Program-made: the position numbers and the translations under genes
Source of the DNA: an uncultured Desulfomonile sp.
GTDB taxonomy: Bacteria > Desulfobacterota > Desulfomonilia > Desulfomonilales > Desulfomonilaceae
DNA length: 64,000 bases
NCBI GenBank assembly: GCA_903952205.1
Contig: CAJBEZ010000098.1
Location: forward strand, 1-64,000
Reading direction: 5' to 3'
Notes under the pieces: model-generated
Told to the model about the DNA's origin: nothing
Seen by the model: only the letters and a program-made list of their open reading frames with translations
Databases searched by the model: none
In this document: positions 1 to 64,000 of the stretch, one piece after another
How the letters are laid out: every line of letters starts with the position of its first letter
How positions within the stretch are numbered: position 1 is the first letter of the stretch

Positions 1-1
1 C

Positions 2-112
2 AATCGGTTCTTTAAAACCTTGAGTGAACTCAAAGAAAGACTTTTCAGAAGATTCAACCGATTTCAGGGCAATCCCGCATCATTGAGAAGCGTCCTGGAA
101 TCTTTCGCTTAG
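2..112 (+). CDS. IS630-like transposase, C-terminal end (partial)
   Basis: An open frame enters from the left edge and stops with TAG at 110-112, giving 36 residues. The tail, with FFKTLSELKERLF followed by FNRFQGNPASL, resembles the C-terminal end of IS630-type DDE transposases as I remember them. The catalytic region lies outside the window, so family assignment rests on this short stretch only. It lies just downstream of the truncated minus-strand ORF at 122-220, which suggests that the insertion sequence landed inside a gene of the mobile element. Confidence 0.5.
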   Translation, partial: NRFFKTLSELKERLFRRFNRFQGNPASLRSVLESFA

Positions 113-121
113 GACCTAGTT

Positions 122-220
122 TCATTGCGTATCACTATAGTTACAGCTTTCGGTAATCGCCGAAACAATATCCAGGCTGCGTCGGATTTGATCCACCAAA
201 CTGTATAAATCTGACGACAT
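122..220 (-). pseudogene. Short ORF coupled to the upstream gene, probably cut by the insertion sequence
   Basis: ATG at 218-220 overlaps the TGA stop of the preceding gene (220-222) in a TGATG arrangement, typical of translational coupling. The frame runs for 32 residues (MSSDLYSLVDQIRRSLDIVS and onward) and then stops close to the end of the IS630-like element. I infer that it is the 5' end of a gene interrupted by the insertion sequence; it could also be a very small intact protein. No family is recognisable. Confidence 0.35.
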
Positions 221-588
221 CAACAGTCTCGCATCCCTACGTTTGGCCTTGAAATCTGTCTCACGTATCCAATTTTATCCATAGGGTCTAATCCACAAAC
301 AACAGGAGCCTCGCAATATTCGATGAAACTAATCATTTCCTGGCGCTGTGCCTGGGACAATTCGGCATCGTGATGCAAATTAAAATATTCAGCTAACCGC
401 CCTGCCAGGGCCTCTGCCTGGTTAATGTCGTTCTCTAAAATCAGGGACAGTGATTTATAAACCGGTTTCAATGTCGGTGGGCCGTATTCAGATCTATCTT
501 GACACTGGTCAATCATTCCCTCGATTTCAGAGATAACCTGCCGCAACAGCGTCGCCCGTGCGATTAAGTTGTCGATTTTGGGGGTCAC
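220..588 (-). CDS. Hypothetical protein downstream of the capsid-like gene
   Basis: 122 residues, no recognised domain. The N-terminal two thirds is predicted helical with charged and hydrophobic residues alternating, and the C-terminus ends in a Cys-containing tail. It starts with GTG, whose last two bases overlap the TGA stop of the capsid-like gene (GTGA junction), so the two are surely co-translated. That position is where phage modules often carry head-completion or decoration proteins, but nothing in the sequence proves this. It is also coupled to the short ORF below it (TGATG). Confidence 0.6.
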   Translation of the reverse strand: MTPKIDNLIARATLLRQVISEIEGMIDQCQDRSEYGPPTLKPVYKSLSLILENDINQAEALAGRLAEYFNLHHDAELSQAQRQEMISFIEYCEAPVVCGLDPMDKIGYVRQISRPNVGMRDC

Positions 589-1826
589 GGTCGCACTCCG
601 TCAATGGTCAGCCAGTTTGGAAATGGATGCTCACTAAAAGACAACGATTCATCAATGATGATAGTCGCCTTGTCTCCAACCTTTTCAAAGGCGCTGATAT
701 ATCCAATAGTTATCCCATTTTCCCATGATTCTGGCTTGAAGCTCCGGTCGATTCTGACAGGCTGAAATACCCGCTGTTTCATGGCATGGCTCCTGTCCAA
801 CAACACAATCTGGTTTGCCGGAACCGAATTGTTCACGAATCTGTCAATCGTAGCTGGCTCGGGGCGGTTAACTATAGTGATTTGAGATTTTCCCTGCCTA
901 CGTTCCTTGAATTCGTCAATTAATGCGATCTTGTGACTCATCGTCTCGTTAGCGATTAAACTGTAAAAATTTTCACCAATGACGGAGCCGCGGGTCCAAC
1001 ATTTCAAGAAGTCAACATAATCAACTCCGGTTGCCGTATCCGCAACTCCAACGACAGGCGCTGCGTTACTTCCGGTTGAGAGATCCCCGTTGACTAGCGT
1101 AAGCACGGCGGCGTCATCTTCCATTAACTGATGGCGTCTCCCCAGGTAAATCAACCATTCGGCCACAACATCAATCGGGTTTGCTCTGACGAATTCCTCA
1201 CTCATCCGAAGCGTGATACCCTTTTTTTGCATCCTGGCGATCTCGGTCCCAAGCGTGATAGTAGCCTCGGGGAAGGTTTCAGCCTCTGCGGTTATTTGGG
1301 GTTGTCCATTAAACTTCAACCATGTCCTGCGGAACTCATCCAGTGCGCATGGAACGCCCGTCCTGTAACAAAGCTGGCTCCACAAAGGCGGCTGGCCGTT
1401 GGACGCGGTTGAAAATCCTTTAACAAAACTATCATTTACAATGGCCGAGAGTAGTAACCTGAAATCCGATGATAATGCAGCTATCTCGTTAAACAATACC
1501 CTTGAAGGATCTAACCCCTGGGCCTCAAAGATGGTCTGCCATTTCAGCGGGTTTCCGGCCTCGTCCACGAAGACGGTCCCGCCGTCGGGGCGTTTTGAAA
1601 GGAATTCTTCAAAGGAAATCTGGACACCGGCACCATGGTCGGGCTGGACTAAATCGCGATAAGGACTGAGAATGTCTTTTTTAAGTCGTCTCTTTAATTC
1701 CTGCGGCGTGATCTTCTCAGATCTGCTCTTTATATTGTCGCTGACGTTAAAACATCCGTATTCCATTCTCGACGGCACGCCAAGCATTGAAATAGGATTA
1801 TAATTCTTCATTAATTGATTGCTCAT
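585..1826 (-). CDS. Probable phage major capsid protein (HK97-type fold)
   Basis: 413 residues. The middle section has the layout of phage coat proteins: a beta-rich stretch (ITAEAETFPEATITLGTEIA, about residues 175-195), then KKGITLRMSEEFVRANPIDV, then a long helix with LGRRHQLMEDDAAVLTLVNG. The C-terminal part has IVLLDRSHAMKQRVFQPVRI and a closing strand ending near ATIIIDES, as capsid P-domains often do. This is recognition by pattern, not an established match. The start at 1826 is favoured by GGAGAT 8 bases upstream, and it overlaps the end of the ribbon-helix-helix gene. No terminase, portal or tail gene lies in the window; such genes could be to the left. Confidence 0.5.
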   Translation of the reverse strand: MSNQLMKNYNPISMLGVPSRMEYGCFNVSDNIKSRSEKITPQELKRRLKKDILSPYRDLVQPDHGAGVQISFEEFLSKRPDGGTVFVDEAGNPLKWQTIFEAQGLDPSRVLFNEIAALSSDFRLLLSAIVNDSFVKGFSTASNGQPPLWSQLCYRTGVPCALDEFRRTWLKFNGQPQITAEAETFPEATITLGTEIARMQKKGITLRMSEEFVRANPIDVVAEWLIYLGRRHQLMEDDAAVLTLVNGDLSTGSNAAPVVGVADTATGVDYVDFLKCWTRGSVIGENFYSLIANETMSHKIALIDEFKERRQGKSQITIVNRPEPATIDRFVNNSVPANQIVLLDRSHAMKQRVFQPVRIDRSFKPESWENGITIGYISAFEKVGDKATIIIDESLSFSEHPFPNWLTIDGVRP

Positions 1827-2055
1827 TATCTAGTATCTCCATAACGGCCAGCTGGCCCCGATTTATTTGTCTATGTAATTCCTTCAACTGCCTACGGGCT
1901 CCGGCCTCGATAATCGCCCGCTGCGTTAGGCCAGTCCTTGCCGACATTTCCCTTAGCTCTCGTAAGAGGCCCTCATCTATATGAAACGCCATTTGTGTGC
2001 GACGCCCCGAATTGAGCTGCACAATGCCATTCTTTGTGACTACGCCTCGTCTCAT
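1798..2055 (-). CDS. Ribbon-helix-helix DNA-binding protein
   Basis: 85 residues. After a short basic start, the stretch QMAFHIDEGLLRELREMSAR (a strand then helix) followed by TGLTQRAIIEAGARRQL is the strand-helix-helix pattern of CopG/Arc-type repressors. The rest is a helical tail. It is the first gene of a minus-strand transcript leading into the capsid-like gene and overlaps it by 29 bases. A strong Shine-Dalgarno AAGGAGG precedes the ATG, and a promoter with TTGACA and TATAAT lies at 2085-2111. It could autoregulate this transcript; that is inference. Confidence 0.7.
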   Translation of the reverse strand: MRRGVVTKNGIVQLNSGRRTQMAFHIDEGLLRELREMSARTGLTQRAIIEAGARRQLKELHRQINRGQLAVMEILDNEQSINEEL

Positions 2056-2084
2056 ACGACGCCTCCTTGTTTGCTGGCTGGTTT

Positions 2085-2111
2085 ATTATAGCCGTATTGT
2101 TTATATGTCAA
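2085..2111 (-). promoter_or_regulatory. Sigma70-type promoter of the RHH/capsid transcript
   Basis: On the minus strand a perfect TTGACA (2106-2111) and a perfect TATAAT (2085-2090) are separated by 15 bases, slightly shorter than the ideal 17. The ATG of the RHH gene lies 30 bases downstream of the -10 box. Confidence 0.6.
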
Positions 2112-2222
2112 CAAAAAAGCGCGGTTAAAGTGCATATTTGCGATGTTTGTACGCGATTATTACGCGGTCGGGGTGACATTGCGGTCAGGTGGGTGCGCCG
2201 GTCGCGCTGGTTGTGGATGGCG

Positions 2223-2252
2223 AAAAATAAAAACCCGCCTATTAGAGCGGGT
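2223..2252 (-). terminator. Rho-independent terminator
   Basis: Read on the minus strand, ACCCGC and GCGGGT form a perfect 6-bp stem with an 8-base loop, followed by TTTTATTTTT. It lies 23 bases after the stop of the hypothetical gene at 2276-2605 and separates that gene from the RHH/capsid transcript. Confidence 0.8.
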
Positions 2253-2275
2253 CCGAACATCAAAACGATCTGTTA

Positions 2276-2605
2276 TTAACCAACAAAACCACGACGTTCT
2301 AAGTTAAGTCTTAATTCGTCAGAATCTCTAAACACCGTGTCTCCGTCATAGATTTCCTGTATTCGACGGCACAATGAGCCCCATTTATCTTTGACATTTC
2401 TTTTTAGACATCCTGGCGTCACAAAGCCGGGGGGAAAATCACTGGCCTCGTGAATATACTCGTTTAGGTTTCGGGTCGCAAAATTCCAAAAACCTAATCC
2501 ACCTCGTCCGTGAGCGATTTCAGGCAAATCTAGGCCATAATCGGCCAGACTGTCACTTATTACCCACGCCATCTCTTCAAAACTAAATTCAGGTTGCGTT
2601 TTCAT
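2276..2605 (-). CDS. Hypothetical protein (109 aa)
   Basis: No family recognised. The protein is soluble, with an N-terminal segment (FSFEEMAWVISDSLADYGL) that is helical, a Gly/Trp/Asn-rich middle and a basic C-terminus. The start is supported by AGGAGA upstream of ATG at 2605. It forms a single-gene transcript, closed by the terminator at 2223-2252, inside the mobile element. Small solitary genes of this sort are common cargo in such elements; no function can be assigned. Confidence 0.6.
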   Translation of the reverse strand: MKTQPEFSFEEMAWVISDSLADYGLDLPEIAHGRGGLGFWNFATRNLNEYIHEASDFPPGFVTPGCLKRNVKDKWGSLCRRIQEIYDGDTVFRDSDELRLNLERRGFVG

Positions 2606-2928
2606 GATATTCTCCTGTCAAATTTAATGAGTTACCATGCTACGCTATGCTGTGCTGTGGCTTACCACTATATCACAAGGGTATGTCATATCATGTCAAA
2701 AAATATTATACCTCTTCTAATAAGTCCCCCTGTCACGTTTCAACCTGCCCGCCTGATATGTGAGGGATGTTCCATATTGCTTTAGGCCCTTATCGCCATA
2801 AGGCCCTCTTTCGGTATGTTGGTTAGTTCCATGCTTCCCCACCGCTGGCGTGTTTTTGATGAGAAGTTGCTAATTATCTGGCGGATAACGAGGTGAGTTA
2901 GGCAGTTTTGTCAGTGTTAATGAACGTA
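2606..2928. other. Intergenic region with an imperfect hairpin
   Basis: No convincing gene. At about 2784-2807 the sequence can fold into AGGcCCTTAT-CGCC-ATAAGGcCCT, a 10-pair stem with one mismatch, roughly 120 bases downstream of the toxin gene. No long T-tract follows on either strand, so a terminator role is uncertain. Confidence 0.4.
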
Positions 2929-3441
2929 CTATTTCTTCCCTCTCTTGTTCTTTTGTTGTTTGTCCATTGGAAACAAGAGGTGGTCTGGGTCTATCCAAAC
3001 AATATAAAAAGTGGACACATGGTCAATTATGAAGCCATGAACGCGGCCATGTTTATTGACTGTCACAGCAAATTCCCATGAATTGAGCTTCGCATGTGAT
3101 TTTAATTGTATGTCGGAAATAGGAAATCCCTCTTGATATTTAGGAGAGACCTTATTCCAATTGATCGGATTGGAACGCAAACTTCTGTTGTCTTCTTCTA
3201 TAAAACTTTCCAATGATGAATCATTAAGAATTCTCAACCTGTCAAGAAATTTAGCGGTATATCCTTTTTGACATTTAGCAGGAGAGAATTCGGGATGGTT
3301 TATATCTAAGTATTTAAAGGAAAAAGAAATATTCTCATTATCCTTCTTAATGACTTTTTCCAAGACAGAAGGGACTATCTTTCCGTAAGAAGGTTCTATT
3401 TTACCCCGTTGAATCCGCTGTATTAGCTCACCTTTGCTCAC
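2929..3441 (-). CDS. Putative toxin of a Panacea-type toxin-antitoxin pair
   Basis: 170 residues, basic overall. It starts with GTG overlapping the antitoxin stop (GTGA junction), so the two are translationally coupled. The C-terminal part, with NSWEFAVTVNKHGRVHGFII and then WIDPDHLLFP, ends in a WxDPDHxLxP-type motif that I recall from proteins encoded beside Panacea (SocA/GepA-like) antitoxins. The toxin mechanism cannot be read from the sequence, and the N-terminal half (MSKGELIQRIQRGKI) is not recognised. Known Panacea partners vary widely in chemistry. Confidence is high for a TA partner, low for any activity. Confidence 0.6.
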   Translation of the reverse strand: MSKGELIQRIQRGKIEPSYGKIVPSVLEKVIKKDNENISFSFKYLDINHPEFSPAKCQKGYTAKFLDRLRILNDSSLESFIEEDNRSLRSNPINWNKVSPKYQEGFPISDIQLKSHAKLNSWEFAVTVNKHGRVHGFIIDHVSTFYIVWIDPDHLLFPMDKQQKNKRGKK

Positions 3442-3896
3442 TGTGCGGCCAATCTCTTGTAATAGTCTCTCATTGCTTCGTGGGATATTATTGATTCTGA
3501 CGGCTGATCTGGGCCTAACCCCCTGCGTGTCAACCTCCAGGGGTCTTCTTGATGAGTCAACCGAGACAAGTGATGAGCTGTACAGTCACCAAAGACATTC
3601 ATTATTTCATCTAGATGAGGCTTTATTCGTTCATCTTTAAACTTAGGGCATTTCGGTTCTTCTAGAATTGGCTTCCACCCATATTTCTCAAACCTACGGA
3701 ACAGTTTGGGCTGAACAGGTCCATGAACCCAAGCCTGAATATGATCTTCAAATAAAGGTTCGTCATGTAGTGCAAGAAACCAAGCCTGAGCGTAGTAAAC
3801 AAGCTTTTGTATTTTTAGATTACTAATATAATCGCCTTCGCTATGGCTATAGCAAAGAATATAATCCGCCACTTTATTTGCAGTAGTTGGAGCCAT
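3438..3896 (-). CDS. Panacea-domain (DUF4065, SocA/GepA-like) antitoxin
   Basis: 152 residues. The N-terminus (KVADYILCYSHSEGDYISNL then KIQKLVYYAQAWFLAL) and the middle (FEDHIQAWVHGPVQPKLFRR) carry the hallmark motifs of the Panacea domain: a helix of the type LKLQKLLYYAQ, and the W..GPV segment. Family members neutralise adjacent toxins by direct binding. The gene precedes and overlaps the putative toxin. A strong GGAGGAGG lies 9 bases before the ATG. The pair probably stabilises the mobile element or defends against phage. Confidence 0.85.
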   Translation of the reverse strand: MAPTTANKVADYILCYSHSEGDYISNLKIQKLVYYAQAWFLALHDEPLFEDHIQAWVHGPVQPKLFRRFEKYGWKPILEEPKCPKFKDERIKPHLDEIMNVFGDCTAHHLSRLTHQEDPWRLTRRGLGPDQPSESIISHEAMRDYYKRLAAQ

Positions 3897-4012
3897 AACT
3901 AACCTCCTCCGAGGTATGATTATCTAGTATATATTGATTTCAGACACAATAAAACAGCAAAAGTTGTAAAATATTATTTGACTGAAGTCCGGCATGTAAT
4001 CCCGTAACCTTC

Positions 4013-4267
4013 TCAATCGTCTCGATCTCTATCTCGAGCCCGGCTTCCGGTATAATTACCGGAACTGTCTCTATAATTCCTGCGGTCGCCGTCTCGTGAA
4101 CTGGTCCCACTAGTATTTCCGGCGCTGTCTCTATATGTGCGCTGGTCGCCGTTGTCCTGCCATGTTCCGGTTGTATTCCCGTGGGCGTCCCGGTAAACGC
4201 CGCTCTGTTGCGCCAGGGCGAGCGAAGGAAGTAACAGAAGTATGCCGATTAGAATGATTCTTTTCAT
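4013..4267 (-). CDS. Small exported protein with YRDxxGNxxG repeats
   Basis: 84 residues. A signal peptide (MKRIILIGILLLLPSLALAQ, probable cleavage after LAQ) is followed by three to four copies of a roughly 17-residue repeat of the form YRD-GN-TGT---DGD-R. The mature part is very hydrophilic and rich in Arg, Asp, Gly, Ser and Asn. AAGGGG precedes the ATG. The Asp/Asn/Gly spacing could bind metal ions, but this is speculation. The protein is unusual in a phage- or plasmid-like setting, where most genes are cytoplasmic. Confidence 0.65.
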   Translation of the reverse strand: MKRIILIGILLLLPSLALAQQSGVYRDAHGNTTGTWQDNGDQRTYRDSAGNTSGTSSRDGDRRNYRDSSGNYTGSRARDRDRDD

Positions 4268-4283
4268 GTGTTCCCCTTACTGG

Positions 4284-4504
4284 TCAGTGAAGAAATTGGA
4301 TCCATTTGCCTAGCGAATATACCCCCACGATGGCCAATAGCGCCTTCGTGAACATGCCGAAGCTGGTATTATTGAAGAGACAATAAAAACCAACTGGTGG
4401 ACAAACAATGAGCCACAAAACGGTTGCCGCATCGCTCTCAAGAAATGTTTCTTTCCATTGACGGTCTGACAACGTGGACAGTTTTGTTTATTCGATGCGT
4501 CCAT
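4284..4504 (-). pseudogene. Zinc-ribbon plus membrane protein, apparently frameshifted
   Basis: ATG at 4504 has a good RBS (AAAGGGG) and begins MDASNKQNCPRCQTVNGKKH, half of a zinc ribbon. This frame then degenerates into Arg/Ser/Trp-rich sequence. An overlapping frame ending at 4284 encodes a clear hydrophobic segment (TVLWLIVCPPVGFYCLFNN and on to LLAIVGVYSLGKWIQFLH). A one-base change near 4435-4450 would join them into one small zinc-ribbon membrane protein. Alternatively, the 62-residue membrane ORF (4284-4472) is expressed alone. Sequencing error cannot be excluded. Confidence 0.35.
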
Positions 4505-4651
4505 TTCTTCCCCTTTAAAGGTAATTCGTTTCAAGGCTCGCCGCTAGACGTGTCTAATTCGCGATTTACGCGATTTTACCAGTTAACCTATAGTTTCCCT
4601 TGTCGAAACCGTAATCATCGAAATTTGACGTGTTACAGAAGGTCATTTCCA

Positions 4652-4873
4652 CTACAACCCGAACTGCAACCTTGCCCGCCATACATCGCCAACAAATATC
4701 TCAAAATCATCCCTGCGCCGAACCACCGAGATCCGGTCTTGACCGCTTATTTTCGAGTTGCGTAATAGCACTTTGACCTCCCGGAAATCCCTCGCTGATG
4801 TTTTTAACTCCGAATCAGCACTGACAATTTCGACTTTATATCCGCTACAGTTAACCAATCTTCCCTCCAACAT
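4652..4873 (-). CDS. Hypothetical protein (73 aa)
   Basis: Small basic protein with alternating strand-like segments (YKVEIVSADSELKTSA, DRISVVRRRDDFEIFVGD). No family recognised. It follows the 147-aa-class gene by 13 bases and is probably in the same transcript. No good Shine-Dalgarno lies before the ATG at 4873, so the start may differ or the ORF may not be expressed. Confidence 0.4.
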   Translation of the reverse strand: MLEGRLVNCSGYKVEIVSADSELKTSARDFREVKVLLRNSKISGQDRISVVRRRDDFEIFVGDVWRARLQFGL

Positions 4874-4886
4874 GTATAAGTTTTTC

Positions 4887-5324
4887 TTATATCTCGCCGT
4901 CCTGCGTTATCCGCCTGGCCCTCTCTAAACAGAAATCAGATACATTAGCGCCGGTCTTCTTATTCCTTCGCCGATATTTCCTGGCCCAAGGGTAAAACAC
5001 CTCATAGTATTCCTTAATGTTACCCACATAGGGTGACGGGCCGAGGATGTATTCCTTTATAAGGTCCGGCAACGATAGGCGAGCGAGGTCGGATTCCTGT
5101 ATTCCCTTTCGGATCATCCGGGCAATATCCTGCGGGGTAAATCCGTAAACCATTAACCCGAACACGCAGTCCCGATACGACGCAATCGACATTTCATACT
5201 TTAAGCCGTGGCCACCAGCTAAAACGAATATCAACTTGTTAATGTCCGAGTAACCTCGCGCCCGCTTCGGCGTTGGTTTCCTTTCAATCATCGAATTTAA
5301 TAGCGTGTGCGCTGTCTCTCCCAT
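4887..5324 (-). CDS. Hypothetical protein (about 145 aa)
   Basis: No recognised family. The start at ATG 5324 is preferred over TTG 5330 because GGGAGG lies 8 bases upstream. Segments include YSDINKLIFVLAGGHGLKYE, an amphipathic FTPQDIARMIRKGIQESDLA that resembles a small helix-turn-helix or adaptor helix, and a basic RKYRRRNKKTG near the end. It belongs to the run of closely spaced minus-strand genes (6435 to 4652) in the mobile element. A DNA-binding role is possible but not shown. Confidence 0.55.
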   Translation of the reverse strand: MGETAHTLLNSMIERKPTPKRARGYSDINKLIFVLAGGHGLKYEMSIASYRDCVFGLMVYGFTPQDIARMIRKGIQESDLARLSLPDLIKEYILGPSPYVGNIKEYYEVFYPWARKYRRRNKKTGANVSDFCLERARRITQDGEI

Positions 5325-5348
5325 AACCAAATCCTCCCTTGAAACAAA

Positions 5349-5648
5349 CTATTCGCAAAGCTCTATTCTAGGACGCTTCGACCGAGACACCCGGTTTAAA
5401 AGGGCATCGACCCAGCATTTCCACGACCGGTCAAGCTCGGGGTTGCTCTTGTCGTTGCTCATTATCGCCTTCCCGCCGCCGCCTACGAAATCAGCCACCT
5501 TCTTACTGAAAAACCGTAGCGCCGAGCCAGTATCCGCCCGCAAAAAATCCTTCGTGCGAATCTGCGCCGACCCCTTCACCGAATAAACCACCGTAAGGAT
5601 TTCGGGGTCCGAATCATCCAGTATTATTAAGTAATCACTTTTCGCCAT
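5349..5648 (-). CDS. Hypothetical protein (99 aa)
   Basis: ATG at 5648 (MAKSDYLIILDDSDPEIL) has GGAAGG just upstream and is a better start than the ATG at 5663. A strand-rich N-terminal half (YLIILDD, ILTVVYSVKG) is followed by a helical part with SALRFFSKKVADFVGGGGKA and a C-terminus with KCWVDALLNRVSRSKRPR. No family recognised. It lies 18 bases upstream of the next gene in the same direction. Confidence 0.5.
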   Translation of the reverse strand: MAKSDYLIILDDSDPEILTVVYSVKGSAQIRTKDFLRADTGSALRFFSKKVADFVGGGGKAIMSNDKSNPELDRSWKCWVDALLNRVSRSKRPRIELCE

Positions 5649-5702
5649 TAACCTTCCTTCCATATTCCTACGTTTATGTAGCTTTTCGCCATCACGGGCC
5701 GC

Positions 5703-6098
5703 CTATTCAGCCTTGGCCAAATTTTGCTGCGCCTTGGCAATAATGTCCCGCAACTTAAACGCCAATTCCGGCTCGCTATCCATCAAATCACGGATCTCGG
5801 CCCGCAACTTATCCGCCGCCTCATTTACCAGCCCAGAAACCTCCATCTTCAGTTTTTCGTGCTCGGTCCGCGCGCGAGTAAGTCCCGTCACCGCAATAGA
5901 TAATTTATAAACATCCGCTAACGTGTCACACTTAATGTTGTCGACATCCACGTTCCGCACAAGATTGTCCAACACCGTTTGCAGTGCGTCGATGCTCTCA
6001 TCCATTCGCGCTAAATTGTCAGTCCGATATATATTCCCACTCTGGATCTGCGACGCCGCAACCTTCACCAATTCCATTTTCGCAGCTTTCTTACTCAT
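5703..6098 (-). CDS. Coiled-coil protein of the mobile element
   Basis: The preferred start is ATG 6098 (MSKKAAKMELVKVAASQIQS), with AAGGAAGG upstream; this gives 131 residues and an 8-base overlap with the preceding gene. The protein is almost wholly helical with heptad-like patterns (LARMDESIDALQTVLDNLVR, LVNEAADKLRAEIRDLMDSE) and an acidic-basic mix. The size, coiled-coil character and N-terminal basic segment recall small terminase subunits and scaffolding proteins, but no motif is diagnostic. Confidence 0.55.
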   Translation of the reverse strand: MSKKAAKMELVKVAASQIQSGNIYRTDNLARMDESIDALQTVLDNLVRNVDVDNIKCDTLADVYKLSIAVTGLTRARTEHEKLKMEVSGLVNEAADKLRAEIRDLMDSEPELAFKLRDIIAKAQQNLAKAE

Positions 6099-6435
6099 TT
6101 TTCCCTTCCTTTTCCCATGATAGTTTCGGGCGACCATAATATCTCCACAAGGCAACATCCAGACAGCGAGACATGTTCCCGGTATAGTTTCGGGCCGCAT
6201 CCTCAAACAGTTTCATATAAAGCGCCCGGTCAACCCTGACCCTTAGGTCAAACTTCTCGCCAATAAACGCCTTGCCCTTTTTGGGGGCTATGCCCGGCAC
6301 GTCGCCAGCCGCATCGTCAATATTTGCTTGGCCAAATGCGCCGACTAACATTTCTTTAAACCATGCCAGCATCTTCGCTTCGGATTCGGCGATTCGCTCT
6401 TCTAACTCCGCACGCGTGATAAAATTTTCAGCCAT
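6091..6435 (-). CDS. Hypothetical protein with N-terminal coiled coil and RHH-like C-terminus
   Basis: 114 residues. Residues 1-40 form a coiled coil (ITRAELEERIAESEAKMLAW). After a Gly/Lys linker, the C-terminal part (KFDLRVRVDRALYMKLFEDA, then ARNYTGNMSRCLDVALWRYY) has the strand-helix-turn-helix order of a ribbon-helix-helix fold. Plausibly it is a ParG/CopG-like DNA-binding protein with an oligomerisation arm; this is inferred. GGAG lies 5 bases before the ATG, and the gene overlaps the one downstream. Confidence 0.5.
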   Translation of the reverse strand: MAENFITRAELEERIAESEAKMLAWFKEMLVGAFGQANIDDAAGDVPGIAPKKGKAFIGEKFDLRVRVDRALYMKLFEDAARNYTGNMSRCLDVALWRYYGRPKLSWEKEGKNE

Positions 6436-6538
6436 TTTTTCTCCGCAAAATTCTGTAGCGATAATTGCAAAACCTTGAGGAACTTCCTCCCAAGAAGCCC
6501 AACCCCGGGTCTGGCCTGTTTCCAGATAGGGGGGGTGC

Positions 6539-6694
6539 CTACTCGGTCTCTGCCTTTAACATTTCATCCTGTAACGCCTGTCTCCTGGCCGGCAGGTCTT
6601 TTTGTAAGTCAGAGACAAGTTGTCGGAACCTCGGGTCTTTGCGTAAAGTTGACATCTGTTCCTGGAAACTCATATCCTCAATAGGTTTGCTCAC
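6539..6694 (-). CDS. Small hypothetical protein coupled to the recombinase
   Basis: GTG at 6694 overlaps the recombinase stop codon (GTGA), giving 51 residues; an internal ATG at 6673 is an alternative. The peptide is highly charged and helical (MSFQEQMSTLRKDPRFRQL, then LQKDLPARRQALQDEMLKAE). No family recognised. Coupling with the recombinase suggests an accessory role, such as a directionality or stability partner, but this is only a guess from position. Confidence 0.45.
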   Translation of the reverse strand: MSKPIEDMSFQEQMSTLRKDPRFRQLVSDLQKDLPARRQALQDEMLKAETE

Positions 6695-7377
6695 GCGGCT
6701 TTTTTCAGTGCGCCGAGTATTCTGAAAATCTGTGTCGCTGCCATTCTTTTGTTGCATCTGTTAAATAACCTCTCTTCATATAATGTTTGCTCGATTAATC
6801 TCAGTGAATAACCATTAGAGTTTAGCTCTTGGATTCGAGAAACAATGCGCTGTTCATGTGGATTCACAACAAGTTTGTCACCTTTATACCTGTATCCATA
6901 CTCAGCGTGACGGGTAGTCCGACCGCCCTCGGATTTCTTTTTAGCCATTCCGTCAACTGTGCGTTCACTAATAATTCCACGTTCCATTTCAGCGAGCGCT
7001 CCTGTCAGCGTGAAGAAAAACCGACCCAGGGCTGTTGATGTATCCAGTTTCTCGGTTAATGAGTGTAACGCCACATGTTTTTTCTCTAATAACTCAGCTA
7101 TATTTATGAGGTCTTTTGTTGACCGGCCCAGGCGGTCTAGTTTGTAAATCACAACCGCATCAACCTTCTTATGCTCAATCAGTGAAATCAATTTCTGTGC
7201 GCCAGGGCGGCCCTTCAGATTCTTCCCTGAAATCCCTGCGTCGGCGATTATGTCCGCCAATTCCAATTCATTAAACTCGCAGTAGGCCCGGATCTTCGAT
7301 TCTTGCATCGGTAGGCTGAAACCTTCTTTCGCCTGGCCTGACGTTGACACTCTGATGTATCCGACCGCTTTTTTCAT
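6691..7377 (-). CDS. Small serine recombinase (resolvase/invertase family)
   Basis: The start is taken at ATG 7377 (MKKAVGYIRVSTSGQAKEG) because GGAGG lies 8 bases upstream and the longer frame would begin at the predicted transcription start. That gives 228 residues. The catalytic Ser is in YIRVSTSGQ; QESKIRAYCEFN, KLDRLGRSTKDL with the active-site Arg residues, and the long E-helix (GRFFFTLTGALAEMERGIIS) all fit resolvase/invertases. The C-terminus (NSNGYSLRLIEQTLYEERLF) is a helix-turn-helix-like domain. It lacks the large-recombinase extension, so it is more likely a resolvase than the integrase that used the tRNA site at 7923-7948. Confidence 0.92.
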   Translation of the reverse strand: MKKAVGYIRVSTSGQAKEGFSLPMQESKIRAYCEFNELELADIIADAGISGKNLKGRPGAQKLISLIEHKKVDAVVIYKLDRLGRSTKDLINIAELLEKKHVALHSLTEKLDTSTALGRFFFTLTGALAEMERGIISERTVDGMAKKKSEGGRTTRHAEYGYRYKGDKLVVNPHEQRIVSRIQELNSNGYSLRLIEQTLYEERLFNRCNKRMAATQIFRILGALKKAA

Positions 7378-7416
7378 CGCTCTAACCTCCGCGAGAAACA
7401 TGTCATCCATATCGCG

Positions 7417-7445
7417 TTTATATCTTGTTGGGTTTTTATTGTCAA
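7417..7445 (-). promoter_or_regulatory. Near-consensus sigma70 promoter of the recombinase gene
   Basis: On the minus strand TTGACA (7440-7445) is followed after 17 bases by TATAAA (7417-7422). A second TTGACA lies 15 bases further upstream (7455-7460 region), giving a direct repeat that could be an operator. The recombinase ATG lies 40 bases below the -10 box. Confidence 0.7.
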
Positions 7446-7922
7446 GATAATAATGTCAACGGTTGTCGCGCTTGGTTTTGTTAACAATGGCTTCCCATTG
7501 TAAGCACTTTTAAGCCAGTGCCAGAAACGCTTTGACGGCGAAATTTACCCCAAAAACAATATATGGTCGGGAAATCCGCGGCGTAGGTCGGCCCGAACCG
7601 CAGAATCGAAAAGTGTAATATTTTGTAATACCGTCGAAAGGTAAGGGCGGCTGGACGTGTCTTATAACCCCCCTGGTTGGTATTAAATCCAAGAAACTAC
7701 AATTACAGTAACAACAGTAACAGAATATTACAGGCGCTTATAAGTATCTATCAACGTTATATAAAAACGGTAAAACGGTAAATACGGTAATTTATAAGTT
7801 CTATGAAATATATAAGAAGCTAATATGGTCTTTCGTATGTTTTGGTTTGTATGCAACTTGTATGCAGAGGGTAAATGGTAAAAAAAAAGGTAAGTATATT
7901 AGGTGGTTACAAGGTTTGCACA
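7446..7922. other. Right end of the mobile element, no gene
   Basis: About 475 bases between the recombinase promoter and the tRNA fragment. The sequence is AT-rich from 7690 onward, with runs such as ACGGTAAAACGGTAAATACGGTAAT near 7768-7792 (three ACGGTAAA-like direct repeats, possible recombinase or excisionase binding sites). A 60-residue minus-strand ORF (7510-7692) has no RBS and looks like chance. Confidence 0.4.
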
Positions 7923-7948
7923 GGGTTCAAATCCCGTTTCCCGCTCCA
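7923..7948 (+). repeat. Attachment site: 3' end of a tRNA-Gly gene
   Basis: The sequence GGGTTCAAATCCCG then TTTCCCGCTCCA matches the T-arm, acceptor 3' strand and CCA of bacterial tRNA-Gly(GCC), whose acceptor 5' strand is GCGGGAA. The bases to the left do not pair as a T-stem or anticodon arm, so only the 3' end is present. This is the usual footprint of integration into a tRNA gene. The intact tRNA should lie at the other end, left of the window. Known biology: such sites are used mainly by tyrosine recombinases. Confidence 0.75.
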
Positions 7949-7976
7949 CTAACCTATTGAAATCATTAAGACTAGG

Positions 7977-8005
7977 GCCCCAAAAAGTTGTCAGCAAATT
8001 GGGGC
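7977..8005. repeat. Inverted repeat next to the tRNA fragment
   Basis: GCCCCAA (7977-7983) and TTGGGGC (7999-8005) pair perfectly around a 15-base loop, 29 bases past the tRNA CCA. It could be the old tRNA terminator, though no T-tract follows. A second short palindrome, TAGGGT-TTG-ACCCTA, lies just downstream near 8018-8032. Confidence 0.4.
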
Positions 8006-8206
8006 TCGAATCGTCTTTAGGGTTTGACCCTAAGTGAAAATTCAACCGACCTGACAAGAAATCACCGCGCAAGAAATCACAGAACAAAAAATGTAAATAG
8101 TAGGAAATTTGTCGTCACTACCGTTTTTTGTTTCAAACTGGAGTTTTCCCAATAGGGTAGACTGTATAGTGTAACATCTTGAATTCGCGTCATTTTGTAG
8201 ATCAGA

Positions 8207-10023
8207 TAGTGTTGTAACACAGTATAAATGCAAATAACGCGCAATAATACTTGACATCGCGGGATAGTGTTGTAAAACGGCATCAGCGAGGTCATGATGG
8301 GCTCAATTTACGCGAGAAAAAGGAATGGGACAACCTATTACGTCTACCAGGAGGCCCTTCGAGTTAAAGTAGATCCCCTGCGCGATGGAAAGACCAAGGG
8401 CTCCGGCAAAAGCACCGTACGCACCAAGGTTACCTATCTTGGCACGGCTGAAAAAATACTCAACGCCCTTCAGCAAAAAAAAGAACCGGTTAGCGTATCC
8501 ATACGGGAGTTTGGACTCATAGCCGCAGCTTATCAGACTTCAGTCGAGATCGGACTGCCGGAAATTTTGAGCAGATGCCTGCCGGGCGAACGAGGAGGCA
8601 TTCCATGCTGGCTATACTTCCTTATCTCGATTATCAATCGCCTGGACCAGGCCACCAGCAAGAATAAGATGCGTCAATGGCTTTCCAAGACCATTCTACC
8701 TGATGTGCTCGGTCTAAATGCACGCAAATTTACCGGCAAAAATTTTTGGTATGCCACTGATGATATTATTCCACAGAAGCAGTTCCTACAAAGCAGGAAC
8801 AGCGCAACCGAGAGTCCTCACCTGTTTCTGAATTTACGTGAGGATATTTTTACCAAAATCGAGATGGAACTCTTTTCAACGATAGACGATTTGGTCGGAC
8901 TGTCTCCCGGAGTGGTCTGTTATGATACCACCAATTTCTACACCTATTTCCAGGAACCAAAGCGCTCAGAATTAGCAAATACCTGCCACAGTAAGGATTC
9001 CAAGAGCCATTTGAAACATATAGGACTCTTGATGGCTGTGGATAAGAACTCAGGTATTCCTTTGCTCAGCCAGGTCTACGAAGCCAACCGGCACGATAGC
9101 AGGATCTTTTCTTGCATACTTGCTGACCTGGTCATGTCGCTCAAGAAGATGTGCGGCAACCAATCCGATGTGGTTATTGTCCTGGACAAGGGGAACAACA
9201 GCAAGGAAAACTTCAAAGCCATGCACGGAATGATATCCTGGGTGGGAGCGCTCGTGCCTTCACATCACAAGCAACTCATCGAATTGGACCTTTCACAGTA
9301 TCATGGATCGTGGAATGATCTTCGTTATTACCGTACTGAAAAAAACATTATGGGCATGCCGTGCGCTGTACTGATGACTTTCAACAGCGCCACGGCCCGC
9401 AAGAAGGAACATTCACTTCAGAGGGGGATCGAAAAGCTCAAGAAAGAAATACTTGATAGATGGAACTCGTACAAGAAACAGCCCAAGGGACTTACGCGCG
9501 GTATCACGAGGATTCTGGAAAAGAACGACTACGGGCCTTGCCTCAGAGTCTCCGTCAATCACGGGCACATTCATCTTGATGAAAATTACGAGGAAATCGA
9601 ATCAAGACGAGTGGGATTCGGTAAAAATCTCATTTTCTCAGATATGGTTGCTGCGGAAACCGGCTACTTGATTGATACCTACACCCAGCGGGCAATCATA
9701 GAGAGCGATTTCAAGTTGCTCAAAGACGAGACTATCATCAGGTTTCGTCCAATAAGGCACTGGACAGACACAAAAATCAGAGCCCACGCCTTCTGCTGTG
9801 TACTCGCTCTGACACTGATGCGTGTCATGCAATGGAAAGCCCATATGGCTGGATACACTGTAAGTCCTCAGTTTCTCAAGGATGAGTTGTCCGACATTCA
9901 AGATGTTATCATGGTCTACAATCAGGCGGAGGCACGCAGGAAGATCACCGAACGAAGCAAAGTGCAGGAGAAGTTATGGCGCCTTTTTAGATTAAACGAA
10001 ATCGAGCAAATGTTACAACACTA
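8207..10023 (+). mobile_element. IS1634-type insertion sequence with 13-bp perfect inverted ends
   Basis: TAGTGTTGTAACA at 8207-8219 is the exact reverse complement of TGTTACAACACTA at 10011-10023, and the two flank the transposase gene. Two further near copies of the left-end motif lie at 8166-8175 (TAGTGTAACA) and 8265-8277 (TAGTGTTGTAAAA). No matching target duplication is visible immediately outside, so the exact ends may be off, or one end may have changed. The right repeat overlaps the transposase stop codon. Confidence 0.7.
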
Positions 10024-10024
10024 A
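8294..10024 (+). CDS. IS1634/IS4-type DDE transposase
   Basis: 576 residues, full length for the family. N-terminal YARKRNGTTYYVYQEALRVK; the DDE residues appear to be Asp in CYDTTNFYTYF, Asp in VIVLDKGNNSKENF, and Glu in AIIESDFKLLKDETIIRFRP, followed by RPIRHWTDTKIRAHAFCCVL. These are the typical IS1634-group signatures. The frame looks intact, so the element may be active. A second in-frame ATG (8297) follows at once; no strong RBS is present, as is common for transposases. Confidence 0.92.
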   Translation: MMGSIYARKRNGTTYYVYQEALRVKVDPLRDGKTKGSGKSTVRTKVTYLGTAEKILNALQQKKEPVSVSIREFGLIAAAYQTSVEIGLPEILSRCLPGERGGIPCWLYFLISIINRLDQATSKNKMRQWLSKTILPDVLGLNARKFTGKNFWYATDDIIPQKQFLQSRNSATESPHLFLNLREDIFTKIEMELFSTIDDLVGLSPGVVCYDTTNFYTYFQEPKRSELANTCHSKDSKSHLKHIGLLMAVDKNSGIPLLSQVYEANRHDSRIFSCILADLVMSLKKMCGNQSDVVIVLDKGNNSKENFKAMHGMISWVGALVPSHHKQLIELDLSQYHGSWNDLRYYRTEKNIMGMPCAVLMTFNSATARKKEHSLQRGIEKLKKEILDRWNSYKKQPKGLTRGITRILEKNDYGPCLRVSVNHGHIHLDENYEEIESRRVGFGKNLIFSDMVAAETGYLIDTYTQRAIIESDFKLLKDETIIRFRPIRHWTDTKIRAHAFCCVLALTLMRVMQWKAHMAGYTVSPQFLKDELSDIQDVIMVYNQAEARRKITERSKVQEKLWRLFRLNEIEQMLQH

Positions 10025-10127
10025 CGTGAAGTGATTCACACGTGGTTTCAACCTGTTGCAGGTGAGAAACACCCCCATTTGGAAAACTCCGGTCAAAATC
10101 TCCAATGGGGAACATAGTTGTTTTGAT

Positions 10128-10847
10128 TTACGACGGGATTTTTGTCCTTTTCCCAACCGCCAGATCGTGGACTGGTATCAGGATATCAGCTTCTTTCTTT
10201 ATACGAGTCATGCTGTCATAAGCCTGAATTGCGTCCAGCAATACTCCAGGCGCTATAATACCCCCACCGGGGGGGAAATTTTCAGAATTGCAGCACAAGC
10301 CTGTTATAATCGCTTTCCCCTCTGATGTTCGAATGACAACCGACTGCCCACCGGGCGTATGCCCTGGGGTAAAGATCACACCTATCCCGTCCACAATCTC
10401 TGTGTCACCCTCGATCACCTTCAGATTTACCCCATCCAGGACATCAGGATAATATCGATGATCAATGGGGTGAGGATTCATACAGAAATCCAGTTCAGCT
10501 TTCTGGACATAGAATTCAGCGTTGGAACACAGTGAATCATTTTCGCAATGATCGTTGTGCAAATGCGTGTGAATAACTATGTCAATATCTTGAGGTTTCC
10601 AGCCAATTGTCGCCAGGGCTTCTTCGAATGGTCTCACTGGAAACCCTGTTCTTTCCTCCAGATCATCCGGCGCAATGAATTCCTCGATACCAGTATCAAC
10701 AAGTATTTTCTTGGAGCTTCCCATTATCGCAAAAACGTAAATAGGTAATATTATGCGTTTTCCATAAAATCTCTGGTAAGTTAATATTCCCTGATCGGTT
10801 TCATTGAAACCAACAGCCAAAGGGTGGATTGTGTAATTATTTCCCAT
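10128..10847 (-). CDS. Metallo-beta-lactamase-fold hydrolase (lactonase-like)
   Basis: 239 residues. The zinc-binding motif HTHLHNDHC (about residues 93-101) and the later GHTPGGQS and IPVHD motifs place it in the metallo-beta-lactamase superfamily, closest in layout to N-acyl-homoserine lactonases and related quorum-quenching or thioesterase-like enzymes. It is the last gene of the minus-strand operon that includes the aldehyde oxidoreductase, 153 bases downstream of it. In that setting it more likely hydrolyses a pathway ester, thioester or lactone than a signal molecule; the substrate is not readable from sequence. Confidence 0.85.
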   Translation of the reverse strand: MGNNYTIHPLAVGFNETDQGILTYQRFYGKRIILPIYVFAIMGSSKKILVDTGIEEFIAPDDLEERTGFPVRPFEEALATIGWKPQDIDIVIHTHLHNDHCENDSLCSNAEFYVQKAELDFCMNPHPIDHRYYPDVLDGVNLKVIEGDTEIVDGIGVIFTPGHTPGGQSVVIRTSEGKAIITGLCCNSENFPPGGGIIAPGVLLDAIQAYDSMTRIKKEADILIPVHDLAVGKRTKIPS

Positions 10848-11000
10848 TTTTTATTACCTTTCAATCACGCGAGCTGAATCCCTATCAAATTTCCGGAGTG
10901 AAAACCTTTATTGTGGAATTCCTGTTTGACTAGCCTTCGGTGAATGAAAAATCAAAATTATTATCGAATTTTTCGACAATGTTCATTTGCGATTTGCAAG

Positions 11001-12779
11001 TCAAGACATTCTTTTGGGAGGATTTCCGTTTTCATCCCAATTACGCTCTTTGTAGTAATCGACCAGCAATTGGCTCATTTGTCCTTCGGTGATAATTTTA
11101 CCCGATTCAGGCAAGGCTTCGGTGGTAAAGCGTTTGGGTAGCTTGTCTTCATCCGGGGTAAGCCCCTCCTGCAGATTAAATCGTCTTGTATCGTCAGTAA
11201 TTGACCTGGCGATGGATTTCATACTTTCCCGGTCTAAATCGAGCCCTGTGACACACTTGATCATGGTAGACAGTTCGTCCCACTGATATAGGTCACGATA
11301 AAAACGACATAGAATAAGAGCGTCAAAAATAGTGAGTCGATCTTCCCACTCTACGAACATGTGGGCTTTTCCGGAAACTTCATCCGGATCAATCATTTTT
11401 GATAATTCGGGTTTATAAAAAGTAGATCTAAGATGGCACGCCCCTCTATCCGACGTGCCATAAGCTAACCCCATACCTTTTAAAACACGCGGGTCATAGC
11501 CCGCTGGTTCCAATCCTTTGACATGGATCGCCTGGTCTTCCATATCCCAAGCTTTAGCAACGTATTTAATGCCATTGGCCAGGGCTTCGCCAATGCCCCT
11601 GCGGTAAGCAATGTCTTTAAGAAGATCAGCAATCCTGTCGACCTGGCCGTAATCGATTTTGTAATCTATCTTGTTTTGTCGGGAGGCTTCTATGGTAAGC
11701 GAGCACAAATTGCCGGCGCTCATTGTGTCTAGGCCTAAACTGTCACAGAGGTCGTTAAGATATGCGATTTCTTCAATTGAATCTACTTCACACAAACCGC
11801 CGAAAGCGTAAATGGTCTCGTATTCCGGACCGTCAATTGTCAATCCTTCGTGGCGGCCTTCCTTGACTGTGGTCAACCGTCCACATGCGATGAAGCATTT
11901 CTTGCATGCGTGAGGCTTGACTTCGCACCGGCTGTGCAAAGCCCCAGCATTTATGTTTTCTCGATGTTTCGACGTTCCTTTTTGCCAGTAACGTGAGGGG
12001 AAACTCCCCACATTGCTCATGATGTCGACCATCATGGGGGTTCCCATACTTTTGTACGCTTTAACGCCAGGGTTGTCTTTTGATTTTTGAGCGACATCTT
12101 TGACGAAACTCCTGGTCAAAGCAGCATCTGCAAGTTCTTTTCTGCAGTTACCCCAGAAGGCGATGGCTTTAATCCTTTTAGATCCCATCACCGATCCTGT
12201 GCCCGTGCGTCCGGCTGATCTCCAATAGTCGTTTTCTATCACCGCAAAGCTGACGGTGTTTTCTCCGGCGGGCCCAATAACTGCAACGCCGGATGATTTA
12301 GCTTCGGGTCTGTTCTCTTTGATCCAGGATTTGACCTTGTCTTCGGTTTGATATGTCCCAAGTCCCCAAAGATCATGAGCGGGATGGAAGCGAACAGTCT
12401 TCTCGGAAACTTCAAGCCATAACGGTTCCTCGCTGGCGCCATGTATCATCACCGCGTCAAATCCTGTCGCAGCAAGATAATCTCCAACAGTTCCACCTGA
12501 ATAGGATTCGGAATAGTATCCTGTTTGAGGGGATTTGGTGTAAATTCCATGACGGCATGAACCCCAGATCCCAGTGCCGCCAACCGGACCGGAGGCAAAG
12601 ATAAGGTGATTGTCCGGTCCTAGAGGATCAACCCCCGGTGGATTATGTGAAAGAAGCAGATGTGTGGCCAGTCCTTTGCCACCAAGTGTTTGGCGCAAGA
12701 CGCTATCAGAAATTATCTTCAGATCAAAACTCTTGTGAGTAACGTTAACTCTTAAAACCATGTTATAAAAGCCGAACAT
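11001..12779 (-). CDS. aor: Aldehyde:ferredoxin oxidoreductase (tungsten, AOR family)
   Basis: 592 residues, normal for the family. The N-terminal pterin-binding half has LLLSHNPPGVDPLGPDNHLI and GGTGIWGSCRHGIYTKSPQT; the [4Fe-4S] ligands are in HACKKCFIACGR plus a late Cys in MIKCVTGLDLD, as in AOR. It oxidises aldehydes to carboxylates with ferredoxin as acceptor, using a tungsten bis-pterin cofactor, in the cytoplasm. GGGAG lies 8 bases before the ATG. It follows an alcohol dehydrogenase gene by 93 bases, so the two may catalyse consecutive steps. Many anaerobes carry several AOR paralogs, so the specific substrate is unknown. Confidence 0.93.
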   Translation of the reverse strand: MFGFYNMVLRVNVTHKSFDLKIISDSVLRQTLGGKGLATHLLLSHNPPGVDPLGPDNHLIFASGPVGGTGIWGSCRHGIYTKSPQTGYYSESYSGGTVGDYLAATGFDAVMIHGASEEPLWLEVSEKTVRFHPAHDLWGLGTYQTEDKVKSWIKENRPEAKSSGVAVIGPAGENTVSFAVIENDYWRSAGRTGTGSVMGSKRIKAIAFWGNCRKELADAALTRSFVKDVAQKSKDNPGVKAYKSMGTPMMVDIMSNVGSFPSRYWQKGTSKHRENINAGALHSRCEVKPHACKKCFIACGRLTTVKEGRHEGLTIDGPEYETIYAFGGLCEVDSIEEIAYLNDLCDSLGLDTMSAGNLCSLTIEASRQNKIDYKIDYGQVDRIADLLKDIAYRRGIGEALANGIKYVAKAWDMEDQAIHVKGLEPAGYDPRVLKGMGLAYGTSDRGACHLRSTFYKPELSKMIDPDEVSGKAHMFVEWEDRLTIFDALILCRFYRDLYQWDELSTMIKCVTGLDLDRESMKSIARSITDDTRRFNLQEGLTPDEDKLPKRFTTEALPESGKIITEGQMSQLLVDYYKERNWDENGNPPKRMS

Positions 12780-12872
12780 AGGTCACGCTCCCTGTCCGTG
12801 GCGTTCTTGAGCCAATCCTTGGAAATTGCCCCCTGCCTTTGAAGGTTGTCAATTATCATCAAAGGATTTTCC

Positions 12873-14030
12873 TTATAAGACGCTCCGATAAATTTCTTCC
12901 GCGTCCTCCAACCTAAGATCTCTAGGGTTATTCGCCAAAAGCCGAGTAACTTTCATTACTCCATCAGCTAAAGAAGAAACATGTTCAGCCTTGACTCCAA
13001 ACCCTCTTAGAGATTTTGGGATGTTGAGATCGTCCGCGAGATTTCTAAGGCTTTGGACAGCCGTATGGGCAGACGCTCGATCGCTCAAATTATGGGTGAT
13101 TTCACCAAAGATAGTAGCCATTTGAGCGAATTTAGTTAGGTTGCCCAACATGTTAAATTCCATAACCGGCGCAAGCATAATGCTGTTGGCTACTCCATGA
13201 GGTATATGGAATTCGGCCCCTATAGGATAAGCGAACGCATGCACCGCCGTCACACCAGCGTTGGCAAACGCCATGCCGGCAAGGAGGCTGCCTTCGAGCA
13301 TTTTGGATCGGGCTTCAATGTTGGATCCGTTGGCGAATGCGGTGCGTATATGCCTTGTGATTAGCTTCATGGCTTCCTGCGCCAGCATGTCGGTGAATGC
13401 GTTGGCGTTTTTAGATGTGAAAGCTTCCACAGCGTGAATCAACGCATCCATTCCTGTCGCCGCCGTAACTGAGGGAGGTAAGCCAATGGTCAGTTCCGGG
13501 TCCAAAATAGCCGCTGACGGAAAGAGGTATGGACTTACAATACCTTTCTTGAGCTTTTCGTGATGGTCTGAAAGGATGGCAATCGGGGTTACCTCGCTGC
13601 CGGTGCCGGCAGTGGTGGGAACAAGGATTGTTTTCAAGCCTGGCGTCGGTACGGTGTCCACGCCGAAATATGAACTTACCGGTCCTTTGTTTGTAACCAA
13701 GATGGAAGCGACTTTGGCTATATCCAAAGAAGAACCGCCCCCAATTCCCACAATTAGATCGGCGCCGGCATCCGCGACTTCCTTAGCGGCTTGAGAGGCT
13801 GTCTCAAAAGGTGGATCAGGTTCTACCCCGTCAAATGAATTTACAGCGCAGCCTGCGTTGATCAATATCTCACGAAAGCGGTCACAGATGCCTGCCTTTA
13901 CGAGACCGGGATCAGTTATAATCATCACATTCTTGGCAGACAATCTCCTGACTTCATCTGCGATCTGACTGGATGCGCCTACTCCCATGATTATGCGAGG
14001 TGTGGTCTGAAAAATGGTTACTCTATTCAT
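12873..14030 (-). CDS. Iron-containing alcohol dehydrogenase
   Basis: 385 residues, standard length for group III alcohol dehydrogenases. NAD-binding motif GGGSSLDIAKV (about residue 96), the TTAGTGSEVTPIAIL segment, and metal ligands in TGMDALIHAVEAF and IPHGVANSIMLAPV are all present. It interconverts an alcohol and an aldehyde with NAD(H). It sits between the ABC transporter ATPase gene (39 bases upstream) and the AOR gene, so the likely sequence is uptake, alcohol oxidation, then aldehyde oxidation. Substrate unknown. Confidence 0.93.
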   Translation of the reverse strand: MNRVTIFQTTPRIIMGVGASSQIADEVRRLSAKNVMIITDPGLVKAGICDRFREILINAGCAVNSFDGVEPDPPFETASQAAKEVADAGADLIVGIGGGSSLDIAKVASILVTNKGPVSSYFGVDTVPTPGLKTILVPTTAGTGSEVTPIAILSDHHEKLKKGIVSPYLFPSAAILDPELTIGLPPSVTAATGMDALIHAVEAFTSKNANAFTDMLAQEAMKLITRHIRTAFANGSNIEARSKMLEGSLLAGMAFANAGVTAVHAFAYPIGAEFHIPHGVANSIMLAPVMEFNMLGNLTKFAQMATIFGEITHNLSDRASAHTAVQSLRNLADDLNIPKSLRGFGVKAEHVSSLADGVMKVTRLLANNPRDLRLEDAEEIYRSVL

Positions 14031-14069
14031 TTCATTTTACCTTCCTGGTTTTCAGTGCTCTGAACGATC

Positions 14070-14774
14070 CTAGACAGCCAAATACTTTTTCTGCACCATC
14101 TCTTGATTTTTAAATTCCTCGATTGTTCCTGTGTAGACGACATGCCCTTTGTCAATTACTACAACTCGGTCCGAAACCCCCATAGCAAAACGTATGTTTT
14201 GTTCGGAAAGCAAGATAGTGGTGTCCGTTGATTTAAGGCCCATTATGAGTTCTTTCAAAACGGTCACAATTACGGGAGCAAGTCCTTCAGTCGGTTCGTC
14301 TAAAACCAGCAGATCGGGGTTACCCATAAGGGCTCTGGCTATGGTCAACATCTGTTGTTCACCACCGGACAGCGAGCCTCCAAGTCTGTCTTTACAGCGC
14401 TCAAGTATAGGGAATTGAGCGAGGACCGTATCCATCGCCCAACGGCCCTTTCTTCCCGATATCTTTCCCAACTCCAGGTTTTCCTGAACTGTTAGAGGTC
14501 CAAAAATACGGCGGTCTTCAGGAACGAAACCCATACCCATGCGAGCCATTTTGTAAGAGGGCATCCCCGTGCAATTCTTACCCTTGAAAATAATTCTCCC
14601 AGTTTTCGGAGGAGTAAGTCCCATTATTGAGCGAAAAGTGGTTGTTTTGCCTGCCCCGTTTCTTCCCATGAGGCAAACCGTCTCACCTGGGGCCACGGAA
14701 AGACTCGCGCCAAAAAGAATGTGGCTACGTCCGTAAAACGAGTTAAGACCGTCTACTTCGAGGATATGGTTCAC
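14070..14774 (-). CDS. livF: Branched-chain amino acid-type ABC transporter ATPase LivF
   Basis: 234 residues, the usual LivF length. Walker A GRNGAGKTTTFRSI, Q-loop in GFVPEDRRIFGPLTVQENLE, signature LSGGEQQMLTIARAL, Walker B LLVLDEPTEGLAP, and a switch-region SEQNIRFA (Gln where many ABC ATPases have His) are all visible. The RRIFGPLTV segment is diagnostic for LivF. It overlaps the livG-like gene by four bases (ATGA). It powers import of branched-chain amino acids or, in such catabolic clusters, organic acids, amides or aromatic compounds. Confidence 0.95.
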   Translation of the reverse strand: MNHILEVDGLNSFYGRSHILFGASLSVAPGETVCLMGRNGAGKTTTFRSIMGLTPPKTGRIIFKGKNCTGMPSYKMARMGMGFVPEDRRIFGPLTVQENLELGKISGRKGRWAMDTVLAQFPILERCKDRLGGSLSGGEQQMLTIARALMGNPDLLVLDEPTEGLAPVIVTVLKELIMGLKSTDTTILLSEQNIRFAMGVSDRVVVIDKGHVVYTGTIEEFKNQEMVQKKYLAV

Positions 14775-15526
14775 AGGACTTCCTCCCCGAGATAAGCTGT
14801 AATCACTTCAGGATTGCGCCGTATTTCTTCTGGTGATCCCTCGGCTAGCAGTCTCCCCATTTGAAGAACTCTAACTGTCTGAGCGATGCCGAAGACAGTG
14901 TCCATATCGTGTTCGATAAATAGCAGAGTGAGGTTGAATTCTTTCCAAAGCTTTTGGATTAAATTTCTGGTAAGTAGTCGCTCCTCGGGGGACATGCCCG
15001 AAGTAGGTTCATCCAGAAGCAGCATCTTAGGTTCAAGTCCCAGCGCAATTCCGATGTCAAGTAGTTTCTGGTCTCCGTGAGCCAGTTCAAAGGCTTGTCT
15101 ATCAGCCTGCTTATCGAGGCCTAGGCTCTCAAGGATACTGAAGGCTTTGTCCGTCGCATCAGTGAATTCGGAAACGCTCTTCATTGTTTTACGAGTCATA
15201 TTCAATCTGGATAGGCATGCCACACGAATGTTGTCGAGCACAGTCTCTTCCGGAAAGAAAGAGGTAACCTGAAATGCTCTCCCCATACCTCGAGCCACGA
15301 TTTCACGGGTGCTTAGCCGAGTTATATCCTCTCCTTCAAAAACTATTCTGCCATGGTCCGGATTCAGGTAGCCCGTGATTTGGTTGAATAGAGTGGTTTT
15401 GCCTGCTCCATTGGGGCCTATTATGGCGGATATGCTCCCCTTCTCGATCGAAAAACTTACCCCTGAAGTCACCCTCAATCCACCAAAGGATTTGGTCACG
15501 GCGTCAAGTTCTAAAATAGGCTGCAT
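14771..15526 (-). CDS. livG: Branched-chain amino acid-type ABC transporter ATPase LivG
   Basis: 251 residues. Walker A GPNGAGKTTLFNQI, the GMGRAFQVTSFFPEETVLDN Q-loop region, signature AHGDQKLLDIGIALGLEPK, Walker B MLLLDEPTSGMSPEE and switch His in LLFIEHDMDTVFGIA fit LivG. It forms the second nucleotide-binding subunit with LivF. The signature motif reads AHGDQ rather than the common LSYGQQ. It starts one base after the stop region of the livM-like gene, so translation is probably continuous. Confidence 0.95.
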   Translation of the reverse strand: MQPILELDAVTKSFGGLRVTSGVSFSIEKGSISAIIGPNGAGKTTLFNQITGYLNPDHGRIVFEGEDITRLSTREIVARGMGRAFQVTSFFPEETVLDNIRVACLSRLNMTRKTMKSVSEFTDATDKAFSILESLGLDKQADRQAFELAHGDQKLLDIGIALGLEPKMLLLDEPTSGMSPEERLLTRNLIQKLWKEFNLTLLFIEHDMDTVFGIAQTVRVLQMGRLLAEGSPEEIRRNPEVITAYLGEEVL

Positions 15527-15527
15527 T

Positions 15528-16487
15528 TTAACCTCGATTTCCGGCGCCGGACTTAAAACGAGCCATGAAAGCCTGAATCTCGCCTACTAAGCCTCTAGGC
15601 AACAAAAGAACCATAGTCATCATGACCAATCCGATAATCAAAGACCAGTATTCAGTTCGGGCGCCGACAACATCTTGAATTATGATGATCACGGCGGCCC
15701 CTATGAATGGCCCGAAGAACTGGCCTATGCCACCTATTACTCCCATGAGAATTACTTCTCCTGAAGTGGTCCAATAAAACATGTCTGGATGTATGGAATT
15801 GTTTACCCCAGACATTAAGCCACCGGCTAATGCGGCGAACGAAGAAGAGATCACGTAAATTCGAAGCTGATTACGTCGAACTCTACGCCCAAGGAAGCGC
15901 ACTCGGTCAGGATTTTGCCGAATACATCGAAGCGTCAGACCTAGGGGTGAATTCACTAGTCGTCGTAAAATCCAAATAGAAACTGCGACCAGTAATAGGG
16001 TAAAACAATAGTACACAATGTGATTTCCAAGTATTCCAGGAGCCATAATTCCCTGGATGCCGTCGTCCCCTCCTGTGAAGTGATACCACTTGAAGGTAAT
16101 CTGCCAAGCTAACTGGCCGAAGGCCAAGGTAAGGACGGTGAAGTAAACGCCGCTGACCCGAATTACCAAAAGACCGATCAGCATAGATAGCAACACGGCT
16201 GACAGTACACCAAAACCTATAGCCGGCAGAAACCAGGCTTCGCCAAAAGTTTTTACCATCAGGCCAACCCAATACGCCCCAAGACCATAATACAACGCCT
16301 GGCCAAAAGACAACATGCCGGTGACCCCGAACAACATGTTGAAAGCCATGGCGAACATGCCCCAAATTAAAATATGATTGGCCAGCACAAGATGGTATTC
16401 AGATTTTGCAAACACGGGAATGAGCCCAAAGACCAGAAAAAAGAGCGCCCAGAACCCTACCTCTTTGATTCTATGTCGGTGCTTCAT
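15528..16487 (-). CDS. livM: Branched-chain amino acid-type ABC transporter permease LivM
   Basis: 319 residues with about eight to ten membrane segments. LNLLFG-type motif appears as AFNMLFGVTGMLSFGQALYY, and the EAA-like loop region is in FLGRRVRRNQLRIYVISSSF followed by GGLMSGVNNSIHPDMFYW. These match LivM permeases. It pairs with LivH in the inner membrane. It starts 2 bases before the livH-like stop region. Nothing unusual in length or motifs. Confidence 0.94.
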   Translation of the reverse strand: MKHRHRIKEVGFWALFFLVFGLIPVFAKSEYHLVLANHILIWGMFAMAFNMLFGVTGMLSFGQALYYGLGAYWVGLMVKTFGEAWFLPAIGFGVLSAVLLSMLIGLLVIRVSGVYFTVLTLAFGQLAWQITFKWYHFTGGDDGIQGIMAPGILGNHIVYYCFTLLLVAVSIWILRRLVNSPLGLTLRCIRQNPDRVRFLGRRVRRNQLRIYVISSSFAALAGGLMSGVNNSIHPDMFYWTTSGEVILMGVIGGIGQFFGPFIGAAVIIIIQDVVGARTEYWSLIIGLVMMTMVLLLPRGLVGEIQAFMARFKSGAGNRG

Positions 16488-16489
16488 GG

Positions 16490-17377
16490 TTACACCTTCC
16501 TGATTTCTCTGGAGGCAAAAAGCCCCTCAGGTTTGAAAATCAGGGTCAGAACCATGACCAGGTAGTTAAACAAAGACGCCCAGTCCGGGACCGTAGAAAC
16601 GGCGAAGGCATTGACTTCCCCTAGAATCAGAGCGCCCAGCCAAGCTCCCCAGAAATTTCCCATTCCGCCTATTACAACCACGATCAAGGAGTCTATAATG
16701 ACTTCAATTCCCGCTCCAGGAGAAACGGAGCGAAGAGGCGCAGCAAGAGCGCCTGCAAACCCTCCCATAGCTGTGGCTATTCCAAAGACCAGAGTCATTG
16801 TAAGAGGAACATTTATGCCTAATGACCCCAACATTTCTCGGTCCAGGGCCGCTGCTCTGGCTACACGCCCCGACCGAGTCCGGGACAAAATGAGCCACGC
16901 CAAAATTACAATAACGAGCCCAATCGCGATAATTGCGAGGTTATATGCAGGTATAGTAAGCCCGCCAATATTCACAGCCCCACCAAACCCCAAGGGCCTC
17001 GGCAAAGATTTATATTCAGTGCCCCAGATCAATTTCACGAGATCATCAATCACTAGGATAAAAGAATAGGTCAAAAGTATCTGAAATCCGCCCTCTTCAG
17101 CTCGCCCGTAGATCCTACGAAGGAATGTCGCCTCAGCGAACATGCCAAAGACCCCAGCGCCCAATGCCGCTATCAAAACAGATATCCAGAAATTGGCGTG
17201 CCAGACGGAAACCGCCTGATAAGCCAGATAGGCCCCAATCATGTAGAAAGAACCGTGGGCGAAGTTGAAAACCTTGCCAACACCGAAAATCAGAGTGAGT
17301 CCGCTGGCTACCAGGAAGAGCAAGGTAGCCATCGTCAACCCACTCAGAAATTGCATTATGAAAAAGGAAAGGTCCAT
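16490..17377 (-). CDS. livH: Branched-chain amino acid-type ABC transporter permease LivH
   Basis: 295 residues from ATG 17377 (MDLSFFIMQFLSGLTMATLL), which aligns best with LivH N-termini; an upstream GTG at 17392 is a possible alternative. The LTLIFGVGKVFNFAHGSFYM motif after the first membrane helix is the family hallmark, and ALDREMLGSLGINVPLTMTL is the cytoplasmic coupling loop. About eight membrane helices. Co-transcribed with the solute-binding protein gene 70 bases upstream. Confidence 0.93.
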   Translation of the reverse strand: MDLSFFIMQFLSGLTMATLLFLVASGLTLIFGVGKVFNFAHGSFYMIGAYLAYQAVSVWHANFWISVLIAALGAGVFGMFAEATFLRRIYGRAEEGGFQILLTYSFILVIDDLVKLIWGTEYKSLPRPLGFGGAVNIGGLTIPAYNLAIIAIGLVIVILAWLILSRTRSGRVARAAALDREMLGSLGINVPLTMTLVFGIATAMGGFAGALAAPLRSVSPGAGIEVIIDSLIVVVIGGMGNFWGAWLGALILGEVNAFAVSTVPDWASLFNYLVMVLTLIFKPEGLFASREIRKV

Positions 17378-17447
17378 TTGAAAAGTTCTCACTAGGGCAG
17401 ACAGGAAGTTACGCCCTGCGCCCCTGGCCAGCTAATTTATGATGATT

Positions 17448-18704
17448 CTATTTCTTTTTTAACTGCTCGATATAGTCTGGAGGTGGGAGTAAATCCTCCG
17501 CTTTGTATACTTTCCATTGTCCCAACATAAGTTTTGCGGGAGGGAATTTGTCGTTCCGCTCAGTTACCCCAATAGCCTGAACCTGAACAATCTGATGGGA
17601 CTTGGGATCAATATAGGAAGTGAAATCGTCGGGATCCTCTGGCAATTTGATTTTCATGCCTTCGAAGGCCTTTAACAAGGCATCAGTGTCGTCAGGATTG
17701 CCAACCTTGTTGACTGCTTCCGCTATGGCGTAAATGCCGGCGTAGGCGCCTTCAGCGGCATAGGTTGGATAACGACCGGTGCGCTTGAAAAATTTGTTGA
17801 CGTAATCCCGATTGAGTTCTGTTTCAGGCCAGTTGTTATGATGCCTGGCGCTCAGCACAAGGCCCTCTGGCAGGTCTGTACCCATAGCGGCCATAAGTTC
17901 GTAGTTTCCGCCGGCGTCCGGATGGAAGTAAAGGATTTTTTTGAATAGGTCATAAGGTTGAGCCTGTTTGATGAAGGCTACTGTGTCGCCTCCCCAGAAG
18001 CCGGCTACCAAAATGTCTGGCTTGTCATTTATGATTGAGGTGATAAAAGCTGTGTAATCAGGTGCAAAAAGCTTTGGCCAGTATTCTCCAACCGCCTTGA
18101 ACTCCACCCCAAAACGTGTCAGGTTGAACTTCAGTTCATCCCACTGATCGTGCCCGTAGGCATAGTCAGGGCCTATGTAGGCGATAGTTTTCCAGGGCTT
18201 TGTCTTTTGAAGTTCTTTGAGGTATAGAGCGCCGGCTGCCATAGACTGGAAAGTGTTATTGGAAACCCTAAAGTAATATGGCTGAAGTTTGTCCGTGGTC
18301 AACTGAGTTGAGGCGTGATCCGTCCCAATAAAGATTTTTTTGTTTTGTTTAGATACCTCGGTAACGGCCAAACCCACGGCGGAACTGACAACACCGAAAA
18401 GAAAATGAACTTTATCCTGGGTGACGTATCGCTTGGCCACCATTACGGAATAGTCCGGTTTTGCCTTGCTGTCGGTGTTGGTGAATTCGAGCTTGTAACC
18501 ATTTACGCCGCCTTTGCCGTTGATTTCCTCTATTGCCATTTCTGCAGCGTCAACGGAGTCCAAGCCATATAGACCGGCGCGGCCGGTCATGGGGTACAAT
18601 CCGCCGATCTTGATAACTTTTTCCTGTCCGCTTGCAGAAAAAGGTAACACTAGGCACAGGACCAAAGCCGGGATAAACCACAAAAAGTATTTGCGCTTAA
18701 GCAT
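17448..18704 (-). CDS. livK: ABC transporter substrate-binding protein (LivK-like)
   Basis: 418 residues. A signal peptide (MLKRKYFLWFIPALVLCLVL, cleavage near ASGQ) is followed by a type I periplasmic binding fold (KIGGLYPMTGRAGLYGLDSV; GGVNGYKLEFTNTDSKAKPD). There is no lipobox, so it should be free in the periplasm. It is the first gene of the minus-strand operon, 49 bases below a sigma54 promoter. Its ligand defines the pathway. The TGRAGLYGLDSV segment is longer than in classical LivK, as in members that bind amides, aromatic acids or similar compounds, but the ligand cannot be read. Confidence 0.93.
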   Translation of the reverse strand: MLKRKYFLWFIPALVLCLVLPFSASGQEKVIKIGGLYPMTGRAGLYGLDSVDAAEMAIEEINGKGGVNGYKLEFTNTDSKAKPDYSVMVAKRYVTQDKVHFLFGVVSSAVGLAVTEVSKQNKKIFIGTDHASTQLTTDKLQPYYFRVSNNTFQSMAAGALYLKELQKTKPWKTIAYIGPDYAYGHDQWDELKFNLTRFGVEFKAVGEYWPKLFAPDYTAFITSIINDKPDILVAGFWGGDTVAFIKQAQPYDLFKKILYFHPDAGGNYELMAAMGTDLPEGLVLSARHHNNWPETELNRDYVNKFFKRTGRYPTYAAEGAYAGIYAIAEAVNKVGNPDDTDALLKAFEGMKIKLPEDPDDFTSYIDPKSHQIVQVQAIGVTERNDKFPPAKLMLGQWKVYKAEDLLPPPDYIEQLKKK

Positions 18705-18752
18705 AGACCTACCTCCTCAGTTATCAGTTTGTTTCAAGCCATTCATATTTTC

Positions 18753-18768
18753 AGCAACAAATATGCCA
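18753..18768 (-). promoter_or_regulatory. Sigma54 (-24/-12) promoter of the transporter/oxidoreductase operon
   Basis: Minus strand TGGCATATTTGTTGCT matches the RpoN consensus TGGCACG-N4-TTGCW at all key positions (GG at -24, GC at -12, correct spacing). The predicted start of transcription is about 18742, some 38 bases above the ATG of the binding-protein gene. The adjacent upstream gene encodes a sigma54 activator, which fits. Confidence 0.8.
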
Positions 18769-18830
18769 GAATCAATGTGGCCGGGATCGTCAGCGGATTA
18801 TTGGGATTGGCGAACATTTTGAACTTTAAG

Positions 18831-18858
18831 TATAATATTGCAATAGTGCAATATTATA
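18831..18858. promoter_or_regulatory. 12-bp inverted repeat, likely activator binding site (UAS)
   Basis: TATAATATTGCA (18831-18842) and TGCAATATTATA (18847-18858) form a perfect inverted repeat around ATAG, centred about 100 bases upstream of the predicted start of the sigma54 promoter. That is the typical place for an enhancer site. A weaker related palindrome, TTGCAT-TT-ATGCAA, lies at 18917-18930, sharing the TGCA core; cooperative binding of the activator to both is plausible. Confidence 0.7.
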
Positions 18859-18932
18859 TTTTAAAAAATACGCCCCTAACTTTGAAAAGCAATCCTATGT
18901 TGCAAACCGTTGGTTGTTGCATTTATGCAAAT

Positions 18933-20705
18933 CTATTGCATTCTTGCATCAGTTTTTGATATCCCTAGTTTGAGCATTTTACGCCACATAGTTGTAGGAT
19001 GAATATCTAAGGCACGCGCCGCCATAGCAATACTCTTGTGGCGATGCAAGGCGCCCTGTATGACGTGAGCTTCAATCTTTCTCACTGCTTCCTGTAGCGT
19101 CGAACCCTCATCAAACGGATCATAATGAGCAGACGTCTGTTCTCTGAGTTCACCCGGTAGATCGGAAATAGAAATCAAATTGCCCTCACTCATTATCATC
19201 ATGCGTTCCATGATATTTATGAGCTCTCTCACATTGCCCGGGTAGTCATATTGCACAAGCATGTCCATTACGGCTGGATCCAAACGTTTGGAGCAGCGGG
19301 ATGCTCGGTTGAACTTCTCCAGCCTGTTTAACGCCAAAGCCGTAATATCGTCACGGCGCTCACGCAACGGTGGGATGTGAATTGGAATGACATTGAGCCT
19401 GTAATAGAGATCTTCCCGGAAACGCCCCTTTTGAACAAGATCTTTCAGGTTCTGGTTTGTAGCGGCGATTATTCGCACATCGACCGAGATTGCCCGTGTG
19501 CCGCCCAGACGAGTGAACATCTTGTCCTCAATCACCTGCAACAACTTCACCTGCGTGGCTGGCGTCAATTCCCCGACCTCATCAAGGAATACTGTCCCGG
19601 TGTGACCGACTTCAATCAAACCGGCCTTGCCCTCAGGGGAGGCTCCGGTAAAAGCCCCCTTGGTGTATCCGAAAAGCTCGCTTTCAATCAGTGAATCCGG
19701 TATCGCTCCACAACTGATCTTTATAAAAGGTCGTTCTTTTCTAGGACTAATCAAATGAATGATTCGAGCAAGCATACTCTTGCCGACTCCCGATTCTCCA
19801 TGCAGTAAAACAGACGCTTCTACGGCCGCTACCTTGATTGCCCTTCTTACTGTCTGAATCATGGAACTACTTTTAACTACCAAGTCTTGCAAGTGGTGCT
19901 GGAATTTTTCGAGTTCAAGCAGTGATTGGTAGTAGCGGGAACTCAACCGGCGGCTTTCTTCAAGTTGGTCTCTCACATCATTGAGAAGCGTTATGTCCCG
20001 TACGTTGGTCACCACTAGCGCTATCTTTTCTTCATCATCAAAGATCGGTGTGCCAGTGACCAGCAGGTGTTTGTCGCTCTTAATCTTTTGCATGATTGTG
20101 ACTTGATGCCTCTGTTCCAGGACATCAAGGGTCACAGAGTGGTCAAAGACACCCTCTCTGACGAGGTCGATCATATTTCGACCAAGCAGGTCTTCTCGTT
20201 TCAACCCGGTTATTCGTTCGTAAGCGGTGTTGACTCTGATCGTGTTCGCTTTACCGTCAGTAATATAGAGGCCATCGAACGAGGATTCAAAGATAGCTTC
20301 GAGTTCTCGGTGTAACTTCCTGTACCCCTGGAGACCAGAGATTAGGGCCTCATATTCTGAAATATCCTGAAAAACGCTAATGGCGCCTAACACTCTCCCG
20401 TTGACGACAATTGGGTTGCGGTTTGCGATTATGGTAGCTTGGGGGAGGACTATTTTTTTTCCGACTTGGGGCTCTCCGGACTCCAGAATAGTTTTTAGGT
20501 CACCCCAGGTTTCTGGTCGAATCTCTGCAAAATGCCGACCGACAGGAGATTTTGCTTCATTGCCGAGCATTATCCTCGCTGCTTTATTGTACAATAAAAT
20601 AACGCCATCACGATTAATGATCACTATGCCGTTGTGGGAAGCGTCCAGAATGTCGGACCAAGATACGGGGATGTCGGCACAATTGTGGCCAATCAGTTTT
20701 TCCAT
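18933..20705 (-). CDS. Sigma54-dependent transcriptional activator with two PAS domains
   Basis: 590 residues. N-terminal PAS (about 14-120, with SHNGIVIINRDGVILLYNKA) and second PAS (about 135-250, FESSFDGLYITDGKANTIRV); coiled-coil linker; AAA+ domain (about 270-500) with Walker A GESGVGKSMLARII, the sigma54-contacting GAFTGA loop, Walker B in VFLDEVGELTPATQ; C-terminal Fis-type helix-turn-helix (SIAMAARALDIHPTTMWRKM). It should sense a small molecule or redox state in the cytoplasm and activate the operon downstream through the palindrome at 18831-18858. Same strand as the operon, 228 bases upstream of it. Confidence 0.95.
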   Translation of the reverse strand: MEKLIGHNCADIPVSWSDILDASHNGIVIINRDGVILLYNKAARIMLGNEAKSPVGRHFAEIRPETWGDLKTILESGEPQVGKKIVLPQATIIANRNPIVVNGRVLGAISVFQDISEYEALISGLQGYRKLHRELEAIFESSFDGLYITDGKANTIRVNTAYERITGLKREDLLGRNMIDLVREGVFDHSVTLDVLEQRHQVTIMQKIKSDKHLLVTGTPIFDDEEKIALVVTNVRDITLLNDVRDQLEESRRLSSRYYQSLLELEKFQHHLQDLVVKSSSMIQTVRRAIKVAAVEASVLLHGESGVGKSMLARIIHLISPRKERPFIKISCGAIPDSLIESELFGYTKGAFTGASPEGKAGLIEVGHTGTVFLDEVGELTPATQVKLLQVIEDKMFTRLGGTRAISVDVRIIAATNQNLKDLVQKGRFREDLYYRLNVIPIHIPPLRERRDDITALALNRLEKFNRASRCSKRLDPAVMDMLVQYDYPGNVRELINIMERMMIMSEGNLISISDLPGELREQTSAHYDPFDEGSTLQEAVRKIEAHVIQGALHRHKSIAMAARALDIHPTTMWRKMLKLGISKTDARMQ

Positions 20706-20765
20706 AGTTTCTCAGGAGTGAATTAGTTTAGTGGTTAGGAACCATCAAACAACTATTCCGTGTTA

Positions 20766-22424
20766 CTAAGGAGTCTTGATAACGGACTGAAATTTTTTGT
20801 AGGCGCCCTGTAAAAACAGTTTCTTCCAATCCTCATTAGTCATGGGAGTTATTTTCCCCTTTTGAACAGTGTCATTCCATCCTTCAAAGAAGACCATCTC
20901 CATGCCAACCGCCTTAACGCCATCACTGAAAGATCTTTCAGTCTCAAAGGGGCCGATAGCCCACTGGAGAAAACCTTTGTCGGATCTGCCGTTTAAAAAA
21001 AAGACGTCCGCTGTAACAGTCGGATTACCAGGCAATATCGCGAACCGGTTTAGAAGTATCGATCCTTCTGAAGAGTTAGAGTCAATCGGCCCCCCTTCCT
21101 CAGATCCTTTCACAAGCAAATTGTAGACGTCTTCGTGAAACTCCTGTTCGCATACGGACGAACAGATTTTGTCCGCTCGGCTCAATTGCTTCAGGAAATT
21201 CCCGATATTTGGCTCGATGTATATCTTAACCTGTTTTTTCTCTTTTTCGGTAGATGGAGCCGCCGATTTAGGCACAAGAGTTGTCTGTTTGGTAACCAGA
21301 ATTGTCTGTTCAGCGAGTGCCGTCAGACATGCAGAGCCTGTATTGATCGAATACTTGGAAGAGGAAACAACCGGCAAATCCAGAATCGTTTTTAAACACA
21401 GCTCATAAAAGGAAGCTCCTGATGCGTCCGGGTTGAACTGTGTTTGGTTTAACCCTGGAACCCCAATTTTAGGGCCTTTCTTACCAAAAAAGACATTGTT
21501 TATTGCCAGAGTGTCCGAGACCTTTTTTCTGTTAACTTTGGGATCATGGGCCAAAAAGGCTTCTGTCAGGTTATCTATCACTGATTGGTGCAAACAGTAG
21601 CGCTCGCCCAGGAACTGGACGCCGACCCCCATGGCCTTGTTGACTCTTGGGATGTTCTTGTCCCTGGCGTAAGCCAGGACATCTTCAACAGTAAGAGAAA
21701 CATCGTCATTTATTAGTCCCTTAAAAGACGGGAGATCGGACGGGCCTACAAGTCGCTCGTAAAACGTGGAGATTAGGTTGAGATTATCCAGCGCTTTTGA
21801 GTTTTCGGGCTTGGCAAGTCCTTTAAGAATTTCCACAGCCGTCTCAAAAGGGAAAAGCATATACAGCCTTTGGGCAAACCACTTCTGTTCGACTTTGACA
21901 TCGAATGTGGCTTTGCAGAGGAATTGCGTCCCCCTAAAGTACCGGCTCAAGTCTTCTGATGAAGCGTAATGTCCCCGTGGCGTGTTTTGAGGGTCGTTAT
22001 TGAATTCGGAAACCCTTTTCATAACCTCTTCTGCAACTTGAGTCTGGATTTCAGCATCAGGGTTGACGAGCTTGCGAGCCATTTCAACGAATATTAGAGC
22101 GTCGCCATTCATCCCCATTTGCTTAATTTGATCACAGAGATCTTTCAGTCTCGGATATAGGACTGATTGTTCATATTCTATGAGAATTTTCTGTGTTTTA
22201 AGTTTTGTCGCCTGGAAGATAAAATTTGCTGGAAAATAAATATCCTTGCCTGCTTCAACCTGTTCGGCGTACCAATTCTGAGGGGAATCTATCGGCTTCA
22301 GAAAACGTGACTCTTCCGGGAACTTACTTTTCTCGGTTGCTGACGCTCCCAGTGGAGCAAGACAGAGCATAACCATGGCGATGGCCATCGCCACCTTGTG
22401 CGCCGAACTCAGAAGTATTTTCAT
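20766..22424 (-). CDS. Exported protein of unknown function (552 aa)
   Basis: The start at ATG 22424 is chosen because AAGGGGAC lies upstream and it puts a signal peptide first (MKILLSSAHKVAMAIAMVML, cleavage near ASATEK). The mature protein is soluble, mixed helical, with no recognised domain; Cys residues occur in EMARK-distant places such as ADKICSSVCEQEFHEDVYN and STGSACLTAL, which could form disulphides. It is divergent from the ECF sigma factor gene, sharing a 272-base intergenic region, so it could belong to the same envelope-stress regulon. That link is inference from position. Confidence 0.6.
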   Translation of the reverse strand: MKILLSSAHKVAMAIAMVMLCLAPLGASATEKSKFPEESRFLKPIDSPQNWYAEQVEAGKDIYFPANFIFQATKLKTQKILIEYEQSVLYPRLKDLCDQIKQMGMNGDALIFVEMARKLVNPDAEIQTQVAEEVMKRVSEFNNDPQNTPRGHYASSEDLSRYFRGTQFLCKATFDVKVEQKWFAQRLYMLFPFETAVEILKGLAKPENSKALDNLNLISTFYERLVGPSDLPSFKGLINDDVSLTVEDVLAYARDKNIPRVNKAMGVGVQFLGERYCLHQSVIDNLTEAFLAHDPKVNRKKVSDTLAINNVFFGKKGPKIGVPGLNQTQFNPDASGASFYELCLKTILDLPVVSSSKYSINTGSACLTALAEQTILVTKQTTLVPKSAAPSTEKEKKQVKIYIEPNIGNFLKQLSRADKICSSVCEQEFHEDVYNLLVKGSEEGGPIDSNSSEGSILLNRFAILPGNPTVTADVFFLNGRSDKGFLQWAIGPFETERSFSDGVKAVGMEMVFFEGWNDTVQKGKITPMTNEDWKKLFLQGAYKKFQSVIKTP

Positions 22425-22696
22425 TGAAGTCCCCTTGCAAGGCCATCCTGTGCAGGCCATTTTGTTGGTCGCTGATTGTACATTCGGAACTTGTCAGGAT
22501 ATCTGACAATCCACTGGATTTCGGTTAAATGATACTGCGCCTGGGTTGAGTCGGTCAAGTTAGTTCTTAACTACCCAAAATTTGTTGTCATAATCTTTTA
22601 TGAAATCCGAATCATTTTAGATAGCAATCCGAGAAGGGTTAATGATATGAATCATTGTTATTCCTATCTTTATTTTGGCTCATTTAGCAGTGAGTT

Positions 22697-23302
22697 ATGG
22701 TCTCGATCAACGAAAACAAGGACTTCACTCTCGTGGGGCAATGCCTTTCAGGGTCAGAATCCGCATGGATGGAATTTTATTCGCGCTTTGAAAGACTCGT
22801 TCGAATGGTTGTAAGGAGGCGGTTGCACAATTCTGAAGATGCAACCGAAGACGTGGTCCATGATGTTTTCATAACGCTTATATCTGCCCTTAAAAACTAC
22901 AATTCATCATATTCATTGCAGAATTTTGTCTGCACGATTGTAGAACGAGTGTGCGTAGACCGATACCGTTTTTCTAATGCCTCCAAAAGAAACGCTGAAA
23001 CCCATTCGCTGGACGATGAGAATTCCGGAGTTGTTTATCAGGTGATGAAAAGTTCGAACCAGCCGTGCCAGGAAGAAGCGCTGATTCTTGCGCAGGAAGC
23101 AGAGATAGTTAGGCGAGCATTGCGTTTACTCGGAATGAAGTGCCGTGAGCTACTCAAATTGCGATATTACGACGAGGCCCCGTACTCAAAAATTGCGGAA
23201 CTTACTGGGATTACTGAAAATACGCTGACCGTTCAGACTTCGCGCTGCATTCGAGAACTCAGGAACATTCACCGGAATCTTGTTCAGAGCGGGTACAAGT
23301 AG
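22697..23302 (+). CDS. ECF-type RNA polymerase sigma factor
   Basis: 201 residues. Region 2 covers about 20-90 (WMEFYSRFERLVRMVVRRRL, DATEDVVHDVFITLISALKN, QNFVCTIVERVCVDRYRFSN) and region 4 about 135-195 (CRELLKLRYYDEAPYSKIAE, LTGITENTLTVQTSRCIREL). It should direct transcription of an envelope-linked regulon. The stop TAG overlaps the GTG start of the anti-sigma gene (TAGTG), so both are made together. The RBS before ATG is weak. The downstream row of exported caspase, CHAT and OmpA genes is the natural candidate regulon, but no shared promoter motif was established. Confidence 0.9.
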   Translation: MVSINENKDFTLVGQCLSGSESAWMEFYSRFERLVRMVVRRRLHNSEDATEDVVHDVFITLISALKNYNSSYSLQNFVCTIVERVCVDRYRFSNASKRNAETHSLDDENSGVVYQVMKSSNQPCQEEALILAQEAEIVRRALRLLGMKCRELLKLRYYDEAPYSKIAELTGITENTLTVQTSRCIRELRNIHRNLVQSGYK

Positions 23303-24411
23303 TGAAGACTCTTGATAAAAATAACAGGGAGAACCACCCCCGAGACATGCTCCTCGGGTATCTCGAAGGGACTCTGTCCGTAGAAGATCATGACATGGTG
23401 CGTGGACACTTGGCGCAATGCGAAGAATGCGCTTCGGAAATTGATTCATTGGGCAAGTTGGCGGAAATATTGAAATCGGAAAAACATGTTTTTTGTCCCG
23501 AACCATGGGAGTGGTATGAATTCATAGAAAATCGACGTGACCCCGGCGGGAGACTATCCTCACACTTGGAAATCTGCCCCTTGTGCAGCGCTGAAATAGC
23601 CAATTACAATCATAGCGCCACTCAGGAAACTCTACCCACGATAATCAAAGAAGCTCTCAACAAAGCTTACCCGGAAACTTCTCATTTCAACCAGTCTGAG
23701 TCGAACAATGGCGTCACGTGGATCCCAAACTGGTTGAGCCCTATGTTCCGGTTCCCAACGCTGGCGTTTGGAGCCGCCTTGGCGGCAATCCTTGCGGTAG
23801 TCTTACTGTATCCCCGTGGAAATGTCCCAACCTTCATTGGGGTTAGTTCAGAGGATTGGGAAGAAGCTCGCCCCGTGGCCAAAACAAAATCAGCGCTACC
23901 CAAGTCTGTCCCGGCTCAAAAGGAATCTAAAGCGGTTGGCGCCAATTCACAGTTCCAAAATCGTACTCCCAAATCTCAATCTGTTGAGCAATCGAAACCA
24001 AAGGTCGCCCTTGTTGTCGTATTTTCTGGATTCGATAAGCCTTTGCCGCAGTCAACAGTGGATTCGCTTTATGAGCAACTCAGGCCAAGAGCGGATTTAG
24101 AGAAAAGATTTCAATTCTCAACACCGGCGCAATTGAAACAATTCCTGGACAAAACCGTAGGCCGAAATCTTTCCCCAACCCGGATATTGAGAGAATTCTA
24201 CAAGGAATCTTCAATAAATTTCTCCCTTGTAGAAAATGTTAAAGCTGATAAAGATAAATTCGGACTAAAATCGCAGCTTGTTGATACACACAACGACCAA
24301 ATTTTGGCTGAGTCCATTCAGTCGGGGTTATCTGGGACCGAATTGGCTTCGAGGATAAATGACTCATTAGCGTTGTTAAATGATGTGAAAATCGAAAAGC
24401 GGACTAAATGA
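23302..24411 (+). CDS. Membrane anti-sigma factor with zinc-finger domain
   Basis: 369 residues. N-terminal anti-sigma zinc finger of the HxxxCxxC type (VRGHLAQCEECASEID), then a second one (SSHLEICPLCSAEIANYNH, with WYEF before it), a single membrane helix at about 151-172 (FPTLAFGAALAAILAVVLLY), a Pro/Lys/Gln-rich linker and a C-terminal domain beginning KVALVVVFSGFDKPLPQS. The last domain, predicted periplasmic, is shared with the C-terminus of the protein at 57707-60115. It should hold the cognate sigma factor inactive until a periplasmic signal arrives. GTG start, coupled to the sigma gene. Confidence 0.85.
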   Translation: MKTLDKNNRENHPRDMLLGYLEGTLSVEDHDMVRGHLAQCEECASEIDSLGKLAEILKSEKHVFCPEPWEWYEFIENRRDPGGRLSSHLEICPLCSAEIANYNHSATQETLPTIIKEALNKAYPETSHFNQSESNNGVTWIPNWLSPMFRFPTLAFGAALAAILAVVLLYPRGNVPTFIGVSSEDWEEARPVAKTKSALPKSVPAQKESKAVGANSQFQNRTPKSQSVEQSKPKVALVVVFSGFDKPLPQSTVDSLYEQLRPRADLEKRFQFSTPAQLKQFLDKTVGRNLSPTRILREFYKESSINFSLVENVKADKDKFGLKSQLVDTHNDQILAESIQSGLSGTELASRINDSLALLNDVKIEKRTK

Positions 24412-24469
24412 TTTATTAACAAACCCGCAACCACGTTCTGTGGGAATTGTGATAAGGGAGGGCTCAACA

Positions 24470-25462
24470 ATGAACCGGAAATCCATCGCCTACCTCTTTG
24501 GCTTGGTTTTAATCATGACGGTCTTTTGCTCCGCTGTTCCAGGGATGACCATGGAAAACGGTCCCGGTATGCAGTCCAAAGGGGACAAGTGCTTAGCCGC
24601 AAAAGAAAAATATAACGAGGGGGTTCAATTAATAAATTATAAGGCTCGTCGTGAAGCTTTTCAAAAAGCCGTGGAACTTTGCCCAGATTATGCTGAAGCG
24701 CATGTAAACCTTGCTGACGCTCTCGAAAAACTAGGAGTGGAAGAAAGGGCAAAGTTTAGTGAAGAAAAGGTCAAGAATGGGAACAAACTGCTGGATGACG
24801 CCGTAGAACATTACTCCAGAGCCCTCAAGTTAAAACCGGAACTGGTGGCCGCCCAAATCGGCCTTGGTGATGTGTACGTTTCAAGGGGAAGCTATCCACT
24901 TGCCATTGAGCAATACAAGAAGGCCCTGAAACTTAAACCAGAGAATTTCGGAGTGGAAGCACGGTTGAAAGGAGCTGAAGGACTAGCTGGCGCTAACTCA
25001 AATGAGGTAAGGACAGGGTCTCAGATAATCAGAGACGTGAAAGAAAAAAATCTGACAGTCGCATTAAAAACAATGGGGATTGAGGATTACACGGTAGCTG
25101 ACACTGCCAGGCAGTCCTTCAACAACATCCTTTTTGAAGGATGGTCTTCCGCTATACGACCAGGTGAACCGGTCAACCAGTTGAACGAAATCGGAAAGGC
25201 TCTGGCGTCCAAGGAGATGTCGTCTTTCAAATTCATAATTGAAGGTCATGCCAACGCTGCCGGCCCTTTTGATCGCAACATGGTTGTATCGAACGAAAGG
25301 GCAGCGGCTGTAAAGGAATATCTTGTCAAGAATTATAGAATAGATCCCAGTAGAATCATAACTCAAGGTTTCGGATACAATTCGCCCAAACATAATCCGG
25401 CTACCGATGCTCTGAATCGCCGGGTCGAAATCGTCTTCTTTAATGAGGAAAACAAAAAATGA
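24470..25462 (+). CDS. Exported TPR-OmpA protein
   Basis: 330 residues from ATG 24470, with GGGAGGG 7 bases upstream. Signal peptide, then three to four TPR units (YNEGVQLINYKARREAFQKA; KLKPELVAAQIGLGDVYVSR), and a C-terminal OmpA peptidoglycan-binding domain (IIEGHANAAGPFDRNMVVSN, SNERAAAVKEYLVKNYRIDP, FGYNSPKHNPATDALNRRVE). It likely anchors partners to peptidoglycan in the periplasm. Its N-terminal TPR part is clearly paralogous to the protein at 41568-42443. The stop overlaps the start of the caspase gene (ATGA). It contains an octapeptide, MGIEDYTV, also found in the next protein. Confidence 0.85.
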   Translation: MNRKSIAYLFGLVLIMTVFCSAVPGMTMENGPGMQSKGDKCLAAKEKYNEGVQLINYKARREAFQKAVELCPDYAEAHVNLADALEKLGVEERAKFSEEKVKNGNKLLDDAVEHYSRALKLKPELVAAQIGLGDVYVSRGSYPLAIEQYKKALKLKPENFGVEARLKGAEGLAGANSNEVRTGSQIIRDVKEKNLTVALKTMGIEDYTVADTARQSFNNILFEGWSSAIRPGEPVNQLNEIGKALASKEMSSFKFIIEGHANAAGPFDRNMVVSNERAAAVKEYLVKNYRIDPSRIITQGFGYNSPKHNPATDALNRRVEIVFFNEENKK

Positions 25463-26901
25463 ACAGATTTCTAATCGCAAAAATCCCTTGTCCTAAGTTT
25501 TGCCTCAGGCCAACAGTGATGTTGATGTCATTTATACTCCTATTAAGCCTGTGGCTGATCACACCGCCGGCGGTGCAAGCCACACCACAGGATCTTTCCA
25601 ACAGTGAGTTGTATGCGGTGTTGGTCGGCGTCGCAAACTATCGTGACACATCGTTAAACCTAAAGCTATCAGCCAGAGACGCTCAGGACTTTTATGCGTT
25701 TTTGCAGGAACGGGGGAAGCTTTTCAAGAAAACCCATATTCGGCTTTTGGTCAATGAACAGGCTACGAGAGAAAACGTTACCAAGGCCATTCGAGATGAC
25801 CTGAAACCGGCCGGTAAGGACGATGTAGTAATAATTTTTCTGTCTGGGCATGGCGGTCCTGATGCCGTCAGGACAGACGAATTTTACTTCCTGACTCACG
25901 ACGCTGATCGTGAAAACCTTTTTGGGTCAGCGCTTCCTATGACCACATCCGGACTGTTCAAGGGAATTGATTCCGATCGGCTTATCCTTATTTCCGACGC
26001 CTGTCATTCAGGGGCCTTCAGTTCCGCTCTTGATAAGTCCTCAGCAAAAGCCGCCGACATATTCTTTTCAGTTTTCAAGAATTTACAGGGGAGATTTGCT
26101 TTTGCTTCCAGCAGGCCGGACGAAAGTTCATGGGAGGACGCGGAGAAGTTTGGCAACAGCACATTTACACACTTTGTACTCAAGGGACTTCGAGGCGCAG
26201 CCTGCAACAAATCCAGCAACGGAGTCATCACTGTAAAGGACTTTTACGAGTATGTATACCAAGGAACACGGGCTGAAACGAAAGGGAAGCAAAACCCGCA
26301 ACTTTACGCCGCAAAGGGACGAGCCGATGAGACCCCCATGTTCAGGGCGCCGGTCTACAATAACCCATTAAATATTAAGGTTTATTTTATGACACAGGAT
26401 GATGATGGCGAAGTAAAACCCCTGACGAATGATTCCACGCTTAAGTCCGGGCAGCGCATTGGCCTTGGGTTCCAGGCTGACGCTGACTGCTATGTGCATG
26501 TGGTCTGGTGGGATTCCAATGGAAATGTGGGGCGCCTGTTCCCGAATCCGAAGCTTACTGAGGGCAATGGTGAAGTTAAGGCAGGGGTCCCCCTGTGGTT
26601 GCCTTACAAACAGGGGAAGCACTGGTACGTGTTGGACAAAAATGAGGGAGAAGAGACCATCTATCTCGTAGCTAGCAGAGAACGCAATCCCAAGCTTGAG
26701 GAACTTTATACAAAATTGAAATCTTCAGGACTTGAGCGGGAATTCAATCTCATGGGAATAGAAGACTACACTGTGCCCGAAAAAGCGAAACAGCTTTCCG
26801 GTAAGGACAAACAACAGCTCTTTGAGAAGATGGAAAATCAGATCAAAGTAGTTGGGGCGGATAGCGCCATCAGTATCAAATTCAAGCATGTAGCGCCCTG
26901 A
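25459..26901 (+). CDS. Exported caspase-fold (peptidase C14) protein with DUF4384
   Basis: 480 residues. A long N-terminal region with a hydrophobic helix (VMLMSFILLLSLWLITPPAV) acts as signal peptide or anchor. The caspase p20-like domain spans about 55-290, with catalytic His131 in FLSGHGGPD and Cys182 in SDACHSGAF. DUF4384 follows (about 320-440: LGFQADADCYVHVVWWDSNG, GRLFPNPKLTEG). Metacaspase-like enzymes of this class usually cut after Arg or Lys. The gene overlaps the TPR-OmpA gene by 4 bases and precedes the CHAT gene by 63, so the three form an operon. Periplasmic or outer-membrane-facing location is inferred from the signal. Confidence 0.88.
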   Translation: MNRFLIAKIPCPKFCLRPTVMLMSFILLLSLWLITPPAVQATPQDLSNSELYAVLVGVANYRDTSLNLKLSARDAQDFYAFLQERGKLFKKTHIRLLVNEQATRENVTKAIRDDLKPAGKDDVVIIFLSGHGGPDAVRTDEFYFLTHDADRENLFGSALPMTTSGLFKGIDSDRLILISDACHSGAFSSALDKSSAKAADIFFSVFKNLQGRFAFASSRPDESSWEDAEKFGNSTFTHFVLKGLRGAACNKSSNGVITVKDFYEYVYQGTRAETKGKQNPQLYAAKGRADETPMFRAPVYNNPLNIKVYFMTQDDDGEVKPLTNDSTLKSGQRIGLGFQADADCYVHVVWWDSNGNVGRLFPNPKLTEGNGEVKAGVPLWLPYKQGKHWYVLDKNEGEETIYLVASRERNPKLEELYTKLKSSGLEREFNLMGIEDYTVPEKAKQLSGKDKQQLFEKMENQIKVVGADSAISIKFKHVAP

Positions 26902-26964
26902 TTAATCATGATCGACAATAGTCTGCTGCCCCTATGTGGCTAGGGACGAAAAGTGGAGGTCACT

Positions 26965-29900
26965 ATGTTCTACAGATTCATACGAGTGACGTTTATTTGC
27001 ATGATGATCTTGTTAGGGGCTTCGACTGGGTTCGCCCAGTCTGAAAAAGAGGGTTTCGCCCTGGAAAAGGAAGCAGACCAGATCCTAAAAAAGTCTCAAT
27101 CCAATTCGGACCTGGAAACAGCGCTTAAGAAATTCCAGGAAGCATTGAACATTTTTGAAAAAGCCGGCTCGGACAAAGGCAAAGGGTATGCCCTTAATAA
27201 TATAGGTCTAGTTCATTTCAGGCTGGGGCAATACTCCAAATCGCTGGAATTTTATGAAAAGGCGCTCTCTATAAAAAAGAAGATTGGTGACACCAAAGGG
27301 GAAGGCTATTCGATCCACGGCATCGGCTCTGTTTACTCGTCATTGGCTGAATATCCCAAGGCATTGGAGTATTATGAGAAGGCTCTTCAAATAAGGAAAA
27401 AGACCGGTGACGTTAGAGGTGAAGGCGATACTCTGGGCGCCATGGGAGGGGTTTACTCGTCACTGGCTGAATATCCCAAGGCATTGGAGCATTATGAACG
27501 AGCCCTTGAAATCAGGAAGAAGTTGGGAGACGTAAGGGGTGAAGGAAGTGCGCTGGGCGCTATGGGAGGGGTTTACAACGCCTTGGGGCAGTATCCCAAG
27601 GCGCTTGAATATAATGAAAAGTCACTGGAAATAAGGAAAAGGATCGGTGACGTTAGAGGTGAAGGCGATACTCTGGGCGCCATGGGACGGGTTTACTCGT
27701 CATTGGCTGAATATCCCAAGGCATTGGAACATTATGAGCGATATCTGGAAATAAAGAAGAAGTTGGGGGACGTGCGTGGAGAAGGAACCGCATTACAAAA
27801 TATCGGCTCTGTTTACTCCTCATTAGCTCAATACAATAAGGCACTGGAATATCAGGAGAAGTCTCTGGAGATAAGTAAAAAGACCGGTGACGTTAGAGGT
27901 CAAGGGTATAACTATCAATCCATCGGCTCTGTTTACTCCTCATTGGCTGAATATCCCAAGGCATTGGAGTATTATGAGAAGGCTCTTCAAATAAGGAAAA
28001 AGACCGGCGACGTCAGAGGTGAAGGAGATACTCTGGGCGCCATGGGGTCTGTTTACAGAGCCATGGCCCAGTATCCCAAAGCGCTTGAATATAATGAAAA
28101 GTCACTGGAAATAAGGCAAAAGATCGGTGACGTTAGAGGTGAAGCAGGCGCACTGCGTGAGATTGGTGAGGTTTATGCTGCATTAGGTAAATATTCTAAG
28201 GCGTTGGAACAGTATAATCGCTCTCTTGAAATAGACAGGAAGATTGGAGACATCAGGGGAGAAAGCAGTTCTCTTATTGATCTGGGCAATATCTACCGTT
28301 TGCAGGGCCAGTATTCCAAAGCCCTTGAAAGCCATGAACGTTCGTTTGAAATAAAGAAAAAGATTGGAGATGTCGCTGGGGAGTCCGCATGTCTTAACAA
28401 TATAGCAAATATATACAGCGTGTTAGGGCATTACCCAAAGGCGCTGGATTATTATGAGCGATCCATTGAAATAACAAAGAGGATTGGAGCCGTTAAAGGT
28501 GAAGGCTTATTGTTGTCAAACCTGGGTATAATTTACAGAAAACTTGGTCAACAGTCAAAAGCTCTTGATTATTACAAAAATTCGCTTGAAATAAGAAAAA
28601 GGATAGGTGACCTGGAGGGAGAAGCGGCGGTGTATTCTCTCATAGGATTGTTGTACGCCGACATGGGAAAATACTCAGATGGGCAGGCGGCCCTTGAAAA
28701 GGCGCTTCAAATAAACAAGACCATCGGAAAACCAACCAAAGGAGTGGAAAACAACCTGGCCAATCTTTTTCTCGACAGTGGCGATCTGTCAAGAGCCGAG
28801 ACAATTATTAACGAGTCCGGATATGACTCAACAAAGGCCCGGCTGAGTTTGCTGAAAAAAGACTATGTCTCGGCGGGAAAGTATTATGAAAAAGGGGTCG
28901 CCGCTGCCGAAAAAACAGGCGCCACAGACGGGCTATTTATAAGCTACACTGGATTCGCAACCTCAAACGAGGCTTTGGAGAACTATGAGAAGGCTGAGGA
29001 ATATTATGAAAAGGCGATGAATCTTCTAGAGGAGGTAAGGTCAGGGCTCTTGCCTTCTGAACGAAAAAATTTCTTTGAAGTCAAGATGGGGGGATTTTCC
29101 CGAATAGAGCCGGCTAAAGGGTTAACCCGAGTTCGTATGAAACTTAATCGCCAGGACGGGGGTATCCAGGCGCTGGAGGTCACAAAAGCAAGAGCGTTCG
29201 CTGACCATCTGTCCGAGACTTCAGCTTCGGGAGCGTCTGGAATTCCAAAGGAAACCATGGAAAAGGAGCAGTATCTTGTGAACCGGCTGGTTGCGCTCAA
29301 GAAAGAGCTTGCAAAGACGGATAGACTCAAACAGTCAGCGAGGTATGAGATCCTGTCCAAGGACACCCAGGATGCCGAGGCAGACTTGGGAGCTTTTGTG
29401 GATAGTCTTTGGAAAAATCACCCATCTTATGCGGCGGTCAAGTATCCGCGGCCTATAGGAATAAAAGACTCAGCTCTGGCGCCTAAAGAGTGCGTGGTCA
29501 TGTTCGATGTTTCAGGTTCAGGGGTCATGATAAAGCTTATTCGAGACAAGAAGGAGGCCGAAAGTTTTTTCAAGACGTGGGACATTGCAGACCTTGTGAA
29601 AGACGTTATGAGATTTAGGGCGCCTTTTGAAAATAAAAATCTGAGGGAATTTGATCCAGAACTTGCGGAAAGCCTCTATCGGAAACTCTTACAGGCGGTA
29701 CTGGTCGATGTGCCAAAAGGAACTCCACTGATCATCATTCCGGACGGGATTCTGGCTGTATTGCCGTTCGAAGCTCTGGTGACAGGAGGGAAAGCGACGT
29801 GGAAAAAACTGGAGGACAAGAACTGGCCTGAAAAGTTCACATACTATCCCGAAGGGATAACATTCCTCGGAGATGATTATCCTATCAGCTATTACCAATC

Positions 29901-30672
29901 CTTGTCAGCCCTTACGCTCGTCAGAAACATGGGCGCCAAGATAAAACCTAAGGATAGCGTCCTCGTGGTTGCGGATCCTGTATTCAACCTGAAAGACGAA
30001 CGGGCTCAACTGGCAAGTCCAATCAGGTCGGCGGAAAAGGAGAAAGAATACAATATTAAACTAATGCAAGCGATTGAGGAGAGTGGTGGGCCGACTTTCA
30101 ATCAACTGCCTGAGACCGGGATTTTGGCTGAAAATCTCGCGAATATGTATGGGGACAATTGTCTGGCTCTTACGGGCCTCAAGGCCGACAAATCTGATTT
30201 TCTCACGAAAGTGGCGCCTCGGATCGATCAATTCGGCAGTGTGGTGTTTGCGACTCACGGTGTAGTGTCAAGCAAGACCGCTGGGCTTATGGAACCGTTT
30301 CTTGCGTTAACCATGGTTCCGCACGGTAAGGATGGGTTCCTCAAGATGTCGGATATATTATCGCTCAAGATGAATGCTGACATAGTCGCTCTGACCGCAT
30401 GCCAGACTGGTTTGGGCAAGGAAGTCTCCGGCGAGGGCGTGGTCAGCATGGGTTACGCTTTCCAATATGCAGGCGCCAAATCCGTGCTCATGTCACTATG
30501 GGAGGTTGAGGCTTCCTCCGCTGTCACTCTGGCTGAAAATTTCCTCAGGTACCGTAAGTCAGGAAAGACCAAGCTGGAATCACTCAAAGCGGCAAGAGAC
30601 GACATCCGCAATGCCGGTTACAAGCATCCGTTCTTCTGGAGTGGATTCATACTGGTTGGTGAAGCGTCTTGA
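26965..30672 (+). CDS. Exported TPR-CHAT protein 1
   Basis: 1235 residues from ATG 26965 (GGAGGT upstream). Signal peptide MFYRFIRVTFICMMILLGAS, cleavage near GFAQ. About 13 TPR units of 40 residues each (consensus ALEYYEKALQIRKKTGDVRG, EGDTLGAMGGVYSSLAEYPK) fill 70-600, followed by degenerate TPRs and a C-terminal CHAT domain (caspase HetF-associated with TPRs), about 890-1235. Catalytic His1098 (VFATHGVV) and Cys1146 (LTACQTGLG) are present. CHAT proteases are usually activated through their TPRs. Here an export signal is present, which is not the usual setting of CRISPR- or gasdermin-linked CHAT proteins. Several TPR repeats are near-identical in DNA. Confidence 0.93.
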   Translation: MFYRFIRVTFICMMILLGASTGFAQSEKEGFALEKEADQILKKSQSNSDLETALKKFQEALNIFEKAGSDKGKGYALNNIGLVHFRLGQYSKSLEFYEKALSIKKKIGDTKGEGYSIHGIGSVYSSLAEYPKALEYYEKALQIRKKTGDVRGEGDTLGAMGGVYSSLAEYPKALEHYERALEIRKKLGDVRGEGSALGAMGGVYNALGQYPKALEYNEKSLEIRKRIGDVRGEGDTLGAMGRVYSSLAEYPKALEHYERYLEIKKKLGDVRGEGTALQNIGSVYSSLAQYNKALEYQEKSLEISKKTGDVRGQGYNYQSIGSVYSSLAEYPKALEYYEKALQIRKKTGDVRGEGDTLGAMGSVYRAMAQYPKALEYNEKSLEIRQKIGDVRGEAGALREIGEVYAALGKYSKALEQYNRSLEIDRKIGDIRGESSSLIDLGNIYRLQGQYSKALESHERSFEIKKKIGDVAGESACLNNIANIYSVLGHYPKALDYYERSIEITKRIGAVKGEGLLLSNLGIIYRKLGQQSKALDYYKNSLEIRKRIGDLEGEAAVYSLIGLLYADMGKYSDGQAALEKALQINKTIGKPTKGVENNLANLFLDSGDLSRAETIINESGYDSTKARLSLLKKDYVSAGKYYEKGVAAAEKTGATDGLFISYTGFATSNEALENYEKAEEYYEKAMNLLEEVRSGLLPSERKNFFEVKMGGFSRIEPAKGLTRVRMKLNRQDGGIQALEVTKARAFADHLSETSASGASGIPKETMEKEQYLVNRLVALKKELAKTDRLKQSARYEILSKDTQDAEADLGAFVDSLWKNHPSYAAVKYPRPIGIKDSALAPKECVVMFDVSGSGVMIKLIRDKKEAESFFKTWDIADLVKDVMRFRAPFENKNLREFDPELAESLYRKLLQAVLVDVPKGTPLIIIPDGILAVLPFEALVTGGKATWKKLEDKNWPEKFTYYPEGITFLGDDYPISYYQSLSALTLVRNMGAKIKPKDSVLVVADPVFNLKDERAQLASPIRSAEKEKEYNIKLMQAIEESGGPTFNQLPETGILAENLANMYGDNCLALTGLKADKSDFLTKVAPRIDQFGSVVFATHGVVSSKTAGLMEPFLALTMVPHGKDGFLKMSDILSLKMNADIVALTACQTGLGKEVSGEGVVSMGYAFQYAGAKSVLMSLWEVEASSAVTLAENFLRYRKSGKTKLESLKAARDDIRNAGYKHPFFWSGFILVGEAS
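27310..28150 (+). repeat. Near-identical 120-bp TPR-coding repeats
   Basis: Within CHAT protein 1, blocks about 130 bases long recur with few differences: 27322-27446 versus 27922-28046 (offset 600 = 5 units) and 27601-27654 versus 28081-28134 (offset 480 = 4 units). This shows recent intragenic duplication and predicts copy-number change among strains. Confidence 0.8.
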
Positions 30673-30943
30673 ATCGGCACAATGTTAGCTCTTTGCTAAG
30701 GCTTAGAAAAAGCTCAATAATTTTGAACCGGTTTTGTGGTGTTTTCATAATGCTGCCCGCAATCGTTGGTTATAATTGCCAATAGAGCGGGTAATTCATT
30801 GTCGATAATTTTTTTGGGTCAGGATTTTTCAGGGGATACGAATAGGTTTATCAGGGGCTGAATAACGAATGCGCCAGTTGAAGGGCTTGTCCATGTATAG
30901 CACTGGCTGAAAAAACAATTAACTAGAGAGTGAGGTATCGATC

Positions 30944-32062
30944 ATGAAGAGAAAAATGTTTCTACTGACACTGTGCGTCCTGTTACTAGGAATGGCTCCG
31001 GTATTTCATATTCAAGGAGTTTTTGCTTACACTTTGGATGACCTCCTGAATCTGACAAAAAAGATTCAGAATGAAAACCCCGGAATTGATTTTAGCTTAA
31101 AAACCGACAAAGATGAATACAAGGTGGGGGAAGATGTTTTAATAGAATTTAAGGCCGATAAAGACTGTTACCTTGCGCTTATCGACATCGGAACCAGCGG
31201 GAAAACCATAATACTTTTTCCCAATAAATGGCACCCGGACAACAAAATCGAAAAGGATAAACCCTATACAATTCCACCACTTGGAAGCGAGTTTTCGTAC
31301 AGGGTGATGGGGCCTGGAGGAGTGGAGCACATCAAGGCAATCGCCAGCGTGGACCCGGTACTATCCAAGATTGGATCCCTCCAGGAAGAACTTAAGCAAC
31401 CGATAGAAACCAAGCCGGAAAAGGGACAGGTATTCCTTAGTATGAAGGCCCCAGGAGCCGTTCTAAAAGACATTGGAATCGAATTTCAGAAATTGGATCC
31501 CAGCAAGTGGGCGACAAAAGAGTGCACTTTCAAGATTGCTGATGCAGGCACAGGGACCACACCTTATCCGGAACAGCCGCCTACGAGTGTGCCCCCTGGG
31601 ATAAAACCCACAGAGGCTCCAGAGGTATTTAAAGGTAAAGACGGGTTCTACGAAATACGGTATGACTCCGCAAAATGGCGGGTAGCCCCTAGGCCCGGCG
31701 ATAGCGCCGAAAAAACCTTCAATCATAAGACAGGCGATGCGAATGCGCTTGTTTTGGTTCCGCCAGTCCAGGCCTCGGTTCCTATGGAAACTATCAAGCA
31801 AGCGTTTCTGGAGATCATTAAAGGAGTTGCGTCTGATGTCGTAGTCAAGGAGGACAAGGAAATCCAGATTAACAACACCACAGTCACGTCTATGATAGTA
31901 AATGGCAAGAGTGATGGGAATCCTTATTATTTCCATGCTTACTTGTGGAAGGGCCCCTCCGGTGTGGTAGAAGTAGTTGGTTCTTGCCCTGAAAACGTGC
32001 TGCCGCAGGTCAGTGATGACATCGAAAAGTTCTTGAATGGACTGGTCATTACCAAACCTTAG
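30944..32062 (+). CDS. Exported DUF4384 protein with PsbP/DUF1795-like C-terminus
   Basis: 372 residues. Signal peptide MKRKMFLLTLCVLLLGMAPV, cleavage near VFAY. The DUF4384 domain (about 45-150) has LIEFKADKDCYLALIDIGTS, then KTIILFPNKWHPDNKI, matching the domain fused to the caspases at 25459 and 32262. After a Pro-rich linker (TPYPEQPPTSVPPGIKPTEA), residues 235-372 form a mixed alpha/beta domain (FYEIRYDSAKWRVAPRPGDS) that resembles PsbP/DUF1795-type folds. It thus looks like a caspase-free partner in the same compartment. It has its own 271-base upstream region, so separate control is possible. Confidence 0.8.
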   Translation: MKRKMFLLTLCVLLLGMAPVFHIQGVFAYTLDDLLNLTKKIQNENPGIDFSLKTDKDEYKVGEDVLIEFKADKDCYLALIDIGTSGKTIILFPNKWHPDNKIEKDKPYTIPPLGSEFSYRVMGPGGVEHIKAIASVDPVLSKIGSLQEELKQPIETKPEKGQVFLSMKAPGAVLKDIGIEFQKLDPSKWATKECTFKIADAGTGTTPYPEQPPTSVPPGIKPTEAPEVFKGKDGFYEIRYDSAKWRVAPRPGDSAEKTFNHKTGDANALVLVPPVQASVPMETIKQAFLEIIKGVASDVVVKEDKEIQINNTTVTSMIVNGKSDGNPYYFHAYLWKGPSGVVEVVGSCPENVLPQVSDDIEKFLNGLVITKP

Positions 32063-32261
32063 CAAAAGCACGGAAAGGTAGGATTCCAGGGACACAAAGC
32101 TATTATTATCGCAACGGATCTTTGCAAGGTGATACCAAGTTACCAAGTATTCATGGGAAAGCAGATTTCTTGTAAGAGTTAGTAAGGTTTAACGAATATT
32201 AATTTTGGCGGCTTTGGTAAGTCCCGATTGGAATATTCATAATAGCATCAGGAGGCGCTGG

Positions 32262-33758
32262 ATGAGTCGTTTATTTAGATTTTTCGCCTTTATCGGGATT
32301 GTGGCCATCGGTTTGACTTACGCCACAGGCGTGGGGCATGGCCAATATTTTGGAAAAGCAAAGGACTGGAAGGACATTTACATCCTTCCCACTAACCCAA
32401 ATCCTCAGAACAACATAAAACTGACGCTTTCAGCCGAAAAACAATCCCTAAAGCCGGGGGATGAACTGAAACTAACTTTCACCGCTGACAGGGAGTGTTA
32501 CTTGACCCTGATGGACATGGGAACTTCAGGAAAGATTCTCAGACTGTGGCCTAACGACTATTCAGGACAAGACAACCGGATAGGGGCTAACAGTCCAAGA
32601 ACTTTTCCAGGCCCAGGAGACAAGTTTCGCTACAGAATTTCTGCCCCGAATGGAACAGAGAACATCATAGCTTACGCCACTTCGGAAAAGGGCAAGAATC
32701 TGTCGGAACAGGAATTCATGCAACTTAAGAATACCGGATTCAAGGAATATCGTGGCAGCGCTAAGGATCTCGCGATAGAATTCAAACGCAGAACCGACAC
32801 CCTTGATCCAAACATGTACTGGGGTACAGCTCAGACCAATATCCTGATAACTTCTGATTCGGCTTCGAGACCTGATCCTCGTCCTGATCCTCCTCCGGAG
32901 GTGCGACCCCAGTCGGCGCTGTACATGATGTGTGTGGCGGCACAACAGCATGACCGAAAACTGAAACACTGTAACACTGACGCACAAAGGATGGCGGAGG
33001 TATTTCAGTCCAAGCTGGGCATAGAAAAATCGAACACCAAGGTGTTCATAGATGCTGACTACCAAGCGTTCGTTTCGGGGATCCAATGGTTGGCGTCAAA
33101 CACACGGCCGGAAGATGGAGTTATCATTTATTACCGGGGCCATGGTGGTCAGGTTCGCGATAGGCCTCCAATTGATGATCCTGACGGTTTGGACGAATTC
33201 CTGTATCTTCATCCAGGCAGACCAAATAACATGAGGGATGACGAAGCAATCAGAAAGAAAATCTATTTGCTCGATGATGAGCTAAATGTGCTCTTGAAGA
33301 AGATACCCGCAAGGAAAAAAATTTTTATCTCTGACTCGTGTCATTCGGGAAGCCAGACAAAAGATGTCGTAAATATTCCAGAAATGGCTTCGCAGTATGA
33401 ACCCTCAACCGATCATGACAGTGCAAAGAACGCTTCCAAGCCCAAAATGAAAAGCAAACCCACGAACTACGGGAATGACAACGAAACTGTAATTGGGGCC
33501 TGCCTTGATAATGAGGTTTCATGGGAAATCAATATGGCTCAGGAATTTAAGGGGGGTGTATTAACTCACTTTTTGCTCGATGCCATAGAAAAAGGTAGCC
33601 CCGACATGGAGAGCGCTTTTCGTGAGGCCAAGATAAATACTATCCGCTTCATTCAGGACTGGCCCAAGAAATATCCTGACAAAAAGCCTCCGTCGATGCA
33701 AACGCCGTGCCTCACTGACCCGCATGGATTGTTGAAGGAACTCAGATTCCGCAATTAA
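32262..33758 (+). CDS. Exported DUF4384-caspase protein (domain order reversed)
   Basis: 498 residues from ATG 32262, with AGGAGG 6 bases upstream. Signal peptide MSRLFRFFAFIGIVAIGLTY. DUF4384 comes first (about 50-170: LTFTADRECYLTLMDMGTSG, LRLWPNDYSGQDNRIG), then a Pro-rich linker (PDPRPDPPPEVRPQ) and a C-terminal peptidase C14 domain with catalytic His294 (YYRGHGGQV) and Cys360 (SDSCHSGSQ). In the 25459 protein the order is the opposite. The ALYMMCVAAQQHDRKLKHCN start of the caspase domain replaces the usual ALLIGI, with DAQRM as normal. The serpin gene follows 81 bases downstream. Confidence 0.88.
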   Translation: MSRLFRFFAFIGIVAIGLTYATGVGHGQYFGKAKDWKDIYILPTNPNPQNNIKLTLSAEKQSLKPGDELKLTFTADRECYLTLMDMGTSGKILRLWPNDYSGQDNRIGANSPRTFPGPGDKFRYRISAPNGTENIIAYATSEKGKNLSEQEFMQLKNTGFKEYRGSAKDLAIEFKRRTDTLDPNMYWGTAQTNILITSDSASRPDPRPDPPPEVRPQSALYMMCVAAQQHDRKLKHCNTDAQRMAEVFQSKLGIEKSNTKVFIDADYQAFVSGIQWLASNTRPEDGVIIYYRGHGGQVRDRPPIDDPDGLDEFLYLHPGRPNNMRDDEAIRKKIYLLDDELNVLLKKIPARKKIFISDSCHSGSQTKDVVNIPEMASQYEPSTDHDSAKNASKPKMKSKPTNYGNDNETVIGACLDNEVSWEINMAQEFKGGVLTHFLLDAIEKGSPDMESAFREAKINTIRFIQDWPKKYPDKKPPSMQTPCLTDPHGLLKELRFRN

Positions 33759-33839
33759 GGGATTTGAAGGTGGTAAGTTGGTGTCTTGTCTTTCTCAAAA
33801 GACAGCCTTGAGATGGATTTTTTCGAAAAGGGAAATTTA

Positions 33840-35102
33840 ATGAAGCACAAATTAAGCCTTACCGCTTTGATCTTTTTGTTGGCGTTGGCAACCTTCTGGC
33901 TCGCCTCCGCAAACGCTGACGCATTGAATGTAGAAACAATGGTTCAGGACAATTGCCATTTTGGATTAGAACTATACCGGAAGCTTGGCGCGGCTGAAAG
34001 TGGGAACATTTTTCTTTCACCATTTAGCGTTTCAAACAGTCTGGCAATCGTGTACGCGGGGGCACGTGGCAGCACTAAGGATCAAATGGCGCGGACGCTA
34101 AAATTTTCTACGAATCGGGACGAAGTCGTCCAGGCCTTCGGCACAATAAATTCGAGTTTGAATCAATTGAAAACATTGGGAAATATCCGCATGGATACCG
34201 CCAATTCAATATGGCCCCAGAAGGGTTATGACATTGCGCCAAAATTCCTTGAGTTGGTTCAAAGGAGCTATGGCGAAGCCATCATACCAATAGACTACGA
34301 GAAAAATCCTGAAGAGGCGCTGCAGACAATAAATCAATGGATTGCCCAAAAAACACGCGAAACGATCAAAGAGATGATTCCGCAAGGTTCGCTGGACAAG
34401 GCAACCAGGTTAGTAATTGCTTCGGCGATTCACTTTAAGGGTGACTGGCGCCGAAGCTTCAATCTAGAAATGACAAAAGACATGGACTTTTTCCTTGCGT
34501 CGGACAAATCAGTCCGCACTCCAATGATGACACAGATTTCAGAGTTTAAATATGCTGAAACAGAATCACTTCAAATTCTGGAAATGCCTTACGTGGGGAA
34601 TGAACTGTCCATGTTGGTTGTTCTTCCCAGAGAAATCAATGGCGTCAAGGCGGTCGAAGACTTTTTATCCGGAGAAAATTTGAAAAAGTTGCAACGGAAG
34701 ATGTCTCCAACGAAAGTTCTGATTCACATTCCCAAGTTCAAGATAAATTCAACATTTTTTCTTGCCGAAACATTAACTTCAATGGGCATGAAGGACGCCT
34801 TCATCAAGGCAAAGGCCAATTTCTCAGGCATAGCTGAAAATAAGGACAATCCGTTGTACCTATCGACTGTTATACACAAAGCTTTTGCCGAAATAACAGA
34901 GGAAGGGACCGAAGCGTCTGCTGCAACTGTCGGAGAGATGGTGTCAATGGGCATTCTGCCGACTGATCCGCCGGAGCCTCTTCACAAGTTCCGCGCCGAT
35001 CATCCATTCATGTTTCTTATTCAAGAGAATAAAACAGGCAGCCTGCTATTCATCGGGCGGGTAATAGATCCTGCGTTTGGTAGGGTTGCGAATGGCGGAT
35101 AA
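33840..35102 (+). CDS. Exported serpin (serine/cysteine protease inhibitor)
   Basis: 420 residues from ATG 33840. Signal peptide MKHKLSLTALIFLLALATFW, cleavage near ANADA. Serpin motifs: NIFLSPFSVSNSLAIVYAGA, ANSIWPQKGYDI, LVIASAIHFKGDWRRSF, and the C-terminal FRADHPFMFLIQENKTGSLL. The reactive-centre hinge EEGTEASAAT (354-363) has the small residues needed for strand insertion, so it should be inhibitory. The loop runs on as VGEMVSMGILPTDPPEP; the scissile bond is uncertain (Met370-Gly371 by length from the hinge, or after Asp376 by length from the C-side). Being encoded between caspase-fold and CHAT genes, it is a candidate inhibitor of them. Confidence 0.95.
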   Translation: MKHKLSLTALIFLLALATFWLASANADALNVETMVQDNCHFGLELYRKLGAAESGNIFLSPFSVSNSLAIVYAGARGSTKDQMARTLKFSTNRDEVVQAFGTINSSLNQLKTLGNIRMDTANSIWPQKGYDIAPKFLELVQRSYGEAIIPIDYEKNPEEALQTINQWIAQKTRETIKEMIPQGSLDKATRLVIASAIHFKGDWRRSFNLEMTKDMDFFLASDKSVRTPMMTQISEFKYAETESLQILEMPYVGNELSMLVVLPREINGVKAVEDFLSGENLKKLQRKMSPTKVLIHIPKFKINSTFFLAETLTSMGMKDAFIKAKANFSGIAENKDNPLYLSTVIHKAFAEITEEGTEASAATVGEMVSMGILPTDPPEPLHKFRADHPFMFLIQENKTGSLLFIGRVIDPAFGRVANGG

Positions 35103-35224
35103 ATTTGTCTCGACAACCGAACAGAAAATATTAGTAGATTGTAGAAGGCTAGCAAAAGTTTGCTTTTTAAATTTCACTTATACCACACGATGAGTTTGGA
35201 AACTGGAACTTCTGGAGGAGCAAA

Positions 35225-35995
35225 ATGTTTAAAATATTTCTTCCGATATTACTGTTGATAATTGTCCCGTGTAAGGCAGGCCTTGCCGAAACATGGGAGG
35301 AATTCCAAAGCCTTAAGGCTGCTGAAGAAGCATCGGCGCCAGTTGCAAAGAGCGGCCCCAAAATGATTCCCAAGGACGTTGTAATAGAAAAACTCAAGAC
35401 TAATTGCGAAGTTACCTATAACAGCGACGCACTGCTGTTTCATTTCGGCCAGTCAGTCTTGAAACCCGGTTCCATGCCCAACATTAAGAGTATGGCGGAA
35501 GCTCTCATCCAGGCCGCCAGTGACCCTGAACTCTCAAAGATTAGTCGCTATTACGTTGATGGTCACACGTGTTCCGTTGGAGGAGCTGAAATGAACTGCA
35601 AGCTCTCCTGGGCAAGGGCAAACGCAGTCATTGACCACCTGGTTACGTTGGGTGTTCCCAAGGATAAACTCGTACCGAGAGGGTACGGGCTCGCATACCC
35701 CGCGCATTCAAATGACAGCGAAGAGACTCGGATCCTTAACCGACGGGTAGTCTTGAAGGGAGACTGCAAAGAACCGTCATCGGGACAGGACCCCACGCCT
35801 TGCTCAATGTCGGACAAAGGCGCCTCCCAGTCACAGAAACGACATCAGGATCAGCGGGTTCCTCCCAGTCTGGAGGAACTCGTAGGCATTAAAAGCGGTT
35901 ACAAGTCCCGCAACACAGAGGGAAGCGTGTCGCCAGGTTCTGGTCGTGAAAAGGATCGTCAGTCTCTTCCCACAGGTTTCAGGAGGACTGACTAA
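35225..35995 (+). CDS. Exported OmpA-domain protein
   Basis: 256 residues; GGAGGAGCAAA lies upstream of ATG. Signal peptide MFKIFLPILLLIIVPCKAGL. OmpA-like domain at about 65-185 (LLFHFGQSVLKPGSMPNIKS, YYVDGHTCSVGGAEMNCKLS, LSWARANAVIDHLVTLGVPK, ETRILNRRVVLKGDC) with four Cys residues that could form disulphides. The last 70 residues are Ser/Gln/Lys/Pro-rich and disordered, unusual for this domain and possibly a protease-sensitive tail. It lies 122 bases downstream of the serpin gene and may be transcribed with it. Confidence 0.85.
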   Translation: MFKIFLPILLLIIVPCKAGLAETWEEFQSLKAAEEASAPVAKSGPKMIPKDVVIEKLKTNCEVTYNSDALLFHFGQSVLKPGSMPNIKSMAEALIQAASDPELSKISRYYVDGHTCSVGGAEMNCKLSWARANAVIDHLVTLGVPKDKLVPRGYGLAYPAHSNDSEETRILNRRVVLKGDCKEPSSGQDPTPCSMSDKGASQSQKRHQDQRVPPSLEELVGIKSGYKSRNTEGSVSPGSGREKDRQSLPTGFRRTD

Positions 35996-36068
35996 TTTCA
36001 ATCTTTTCCGGTTTTGGCTAGATTGTAAAAAATAAGTATCCAAAGGCATCCGAAAGGGAGGAAGGAAA

Positions 36069-36496
36069 ATGAAAATAGAGAAGATGGTTGCTGTAATACT
36101 GAGCCTCATGGTGATGGTTTCAGTCAATTGACCAACTCCGTGTTGGGCTGGACCGTTAGAAGAAAAACTCATGAAGGAATTCGGGGCATTGTGCCCTGAA
36201 AGTAATCAGACTTCCGAATCAGCGATCAAGGAGATTAAAGCGCTTCTCGATCAGAAGGCTGACGTAAACTCAAGAAACCCCCAAGCAGATACTTTTCTGA
36301 TTACCGCTGCGCTCAGGCAGGACCTGAAAATGGCAAAATTGCTTATCCAGAAAGGGGCCGACGTCAACCGAAAAGCGCCAAAGATGGCCTGACTCAATTA
36401 ATGGTCGCAGCGTATAATGGGGACATGGAAATGTTTGATTTGCCGCTAAAGAGCAAGGCTGATGTCAACGATGCGGACAGCATGGTCCTTTATTAA
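36069..36496 (+). pseudogene. Ankyrin-repeat exported protein, disrupted
   Basis: ATG 36069 after GGAAGGAAA starts a signal peptide (MKIEKMVAVILSLMVMVSVN) that meets an in-frame TGA at 36129-36131. The same frame continues (PTPCWAGPLEEKLMKEFGAL) into two ankyrin units (ALLDQKADVNSRNPQ, KLLIQKGADVNRKAPK), stops at 36390-36392, and a +1 frame then carries a third unit (DGLTQLMVAAYNGDMEMF, KADVNDADSMVLY) to 36496. So the gene has at least one nonsense codon and one frameshift. It may once have been joined to the TPR-bearing ORF at 36502. Confidence 0.75.
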
Positions 36497-36501
36497 GGCC
36501 A

Positions 36502-36984
36502 GTGCGTCGTCCACCTGGCCCTATACTTGCTCGTCGCGGCCCTTGGGGTCCACGTGGACCATGGGGTCCTTGGCGGAGACCTTGGATACCTATAGTGATT
36601 CCGGTGGTCGGCCCTGGGGTGATTGAAACCCCATTCACTGAACCAATCGAGGTTTTTGCTGAACCAGAGCCTGTAACAGTTGTGCCCACAACCAGTACAG
36701 AAACCCGCTCTCCGCTGACAGATCCATGCGCCCGGATTAGAAGAGACAATGCTTCATCTGATCCGGGAGACCTGAATCAAAAAGGTATGGAAGAATTTGA
36801 CAGGAACAACTTCAGGATTGCCCTGTGCAGGTTTGAGTTAGCCCTCAAGCGTTTGGAAGCAGCGGGACGGACAGAAGAACCCTTAACGGTAAATGTCCTG
36901 GAAAACCTTGGAAAAACCTATGAGGCTCTTGGTAAAAGAGATGACGCCTCCAGCGACTTTTCCAGAACAGGGAGAGATAAGTGA
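36502..36984 (+). CDS. Trp-Gly-Pro-rich protein with C-terminal TPR
   Basis: 160 residues from a GTG with no convincing RBS, so it may be the 3' part of the ankyrin pseudogene upstream. The N-terminus is extremely rich in Arg, Pro, Gly and Trp (RRGPWGPRGPWGPWRRPW), then a Pro/Val/Thr-rich linker with PTTSTETRSPLTDPC, then helical TPR-like sequence (MEEFDRNNFRIALCRFELAL; VLENLGKTYEALGKRDDASS). No signal peptide in this reading. It overlaps the next gene by 4 bases (ATGA), which suggests that it is at least translated. Confidence 0.5.
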   Translation: MRRPPGPILARRGPWGPRGPWGPWRRPWIPIVIPVVGPGVIETPFTEPIEVFAEPEPVTVVPTTSTETRSPLTDPCARIRRDNASSDPGDLNQKGMEEFDRNNFRIALCRFELALKRLEAAGRTEEPLTVNVLENLGKTYEALGKRDDASSDFSRTGRDK

Positions 36985-37223
36985 TGACGCAGCGCCAAGT
37001 TGACCGGATGTTGAAATGGGGCATTGTTTTTTCGCTGTTGTGGCTAGCCGGTATTGGTTCTATTGTAGCTCTCCTTTTGGGATGGAAGGCCATAATAGCC
37101 ATTAAGGCATCGAACGGAACGCTCGTTGGGGCCGGCAGAGGCTGGTGGTGTTTGATAGTAGGGGGTTTGGGCCTGCTCTTTTGGCTACCCTTGGTCATCG
37201 TTGGGATTTCCAATCAGTTTTGA
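36981..37223 (+). CDS. Small membrane protein (two helices)
   Basis: 80 residues with two hydrophobic helices (VFSLLWLAGIGSIVALLLGW and WWCLIVGGLGLLFWLPLVIV) separated by a Lys/Ala/Gly loop, similar in layout to DUF4190-type proteins. It overlaps the upstream TPR-containing ORF (ATGA). No function known. Confidence 0.6.
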   Translation: MMTQRQVDRMLKWGIVFSLLWLAGIGSIVALLLGWKAIIAIKASNGTLVGAGRGWWCLIVGGLGLLFWLPLVIVGISNQF

Positions 37224-37442
37224 CAACGTGAATCCAGATATTTGGGAATTCTAAGGCCTCTATGGTTAAACAGGTTTATGTTTAGTACATGTATATTTTT
37301 AATATCATGACGTTTTATGTTGACCAGAAGGAGCCTCGATACCTTTCAGTCAGCGGATCTCGTGAAGCGTGAAAAATAAGGGGCGTCTCTCGATGGATGG
37401 CACGTTTCAATGGATTAGTGTGAACCACGTATAGATCTGATT

Positions 37443-37682
37443 TCATGACGAAATGAGCCAGTGTAATATGACAAAAAAAAGAACTACCAGGAAACTGACT
37501 CCAGCGATACGCACCAACAAAATGATCGAAGATCTGCCCGCCTTTCTGGATAGCTGCCTGACTTCCAGAGACGACATTTTGGATTTCTTCTCAATGCCGG
37601 CGCGCCGCAGTGAGTGGTTGGCTTGTTCCGTGCACAGCAAGTCAGGATCGTGATCACGTCCGCAGATGGGACAATACGCCAT
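37443..37682 (-). CDS. Small zinc-ribbon membrane protein
   Basis: 79 residues from ATG 37682, preceded by GAAGGA. N-terminal MAYCPICGRDHDPDLLCTEQ holds a CxxC and a further Cys, half of a zinc ribbon; the C-terminus has a membrane helix (IILLVRIAGVSFLVVLFFVI). Longer reading frames start upstream without an RBS. Its orientation is opposite to the surrounding cluster. Function unknown. Confidence 0.6.
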   Translation of the reverse strand: MAYCPICGRDHDPDLLCTEQANHSLRRAGIEKKSKMSSLEVRQLSRKAGRSSIILLVRIAGVSFLVVLFFVILHWLISS

Positions 37683-37871
37683 GATTTGTTCCTTCGACTT
37701 CCCGAACATCACTACCGATAAGCAGTGAGATCCACTGTTGGTCCAGGAGAGATGAGTAACGGTTTGAAAAAACAATGGACAATGAGTCAAGTGTATGCGT
37801 AGCCTTTGGACAAGTAAACAGAAAAAGCGGTGGACATATTACAACGCTCCAGTCAGATTAGCGGATCATTC

Positions 37872-38173
37872 ATGGCCGCATATTCTGCCGATATCAACCA
37901 GCTCAGCGAAGCTGCGGCACGTTATCGAAACCTCCGACAATAGGCCCAGCGGTTGACCGAGGAACAGAGCAGACTACGCTCCAATCTCTCCAGGCGCTGG
38001 GGGCAAACCTGCCCAAGGAACAGGAGTCTCGGGCAAAGTGGGTCACTGCGTTGTCCGCTAATGAAGATCAACTGACGGATCGACGCGCGAAGCTCGACGA
38101 CGACGCCAGCGGCAAACTCCGCCAGATGGATGAGACCCTGACTAAGGAAGTGCGGGATTACAAAGACGAGTAA
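37872..38173 (+). pseudogene. Coiled-coil protein remnant
   Basis: ATG 37872 opens MAAYSADINQLSEAAARYRN, stops at an in-frame TAG near 37941, continues in the same frame with AQRLTEEQSRLRSNL, and then a second frame takes over from about 37979 (LQALGANLPKEQESRAKWVT ... LRQMDETLTKEVRDYKDE) to TAA at 38171-38173. All pieces are coiled-coil in character and read as one decayed gene. It has a distinctly higher GC content than its neighbours, suggesting a foreign origin. Confidence 0.6.
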
Positions 38174-38229
38174 TAGTTTACGCCAATGGCCGTTCCAATT
38201 GGCTCTTTCCGAGGGTAGGAGGACAATTG

Positions 38230-41200
38230 ATGAATATCAAAATATTATGCGGAGTTATCGGGATTCTCATTTTTATATGGGCCGGGTCGGTTCTGGCGCA
38301 GTTTGAGAGTCAGGCCAGCAACCTGGCCAAGGAAGCAAAGACCATCTTTGATAGCGCAAAGTCAAAAGATGATTATCAGAGGGCTGTTCAGAAATACGAA
38401 GAGGCCCTGAAAATCTTTGAAAAAGTCAAGTCAGACAAAGGGATAGGTCTCTGTTCCTACCAACTCGGTGTAATTCAATCCCGTCTTGGACAATATCAGA
38501 AATCGCTTGAATATTATGAAAAGTCGCTGGCCATAGCCAAGAAGCTAGGTAATGTAAAAGGTGAGGGAGCGAGCCTTGGCGCTATAGGCGGTGTTTACAG
38601 CAGTTTAAGCCAATATCAGAAGGCACTCGAATACCATGAACAATCTCTAGCGATAAACAAGAAGCTAGGTGATGTAAAAGGTGAGGGAGCGAACCTTAAC
38701 AACATTGGTATCGTATACCAGGACGTAGGCCAGTATCAGAAGGCTCTCGAATACTATGAACAATCTCTAGCCATAAAAAAGAAGATTGGCGATGTCAGAG
38801 GTGAGGGAGCGAGCCTTGGCGCTATAGGCGGTGTCTACGGCAGTTTAAGCCAGTATGAGAAGGCTCTCGGATACTATGAACAATCTCTAGCCATAAACAA
38901 GAAGATTGGCGATGTCAGAGGTGAGGGAGCGAGCCTTGGCGCTATAGGCGGTGTCTACGGCAGTTTAGGCCAGTATCAGAAGGCTCTCGAATACTATGAA
39001 CAATCTCTAGCCATAAACAAGAAGATTGGTAATGTTAGCGGTGAGGGAGGGAACCTTGGCAATATAGGCGGTGTTTACCGCAGTCTAGGCCAGTATCAGA
39101 AGGCTCTCGAATACTATGAACAATCTCTAGCCATAGCCAAGAAGCTAGGTAATGTAAAAGGTGAGGGAGCGAATCTTAACAATATCGGCAGGGTCTACAA
39201 AGACCTAGGCCAATACACCAAAGCTCTGGACTACTATGAGCAATCTCTCAACATAAAAAAGAAGATCGGGGATGTCAAAGGCGAAGGGAATTCGCGGGGC
39301 AACATAGGCATCGTGTACAAAGATTTGGGCCAATACACCAAGTCTCTTGAATATCTAGAGCAGTCTCTCCAAATACAAAAGAAGATTGGAGACGTAAAAG
39401 GCGAGGGGTATACGCTGAACAATATCGGTGAGGTATATGGTTCCCTCGGCCAATATACCAAGGCCCTTGAATATTATGTGCAGTCGCTTCAAATAAAAAG
39501 GAAGATTGGAGATGTTAACGCTGAGGGGTTAACGCTTAGCAACATGGGCCAACTGTATGCCCTAACGGGAAAGACCGAAGACGCTCTGAACGCAATGAGA
39601 CAGGCTCTTGAAATTAGTGAGAAATTAGGGACACCAACCTCGGAACGCAAGGACGCTATTGCTAATCTATATCTTGACGTGGGGGACTTTACCCAAGCGG
39701 AAAATCTACTCAAACAGAAGGGCAAGAATTTATCACTTGGCAGACTTGCTCTTCTAAAGTCTGACTATCCGACAGCGGCGAAATATTATGAGATTGCAGT
39801 AAATAGCGGTGAGAAGACAGGTAACGCAGATGTTCTATTTACAAGCTACACGGGTCTGGCCAAGGCCTATGAGGGTATGAAGAACTACCCTAAGGCTGAA
39901 GAATATTATGAAAAAGCAATGAACCAGGTTGAAGGGATACGGTTTGGTCTTCTACCCTCAGAACGTAAGAACTTCTTTGAAGTGAAAACAGGCGGTTTCA
40001 CCCGATCCGATCCGGCCAAGGGTTTAGCCAGGGTGAGGATGAAACTCAACCATCCTGACGCAAGTATTGCACCGAGCGAACTCACTAAAGCCAGGTCCTT
40101 CGCAGACCATCTGTCACAAACCAATGCAATTGGCGCAACCAATATTCCTAGCAGCCTTATGGATAAAGAACAATCTTATGTCAATCAACTGGCCGCCTTA
40201 AAAAAAGATTTAGGTGACACCGACGCTGAAAAAGAGCCTGACAAATTCAAGAACCTTTCCAAGTCTGTCAAAGAAGCCAAAGACGAACTCAACTCCTTTG
40301 TTGACACATTATGGAAAGACTACCCCGCTTACGCTGCCGTAAAGTATCCCAGGCCCCCAGGTCTCAAAGACTCAGCTCTGAGACCTGAAGAATACGCAGT
40401 CATTTTAGATGTTTCAACCGAAGGCGTTGGAGTCATACTCATACGAGACAAGGCTGTGAGCAAGGCGTTTTATCTCGACCTCAAGTTGAGTGATCTTGAA
40501 CGAGATGTAATGAAATTTAGGGAGCCCTTTGAAAAATTTCGCTTAAAAGATTACGATCCTGAGCTTGCCAAATCCCTCTACGACAAGTTGTTACGCCCTG
40601 CGCTCGTTGACGTTCCCAAAGGAGCGCCGCTTACAATAATACCTGACGGAATACTGGCGATGTTACCATTTGAAGCTCTGGTGACAGGAGGTAAACCGAC
40701 ATGGGAAAAGGTAGACAAAGAGTGGCCGGATATTTTGAAGGATTATCCGGCAGGGCTCATCTTCCTGGGCGACGAGCATCCAATAGGCTACTACCAATCT
40801 GTAACAGCTTTGACGCTTGTCAGGACCATCGGTAACAAGGAGAAGCCGAAAGATAATCTTCTCGTGGTTGCGGACCCTGTATTCAATATGAAAGATCAAC
40901 GGGCTCAACAGGCCACTGAAACAAGATTGTCTCAAAAAGAAAAAGAATACAACGTTCAGCGAATGGCAGCGATGGAGGACGTTGCAGGTCCTCCATTTCC
41001 GCAACTACCTCAGACTGGGAAGTTGGCCGACAACCTTGTGAAGATGTATGGAACCGATTGCCTTTCCATCACAGGACTAAAGGCTGAAAAACTGGATTTT
41101 CTATCCAAGATAGCCCCACGGATGGATCAATATGGCAGAGTGGTATTTGCGACCCATGGGGTCATGGGCAACAAGGTTCCGGGAGTTATGGAACCGTTTC

Positions 41201-41571
41201 TGGCCCTTACAATGGTACCACCAGGCACTGACGGTTTCCTCAAAATGTCGGATATCCTGTCACTCAAGATGAATGCGGACGTAGTAGCCCTTACTGCCTG
41301 TCAGTCTGGGCTGGGTAAAGAACTCTCGGGAGAAGGTGTCATGAGCATGGGGCGAGCCTTCCAATACGCAGGAGCAAAATCAGTCCTGATGTCCCTATGG
41401 CAGGTTGAAGAGAAATCTGCCGTGACACTGGCCGAGAACTTTTTTAGATATCGCAAGGAAGGTAAGACCAAGCTGGAATCACTAAAATCAGCAAGAGACG
41501 ATATACGCAACGATGGTTATAAACATCCCGTCTTCTGGAGCGCTTTTATACTGGTTGGAGAAACATCATGA
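38230..41571 (+). CDS. Exported TPR-CHAT protein 2
   Basis: 1113 residues; ATG 38230 with AGGAGGAC upstream (the TTG just before is not needed). Signal peptide MNIKILCGVIGILIFIWAGS, cleavage near VLAQ. About ten 40-residue TPRs (QYQKALEYYEQSLAINKKIG, DVRGEGASLGAIGGVYGSLG), a degenerate TPR zone, and a CHAT domain (about 770-1113) with His976 (VVFATHGVM) and Cys1024 (ALTACQSGLG). It is closely paralogous to CHAT protein 1 in the catalytic part. It overlaps the TPR-OmpA gene that follows (ATGA), so the two are coupled, suggesting that the CHAT enzyme works with a peptidoglycan anchor. Confidence 0.93.
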   Translation: MNIKILCGVIGILIFIWAGSVLAQFESQASNLAKEAKTIFDSAKSKDDYQRAVQKYEEALKIFEKVKSDKGIGLCSYQLGVIQSRLGQYQKSLEYYEKSLAIAKKLGNVKGEGASLGAIGGVYSSLSQYQKALEYHEQSLAINKKLGDVKGEGANLNNIGIVYQDVGQYQKALEYYEQSLAIKKKIGDVRGEGASLGAIGGVYGSLSQYEKALGYYEQSLAINKKIGDVRGEGASLGAIGGVYGSLGQYQKALEYYEQSLAINKKIGNVSGEGGNLGNIGGVYRSLGQYQKALEYYEQSLAIAKKLGNVKGEGANLNNIGRVYKDLGQYTKALDYYEQSLNIKKKIGDVKGEGNSRGNIGIVYKDLGQYTKSLEYLEQSLQIQKKIGDVKGEGYTLNNIGEVYGSLGQYTKALEYYVQSLQIKRKIGDVNAEGLTLSNMGQLYALTGKTEDALNAMRQALEISEKLGTPTSERKDAIANLYLDVGDFTQAENLLKQKGKNLSLGRLALLKSDYPTAAKYYEIAVNSGEKTGNADVLFTSYTGLAKAYEGMKNYPKAEEYYEKAMNQVEGIRFGLLPSERKNFFEVKTGGFTRSDPAKGLARVRMKLNHPDASIAPSELTKARSFADHLSQTNAIGATNIPSSLMDKEQSYVNQLAALKKDLGDTDAEKEPDKFKNLSKSVKEAKDELNSFVDTLWKDYPAYAAVKYPRPPGLKDSALRPEEYAVILDVSTEGVGVILIRDKAVSKAFYLDLKLSDLERDVMKFREPFEKFRLKDYDPELAKSLYDKLLRPALVDVPKGAPLTIIPDGILAMLPFEALVTGGKPTWEKVDKEWPDILKDYPAGLIFLGDEHPIGYYQSVTALTLVRTIGNKEKPKDNLLVVADPVFNMKDQRAQQATETRLSQKEKEYNVQRMAAMEDVAGPPFPQLPQTGKLADNLVKMYGTDCLSITGLKAEKLDFLSKIAPRMDQYGRVVFATHGVMGNKVPGVMEPFLALTMVPPGTDGFLKMSDILSLKMNADVVALTACQSGLGKELSGEGVMSMGRAFQYAGAKSVLMSLWQVEEKSAVTLAENFFRYRKEGKTKLESLKSARDDIRNDGYKHPVFWSAFILVGETS
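38560..39240 (+). repeat. Tandem near-identical 120-bp TPR-coding repeats
   Basis: Consecutive 120-base units coding for GEGASLGAIGGVYGSL and neighbours differ at few positions (for example 38801-38920 versus 38921-39040). Such internal homogeneity indicates recent tandem duplication or gene conversion. Assembly of this stretch from short reads could also be unreliable. Confidence 0.8.
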
Positions 41572-42443
41572 CTCGTTTAATTTTTATCCTGTGTGCGCTT
41601 ATTTCGACGCCGCTATTAGTGACCGCTGATGACAACTGTGACAAGGCAAAAGAATATTATCAAGAGGGCGTAAACGCTCTTCAATTCGCCAAACGCAAAG
41701 TCGCTTTTGAGAAGGCCGTGAAATTATGCCCGACGTACGCCGAAGCGTATAATAATCTGGCGGACGCTTATGAAAACCTGGGCGAGTTTGAACAGGCTGA
41801 AAAATATTACAAACAGTCGGCTAACCTCAAACCAGATTTGTTCGTTCCTTTACTTGGGTTGGGCGAGTTGTACCTGAAGTCAGGAAGATACAAGGACTCT
41901 TACGATGCTTTTGTCGGAGGATTAGAGATCAAACCTGACAACGAGAGGCTTAAAGCAGGCCTTAAGGTGGCCGCTCAACGTGTTGAACAGGTCTCCAAAT
42001 TCCTGAAATCGGATAGTATCAAGTCTTGTATCGACGGGGACGAGACTTTTCGGCTCATGTGCATGTGCCCCGGCGATCATTATGAGTTTCTGAAGAAGAG
42101 AATCTGCGTGCCAACCCTGCATTTTATGTCTGGTTCAACCCAACTTACCTCGAACAGCAAAAAACAACTAACCGAAATTGGTCTGGCTTTACAATCCGAT
42201 ACGCTTGGCAAAAAGAAATGGTTCATCGTAGGACACGCTGACAGTATTGGGAGTCTGGAACGAAATCTTGAACTATCCAGACACCGGAGCGAAAGCGTTA
42301 GAGATTATCTTGTCAAAAAATGTAACCTGGACGAAAAATCGTTTAGCATAAAATGTTTTGGTCAGACCTGGCCATTGGATTCTAACGGTTCCAACGTTGG
42401 TCGAGGGCAAAACAGACGGGTTGAGATTATCCTGGATGATTGA
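41568..42443 (+). CDS. Exported TPR-OmpA protein 2
   Basis: 291 residues. Short signal peptide MTRLIFILCALISTPLLVTA; TPR section about 20-125 (CDKAKEYYQEGVNALQFAKR; LCPTYAEAYNNLADAYENLG), and OmpA domain about 175-291 (FMSGSTQLTSNSKKQLTEIG, WFIVGHADSIGSLERNLELS, SRHRSESVRDYLVKKCNLDE, GQNRRVEIILDD). The linker region contains five Cys residues, likely disulphide-bonded. Paralog of the protein at 24470-25462. Start overlaps the CHAT stop by 4 bases. Confidence 0.88.
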   Translation: MTRLIFILCALISTPLLVTADDNCDKAKEYYQEGVNALQFAKRKVAFEKAVKLCPTYAEAYNNLADAYENLGEFEQAEKYYKQSANLKPDLFVPLLGLGELYLKSGRYKDSYDAFVGGLEIKPDNERLKAGLKVAAQRVEQVSKFLKSDSIKSCIDGDETFRLMCMCPGDHYEFLKKRICVPTLHFMSGSTQLTSNSKKQLTEIGLALQSDTLGKKKWFIVGHADSIGSLERNLELSRHRSESVRDYLVKKCNLDEKSFSIKCFGQTWPLDSNGSNVGRGQNRRVEIILDD

Positions 42444-42476
42444 CCTTTGTTGAATCCCTGGGCCGAATTAGACTTT

Positions 42477-42662
42477 CTATGCTGCTTTCAGGAGGTTCGA
42501 GACGGTCTCTGTTGTCCATTCTTTGCCTTTCTTCGTGGAATAACCACGGTTAATAAGTTCATTGGCTATGGATTGCAGACTATGAAAAGTTCCTTGAAAT
42601 GTAAACTTACCACGAGTAATATCTTTCAGAGAATTCTTACGATCCTTGACCGATCTACTCAC
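42477..42662 (-). pseudogene. Fragment of a serine-recombinase-type protein
   Basis: 61-residue ORF whose C-terminal half (LQSIANELINRGYSTKKGKE, then WTTETVSNLLKAA) matches the recombinase-domain pattern IAxxLNxxGxxTxxGxxWxxxxVxxLL of large serine recombinases. The catalytic domain is absent, so it is a remnant or a small stand-alone DNA-binding protein. It lies on the opposite strand between the TPR-OmpA and DUF4384 genes, marking a past insertion or rearrangement in the cluster. Confidence 0.55.
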
Positions 42663-42676
42663 AGAGGGGGGTCACG

Positions 42677-43387
42677 ATGTCCGGCCATATGTTTAAACCG
42701 CTTATTCTGATGTCGCTTTTGGCTGTAAGCTTGTTGTTCCTTCATTCCGTTTCTGTCTCCTGGGCGTCTGATGAGGCTGCAGGCGCGGGCCACGAGCTTG
42801 CAGTCATAGGCGAGGCGGGAGCCAAGGCCATCGATATCAAGATAAGCGCTCAAAAGCATGGAGGAGGCGCTCCGGGCAAAGATGACCCAGTGTCTGTGGT
42901 GATTACTCCATCTGCGCCTGCTTATGTCACCGCTATTTATATTTCACCTGAAGGTGACGCCGTGGTCCTTTTCCCCAACAAAAAAACCACTGATAATCAG
43001 TTGGCCCCAGGTAAAGATTACACCATTGTCGGTTCTGATTCCGGCCTGAAATCAGGATTCAGCCCAACAGAAGATAAAGACAAGATAGTGGTTTACGTCT
43101 CTTCAAAACAACTAATATTGCATCCGCTAAAGGCAGAGCAGGACCAGGAATTTATCGTCATCCCACATGACGCGGCCAAAGAAATGCAAACACTGGCTAA
43201 CAAAATAGCGGCTCTTTCGAAGGATGAAACCTTTAACCGCAAGTTGATTACACGCAAAACTCTGGCGCAGCCGGGACAGGGCGACAGCATAATGGCTTTG
43301 CCTAAGTCAGTCGAGAGCGTCCGACCTGCAGACGTGACAGGCGGTGTGGGAGTAAAAACCAAGACCAAGGCATCAGGCAATGATTGA
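42677..43387 (+). CDS. Exported DUF4384-like protein
   Basis: 236 residues; GGGGGG precedes ATG 42677. Signal peptide (MFKPLILMSLLAVSLLFLHS, cleavage near SWAS). Single DUF4384-like domain (about 60-165) with DPVSVVITPSAPAYVTAIYI and DAVVLFPNKKTTDNQLAPGK; the VVLFPNK motif is the same as in the other DUF4384 proteins here. C-terminal tail is helical then Val/Gly/Lys-rich. It is the fourth DUF4384 protein in 18 kb. Confidence 0.75.
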   Translation: MSGHMFKPLILMSLLAVSLLFLHSVSVSWASDEAAGAGHELAVIGEAGAKAIDIKISAQKHGGGAPGKDDPVSVVITPSAPAYVTAIYISPEGDAVVLFPNKKTTDNQLAPGKDYTIVGSDSGLKSGFSPTEDKDKIVVYVSSKQLILHPLKAEQDQEFIVIPHDAAKEMQTLANKIAALSKDETFNRKLITRKTLAQPGQGDSIMALPKSVESVRPADVTGGVGVKTKTKASGND

Positions 43388-43919
43388 TTTTCAAATAGAG
43401 CTTTCCCCTAAAAAGTCACCATCTCTTTGGCTCGTTCAAAACTGCTGGCACGATGTCAGCCATGGTCAGCGCATATAGATTACAAAAAATCTTGGCGATC
43501 TTATCATGGAGCCCTTGATGACGTTCATATAGGACATTTGTTTAGGCCCATCGTTGCAGATCTCACACCCTTTAAGGACCATCAACATGGTTCAATCCTC
43601 TAATCCATCTCTGCGCAAATCGCGAGAAAAAAGTAACTTTGTTGGCCGCCACCCATACTCAGGAGTTACGCTACGGCAAAGATAGCGGTTGCCCTAAGGC
43701 TCAATGGTGTAGTATGCTCTACAATCAAAGAAAACACATGTGTTTAGAAAAAGTCCCGGCCATCCTGTGTTCTTGGGGAGGCGCCAGGTTTACGTCTGAA
43801 ATCAGAGATCATGACCGGAATCATGCTTTGAAACTGCCTTGCATCATTTTTCATAATAGAGTTTCTATATCATTGTCGGCGTCTACGCTCGGACCAATAC
43901 CCCAGATTCAGAGCCTAAT
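43388..43919. other. Intergenic region, no gene recognised
   Basis: 532 bases between the DUF4384 gene and the condensation-domain gene. No ORF with a plausible RBS and no strong hairpin terminator was seen. A TGGCACGATGT sequence near 43448 resembles half of a sigma54 site but lacks the TTGC element. Presumably it holds the promoter for the downstream gene. Confidence 0.4.
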
Positions 43920-43931
43920 ATGGAGGGAATG

Positions 43932-45329
43932 ATGTCTGGAAAATTGCCTAAAGTACTGGATGGCATGTCAGAACTGATGGTCCTCTCCAACTATCCTCAA
44001 GCAAAAAACATCATGATCTTTGGCTTTGAGGTCGAAGGAGCGGTTGATATCGACGCCATGAATTTAGCTTTAAGGAATGCATTACCGAGTTTTCCGGAAT
44101 TCTCGAGTTCCGTAAAGGAACGCAGGATTAATGGGGAACAGCGCTTGACATGGTTCCTGGAACCGGATTTCCAACCTGAATTTCGGCTATCGAATATGGA
44201 GACGACTGATTCCTCGCTAGGTTTTCAGCATTCGTTGATCCAGAGCCTCGATCAAAGTGTGGAGAAAGATTGGGACCTATTGCAAACGGCGCCTTCTGAG
44301 TTTCACCTGATTCGTCTTCCTAACGGACGCTGTAGTCTCCTAACCCTGGTACACCATGCCGCTGCCGATGGATGGACACTGGCGTCATTCTATAGAGAAC
44401 TCCTGGCCCACTACCATAAGATTATTACTGGAGGAAATCCGGAATGGGCGTGTGATTACGACCCTGCGTCAGGCGTGAAAAACAGGATGGTCGAACTGAA
44501 AAGTTCAAGATGGAGCGATGCTGCCTTTTTTGTCAAAAGGTCCCTCAGCCCGTATATCACCGAGCCTGTTCTCCCAAAGGGAAGCGGGAAACCGCAAGCA
44601 ACAGGAGTACATTACGTCAAATCGGTCCTTACGCCTGAACAGACGGATCGTGTTGCAAAAAACGTTTACAGACGCGGAAGTCCCTTCATAGATGCCCTCG
44701 TAGGCGGTATGGCTTCGGCGATAGACAAATGGAACACCTCTCTTAATATAAGCAAGCTTGGTAACATAGTGATTTGTGTCACAGTACAAATGAGGGGCAG
44801 GTTTGGAGAAACCAAAGTGGCTTCTAACTCATCGTCTCTCGTTGTGAAATTGCGTCCATGTGAGCGTACTAATCCGGAATTGTTTTCCAGATCGGTTTCA
44901 GAACGGCGGCGGGCGGAGTCGGACAGTCTGGCTGACGTCAGGGCCTGGCTGGCTGGATGTAGTCTGGCTGATGCGGTCAGGGTCCTCCCGCTGAGAGCAA
45001 GACAGCGAATAGTCCATTTTGTATGCCAAATGCCCTTTATCCCGATCCTGATTGCGCCATTCGGAATGATGTGGCCGGAAATCAAGGGCGGGCGGCGTAA
45101 TGGAGACTCATATCTGAAGCAAGCTGGAGGTTTGAACCTGACCGAATTTCATACGATCCCTTACAAACTTGGATATCGATGCCCCTTGATTCTGTCGGGA
45201 TATACTTTTCGCAAAAGGCTCAACCTTGGGATCATAGCATCAGCAAGCCATTTCACCCGAGCCGAGGCTGAGCGCTTCGTGAACCTGCTTGGAAATGTCC
45301 TAGTCGAGGATCCATTTGGAGGCGCATGA
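43932..45329 (+). CDS. Stand-alone condensation-domain acyltransferase
   Basis: 465 residues from ATG 43932 (GGAGGG 4 bases upstream; ATGs at 43920 and 43929 are alternatives). The catalytic motif HHxxxDG appears as VHHAAADGWT (His141, His142, Asp146), and the chloramphenicol-acetyltransferase-like fold continues with VICVTVQMRGRFGETKVASN in place of the DFGWG-like region. Such enzymes join an acyl group from a thioester to an amine or alcohol, as in NRPS condensation domains, PapA-type and wax-ester synthases. No carrier protein or NRPS is adjacent. It is probably part of a lipid or secondary-metabolite pathway with the KAS III-like enzyme at 50.5 kb. Confidence 0.8.
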   Translation: MSGKLPKVLDGMSELMVLSNYPQAKNIMIFGFEVEGAVDIDAMNLALRNALPSFPEFSSSVKERRINGEQRLTWFLEPDFQPEFRLSNMETTDSSLGFQHSLIQSLDQSVEKDWDLLQTAPSEFHLIRLPNGRCSLLTLVHHAAADGWTLASFYRELLAHYHKIITGGNPEWACDYDPASGVKNRMVELKSSRWSDAAFFVKRSLSPYITEPVLPKGSGKPQATGVHYVKSVLTPEQTDRVAKNVYRRGSPFIDALVGGMASAIDKWNTSLNISKLGNIVICVTVQMRGRFGETKVASNSSSLVVKLRPCERTNPELFSRSVSERRRAESDSLADVRAWLAGCSLADAVRVLPLRARQRIVHFVCQMPFIPILIAPFGMMWPEIKGGRRNGDSYLKQAGGLNLTEFHTIPYKLGYRCPLILSGYTFRKRLNLGIIASASHFTRAEAERFVNLLGNVLVEDPFGGA

Positions 45330-45528
45330 AAGGGTTGGGATTGGGATCTATTCTAGGAAACGCCGGGTGAAATGCGCTTATACGGGTTTCCCAAGACAAT
45401 CGTGCCCGTGTGGTCGGGTATCCATAAACGGACTGGCCATAAAAGATCTTGCTATGGCTCCACGCTGAAGCAATCTTCTGCTAACCACTCAGTATCTGAG
45501 TTTTTGGGGACAAACTTTTCAACTTGAA

Positions 45529-47901
45529 CTAACAACCTGTTTGTACCGAAATTGCTTCTTTTTTAGCCACTTTCACGATAATTCTTCTGATTCCCGGGAA
45601 GGTCAGGATCATGGATTGCATAAATATCAGGTCTCCAAAGATCCCCATGAAGACTGCGGAGGCAACTAGGATACCAAATGAACCCGCTGCCTGAAACGGC
45701 GTTGCAACCAAAGCCAGGAATCCTAGTAATGTCACTAGTGACCAAGACGCCATTGGCTTGGCCGCCAGAGCGTATGCTTTGAACATGCACGTTTCAACAT
45801 CCAGTCCGGGATTTAGTTTTATCTCCCGTTTGAGTTGCGCGACAAATTGAATGGTGTTGTCCACTGCCAACCCAACGGCCACAGTCGCGGCGAAAACCGT
45901 TACTCCATCGAGAGGTATTCGCATATAGCCCATGATACCAAAGACCGCCGCTACCGGAGGGACGTTGGGAATGAGGCTTATCAAGCCGAACAACGGTGTG
46001 CCCATTTGGATCATCATCAATATGGTTATTATGCCAATGGCTATGAACATGGATCGAATTTCCGAATTTATGAGGTCTTCACCCTGAGCCGCCACAAAAA
46101 CGAGTTCCCCTGTTACGGTTACCGAAGCGTCCCCGCCCATGACCGACTCGGCCATGGACTGAATCCTACGAACAGTTTGCATGACCGGGACCGACGGATC
46201 ATTATTGATCCTTACCGTGATGTTTAGACGGTCAAAACCATTGTCAAGGTGCTTACGTATCAAACGCTTTCCTTCTGATGTGAAGGAGGTCAGAAACAAC
46301 ACCTGAGGAAGCACTTTCGGATTGGCGAACAAATCGTCAGGACCTGAATCCCCAGTCTTGACTATGCTGCGCACGTACTCGAGTAAGGGCAGTAGCGAAT
46401 CCGTAGAAACAACCTCGGGTATTTCTCGCAGACGCGTCTCCAACTCTTTGACCTTTTGCCACATTGAAGCTTTCTTGAAGGCGCCGTCCTTTGCTTCAAG
46501 CATTAACTGGACGGAATGTATGCTCGTAAGATTAGCCTCTACGAATCTTATATCCTTCACTTCAGGGCTGGCCTTCCCGAACTGGTGGAGTATCTGAGTG
46601 TCGGATCGGATTAGTGGCGCTCCGGAAAACAGTAATACTATCATGACAAAACCCGCGGCAGTATAAAGCCGATAATGTTTCCTGATGGAATTCAAGACCT
46701 TTTCAAGCAATCTGGTCATGCAATCCCCGGTTCCTTGATCTTGAATTCGCACATCCATGGATTTGAGGGAGATAATAACGGTGGGTATAAGAATCATTGC
46801 AAGGCAGAACGAGATGGTTATGCCCAATGACATAACAAGGCCCAACTGAAAAACCATAGGTATGGACGTGATCATACAGGACCCGAAACCCACAACGGTT
46901 GTAGCAGAGCAAATGAAAAATGGTCGAAACAGAAACCGAATTGTTTGTTTTACCGCCTGGATCCTATCCGGGAAGCCCTGGTGAAACTGATTGTACCTGG
47001 TCACCATGTGAATAGCCATTTCCAGGGTTGTAATGAGAATTAATCCGAAGGACAGGCTAGTCGTAGCATTCAACGGAATCTTCAAGACACCCATCAGCCC
47101 AAGGACCCAGAGAACACAAACACCGAGAATCGATATGGTTACCGCAGTAACCGTGATACTCCTAAAAACGTAGCCGGTAACGGTGAGACATATTAGTGTA
47201 CACAGGAGACCGAATATGAGAGCGGTCTTGATCGTGTATTTGAGAATAGCCTGTCGTAGCTCTGCCTGGCCGACTATCCGATAGTCAGACCCTTCGGGCA
47301 GATTATTTTTCACTATATCTTTTATCGTGGCGAGAATTTCCTGGTTAACTTTGTGGTCGAACTTCCAGCGTTCATCAATTCGAACTAGGATGCCAATCGT
47401 TTTTTGATCTTGAGAAAGCAGCAGATCTACAATTGGAAGAGACTTTCGCACTCTTTCGAATTGTGACCGTTCGGGAAATATCAGCTCATTGTTTTCTGTC
47501 CTGATCAGGGGTTGATTCGAGAGTTGTTCGCCCCTTTTCTGATATACCCTCAGATTGGTGAGGCTCAAAGTCTCTGCTATTCGATCCAATTGGGCCAGTT
47601 GGCCGGTAATCTTGTTTACGGCTTCAAGCGCCTTTGGATCATCTGCTGGCAGCGTCTGCCTGATTGTAATGACTAGATACTCGTCATCGTCAAAAAAGTT
47701 GCGAAATTTTTGGTACTCAAAAAACGCAGGAGAGGTTGTTACTAGGACGGATTTGACGGTAGGGTCTGTTTCCACTCGTGGTATAAAAATTACCAAGACC
47801 AAGGTGAGTATGGCTACGATACTGACCAGGACCCACCGGTAGTCCACGAGGAAGTCCAACCTGTTCTTTACTGTTTGCGATAGGTTTTCTTGATCTGCCA
47901 T
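45529..47901 (-). CDS. RND/MMPL-type exporter 1
   Basis: 790 residues with 12 predicted membrane helices in two halves: a helix near 30-47, a large periplasmic loop (DDDEYLVITIRQTLPADDPK), five helices from about 220 to 385 (ALIFGLLCTLICLTVTGYVF, NATTSLSFGLILITTLEMAI), a second loop, and a closing bundle with VTVFAATVAVGLAVDNTIQF. The GLAVDNTIQF motif supplies the proton-relay Asp. The family exports lipids, hopanoids or lipid-linked products. It is paralogous to the protein at 55326-57710, about two thirds identical over the first 40 residues. Confidence 0.9.
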   Translation of the reverse strand: MADQENLSQTVKNRLDFLVDYRWVLVSIVAILTLVLVIFIPRVETDPTVKSVLVTTSPAFFEYQKFRNFFDDDEYLVITIRQTLPADDPKALEAVNKITGQLAQLDRIAETLSLTNLRVYQKRGEQLSNQPLIRTENNELIFPERSQFERVRKSLPIVDLLLSQDQKTIGILVRIDERWKFDHKVNQEILATIKDIVKNNLPEGSDYRIVGQAELRQAILKYTIKTALIFGLLCTLICLTVTGYVFRSITVTAVTISILGVCVLWVLGLMGVLKIPLNATTSLSFGLILITTLEMAIHMVTRYNQFHQGFPDRIQAVKQTIRFLFRPFFICSATTVVGFGSCMITSIPMVFQLGLVMSLGITISFCLAMILIPTVIISLKSMDVRIQDQGTGDCMTRLLEKVLNSIRKHYRLYTAAGFVMIVLLFSGAPLIRSDTQILHQFGKASPEVKDIRFVEANLTSIHSVQLMLEAKDGAFKKASMWQKVKELETRLREIPEVVSTDSLLPLLEYVRSIVKTGDSGPDDLFANPKVLPQVLFLTSFTSEGKRLIRKHLDNGFDRLNITVRINNDPSVPVMQTVRRIQSMAESVMGGDASVTVTGELVFVAAQGEDLINSEIRSMFIAIGIITILMMIQMGTPLFGLISLIPNVPPVAAVFGIMGYMRIPLDGVTVFAATVAVGLAVDNTIQFVAQLKREIKLNPGLDVETCMFKAYALAAKPMASWSLVTLLGFLALVATPFQAAGSFGILVASAVFMGIFGDLIFMQSMILTFPGIRRIIVKVAKKEAISVQTGC

Positions 47902-48730
47902 TCCCTTTCCAATTAAACCTGGCTCCGGCGTTGGAAGAAAATATCCTGGTCAGATATGACGACTGTAAGGTTTTTAGTCGCCTGAATCTGCTAGGTTCCT
48001 GTAGAGAAAGAGGCCAGACTTCATCAGAATGTCAGTGCGGTAAAAAAAGTATAAAGAAAAGGCCAATATCATGCAAGAACAAATTCAGCAATGTTGTAAC
48101 TCGGCTATGAAGCGTCTGGTTCTGAGGAAGAACTGGGTGAGCAAGCGGCTCAAAGCCATACGGTTTGCGTTGATAAACCTTCCTGTCGAGTGCTTAATCA
48201 TGCTGGATCCCTGATTGTTGGACTGACAGGGGGGGCGCCCATCCAACGGGATACTCTTTGAGATGCGGAGGAGGATTTTAAAACATTGCGAATCAACAAG
48301 GTTAGTCGCGTAACATCTTGACGGAACGTCTCAGAGGGGCTGACATAAGCCCAGGGGGGCAGTACGTTTAAAAAAGGGCTCAAAATCGGAATATGAGACT
48401 GCCAAGAGGCTGGAGAAGTTACCAAGACCTGTTCGCTCGGAGGGGAGACAAGATTTTTGCAAAATTTGGGGTCCGAAAATAGCCCAAGTTAACCCTAAGG
48501 GAAACATCCGGTGAATTTTGGGATCCCGAAGGTCTTGATCCTCTGACTCAAATGAGGTAACTCTCAGCGTGGACCGTCCTTTCTTGTGCGATCTTTTGTT
48601 TCCAATACTTTGATAGCGCATTGGAGGTCCCTTCGCGAGATTTTTCGCCGTTTTAATTAGCTTTTGACCTTTTTCATCAACTGCGAAAGTTGAGTAAAAA
48701 TTCCTCAAAATCGTTACAAAAGGTTATTCC
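47902..48730. other. Divergent intergenic region, no gene recognised
   Basis: 829 bases between the start of the exporter and the start of the radical SAM gene. Minus-strand ORFs of 125 and 75 residues are present but have atypical composition, no RBS and no similarity that I recognise. The region should contain promoters for both flanking genes; no clear -35/-10 or -24/-12 pair stood out. The length suggests either an undetected RNA or a decayed gene. Confidence 0.35.
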
Positions 48731-50290
48731 ATGCGCGTGCTTCTTATTAATAGCAATCTTCGAGACGATTTTTTTGCCGCTGCTCCAATTGGACTATGCT
48801 ACATCGCGAGCGCGACTGAGTCCGCTGGCCATGAAGTAAAGGTTCTCGATCTGTGCTTCAAGGCCAGGATACACAGAGAAATCAGGGAATCAGTTAAGAC
48901 CTTTTCTCCCGACGTGGTAGGAATTTCGGTCCGCAACATAGACAACTGTAACATGCTTTATCCAGTTTCTTATGTCCCCCAAATCCGGGAGATGGTTCGA
49001 CACATAAGACAAGTGTCTAACGCTCCTGTGGTCCTCGGGGGAGCTGGAGCCAGTCTTATTCCGGAGGATGTCTTAAGAAGGCTTGAGGCTGACTACATTG
49101 TCGTTTCAGACGGTGAGAAGTCTTTCATAGACTTGTTGTCGGCACTGAGCGGTCAGCGATGTACCTCAGGGCTGCCTGGAATCGGGGCACAGCGAAACGG
49201 TCAATTTGACTTTAGCCCTCCAGATTTATCAGATTGCTCTCCTGTCCGACCAGATGTGGGGAAATGGATCGATATCAGGCCCTATCTCAGGCTGGGAGCC
49301 GGCTACAATGTGCAGTCCTACAGGGGATGCGGCCATAATTGTATATACTGCCTCTACAATCTGCGCCTTCAGGGCTTTCGGATACGACTCCGCCCCCCCG
49401 AGGATGTTGTCGACGAGTTGGAAGAAGTTGTCATGAAGCACAACCCCGACACGTTTGATTTTGTTGATTCGGTTTTCAACGAACCCTTAGACCACTGCGT
49501 CGAGATTCTTGAGGAGATCATACGAAGACCATGGAAAGCGTCTTTTACCGCCACCGCTGTCAGTCCGAAGAACCTTGATGATCAATTGCTACGCCTCATG
49601 TGGAGGGCTGGCTTCAAGTCGTTCCACATAACCCCTGAATCAGCTTCCGACACAATGCTGCGTTCTTACCAAAAACCTTTCAACGCCGATGATGTGATCA
49701 AGGCTGCTGAAGCCACGAACAGAACACAATTCAATGTTCTGTGGTTCTTCCTCATCGGAGGCCCCGACGAGACGAACCAAACCCTGCAGGAATCCCTGGA
49801 TTTCTGTCTGAAATATCTACATTCCAACCACCGACAACGGAACCAAATGGCAAACATGATGCTCGGTGTTCGGCTGTACCCGGGAACCAAGCTGTGGGAG
49901 AGGTCTCTGAATGAAGGGATTATCAATCATGGCAGCGACCCCCTGGAACAGCTCTGGTATCTCTCCCGGAAATTGGACCTGCCAATGGCGTTCAAGCAGA
50001 TGCTGCAAGCCGCACGCATCAGCCCTGAAATTCTTAGCGGCATGGACGAGCGATTTATGGCGTTGTCCGGGTTAATAGCTTTCTGGCGGAAACTCTTTCG
50101 AATTCAGAAACCCGGATGGGCATTTATGGTGCGAGCCAACGAAATATTCAGACGAATGATGATGCCCTTCGCATTCCGCTCTGACACTCTCGTTTCTGAA
50201 ATCAGGAAACGTTTGGAACTTCAGGGCTACCCTCCGACAAGTTTTGGAAAACATTCCAAACCCTTAAGGGCGCCTCTAAAAATTGGTTGA
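48731..50290 (+). CDS. B12-binding radical SAM enzyme
   Basis: 519 residues. N-terminal cobalamin-binding Rossmann-like domain (MRVLLINSNLRDDFFAAAPI, GLCYIASATESAGHEVKVLD; LGGAGASLIPEDVLRRLEAD). The radical SAM core carries Cys200, Cys204 and Cys207 (RGCGHNCIYCLYNLR), with FHITPESASDTMLRSYQKPF and WFFLIGGPDET downstream. These class B enzymes methylate or rearrange unactivated carbons, or act in lipid, hopanoid and pigment synthesis. The lack of a conserved DxxGxT-type His ligand in the B12 domain means that cobalamin may bind base-off without a protein ligand. It is upstream of the KAS III-like gene and likely works on the same product. Confidence 0.88.
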   Translation: MRVLLINSNLRDDFFAAAPIGLCYIASATESAGHEVKVLDLCFKARIHREIRESVKTFSPDVVGISVRNIDNCNMLYPVSYVPQIREMVRHIRQVSNAPVVLGGAGASLIPEDVLRRLEADYIVVSDGEKSFIDLLSALSGQRCTSGLPGIGAQRNGQFDFSPPDLSDCSPVRPDVGKWIDIRPYLRLGAGYNVQSYRGCGHNCIYCLYNLRLQGFRIRLRPPEDVVDELEEVVMKHNPDTFDFVDSVFNEPLDHCVEILEEIIRRPWKASFTATAVSPKNLDDQLLRLMWRAGFKSFHITPESASDTMLRSYQKPFNADDVIKAAEATNRTQFNVLWFFLIGGPDETNQTLQESLDFCLKYLHSNHRQRNQMANMMLGVRLYPGTKLWERSLNEGIINHGSDPLEQLWYLSRKLDLPMAFKQMLQAARISPEILSGMDERFMALSGLIAFWRKLFRIQKPGWAFMVRANEIFRRMMMPFAFRSDTLVSEIRKRLELQGYPPTSFGKHSKPLRAPLKIG

Positions 50291-50530
50291 TTTTGCGCCG
50301 TTATGAGTAAGCAGTTTGGGGGCCCATGTGCTATAGTGTATCCTAGGCACGGAAAAAGCCCAAAATGGCAGCTTCGATTAGGACTTTTATCATGGCATCC
50401 TTTGCTTTGGTATAGGAATATTAATCTTGATCCAAATAGTTGCCAAGGCCAAATAGTTGTGCGAATATGCTTCTTACCGTGTGATCATAAAATCATCGCC
50501 GTGGCATAAATGAAAAAGGGGGCGAAAAAA

Positions 50531-51667
50531 ATGCTGGCCAGGTCTTCATTTAGCAATACAGCATCCCAAAGAGACGTCTATGTTGCAGGTATTGGCCACT
50601 TCCTTCCTGGAGATCCAATCCCGGTGGATTCAATAGACAAGATACTTGGTGAGATAACCAAAGCTCCTCCCAATGTGCTCAGACGTATTCACAGAATCAG
50701 ACCTGTCATGAGGAAGTTGCTTGGCATCGACTTTGTGCACTACGTACTGGACCCAGTTACGCGTAAGCCTACCGAATCAAACGTTTCCATGGCGGTAAAG
50801 GCCGCCACAAAGGCATTGAACTCTGCAGGTGTAAGTCCTTCAGAAATCGACATGATTGTCTATGCCGGAGCTTTTTTTGACTATATGTCGCCTCCATCCA
50901 GCACACTGGTTCAAGAGCGCCTGGGGATAGATTATTGCGCTGAAATGGCAATCCACTCGAATTGCACATCAATTTACAAAGCTATCCAGGTCGCTTCAGA
51001 TCAGATTTCGCTTGGTCGGTACCACACAGCGCTCGTGGTGACCTCTCAGATATCATCAACCTGCTTCAAAGTCGAAACCCTTAATGAGGAGCATGTTACT
51101 GTCGAGCAGGCAATTCTTCGGTGGTTTCTGAGTGACGGAGCAGGCGCAATGGTTCTTAGCGATAAGAATCCTGGGCCCAGCAAGCTTAGGGTCGTTGACA
51201 CTTACATCGAATCCGTGGGAGCCAACCTGGAAAATGGAATGACAGGTTTTGCCGCTCCTGGTGGCTGGGACCTCTTGGAGATTTACCGAACAGGGAAACA
51301 CCATGTGACCCAGGATCTCAACAGGGTCGGTAAGATCGGGCCAAAGCTTACCAGCGAAGCGTTTGAAAGAATGCTCAACGCTACCGGACTGGATACTGGA
51401 AGCGTCAAATGCCTGCTTCTTAATCTCCCTATGCGTCATCTTTGTACATTCGCCGAGGTCACATTGAAAGGACTTGTGGCCAACCCTGAAGCACGCCTGT
51501 ATTCGAACATAAATATGGTTGGTTATGCGGGGCCTGCGGCAAGTCTCATATCCCTGGATCACTACCTTGACAACAACCACCTGAAACCACACGACGTTCT
51601 GATAAGCTTTGCAGTGGAGTCAAGCAAGTGGATGCACGGCGCATTCATCCTGGAACAAGACTCATGA
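50531..51667 (+). CDS. KAS III-like (3-oxoacyl-ACP synthase III/thiolase-fold) enzyme
   Basis: 378 residues from ATG 50531, with GGGGG 8 bases upstream (ATG 50510 lacks an RBS). The thiolase fold is evident from VYVAGIGHFLPGDPIPVDSI, SMAVKAATKALNSAGVSPSE and VGYAGPAASLISLDHYL. The nucleophile is Cys145 (IHSNCTSIYKAIQVA). The His region reads LNLPMRHLCTF rather than PHQAN, and the Asn of the usual GNTSAAS motif is replaced (GYAGPAA). So the decarboxylating His-Asn pair is at least altered, and the enzyme may transfer acyl groups or do head-to-head condensation (OleA-, PqsD- or CerJ-like chemistry) rather than classical elongation. Confidence 0.85.
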   Translation: MLARSSFSNTASQRDVYVAGIGHFLPGDPIPVDSIDKILGEITKAPPNVLRRIHRIRPVMRKLLGIDFVHYVLDPVTRKPTESNVSMAVKAATKALNSAGVSPSEIDMIVYAGAFFDYMSPPSSTLVQERLGIDYCAEMAIHSNCTSIYKAIQVASDQISLGRYHTALVVTSQISSTCFKVETLNEEHVTVEQAILRWFLSDGAGAMVLSDKNPGPSKLRVVDTYIESVGANLENGMTGFAAPGGWDLLEIYRTGKHHVTQDLNRVGKIGPKLTSEAFERMLNATGLDTGSVKCLLLNLPMRHLCTFAEVTLKGLVANPEARLYSNINMVGYAGPAASLISLDHYLDNNHLKPHDVLISFAVESSKWMHGAFILEQDS

Positions 51668-51768
51668 CCTTGCGCCATCCCAACTCGAAATGATCTCATT
51701 GCGCCATATTACTTATCCATGGGCAAAAGGTTATAATGCCCGTTAATCAAACTTCGGGTCAGTTGAAT

Positions 51769-54700
51769 CTAATTTCTAGCGCCGGCCCTTGACTCCGGTT
51801 GTACACCGGGATCACCCACCATGACGAACGCTGACCAGAAAAACGGATGTTCAAAACCCTCTTTTCGTATGTGAGTCTTTGCTTCCTGCCAGGACTCGAG
51901 TTTACTTTTGCCTTCTTTCATTTTCTTAAAGAACTCATCCATCAGCATTACTGAAGATAGGTCCGCTACCGACCAGAGGCTCATCAATACTGTCTTGGCC
52001 CCGGCGCATTGGAAAGCCCTCCCCATACTCATGACCCCTTCACCCGCCAGATTAGCGCCTAGGCCTGACTTGCAGGCGGTGAGGGCGGCAACGTCGGTGT
52101 CCAACTTCAGACCGGCCACTTCGCTCATTGTCAATAAGCCGTCTTTTCGGTTGGGCACCATAGTCAGATACAACACGGGCTCAAGAAGCCATGCCTCCTT
52201 GTTGGAAATGTCTCCATGAGTGGCCAACACTACTGACCCATAATTTTTGTTTGGAAGCCTAATTTGCTCCATGAATTTGCTCTTGGAGGCTTGTAGGCCT
52301 GTATATGCGTCGCATTTGTCGCCGTACAGTTTCACAAGGCTATTCGCCAATTGCTCTGTAGCTTCAAGCCTCGGTATTGATTTGGAAACCCCCTCATTAA
52401 TGTCCTCTACTGCAACCATAAGCTTCGGGTATTGAACGCCGGCGGACTGGCCAGTGGGTGATTGACTATTGGCGCCCTGCGCTCGAGGGTCTTTTGCCTC
52501 AAATACCGGGTCAGCCATGACCAGAATTCGGTCTCCCTCGACTCTGGATTTTGATTTGGACTTAACATTTTCTCCCAGCCCTCTCGTCATTGTGAGAGCG
52601 GTTAAAGATTGCGCATAGACAAGGGGATAACTATCTCCTACGTAATGTAGACCTTCTGGATAATCTCCCCATTGGCCTTTTTTCCAGTCGGCTTTTCCAT
52701 TCATTACAAGCGCTTCGAAGGGCAGCAAAGCAAGAACGCCGTCAGGAATAATAGTAACGGGAGTCCCGTTCGGCACATCCGACAAGCGGTCTTCCAGGAG
52801 CCTTTTGTAAAGCTTTGAAGCAAGATCAATATCAAACGCTCTTAGATTATGCCCGTCGAAAGATTTTTGGAAACTTAATACGTCCTTTTCAAGTTCTTCG
52901 GGTTTCCAGTCAATGAAGCTACCGCTCACGACCTTTTTCCCTTTCAGAAGTCTCGCCCCCACACCTTCGCTCGTAACATCGAAGATAAGAATGTGTTCTT
53001 CCGGAGTCAAAGCGGCCGTCTCCAGTTTAACGGGGGTGGGGTATTTTACTGAGGCGTAGTCCTTGTATTTCTCTCGAATTGACTTTACGAAGGATGCTTT
53101 TTCCGTTTCAGCGGTTTTGATCTGTCGTTTGATGTCGTTTACCCGTTCCTTGTCAACATCCTTGGGGATGGCGTCTATGGCCATTTTTAGTGAAGCGACC
53201 TTGTCGGAAACGTCCATCTCTTCTTTGCGAACTTCTTCTGGAACTCCGAAATATTCTCCGTCAAGCTTTTGAGCCAAAGTATCGGCAAATTCTCTCGCCC
53301 TCGTAATTTCACTGGGATAAATACTTTGAGATGCCTTGTCCTGCTTCAGGGTAACTCTAACAAGTCCTTTGGCCGGTTCGGAGCGGAGAAATCCATTTAT
53401 TTTGCCGGCGAAGAAATTCTGCCTTTCCGAAAGGAGTAGTTGAGATCTCATTTCCTCGGTAAGATCTACCGCTTTGGAATAGTACTGTGACGCCTGGGCG
53501 TAATTCTTTTTTGATTCGTAAACCCTTCCAAGTCCAGTGTACGCCGTGAAAAGTTCGTCAAAATTACCAGCCTTTTCAGCATTTTTCATAAGTTGTTCAT
53601 AATGCTTCTTGGCGGGGTCAAAATCTCCTTTAACCAAATACAGTCTTCCGAGTGATGAATCGTAGTCCGCTTCTTTAAGGTATGATTCGGCCTCTTGAGT
53701 CCTGCCGAGATCCAGGCAAATATCGCCCACAACCTTCTTTGCCCAATCGGGAGGCGATCCGGCTCTGTAGAATATTTCAAGGGCTTTCTTGCTATTTTCC
53801 AGGGCCTGGTCCGCATCACCGTTGTCAATCTGAACTTTAGCGATTTTCAGCAGCGCTTCGCCTTCAGCCATAGCCTCCCCCGTCTTTTTTGCAACATCGA
53901 GTGATGCCTGGAGAGACTCGATCGCTTTAACGGGCTCTCCGCGACTTGCGAAGAGACCTGCGAGATTGTTCAAGGCGATCAATTGGTTACGATTTACTTC
54001 TTTGTTCGCCTCCAGAGCCCTCATGTATTCTTGGGCGGCCTGAGAAAACCGCCCACGGTTTTTTTCCATGACGCCGATGTTGTTCAGTGTCATCGGAGTT
54101 CCTCGAACTGAGGCCTTTTCAGAGAATATTTTCAAGGCTTCTTTGTTCAAGGCTTCTGCCTCTTCATAATTGGCCCACGCAATATTAATCGCTGCGAGAT
54201 TGCGAAGAGCCACTGCCTCCTGTTCGGAATTTTTGATCCAACGAGCTATTTTCAGGGCTTTGTCATAATAGTCTGCGCCTTTCTGAAACTGCCCCGTTAA
54301 ATAATATATGTGTCCCAGATTCTCATAGGCGCTCATCTCTCCCTGGACATCACGAGCTTTTTGCGCTTGGGCTAATGTATTTTTATAGAGTTTTACCGCT
54401 GAGGCGGGGTCCTTTCGCGCCAGTTCCATAAGCGTCTTATCTATGTCCATCGCAAGTTCGTTTAAGTATGGTACCCTTGGAATGGCCAATTTTCTGGCAG
54501 GAATAACCTCAACAGGCCTACGCGCAGCTTTCGGTTTTTCCTCATTGTCGGAGACATTCGGAACTACAAGTTCGGTTGGCTCATCAGATCCTCCTGGAGC
54601 CGGTCTCATACCGGGGGTAATGTTCAAGTTGAGATTGATGCCAAATCCACCGCCGCCACCACCAGAGGGTCGGGGACTCCCCCCTCCATGTCCACCACCA

Positions 54701-54852
54701 CCACCGCCTCCTCCTCCTCCTCCGGGACCGAACGCATAAAGGGTCTCAGTAGGAACCATGAAGATCAACAAGGCCAGAAGCGCCAAAGGATAGCAACAGC
54801 GAAGGAATCTGCTTAAATGCGCCGTTTTACACCAACTGCGTAGGATAGTCAT
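51769..54852 (-). CDS. Exported TPR-CHAT protein 3 with poly-glycine N-terminus
   Basis: 1027 residues from ATG 54852 (AGGAGGACACA upstream). Signal peptide ends near ETLYAF, then a Gly/Ser/Pro stretch (GPGGGGGGGGGGGHGGGSP) and a Pro-rich segment with VPNVSDNEEKPKAARRP. TPRs cover about 170-480 (YENLGHIYYLTGQFQKGADY; NNLAGLFASRGEPVKAIESL); they are diverse, unlike the near-identical repeats of CHAT 1 and 2. The CHAT domain (about 690-1027) has His879 (VLATHGDIS) and Cys927 (LTACKSGLG). It runs opposite to the other cluster genes and lies next to an exporter. Confidence 0.93.
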   Translation of the reverse strand: MTILRSWCKTAHLSRFLRCCYPLALLALLIFMVPTETLYAFGPGGGGGGGGGGGHGGGSPRPSGGGGGGFGINLNLNITPGMRPAPGGSDEPTELVVPNVSDNEEKPKAARRPVEVIPARKLAIPRVPYLNELAMDIDKTLMELARKDPASAVKLYKNTLAQAQKARDVQGEMSAYENLGHIYYLTGQFQKGADYYDKALKIARWIKNSEQEAVALRNLAAINIAWANYEEAEALNKEALKIFSEKASVRGTPMTLNNIGVMEKNRGRFSQAAQEYMRALEANKEVNRNQLIALNNLAGLFASRGEPVKAIESLQASLDVAKKTGEAMAEGEALLKIAKVQIDNGDADQALENSKKALEIFYRAGSPPDWAKKVVGDICLDLGRTQEAESYLKEADYDSSLGRLYLVKGDFDPAKKHYEQLMKNAEKAGNFDELFTAYTGLGRVYESKKNYAQASQYYSKAVDLTEEMRSQLLLSERQNFFAGKINGFLRSEPAKGLVRVTLKQDKASQSIYPSEITRAREFADTLAQKLDGEYFGVPEEVRKEEMDVSDKVASLKMAIDAIPKDVDKERVNDIKRQIKTAETEKASFVKSIREKYKDYASVKYPTPVKLETAALTPEEHILIFDVTSEGVGARLLKGKKVVSGSFIDWKPEELEKDVLSFQKSFDGHNLRAFDIDLASKLYKRLLEDRLSDVPNGTPVTIIPDGVLALLPFEALVMNGKADWKKGQWGDYPEGLHYVGDSYPLVYAQSLTALTMTRGLGENVKSKSKSRVEGDRILVMADPVFEAKDPRAQGANSQSPTGQSAGVQYPKLMVAVEDINEGVSKSIPRLEATEQLANSLVKLYGDKCDAYTGLQASKSKFMEQIRLPNKNYGSVVLATHGDISNKEAWLLEPVLYLTMVPNRKDGLLTMSEVAGLKLDTDVAALTACKSGLGANLAGEGVMSMGRAFQCAGAKTVLMSLWSVADLSSVMLMDEFFKKMKEGKSKLESWQEAKTHIRKEGFEHPFFWSAFVMVGDPGVQPESRAGARN
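54645..54735 (-). repeat. Gly-codon microsatellite (GGN repeats)
   Basis: About 90 bases made of GGA/GGT/GGC codons with runs such as GGAGGAGGAGGAGG, coding for the poly-Gly segment of CHAT protein 3. The coding strand is G-rich with repeated GG pairs, so it could slip in replication or fold into quadruplex-type structures. Confidence 0.7.
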
Positions 54853-55325
54853 TGTGTCCTCCTTTTGCTCCAATTGTCTTAGGTTGTCGAATTACCGAAA
54901 ATTGCTAAATGCTCTTAAGACACAAAATCCCTTTGGAGTGCCAAAATAATATAGTTTGTGGGTTGAGATAATGATTTTTTGTGAGATGGAAAACAATAAT
55001 AAGGTTCTTAGTAATCCATGATAAGGTCATTAGTGTGAAAAGTAAATTGAAAAGAAGCAGAATGTCTAATAACAAAATTGACTTGGAATGGGCGGTGAAG
55101 TAGGCTAAAATCTTGATGAAAGCTTAACCCATAAGCGAAGATTGCCTCTGGAAGCGCCAGATATAGATTTACCTGTCACATTTTTTAATCTAGCACGAAT
55201 AAACGAGATAGATCGAAATCTTGTAATTTGGTGTATTTCAATAAAGGCTACTGATTCGAATTGCGACGTGATGCGAATAGTTAATATACTCACTGTTAGC
55301 TTTACCACATTTAAGGGGACAGGGA
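54853..55325. other. AT-rich divergent promoter region
   Basis: 473 bases between CHAT protein 3 and the second MMPL exporter. The segment 54945-55100 is very AT-rich. No gene with an RBS is seen; a 67-residue minus-strand ORF (55105-55308) has no support. It should contain both divergent promoters. Confidence 0.45.
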
Positions 55326-57710
55326 ATGGCAGATCAAGAAATCCGAAGCCAAACTGAAAAGAGCAGGTTGGACTTCATAGTGGATCATCGATGGAGTCTG
55401 GTAGCCATCATTGCAATTCTCACAGTGATACTGTCAACCTTCATACCAAGTGTGGAAAAGGACCCGACCCTAAAATCGGTGCTGGTCACAACCTCACCTT
55501 CCTACAACGAGTATCAGGAATTCAGAAACCATTTTGATGACGATGAGTATGTGATCATTACTATCAAGTTCAACAGCCCAGTGGGGGAATCCGGCAACCT
55601 TGCCGTTATTAACAAAATTACCAATCATATCTCGAAGATGGATCATATAGCCGATTTGGTTAGTTTAACTAATTTACGTATGTACCAAAAACGGGGCGAT
55701 CAATTATCCAATCAACCCTTAATCACTGATCAGGATGGGCTCTTTCGGTTGCTGGAATCCGAGCAATTGGAAAAGATACGCAAAGCTCTACCAATAACCG
55801 ATCTGCTTGTCTCTAAGGACTACAAGACTGCGGGAATCCTCGTACGGATAGACGAACGCTGGAAGTTCGACCATGAGGTTAACAAGAAAGTCCTGTCTGA
55901 GATCAGGCAAATAGTTGTTGAGAACGTTCCTGAAAATTCTACATTTCGCATCGTAGGACAGGCTGAAATTCGGCAGGCTATCCTTAGGTACACACTTAAG
56001 ACCGCTTTGATTTTCGGGATATTATGCACGCTCATTTGCATAGCTGTTACAGGTTACGTCTTCAGAAGTCTCACAGTAACCGCTGTAACGATTGGTATCC
56101 TGGGTCTTTGTGTCCTGTGGGTCCTGGGGATAATGGCTGTGCTGGAGATTCCTCTCAATGCGACCACAAGTCTCTCCTTCGGTTTAATTCTCATAACCAC
56201 ACTGGAAATGGTAATTCACATGGTTACGAGGTACAACCAGTTTCACCAGACGATCCCCGACCGGATTCAGGCGGTCAAACAAGCGCTTGCATATCTTTTC
56301 CGCCCTTTCTTTATCGCTTCGGCTACTACCGCTGTTGGGTTCGGGTCGTGCATGATCACATCGATTCCAATGGTGTTTCAATTAGGTCTCATCATGTCAC
56401 TGGGAGTTACCATTTCTTTCTGCTTGGCGATGATTCTGTTGCCGACTATTATCATTTCCTTGAAATCAATGGACGTTCGAGTTGAAAACAGCGCAGGGCA
56501 GGGTGGAACGACAAGAATCCTGGATGCAGTAATGGATTCAATCAGAAAGCGACATAAACTCTACACTGCAGCAGGGTTCGTTTTTGTTGTAATAATGTTT
56601 TCCGGGGCGCCCCTGATAAAATCCGACCCTCAGCTTCTGCATCAATTGGGGGAATCAAGAGTTGAAGTCCAGGATATTCGATTTGTAGAGCAAGATCTGA
56701 CCAGCATACATTCAGTTCAACTCATGATCCAATCAAAACAGGGCGATTTTAAGAAACCTGAAGCCTGGCAAAAAGTGCGGCAATTGGAAAATCGACTGCT
56801 TGAAATTCCTCAGGTTATCTCGACCGATTCGCTGCTGCCATTGCTGGAATATATTCGCGGTCTCACAAAAAAGACTTCCGATACAGGCTCGCAAGACTTG
56901 TTCGAGAACCCGAAAATCCTCCCCCAGTTACTGTTTCTGACTTCATTCACATCAGAAGGAAAGTTACTGATACGCAAACACCTGGACAACGATTTCAGTC
57001 GTCTGAACATTACAGTCAGGATCAATAACGATCCTTCAGTTCCAGTGATGCAGACCGTTAACAGGATTGAGTCCATCGCCAAATCGGTCATGGGAGAGAA
57101 TACTCCGATTACCGTGACAGGGGAACTGGTAATAGTGGGGGCGCAGGGTGAAGACCTGATCAGTTCGGAAATCAAGTCGATGTTTGTAGCTATTTTCATC
57201 ATAACAATATTGATGATGATTCAAATGGGGACTCCGTTGTTTGGAATTATAAGCCTTATTCCAAACATTCCGCCGGTCGCTGCAGTTTTCGGAATAATGG
57301 GGTACTTCGGCATTCCGCTGGACGGCGTCACTGTCTTTGCCGCCACAGTAGCTGTTGGATTGGCCGTCGACAATACGATCCAGTTTGTCGCTCAACTGAA
57401 AAGGGAAATTAAACTCAATCCAGGCCTTGACGTGGAAGAGTGCCTGTTCAAGGCGTATAGCCTGGCGGCCAAGCCGATGGCGTCGTGGTCGATAGTGACA
57501 CTGTTGGGTTTTCTGGCGATGCTGGCCACTCCATTTCAAGCCGCGGTTTCATTCGGAATTCTTGTGGCTTCGGCAATCGCCATGGGAATATTCGGTGACC
57601 TAATCTTCATGCAGTCAATGATTCTGACTTTTCCCGGAATCAGAAGGATCATTTTAAGGGTCGCTGAAAAAGAAAATGTTCGTTCAGGAGGTTTGGACAA
57701 TCCTCTATGA
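55326..57710 (+). CDS. RND/MMPL-type exporter 2
   Basis: 794 residues, same architecture as exporter 1: 12 helices, two large periplasmic loops, and VTVFAATVAVGLAVDNTIQF near 675-695. AAGGGG precedes ATG by a suitable distance. It is first in a set with the zinc phospholipase C-like protein (4-base ATGA overlap) and the LolA-like protein. MMPL exporters paired with LolA-like proteins are known to move lipids or lipid-anchored products to the outer membrane. Two such paralogs in opposite orientation only 7.4 kb apart could recombine to invert the region between them. Confidence 0.9.
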   Translation: MADQEIRSQTEKSRLDFIVDHRWSLVAIIAILTVILSTFIPSVEKDPTLKSVLVTTSPSYNEYQEFRNHFDDDEYVIITIKFNSPVGESGNLAVINKITNHISKMDHIADLVSLTNLRMYQKRGDQLSNQPLITDQDGLFRLLESEQLEKIRKALPITDLLVSKDYKTAGILVRIDERWKFDHEVNKKVLSEIRQIVVENVPENSTFRIVGQAEIRQAILRYTLKTALIFGILCTLICIAVTGYVFRSLTVTAVTIGILGLCVLWVLGIMAVLEIPLNATTSLSFGLILITTLEMVIHMVTRYNQFHQTIPDRIQAVKQALAYLFRPFFIASATTAVGFGSCMITSIPMVFQLGLIMSLGVTISFCLAMILLPTIIISLKSMDVRVENSAGQGGTTRILDAVMDSIRKRHKLYTAAGFVFVVIMFSGAPLIKSDPQLLHQLGESRVEVQDIRFVEQDLTSIHSVQLMIQSKQGDFKKPEAWQKVRQLENRLLEIPQVISTDSLLPLLEYIRGLTKKTSDTGSQDLFENPKILPQLLFLTSFTSEGKLLIRKHLDNDFSRLNITVRINNDPSVPVMQTVNRIESIAKSVMGENTPITVTGELVIVGAQGEDLISSEIKSMFVAIFIITILMMIQMGTPLFGIISLIPNIPPVAAVFGIMGYFGIPLDGVTVFAATVAVGLAVDNTIQFVAQLKREIKLNPGLDVEECLFKAYSLAAKPMASWSIVTLLGFLAMLATPFQAAVSFGILVASAIAMGIFGDLIFMQSMILTFPGIRRIILRVAEKENVRSGGLDNPL

Positions 57711-60115
57711 ATGGAAAAGTTCACTACTGGATAGTCTGCGATGCCGTGGCCTACATAAAGAATTATGGCACACCCCTACAGAAGAGGGCCTTGCAGTCTT
57801 TCGAACTAGCTTATGGACAAAGGAGATCCATCGAAGACATTCCAGCTTCTCAGAGCGCAGTGGAGCGATTGGCCGGTTTTGAATCCTGGCACACGGACAA
57901 GTTCGGTGACTTGTCTCTGCGAGTCCCAGCATTGCCATGGAGAACCAAACGAAATGTTACCGGCCTTTTCGGCCACACGTTTACGGCGTTCAATCATTTC
58001 ATAAACCCGCACCCGGATGGCGCCAAACAGTGGTCAACCGGTAGTGGTTATTCTTACAACTCTTCTTCAATGAAGGGTTTTGACTCCTTCGTCGTAAAGG
58101 GAATATCGGTCTATCTTAGAGGGTTAGTGGATGAAGATAATTCACTGGTCCTGAATAGGGTTAGACCAGCGTGGACCAAGGGTCTTTCGGAGTGGAGAGA
58201 CAACTTCGAACATGAAATCGATAACACCACTTTCGCTCCCTGGAGTGTGCTCGTCAAATTCTACTACACCTACTTTCTTCATGACCAAAATGAACCACTT
58301 GAGGTAAGGGGACCAAACGCGCACCTTGTCGGTCTTCAGCTCCTTGGGCCGGTTTTTCACGCAATCGCCGACGCGTGCTCGCCTCAACATGTCAGACCTG
58401 CCCTGGGATTCGGGCACCAGGCTTGGGAGAATTATGTTCAGTCCAGGGTTTACAGCCGACAAATCGACGTAAACCCTGCGCTAATATCTAAAATCATGGC
58501 CGAAGGGCCTTTTAACCCGGAACTCACGGCGTCAGAGGGTAAGCTAAAAGGCCGATTTGATGTCGAAACTTTCGTTTACCAATTGAGCGTAAAGACGGCA
58601 GAGACGGTTAGCAGATCAACTTCCTCGCCCTGGAGTGAGCTATACAAGGCCGGAGAGAACTTCTGGAAATGGTACCTGACCGGGCGGCAAATGGAAGACG
58701 ACACCATGTACCTGTATAATCAGGCAGTTGCTGGAACTGTTCATGCCATAATGAGGGCTTATAACGACCTCGAAAGTCTGGGCGTTTTGACTCATAATGG
58801 TCTACGGAGCCATGCAAACTTGCCGTGTCTCAAATGTATGCAGGACAACGGAATTGACATGCCAACCAAGACGATTGACGATAGGGATGCGCCCCCGGAA
58901 GAAACAAGACCGGACCCTCTGCGAAAAGCGTCTGACATCCTTGGTTTCGAGCCTTCGAGAGATTCGGATGTTCAAAAACTTATCGATGAATTTGAGGCTC
59001 GTTTTACGAAATCAGGACAACATCATCGAAGAGGCAGACAGTTTGCGGAACTACTTGGGAAAATAGAAACATCAATTGTCCAAGAATATCAGCTTCGAGA
59101 TCGGCAGGTCAATAGTCAATTCTGTCCCCTACAGTTTGTCGAGCGTATACCCGTTGATTCCGACATTAGCGCCCATTTCGGGGTCGAAACTTTCAGACTG
59201 CCATCAATAGCTGAATGCAAAGATTCGACTCTATTCTCAGATTACATTGATAGATTAGATGAACACTCCGAGGTGGCTCACAAACTTGAATTGACAATGT
59301 CGGCAGCGTCCCTGACCTATTTCAAGACCACATGCGAGTTACCAGAATCCCGGTCCCGGAGAGTTGACGGTTTGATTGATACTCTCCATCAGGATCGAGA
59401 TGACACTGTTGCACAGAAGACAGCCAGAATTGTCACAAAGGCAATAGTTGAGGATGGGGGAGGCCTCGTTCAGAGAGCCGTTTCCGTATTTCAGGAATTC
59501 CTGGCGTCATTCTCAAGGATTCCAGCCATGGCAATGGCCACGGCAGTTGCGGTTGTCCTGGTGTTAATACTGGTTGTGCCTTGGGATGGGAAATTGCCGG
59601 TTATGGGTCTGAGTGGCGAGGCCTGGGATGAGTCCGGTTTTTCTGCACCCAAGCCAAAAAGCCTCAAATTTATGTCCCCAGAAGTTGAAAGAGCGGCCCC
59701 GGCAGTCCTTGAACCGAGAGTCGCCACCATAATCTATTTCAAGGACTTTCCCAAACCACCAAAGCAGGAGTGGATCAACCAACTCTATGCGGAACTGAAA
59801 CCCGACGAGAATCTCAGAAAAAGATTTTATTTCATTCCACCTCGAGACATAGAGCGGGCTGTTAACAAGGGTGAGATAAAGACAGCCGGTAGAGATCAAA
59901 TGCTCGACGGCCTTAGGAAAATTCTCGGAGTATCCAGAGTCCTGACCATCAACATCATCAGCGTTAGCGAGGGATTAAGGCTGGAAAGCGAATTCATAAA
60001 CCTTGAAGACGGACAGATCAAAGTCCGCAAGTCTGAAAAACCGTTTGATGAGGCGGATATCGGGACAGAACTGAGGAAGACCCTCAATTCTCTACTGAGT
60101 GAGAGCGCTAATTAA
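57707..60115 (+). CDS. Zinc phospholipase C-like domain fused to a membrane sensor domain
   Basis: 802 residues. The N-terminal 370 residues look like the zinc-dependent phospholipase C/S1-P1 nuclease fold: KVHYWIVCDAVAYI, FGHTFTAFNHFINPH, and LLGPVFHAIADACSPQH followed by GHQAWENYV, matching the LGxxxHxxxDxxxPxH...HxxWE pattern. A CLKCMQ motif and a helical region follow, then a single membrane helix (about 606-627, TAVAVVLVLILVVPWDG) and a C-terminal domain beginning RVATIIYFKDFPKPPKQEWI that parallels the anti-sigma factor at 23302. No signal peptide, so the enzyme-like domain is predicted cytoplasmic, which is odd for the family. Catalytic activity is unproven. Confidence 0.6.
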   Translation: MNGKVHYWIVCDAVAYIKNYGTPLQKRALQSFELAYGQRRSIEDIPASQSAVERLAGFESWHTDKFGDLSLRVPALPWRTKRNVTGLFGHTFTAFNHFINPHPDGAKQWSTGSGYSYNSSSMKGFDSFVVKGISVYLRGLVDEDNSLVLNRVRPAWTKGLSEWRDNFEHEIDNTTFAPWSVLVKFYYTYFLHDQNEPLEVRGPNAHLVGLQLLGPVFHAIADACSPQHVRPALGFGHQAWENYVQSRVYSRQIDVNPALISKIMAEGPFNPELTASEGKLKGRFDVETFVYQLSVKTAETVSRSTSSPWSELYKAGENFWKWYLTGRQMEDDTMYLYNQAVAGTVHAIMRAYNDLESLGVLTHNGLRSHANLPCLKCMQDNGIDMPTKTIDDRDAPPEETRPDPLRKASDILGFEPSRDSDVQKLIDEFEARFTKSGQHHRRGRQFAELLGKIETSIVQEYQLRDRQVNSQFCPLQFVERIPVDSDISAHFGVETFRLPSIAECKDSTLFSDYIDRLDEHSEVAHKLELTMSAASLTYFKTTCELPESRSRRVDGLIDTLHQDRDDTVAQKTARIVTKAIVEDGGGLVQRAVSVFQEFLASFSRIPAMAMATAVAVVLVLILVVPWDGKLPVMGLSGEAWDESGFSAPKPKSLKFMSPEVERAAPAVLEPRVATIIYFKDFPKPPKQEWINQLYAELKPDENLRKRFYFIPPRDIERAVNKGEIKTAGRDQMLDGLRKILGVSRVLTINIISVSEGLRLESEFINLEDGQIKVRKSEKPFDEADIGTELRKTLNSLLSESAN

Positions 60116-60134
60116 AAAGGAGGATCTACATTAA

Positions 60135-60920
60135 ATGCCAGCTAGTGAAAAAAGATACGTGGTAGCCGCCGTATTCTTTGCCTGTTTTTGCTTCTGCGAA
60201 ATCTCACAGGCGATGACGGCCAAGGAAATAGTTGAGAAGGCCCAAAAAAGTCAATTTGGAGAATCGGCTCGGGCCGCTGTTCAAATTGAAACATTTAGGG
60301 GAGACAAGAGAGTATCTCAGCATTCTCTGTGGGTCATGGCGCAAGTCGAAAAAGATGAAAGTGTGATTCTTTTGGACTTTGTCGAACCTGAAGATTCAAA
60401 GGGTGTTCGTATACTCTGTAAGATCAAGCCTGACCAAGAGCCAAAGGGTTACATGTATCTTCCCGCAACTAATGAGACTTTCCCTGTCGACGTGCAGGAC
60501 CCGGGAACGGACATTGGCGGCACAGGACTTGCCATGGCCGATCTTAGGCCGCTCATTCCAGAGAAAGGTGAAACCGAAACTCTTTTAAAAGAAGAGGAAG
60601 TTAACGGCATACCATGTTACGTCATTCAGATATCAGCCCCAACCTCAAGAGATGAGAGGATTGTATGGATTACCAAAGACCGGTTTGATTTGACTAAACT
60701 TGAACAAAAAACAGCGGATGGAAAGATCCAGAGGACCATGCGAGTGGTGGAGTTCTTTGAGACCAAGGACGGAAAACGATATCCCAGAGAAGAAGAAATA
60801 ACTTTTCCGTCTAAAGGAACAAAGATCAAGGTGCGACAGGAAAATGCGGTTTTTGGAATAGTTATTCCCGAAGAACTCACCGATCCAGAGACATTTGGAA
60901 GTTTTAAATGGCAGATTTAA
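60135..60920 (+). CDS. Outer membrane lipoprotein-sorting (LolA-like) protein
   Basis: 261 residues; AAGGAGG upstream of ATG. Signal peptide (VVAAVFFACFCFCEISQAM region), then the LolA-like unclosed beta barrel: QHSLWVMAQVEKDESVILLD, EPKGYMYLPATNETFPV, VVEFFETKDGKRYPREEEIT. It belongs to the family commonly encoded beside MMPL exporters (PF17131 type) and probably carries a lipid from the exporter through the periplasm. It is 19 bases after the phospholipase C-like gene. Confidence 0.88.
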   Translation: MPASEKRYVVAAVFFACFCFCEISQAMTAKEIVEKAQKSQFGESARAAVQIETFRGDKRVSQHSLWVMAQVEKDESVILLDFVEPEDSKGVRILCKIKPDQEPKGYMYLPATNETFPVDVQDPGTDIGGTGLAMADLRPLIPEKGETETLLKEEEVNGIPCYVIQISAPTSRDERIVWITKDRFDLTKLEQKTADGKIQRTMRVVEFFETKDGKRYPREEEITFPSKGTKIKVRQENAVFGIVIPEELTDPETFGSFKWQI

Positions 60921-60954
60921 CCTCTGGCGTTTAATGACAACGGAGTCTACAAGA

Positions 60955-63384
60955 TCACTTGTGCGCACTGATCAGGGACTGCAATTTCTCCAGAGTTAGT
61001 TTATCGAGTTGCTGTTCCTGAACTGGCTTTACATCTATCTGGGATAAAATTGGCCCGGATAGTCGCGCAAAAACAGTTATGGGTATTCTTAACAATAGAT
61101 CGCTATGGCGTTGCATAAGTTCTCCGATTAATGGCAACGCCTCCAATGTGTCGCTCCCTATCACCTTGGTATTTATTCCCATAGTTGCGTCTAGTTTGAA
61201 AGAATCCAGTTCAACTGAGCCTATTGCTGAAGAAATAATTTCATTACCCCTCATTTGCAGGTTTTGGGTCGTGGCCCGTCCTGAATTTATAAGTATGTCG
61301 GCCAGGACTTGATCGAAATGAATGAAATCGCCACGCATTGACACCGGTTTTGGTTTTATCATGTTGGCCAGAATGCTATGAGCTTCTGTCAAAAGCTGCA
61401 CCATCCAGTCCGATTTAACCTGTCCTCTGTCAACTTTAAGGAAAACCTTCCCTGTCATAGCGCTGGGCGATCCAACATTTTTCAGGGACCCAGTCACCTT
61501 GAATGGCGCCTGAATGTGTCCATTTACATTTCCTGTCAGACCAGTTATCGTAAGCGTCTGCGCTTTGAAATCGAGAGTCCCCGCAATATGCTGAAGGTTC
61601 CAGGCGGCTTTTTCCGGTTTGCAGTGAACGTCAGTTAAATGAATGCGCCCAGACTCAATCAATCCGGATGGCGAGTTTCTAATAATCAAAGAAGCTTTGA
61701 CTCCTCCTGATATTCCAAGTTTGCTTACGGTCGCGTCCTGAGGAAATATCGACGCGATGTTCTCCGTTTCCGCGTCAACAAGAAGCCGTCCAAAGCGGCG
61801 CTTGGCGTCTAGGAGAGTGCCTCCGGCTTTAAGACTCAGTCCCGGAGTCACAAAAATAGCCTTCTGAAGGGTCAAAACAGAGTCGGAATAAGATCCAACG
61901 GCTTCGAGGCTGGATTTTTTCCCGACCTGTTTTCTGAATCCGTTTATTGAGCTTACAAACAATTGGGTCAGGTCAGACACGAACGACCACTCGATTGTTG
62001 AATAGTCACCATTGAATTTCACCACAATAGGCGCCTCGCCTTCTATGTGAAAGTTCTCCTGGATGTTTCTGTCTAGCGCCTCTGGATCTTCAATATTCAG
62101 ATTGAACGTTCCGTTGCCTTTAAAGGCGAAATCTCTATACCCCAGGCGTCTGGTGTTTAGATTTACCAATGCTTTTTTAGTATTTATGCGGTATTTGAAG
62201 AATGGTGATTCAAGGGACAAAGAGGGTTTTTTACAATCGATCTCCGTATCAATATTCAAGGAATCAAAAGCGCCTTTAATCCTGGCTTTAAGCGCTAATG
62301 GACCGTTTACTCGGAAGCCGTTGTTTTCCGATGAAAATATACTTTCGGGCCAGTTTGGGTTCGAAAAGACTTTTACTGAAAGATCCAGATGGGTTGAGTC
62401 TGAAAGAGGGGCTTTAACTGTTCCTCTCGTAGTTAATTTGAATTCCTGAGTCTTTGTGTCACCCACAAATATAGTCGCATCGAGCGACACGTCAAGGTCG
62501 CTAGTCTCTTCCAATCTCAATCGAGCGGATAATTCCCACCTGTTAATTTTTATCATGACCGGGACATGGCTCAGATAATCACTGAAAACTCCTAATTGCT
62601 GTGATTTGGATAAGATGTTAAGTTTTGCCGATCGCACTCTAGGAATAGTCCAATCGACATCGATTTGGCCGTGGAGCGATACGTTCGTAAAGTGATCGTG
62701 CTTGCCGGTTAATGCGGAAGTCAGTTCAATAGAAACCATTTGATCCATGTTGGAATGCGCAAGTGAGCCGTGGATGTCCGAAAGAGAAATGACTGTTCGA
62801 TCGTCGGGACTCCCTTGCCGGTCAATCCAGTCGACCCTCCCATTAGTGAATTTTATAGCTTGAACTTTCCATCCGACACTTTGAATCGGATGGTTTTCGA
62901 TCTTTCCCCAACCAGAAATATTATTGTCTGCTGTAGAAGGTTTGTTTGTATCATCGTTTTCTCTGCCAGGATCAAGCGCCTTTGGCTCAAATGCGGAGAT
63001 AACCGGCACCGAAAGTTTTCCTTGCTGATCTCTAGAAATCAGAGTCCAAAAATTGGATACTGACACGGATTCTATGATCAATTCCTTTCTCAAAAGACTT
63101 CTCAAAGATGGATATAAGACAACGGCCTCGGCGGAGAACATCTGATTTAAGTGGTCATCCTTTATCTCAAGGCCGATAAGAGATATGGAAAGCACACTTG
63201 GAAAGGAATAAGATAGTCTGGAAGAAGCGATAGTGACTTTCAGTCCGAAGCTTCGAGTAAGAAAGTTTTCCACAGAGTTACTGAGCAGGCCGGACTCAGG
63301 CGCCAGTAGCCAGGCGCATGTTACAAAGAGTATCGTCAACGTTGCTAGGATCACAATCGTCGCACGCTTGACAACTCTTTTCAC
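60955..63384 (-). CDS. AsmA-like envelope protein
   Basis: 809 residues from a GTG start with AGGAG upstream. One N-terminal membrane helix (ATIVILATLTILFVTCAWLL) followed by a long beta-rich periplasmic region with the AsmA/TamB pattern (SFGLKVTIASSRLSYSFPSV near the N-terminus; late LDATMGINTKVIGSDTLEAL and PITVFARLSGPILSQIDVKP). AsmA-like proteins act as bridges for phospholipid transport or influence outer-membrane assembly. It is convergent with the LolA-like gene and could assist the same lipid traffic. Confidence 0.8.
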   Translation of the reverse strand: MKRVVKRATIVILATLTILFVTCAWLLAPESGLLSNSVENFLTRSFGLKVTIASSRLSYSFPSVLSISLIGLEIKDDHLNQMFSAEAVVLYPSLRSLLRKELIIESVSVSNFWTLISRDQQGKLSVPVISAFEPKALDPGRENDDTNKPSTADNNISGWGKIENHPIQSVGWKVQAIKFTNGRVDWIDRQGSPDDRTVISLSDIHGSLAHSNMDQMVSIELTSALTGKHDHFTNVSLHGQIDVDWTIPRVRSAKLNILSKSQQLGVFSDYLSHVPVMIKINRWELSARLRLEETSDLDVSLDATIFVGDTKTQEFKLTTRGTVKAPLSDSTHLDLSVKVFSNPNWPESIFSSENNGFRVNGPLALKARIKGAFDSLNIDTEIDCKKPSLSLESPFFKYRINTKKALVNLNTRRLGYRDFAFKGNGTFNLNIEDPEALDRNIQENFHIEGEAPIVVKFNGDYSTIEWSFVSDLTQLFVSSINGFRKQVGKKSSLEAVGSYSDSVLTLQKAIFVTPGLSLKAGGTLLDAKRRFGRLLVDAETENIASIFPQDATVSKLGISGGVKASLIIRNSPSGLIESGRIHLTDVHCKPEKAAWNLQHIAGTLDFKAQTLTITGLTGNVNGHIQAPFKVTGSLKNVGSPSAMTGKVFLKVDRGQVKSDWMVQLLTEAHSILANMIKPKPVSMRGDFIHFDQVLADILINSGRATTQNLQMRGNEIISSAIGSVELDSFKLDATMGINTKVIGSDTLEALPLIGELMQRHSDLLLRIPITVFARLSGPILSQIDVKPVQEQQLDKLTLEKLQSLISAHK

Positions 63385-63433
63385 GACCCAAGCTCCTGAT
63401 ATTTATTATGTGTCTTCATTGGCTCCAACTATT

Positions 63434-64000
63434 CTACTGGACTATTTCAGGAGGCATGACACCATGGTAAAAAACCCAGCAAATTAATAACCCTATCCAC
63501 AATATGAACCCGAACACACATAGTCCATAAACTGCGATTACGCGGCCAATCCCAACGACCCAGAGCTTTCGAAAGTTTGCGGCCAAACCGACAGAGAAAA
63601 AACAGAGACTAAAGAAGATGATCCTCAGAGCATTGGCATGGCTGGAGCCTGTTTCCGCCGCCTTGATCATCTGTGGATTAGCTAGCCCAATAGCAACAAT
63701 AGTCAAAAAGGTAAGAGAGAAACCTATTATGAATTTTGGAAATCGTTCCCAGATCTCCCTCGGAGAGACTTTACTTCGGTGGAGCCTCCCTTCTTCATTC
63801 AAGCGATAGGCCGACCAGATGAGAGCCGCTAGAAACGTCCAAACTCCTATGAACGCATCGATAAAGACCCTGGTAGTGGTGGCGGTCATTAGTGCCCACC
63901 CATCTTGCCACCTGATCCCGAGATTGGTAAGCGCATTGGCCCTGATGAGAGAGTCGGCTACGGCTCCACCACCAATAACACCTCCATCAGTTTTGATGGC
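63434..64000 (-). CDS. YeiH-type putative transporter, C-terminal part
   Basis: The open frame continues without a stop to the window edge, so the 5' end is missing; 188 residues are visible. Before the internal Met at 63889 it reads GGAVADSLIRANALTNLG and IRWQDGWAL, then FIDAFIGVWTFLAALIWSAY, IWERFPKFIIGFSLTFLTIV, FFSLCFFSVGLAANFRKLWV. This pattern, with RFPKF(I/V)xGF and SVGLAANFR, is that of the YeiH/UPF0324 membrane proteins, which are proposed sulfate or anion exporters. About five helices are visible. Confidence 0.7.
   Translation of the reverse strand, partial: AIKTDGGVIGGGAVADSLIRANALTNLGIRWQDGWALMTATTTRVFIDAFIGVWTFLAALIWSAYRLNEEGRLHRSKVSPREIWERFPKFIIGFSLTFLTIVAIGLANPQMIKAAETGSSHANALRIIFFSLCFFSVGLAANFRKLWVVGIGRVIAVYGLCVFGFILWIGLLICWVFYHGVMPPEIVQ

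Follow-up and report, generated by a model that had tools for sequence, protein, structure and literature searches.

In Desulfomonilaceae, the genes for an ECF sigma factor and for a membrane anti-sigma factor with an envelope-type sensor fold are linked, across the family, to genes for caspase-like (C14) and CHAT proteases; this linkage is the robust new point of our analysis, which covers a stretch of 64,000 nucleotides from an uncultured Desulfomonile sp. (hereafter the window; genome of 4.78 Mb in 120 contigs) and its relatives. Discussion of caspase-clan proteases in bacteria has mostly centred on cytoplasmic effectors of cell death or of CRISPR systems. Here, exported caspase and CHAT enzymes are tied to a conserved ECF switch that has an envelope-type sensor. 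This connection suggests a physiological function beyond the cytoplasm and makes the neighbouring anti-sigma factor a concrete candidate substrate for these enzymes. We hold it to be reasonably probable that the locus is a Desulfomonilaceae-specific regulon module, in which an ECF switch with an envelope sensor controls an exported, envelope-anchored caspase/CHAT block plus a serpin.

As read from the sequences, an envelope-sensing switch beside genes for exported caspase-like proteases appears to be an arrangement that the open-access literature does not describe. The sequence-only reading of the window had called it undescribed, and a search of open-access papers likewise gave no account of an ECF-controlled locus for exported caspase and CHAT proteins. 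What that reading observed is confirmed and its interpretation is partly supported; a proteolytic cascade, the serpin as its brake and the biological purpose of the locus are hypotheses.

Gene content, export signals and active sites

The locus starts with the sigma factor gene at 22697 (Table 1), and position 22424, where its beginning had been placed, lies inside a divergent DUF3160 gene. All Pfam domain calls in the block exceed the curated gathering cut-offs and reproduce the inventory reported earlier, namely two C14, three TPR-CHAT and one serpin protein, four DUF4384 domains (proteins at 25459, 30944, 32205 and 42677) and three OmpA domains (proteins at 24440, 35225 and 41568). The C-terminal region of the DUF4384 protein at 30944 has no Pfam match. 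The first five genes, which overlap or lie almost end to end, are probably transcribed together, while the gap between 35995 and 38227 (~36.0-38.2 kb) contains broken small ORFs, so that the block probably comprises at least two transcription units. A broken ORF for an exported ankyrin-type protein is found between the two halves (~36070-36500, plus strand), and related modules have C14-ankyrin proteins. The third CHAT gene had been counted with the block; we consider it a doubtful member, as it lies on the opposite strand behind ~8 kb of unrelated genes (43.9-51.7 kb; condensation domain, exporter, radical SAM, KAS-III-like). In this region and beyond (43920-51667 and 55326-57710), condensation-domain, radical SAM/B12 and KAS-III-like genes are located between two closely similar RND/MMPL-type exporters and possibly form a small biosynthesis cluster. 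Upstream of 14 sigma genes, a search for an ECF promoter motif performed no better than shuffled sequences, the alignment of orthologues gave no clear motif, and generic promoter and terminator scans stayed near background.

Table 1. Genes of the locus and associated genes, with positions in the window; "exported" refers to a predicted export signal.
Product	Position	Strand	Evidence
ECF sigma factor	22697..23302	+	Sigma70_r2/r4_2 (Pfam); TIGR02937 3.9e-27
Anti-sigma factor, zf-HC2	23302..24411	+	Pfam, alignments, modelled fold
Exported TPR-OmpA (peptidoglycan-binding type) protein	24440..25462	+	Pfam; signal-peptide rule
Exported C14 caspase-DUF4384, His/Cys intact	25459..26901	+	Pfam; dyad; signal-peptide rule
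Exported TPR-CHAT protein	26953..30672	+	Pfam; dyad; signal-peptide rule
Exported DUF4384 protein with extra C-terminal region	30944..32062	+	Pfam; signal-peptide rule
Exported DUF4384-C14 caspase, metacaspase-like	32205..33758	+	Pfam; PDB metacaspase profile match; model
Exported inhibitory-type serpin	33786..35102	+	Pfam E 2.9e-114; loop analysis; signal-peptide rule
Exported OmpA-domain protein	35225..35995	+	Pfam; signal-peptide rule
Second exported TPR-CHAT protein; opens probable second transcription unit	38227..41571	+	Pfam; signal-peptide rule
Exported TPR-OmpA protein	41568..42443	+	Pfam; signal-peptide rule
Exported DUF4384 protein	42677..43387	+	Pfam; signal-peptide rule
Third exported TPR-CHAT protein, doubtful member	51769..54873	-	Pfam; signal-peptide rule
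802-aa protein, C-terminal TM and TolB-N/LpoB-type domain as in the anti-sigma factor	57707..60115	+	searches 5e-14, 5.6e-69; alignment

The proposed envelope targeting agrees with a simple signal-peptide rule (charged start, hydrophobic core, small-residue cut site), which is not SignalP and was applied to several mechanically chosen starts: every one of the block's 11 non-regulatory proteins passes it, compared with 0/14 ECF sigma factors, 0/17 anti-sigma factors and 96/451 unrelated ORFs. Set against this background of 21%, the export signals of the block proteins stand far apart, despite the mechanical starts. Translation likely begins at internal ATG codons in the serpin gene and in the DUF4384-C14 gene before it, at ~32262 in the latter.

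The His/Cys dyads, previously noted as intact, are present in both C14 proteins (motifs GHG and D[A/S]CHSG) and in all three CHAT proteins (ATHG and LTAC[Q/K][T/S]G) of the window. Where the alignment of a C14 domain spans both sites, His and Cys are kept in 33 of 34 cases, the sole exception being a protein on contig C203 of genome G012, in which Tyr replaces His. The Asp of the C14 DxC motif is kept, the sequence profile of the DUF4384-C14 protein matches metacaspases in the PDB, and metacaspase-4 is the nearest structure to the C14 domain model (Z 20.4, rmsd 2.8, 215 residues); the matches of this fold search went to the caspase domain and not to DUF4384. Judged by sequence and model, the window C14 enzymes look metacaspase-like and should require Arg or Lys at P1, as characterised C14 enzymes do, with the exception of animal caspases (PMC5756287). 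Orthocaspases and metacaspases that combine a C14 p20-type His/Cys domain with DUF4384 on one protein, as here, have been reported earlier; in contrast to the window, the passages on them mention no ECF switch, OmpA partner or serpin (PMC7475262, PMC8283722, PMC6426788).

Sensor domain and linkage across the family

The regulatory genes encode a sigma factor with Sigma70 regions 2 and 4 and a zinc-finger anti-sigma factor with a TM segment, the make-up of an ECF/membrane anti-sigma pair. The aligned anti-sigma factors share a pair of zinc-finger-like CxxC motifs, a TM segment (~150-172) and an outer domain that is conserved. Immediately outside the membrane is a conserved [VL]S[SD]..W motif, and the window protein also has a K/R-rich linker there, which is much shorter in several genera. 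In a shallow model (4 sequences; mean pLDDT 55.8, outer domain mostly 65-84), the outer domain resembles the N-terminal domain of TolB (Z 9.3, rmsd 2.9, 113 residues; Foldseek 3.5e-6), followed by weaker matches to FlgT, LpoB, PelC and CsgG. Since all of these are periplasmic or outer-membrane proteins, it is fair to infer that the anti-sigma factor reports the state of the envelope; the modelled switch would then probably read this state, although a shared fold alone is no proof of function.

Family searches of 148 relatives, plus extra stretches and local profile annotation, returned 17 anti-sigma genes of the window type in 11 genomes from 8 genera, nearly all with an ECF gene. A C14 or CHAT gene follows within 2.5 kb on the same strand in 13 of these 17 modules (0.04 expected); the formal P of 9e-32 overstates the linkage, since the distance limit was fixed after the loci had been seen and the modules share ancestry. 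All 8 genera are represented among the modules with such a downstream gene, and 4 of the 17 modules have none. The claim that an ECF/anti-sigma pair precedes the block is supported across genera, and its linkage to C14/CHAT is beyond chance. Co-occurrence in other genomes, which had been suggested as a check for TPR-CHAT, C14-DUF4384 and serpin genes, was found for C14 with DUF4384 (34 genomes across the phylum, 14.6 expected), and not for the serpin, which meets C14, CHAT and DUF4384 at chance level.

Gene order is conserved in several larger blocks. In G001, the ECF and anti-sigma genes are followed by TPR-OmpA, CHAT, C14-DUF4384, DUF4384-C14, serpin, CHAT and DUF4384-C14 genes, and in G007 and G013 by DUF4384-C14, DUF4384, OmpA, C14-DUF4384, OmpA and serpin genes. 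The G016 block resembles the latter two, its ECF gene not being found on the same contig, and partial blocks without a serpin occur in G011, G012 and G017. Small modules combine ECF and anti-sigma genes with a C14 gene (G008, G009 C47, G013 C48, G014 C60, G017 C151) or with a CHAT gene (G009 C2, G014 C7); one further module of the C14 type is located in the window's own genome (G000, contig C69, L044 7237-10371). The C14 protein of G013 C48 carries ankyrin repeats, and an ANK-C14 protein of D. tiedjei has been listed earlier (PMC3932732). In a sample of 297 genomes of the phylum, the anti-sigma profile was matched over its full length only in the window genome and G009, both Desulfomonilaceae, with one partial match elsewhere, and by this sequence measure the anti-sigma type appears essentially specific to the family. 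The block itself is dispensable, given that no C14 gene was found in G002 (97% complete), G004 and G005, which belong to the same genus as the window. Arrays of related genes are also found apart from such modules: contig C39 of the window's own genome (L046) carries a tandem array of exported TPR-CHAT genes, and contig C13 of G114, from another family of the phylum, has six C14 matches in 20 kb (~54-73 kb).

The serpin and its neighbours

The window serpin has a complete domain, an inhibitory consensus hinge (EEGTEASAAT) and a predicted P1 Met. A full domain and an inhibitory hinge are likewise features of chloropin and miropin, and most prokaryotic serpins have export peptides (PMC8233489, PMC10090351); unlike the window serpin, however, serpins of this type have not been reported within a caspase/CHAT locus. 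Serpin genes lie inside the block in five genera (G000, G001, G007, G013 and G016), accounting for 5 of the 8 serpins of the family (0.27 expected). A single origin of the locus serpins was rejected, as the tree, with weak support, needs at least two changes.

Across the 148 genomes, serpins are found together with C14 in 7 genomes where 8.4 are expected; the corresponding figures are 8 and 6.2 for DUF4384, and 10 and 7.3 for CHAT. A role as general C14/CHAT partner was rejected on the basis of these chance-level counts. Outside Desulfomonilaceae, C14 is present in none of 16 serpin genomes (4.9 expected). The predicted P1 residues of the five locus-linked serpins, placed by the usual hinge count and not by experiment, are Met, Ser, Ala, Ser and Thr, none of them basic; the same reading of nine unlinked serpins gives Lys in four and Thr, Ser or Gly in five. 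This variable, non-basic P1, the need of C14 enzymes for Arg or Lys and the chance co-occurrence make it unlikely that the serpin is a made-to-measure C14 inhibitor, and the cognate look ascribed to it earlier is not borne out. The physical linkage of the serpin to the proteases within the family is real, but the serpin is a poor candidate for this function; it could still act on CHAT or serine proteases.

Possible modes of action

Csx29, a TPR-CHAT protease, cuts the anti-sigma factor Csx30 and relieves the inhibition of an ECF sigma factor (PMC10028731). This system (Csx29-Csx30-CASP-sigma with Cas7-11) and the window both bring together TPR-CHAT, ECF sigma and anti-sigma genes in one locus. 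Of the novelty claimed for the CHAT setting, the predicted export stands, whereas the association of CHAT with an ECF/anti-sigma pair has this precedent. The window differs in that its proteases, including all three CHAT proteins, carry predicted export signals, that its anti-sigma factor, unlike Csx30, combines a TM segment with a TolB-N-like outer domain, and that C14, DUF4384 and OmpA genes are added; no Cas7-11, Csx30 or CRISPR-type match was obtained among the window proteins scanned with Pfam and PADLOC. The best reading of the window locus is a variant of the Csx29-Csx30 theme that has been moved outside the cytoplasm. RseA/RsiW-type regulation pairs an ECF sigma factor with a single-pass anti-sigma factor bearing an outer domain. 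The window has the same arrangement, but its outer domain is TolB-N/LpoB-like and its neighbours are caspase-clan proteases, and a DegS/RseP-like gene is absent from the block.

The exported C14 or CHAT enzymes might themselves cut the outer domain or the K/R-rich linker of the anti-sigma factor (site-1) upon envelope damage, and the freed sigma factor would make more protease, resulting in a feed-forward loop that is an extracytoplasmic counterpart of Csx29-Csx30-CASP-sigma. This scenario extends the regulon explanation and is not its opposite. Tight adjacency of anti-sigma and protease genes, the conserved motif and basic linker just beyond the membrane, the basic P1 expected for C14 and the precedent of a TPR-CHAT protease cutting an anti-sigma factor (PMC10028731) speak for it; yet control of transcription explains the adjacency equally well, the cut site is only putative with a linker much reduced in several genera, and Csx30 works in the cytoplasm together with Cas7-11, which leaves the loop rather doubtful. 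The model first proposed for the window, in which the serpin acts as the cognate brake on a proteolytic cascade, is very improbable. It would account for the serpin genes in five blocks, the inhibitory-type hinge and the export signal that the serpin shares, but it conflicts with the co-occurrence counts, the non-basic P1 residues and the fact that three of the five serpin blocks lack a CHAT gene in the stretch examined.

Predicted conflict systems commonly have caspase and CHAT domains as their effectors (PMC10907252), and the locus could accordingly encode an anti-phage or anti-predator cell-death system. This seems improbable to us, as the annotated neighbours include neither NACHT/STAND or nucleotide-signal genes nor a Cas gene and exported effectors would work outside their usual cytoplasmic site. 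A known defence system was rejected, PADLOC returning only the generic 'caspase' and 'TPR' profiles. The block might also have no joint function and reflect separate expansions of secreted-repeat and caspase-like genes, adjacent by chance, in large free-living genomes. While the 15 CHAT matches in the window genome, most of them outside the block, and the gene content varying among genera fit this idea, the ECF/anti-sigma linkage and the conserved neighbours in several genera render it quite unlikely.

The regulon explanation that we favour draws on the linkage in 13 of 17 modules, the second module on contig C69, the conserved gene order, the export signals in 11 of 11 proteins, the intact active sites and the envelope-type sensor fold. 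Against it stand the missing promoter motif, the 4 of 17 modules that lack a downstream C14 or CHAT gene, the same-genus genomes in which no C14 gene was found, the division of the block into at least two units and the shallowness of the anti-sigma model. According to this model, the membrane anti-sigma factor would hold the ECF sigma factor, with its TolB-N/LpoB-like outer domain reporting envelope state, and the released sigma factor would drive expression of the exported-protein block. The metacaspase-like C14-DUF4384 and TPR-CHAT proteases, kept near peptidoglycan by their OmpA-domain partners, may then target proteins of the envelope or the surface, outside the cytoplasm, either in a damage response or in processing, and the serpin might shield the cell from serine-type proteases rather than switch the C14 enzymes off. 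The 802-aa protein is a possible associated output of the locus, and in G005 its homologue is encoded directly behind the ECF/anti-sigma pair. Further homologues occur in G001, G008, G012, G014 and G015. The N-terminal ~600 aa of this protein have no confident Pfam match and no PDB match by sequence; by eye, they show a His/Asp pattern resembling zinc-dependent phospholipase C.

Follow-up and report, generated by a model that had tools for sequence, protein, structure and literature searches.

The window, by which is meant the whole stretch of 64,000 nucleotides analysed from an uncultured Desulfomonile sp. (GCA_903952205.1, contig CAJBEZ010000098.1), carries on its forward strand a cluster with an ECF-type sigma factor gene at its head. 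It also contains an anti-sigma-like gene, two genes in which Peptidase C14 and DUF4384 domains are joined, TPR-CHAT, TPR-OmpA, DUF4384 and OmpA-family genes and, amongst them, a gene for a serpin (Table 1). One C14 product (25459..26901) also resembles the NCBIfam model caspase_w_EACC1, at a score below cut-off, and between the OmpA gene downstream of the serpin and the second TPR-CHAT gene is a short frame that TPR matches weakly. A preliminary description had placed the serpin between caspase-fold and CHAT genes. This is right for the cluster and for the 5′ neighbour, which encodes a DUF4384-C14 protein, but the immediate 3′ neighbour is of the OmpA family and the CHAT gene starts 3.1 kb downstream.

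Table 1. Features of the serpin locus in the window (residue numbers are those of the serpin; the slash marks the predicted signal-peptide cut; L039, L040, L041 and L043 are the sister loci).
Feature	Position	Strand	Basis
ECF-type sigma factor, head of locus	22697..23302	+	Pfam; homologues at L039, L040, L041, L043
zf-HC2 anti-sigma-like protein	23302..24411	+	Pfam; homologues at L039, L040, L043
TPR-OmpA protein	24440..25462	+	Pfam
Peptidase C14 + DUF4384, His and DACHSG motifs kept	25459..26901	+	Pfam, alignment
TPR-CHAT protein, THG and TACQTG motifs kept	26953..30672	+	Pfam
DUF4384 protein	30944..32062	+	Pfam
DUF4384 + Peptidase C14, immediate 5′ neighbour of serpin, DSCHSG kept	32205..33758	+	Pfam, alignment
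Serpin of inhibitory type, predicted secreted, 420 aa	33840..35102	+	PF00079, PDB search, AlphaFold model
Putative signal peptide (residues 1 to about 28): hydrophobic stretch followed by AxA-type sites SANA/DA	33840..33923	+	Sequence by eye
Reactive-loop hinge EEGTEASAAT, residues 354-363, P17-P8	34899..34928	+	ExGTEAAAA-type hinge
Met370, P1 as predicted by a 17-residue count; Ser369 would be P1 in a loop shorter by one	34947..34949	+	Loop alignment
Asp376 of LPTD (373-376), earlier candidate P1, here P6′	34965..34967	+	Loop alignment
OmpA-family protein, immediate 3′ neighbour of serpin	35225..35995	+	Pfam
Second TPR-CHAT protein	38227..41571	+	Pfam
TPR-OmpA protein	41568..42443	+	Pfam
DUF4384 protein	42677..43387	+	Pfam

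Upstream of the sigma factor gene a DUF3160-related gene is present in three loci, those of the window (20766-22460), L041 (9700-11502) and L040 (18915-19499); Pfam matches the domain in the first two, and the L040 frame, which is cut by the end of its stretch, matches the window protein. Phage capsid-like, resolvase and transposase genes occupy the left end of the window (585-10024), and beside the locus (43920-57710) are condensation-domain-like, radical SAM/B12 and ketoacyl-synthase-III-like genes together with two for MMPL transporters. The 4.8 Mb genome to which the window belongs has 19 CHAT matches, including three TPR-CHAT matches in the window (26953, 38227 and 51769).

The serpin gene itself was correctly delimited in the preliminary description, its frame running exactly from an ATG at 33840 to a stop at 35100-35102. 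The PF00079 match spans profile positions 2-370 of 370 (E 2.5e-114), a full-length domain that places the product among the serpins. Matches in the PDB amount to 211 distinct sequences, with chloropin (8gxv) the best at E 1.5e-83. An NCBIfam search with the protein gave no match, and a search of plasmids returned distant serpins only, all below 60% identity. It is the sole serpin detected in its own genome. Judged by eye, the N-terminus, MKHKLSLTALIFLLALATFWLASANADA, resembles a Sec signal peptide, and by the same criterion the C14, CHAT, DUF4384 and OmpA products of the cluster mostly begin with signal-like stretches too, so that inhibitor and enzymes could share a compartment, whether the periplasm or the outside of the cell. 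In an AlphaFold model (7 rows; mean pLDDT 79.5, pTM 0.80) residues 356-368 form a strand and residues 370-384 have pLDDT below 50. The matches that Foldseek listed for the model are serpins, the best being antithrombin L chains, which we take to be the latent form, with cleaved serpins lower down. From the strand and these matches the model looks like a loop-inserted serpin. Structure prediction, which had been proposed as a check, gave an insertion-type result that fits an insertion-capable hinge; the cleavage site cannot be placed from the model.

The hinge was rightly described at the outset as inhibitory in kind. ExGTEAAAA is given as the motif common to known inhibitory serpins (PMC8233489), and the stretch GTEASAAT has the Thr at P14 and the small residues from P12 to P9 expected of an inhibitor. 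More hangs on where the loop would be cut. The window serpin measures 33 residues between Gly356 of the hinge (P15) and the PF-motif Pro. The same distance in alpha-1-antitrypsin is 25, in accord with the loop having been called about 8 residues longer. Long loops are usual in bacterial serpins, with distances of 26-31 in most of those compared and 35 in L050, and the extra length of the window serpin falls on the P′ side. Because that side is of variable length, P1 is not safely located by counting back from the C terminus.

Loops were accordingly lined up from the hinge Gly, and registers of 17 or 16 residues, P17 to P1, were compared. The loop table holds 45 serpins, and the register counts use 44, L060 being excluded since its hinge-pattern match was out of register. 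The table does not include the matches without a locus, namely those in G062, G235, G413 and G121 and the second G332 copy, nor the fragments in G023 and G031 or the second ones in G090, G098 and G170. Among bacterial serpins not linked to C14 genes, P1′ is Ser or Ala in 32 of 39 with the 17-residue register and in 7 of 39 with the 16-residue one, so that the former is the usual register in bacterial serpins. The P1-P1′ pair of the window serpin would then be Met370-Gly371, with Ser369-Met370 as the 16-residue alternative, and the earlier count from the hinge, which gave Met370, agrees. The motif LPTD is present and both residues had been numbered correctly. Asp376, proposed as P1 on the C-terminal count, is rejected as such: the hinge register puts it at P6′, with Met370 at P1 in the one register and Ser369 in the other. 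Neither Lys nor Arg occurs in the loop from the hinge to Lys383.

The serpins linked to C14 genes share no one bait residue, and their loops differ in all five. In the 16-residue register, with the slash at the predicted cut, they read TMLE/ST in L041 and QAMD/TG in L043, the further ones being VPD/S in L039, VKF/A in L040 and MVS/M in the window. Window and L039 serpins are 49% identical overall, yet by hand count only 1 of 13 residues is alike from P7 to P6′. An acid followed by Ser, Thr or Ala at either register occurs in 3 of 5 linked serpins versus 2 of 39 unlinked ones (Fisher p 0.007), and any acid at either register in 3 of 5 versus 4 of 39 (p 0.02). As proof of the direction of inhibition the excess of acid plus small residue was rejected, the comparison being post hoc, with two registers counted and the window loop not among the three.

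The enzymes next to the serpin have also been considered for what they might cut. Caspases of subfamily C14A take Asp at P1, while the metacaspases and paracaspases of C14B take Arg or Lys, and the S1 pocket proposed for the metacaspase TbMCA2 includes Asp95 on helix 1 and Asp211 (both PMC4357240). Both window C14 domains align with metacaspases and have the dyad and Asp pair of C14B, with GHG, D-x-C-H-S-G and an Asp at the helix-1 position. Asp211 of TbMCA2 presumably stands two before the catalytic Cys, and the Asp pair of the window domains probably corresponds to that S1 pocket. On that footing an inhibitor of these C14 enzymes should have Arg or Lys at P1, residues that do not occur in the window loop ahead of Lys383. 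The specificity of the kind shown by viral CrmA, which had been raised for Asp376, is unsupported on both sides, as the Asp is not at P1 in register and the neighbours look like C14B enzymes that would cut after Arg or Lys. By eye, the helix-1 Asp is present in 10 of 11 C14 proteins checked from the serpin loci and a paralogous locus. The exception is the C14 encoded directly ahead of the serpin in L039 of the sister species (L039:8275-9708), where His and Cys are kept, the helix-1 Asp region deviates and CHSR replaces CHSG, changes that could mark an enzyme which has been altered or is decaying. In the window the His and Cys motifs of the C14 and CHAT proteins are intact. The TPR-CHAT proteases of type III-E systems, orthologues of Craspase, are described as cutting L/D, M/K and A/S (PMC11106740), and with M/K among these sites a Met at P1 is no obstacle to a CHAT target. 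No CHAT was recognised at L040, L041 or L043, loci that have the serpin and were read over 18-20 kb.

How far serpin and C14 genes travel together was followed in relatives. Serpin-like matches were obtained in 14 of 60 relatives by protein search, and a family search found serpins in 13 of the 42 class genomes and in 7 of the 18 belonging to the window's family. C14 (PF00656) was found in at least 14 of the 18, a lower bound, as G011 was unmatched though a C14-like domain with CHSG is readable in its L139. Of the eight serpin loci in the family, five (the window, G001, G007, one of two in G013, and G016) have a C14 gene 0.15-5.1 kb from the serpin; their genomes represent four genera, and the loci have DUF4384 and an ECF sigma factor. 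The tail probability for this linkage, 2.4e-8 assuming independent loci, is made too optimistic by shared descent. A better argument is that linkage has been kept despite rearrangement and amid flanks that are not conserved. Common to the window and the sister loci L039, L040, L041 and L043 are the sigma factor, C14, DUF4384, OmpA and serpin genes, and three of the four sister loci have the anti-sigma gene as well. The flanking genes of the window do not recur there, except the DUF3160 gene in two of the four, a second CHAT-TPR gene, and one right-hand window ORF that matches anti-sigma genes at a low score. In L041 the serpin is divergent, being transcribed away from the remainder of the cluster.

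Beyond the family the association was not found. Class genomes with a serpin outside it had no C14 match, and among 30 further serpin genomes of the phylum 5 had C14, none within 10 kb of the serpin (there are 31 such genomes, G121 with its fragment not being counted; the four genomes of L002-L005 were examined as well). In Planctomycetota 80 of 120 serpin genomes were examined; 41 had C14, and where both genes lay on one contig the closest were about 16 kb apart, in a survey where the weakest serpin matches were not placed and contig ends may hide linkage. One Planctomycetota genome has three tandem serpin genes (L004:7455-11200). The linkage is thus a trait of the family and not of bacterial serpins at large. 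In the best serpin tree (44 rows, L050 dropped) the linked serpins fall into two groups, window plus L039 and L040 plus L041 plus L043, though a single clade is not rejected (p-AU 0.26). With C14 in at least 14 and serpins in 7 of the 18 family genomes, the locus can evidently occur without a serpin.

In two sister loci the serpin is directly followed by a gene for a serine protease. In L041, 37 bp after the serpin, DUF4384 is joined to a trypsin-fold domain (PF00089, E 2.8e-11) whose best PDB match is the glutamyl endopeptidase 1p3c (E 3.4e-27). Present in it are TAGHC, NSDFDF and GGQSGSA, and GIHTQGG aligns with GVHNAG, the region of the specificity His, as in S1B glutamyl endopeptidases; we assume that this His sets a preference for Glu. 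The L043 serpin is followed at 15 bp by a gene whose product has DUF4384 and a subtilase domain (Pfam, E 6.6e-32). Three DUF4384-serine-protease genes were recognised in the family loci read, two of them directly behind a serpin and the third, in L137, not. This last is a DUF4384-subtilase (L137:2709-6184) whose end overlaps the start of a pentapeptide-repeat frame, and there is no serpin in the 9 kb read. In the 16-residue register, with a loop short by one residue, the L041 serpin would present Glu to a protease of Glu-type specificity. Only in L041 is there a predicted specificity for bait and protease alike, and this depends on the less usual register.

The loci of the window and L039 have no DUF4384-serine protease, the only peptidases recognised there being C14 and CHAT. 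The window's own genome has no S8 match and 7 S1 matches, all HtrA-like, 5 of the 7 with PDZ domains. GNSGGP is present in six, and the seventh (L136) matches DegP/HtrA models below cut-offs. The genus-sister genome G001 has five S1 matches, all with GNSGGP. A paralogous locus in the window's genome (L135:2237-6920; G000:C69:9000-28900) comprises sigma, anti-sigma and C14 genes, and the end of the C14 gene overlaps the start of a DegP/HtrA frame, so there too a C14 gene accompanies a serine protease.

The best explanation, one to which we would give about an even chance, is that an envelope-protease locus has in the serpin its own resident suicide inhibitor, acting most likely, in the sister genera, against serine proteases. 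Secreted and loop-inserting, it would be the brake or self-protection factor of a DUF4384-tagged protease locus with an ECF sigma factor at its head. The loop would be cut at Met370-Gly371, or at Ser369-Met370, and inserted, leaving the protease trapped as an acyl-enzyme. The usual targets would be serine proteases of chymotrypsin or subtilisin fold and not the caspase-fold C14 neighbours; the window serpin, for which its own genome showed no dedicated partner, would act on an HtrA-type protease of the periplasm or on one of external origin. In favour are the synteny, the recurrence of cluster genes alone in the sister loci, the DUF4384 proteases directly behind the serpin in L041 and L043, the Glu of the L041 loop in the 16-residue register, and the contrast between the C14 Asp pair, expected to favour Arg or Lys, and a window loop lacking both before Lys383. 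Against this stand the absence of such proteases from the window and L039 loci and the lack of S8, and of any S1 that is not HtrA-like, in the genome itself. Also against it are the need of the L041 Glu for a 16-residue register when most bacterial serpins fit 17, and the carriage of the locus without a serpin. Of the enzyme-inhibitor cluster proposed earlier, what stands is an exported-protease locus and a C14 link in five genomes, while the CrmA-like caspase specificity does not.

A minority possibility that deserves some weight is cross-class suicide inhibition of a local clan-CD enzyme, either a C14 orthocaspase or a secreted TPR-CHAT protease. The C14-containing neighbourhood is conserved, C14 and CHAT alone are recognised as peptidases in the window and L039 loci with their motifs kept save in the one deviant L039 C14, plants and an alga provide serpin-metacaspase pairs (PMC10609998), and cleavage at M/K by Craspase-type CHAT (PMC11106740) makes a Met P1 not contrary. 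The Arg or Lys that the C14 Asp pair predicts is nevertheless missing, Asp376 is out of register, the serpin is kept at L040, L041 and L043 where no CHAT was recognised, and in two loci it is serine proteases that adjoin it. Rather doubtful is a general shield against proteases of other organisms, within an envelope-stress regulon and without a partner in the locus. Bait loops that differ in all five linked serpins are in keeping with it, as are an S1 complement that is HtrA-like throughout, without S8, and the position of other surveyed bacterial serpins away from C14 genes, but it does not predict that in two sister loci the serpin gene should be followed at once by one for a DUF4384 protease. 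Similarly unlikely is an exported serpin re-aimed, lineage by lineage, at whichever protease the locus holds, S1B, S8 or, in the window's genus, clan-CD C14 or CHAT. A non-inhibitory serpin with a substrate, carrier or structural role is very improbable in view of the inhibitory hinge with small residues at P12-P9, the 356-368 strand of the model and its best matches among loop-inserted serpins.

Among characterised serpins, CrmA has Asp at P1 and AtSerpin1 a basic residue; with no Arg or Lys at P1 the window serpin differs from the latter. The nearest relative with a solved structure is chloropin from Chlorobium (8gxv), like it an inhibitory bacterial serpin with the same hinge type, though the P1 measured for chloropin is Arg383 in place of Met370, and the report on it nowhere uses the word 'operon' (PMC10090351). 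AtSerpin1 with AtMC9 and AtMC1, and CrSERPIN with CrMCA-I (PMC10609998), are cases of serpins acting on C14B, the subfamily of the window neighbours, but in eukaryotes; the bait region of the window loop has no basic residue. Caspase-inhibiting serpins are known from viruses, and CrmA shares with the window serpin the fold and the idea of cross-class inhibition (PMC7863939). CrmA, however, targets Asp-specific caspases, and here Asp376 is at P6′ and the local C14 enzymes look Arg/Lys-specific. Bacterial pseudo-orthocaspases have been described in which DUF4384 accompanies C14 and trypsin-like domains, and no serpin is mentioned in the passages that deal with them (PMC6426788). Among the papers listed by searches of the open-licence literature, none linked a serpin of bacteria with a locus of C14 or DUF4384 proteases.

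For most bacterial serpins no natural target has been named, and where candidate proteases and a serpin are encoded in one conserved locus, the question of the target becomes directly testable. In two genera a protease of known type is encoded 15-37 bp behind the serpin, giving co-encoded pairs. Should the window serpin act on C14 or CHAT, it would be a bacterial counterpart of the eukaryotic and viral serpin-metacaspase and serpin-caspase pairs. Should serpins of this family have been re-aimed by lineage, this would give the first bacterial serpin to regulate caspase-fold proteases, and the pairing would extend beyond animals, viruses, plants and algae.
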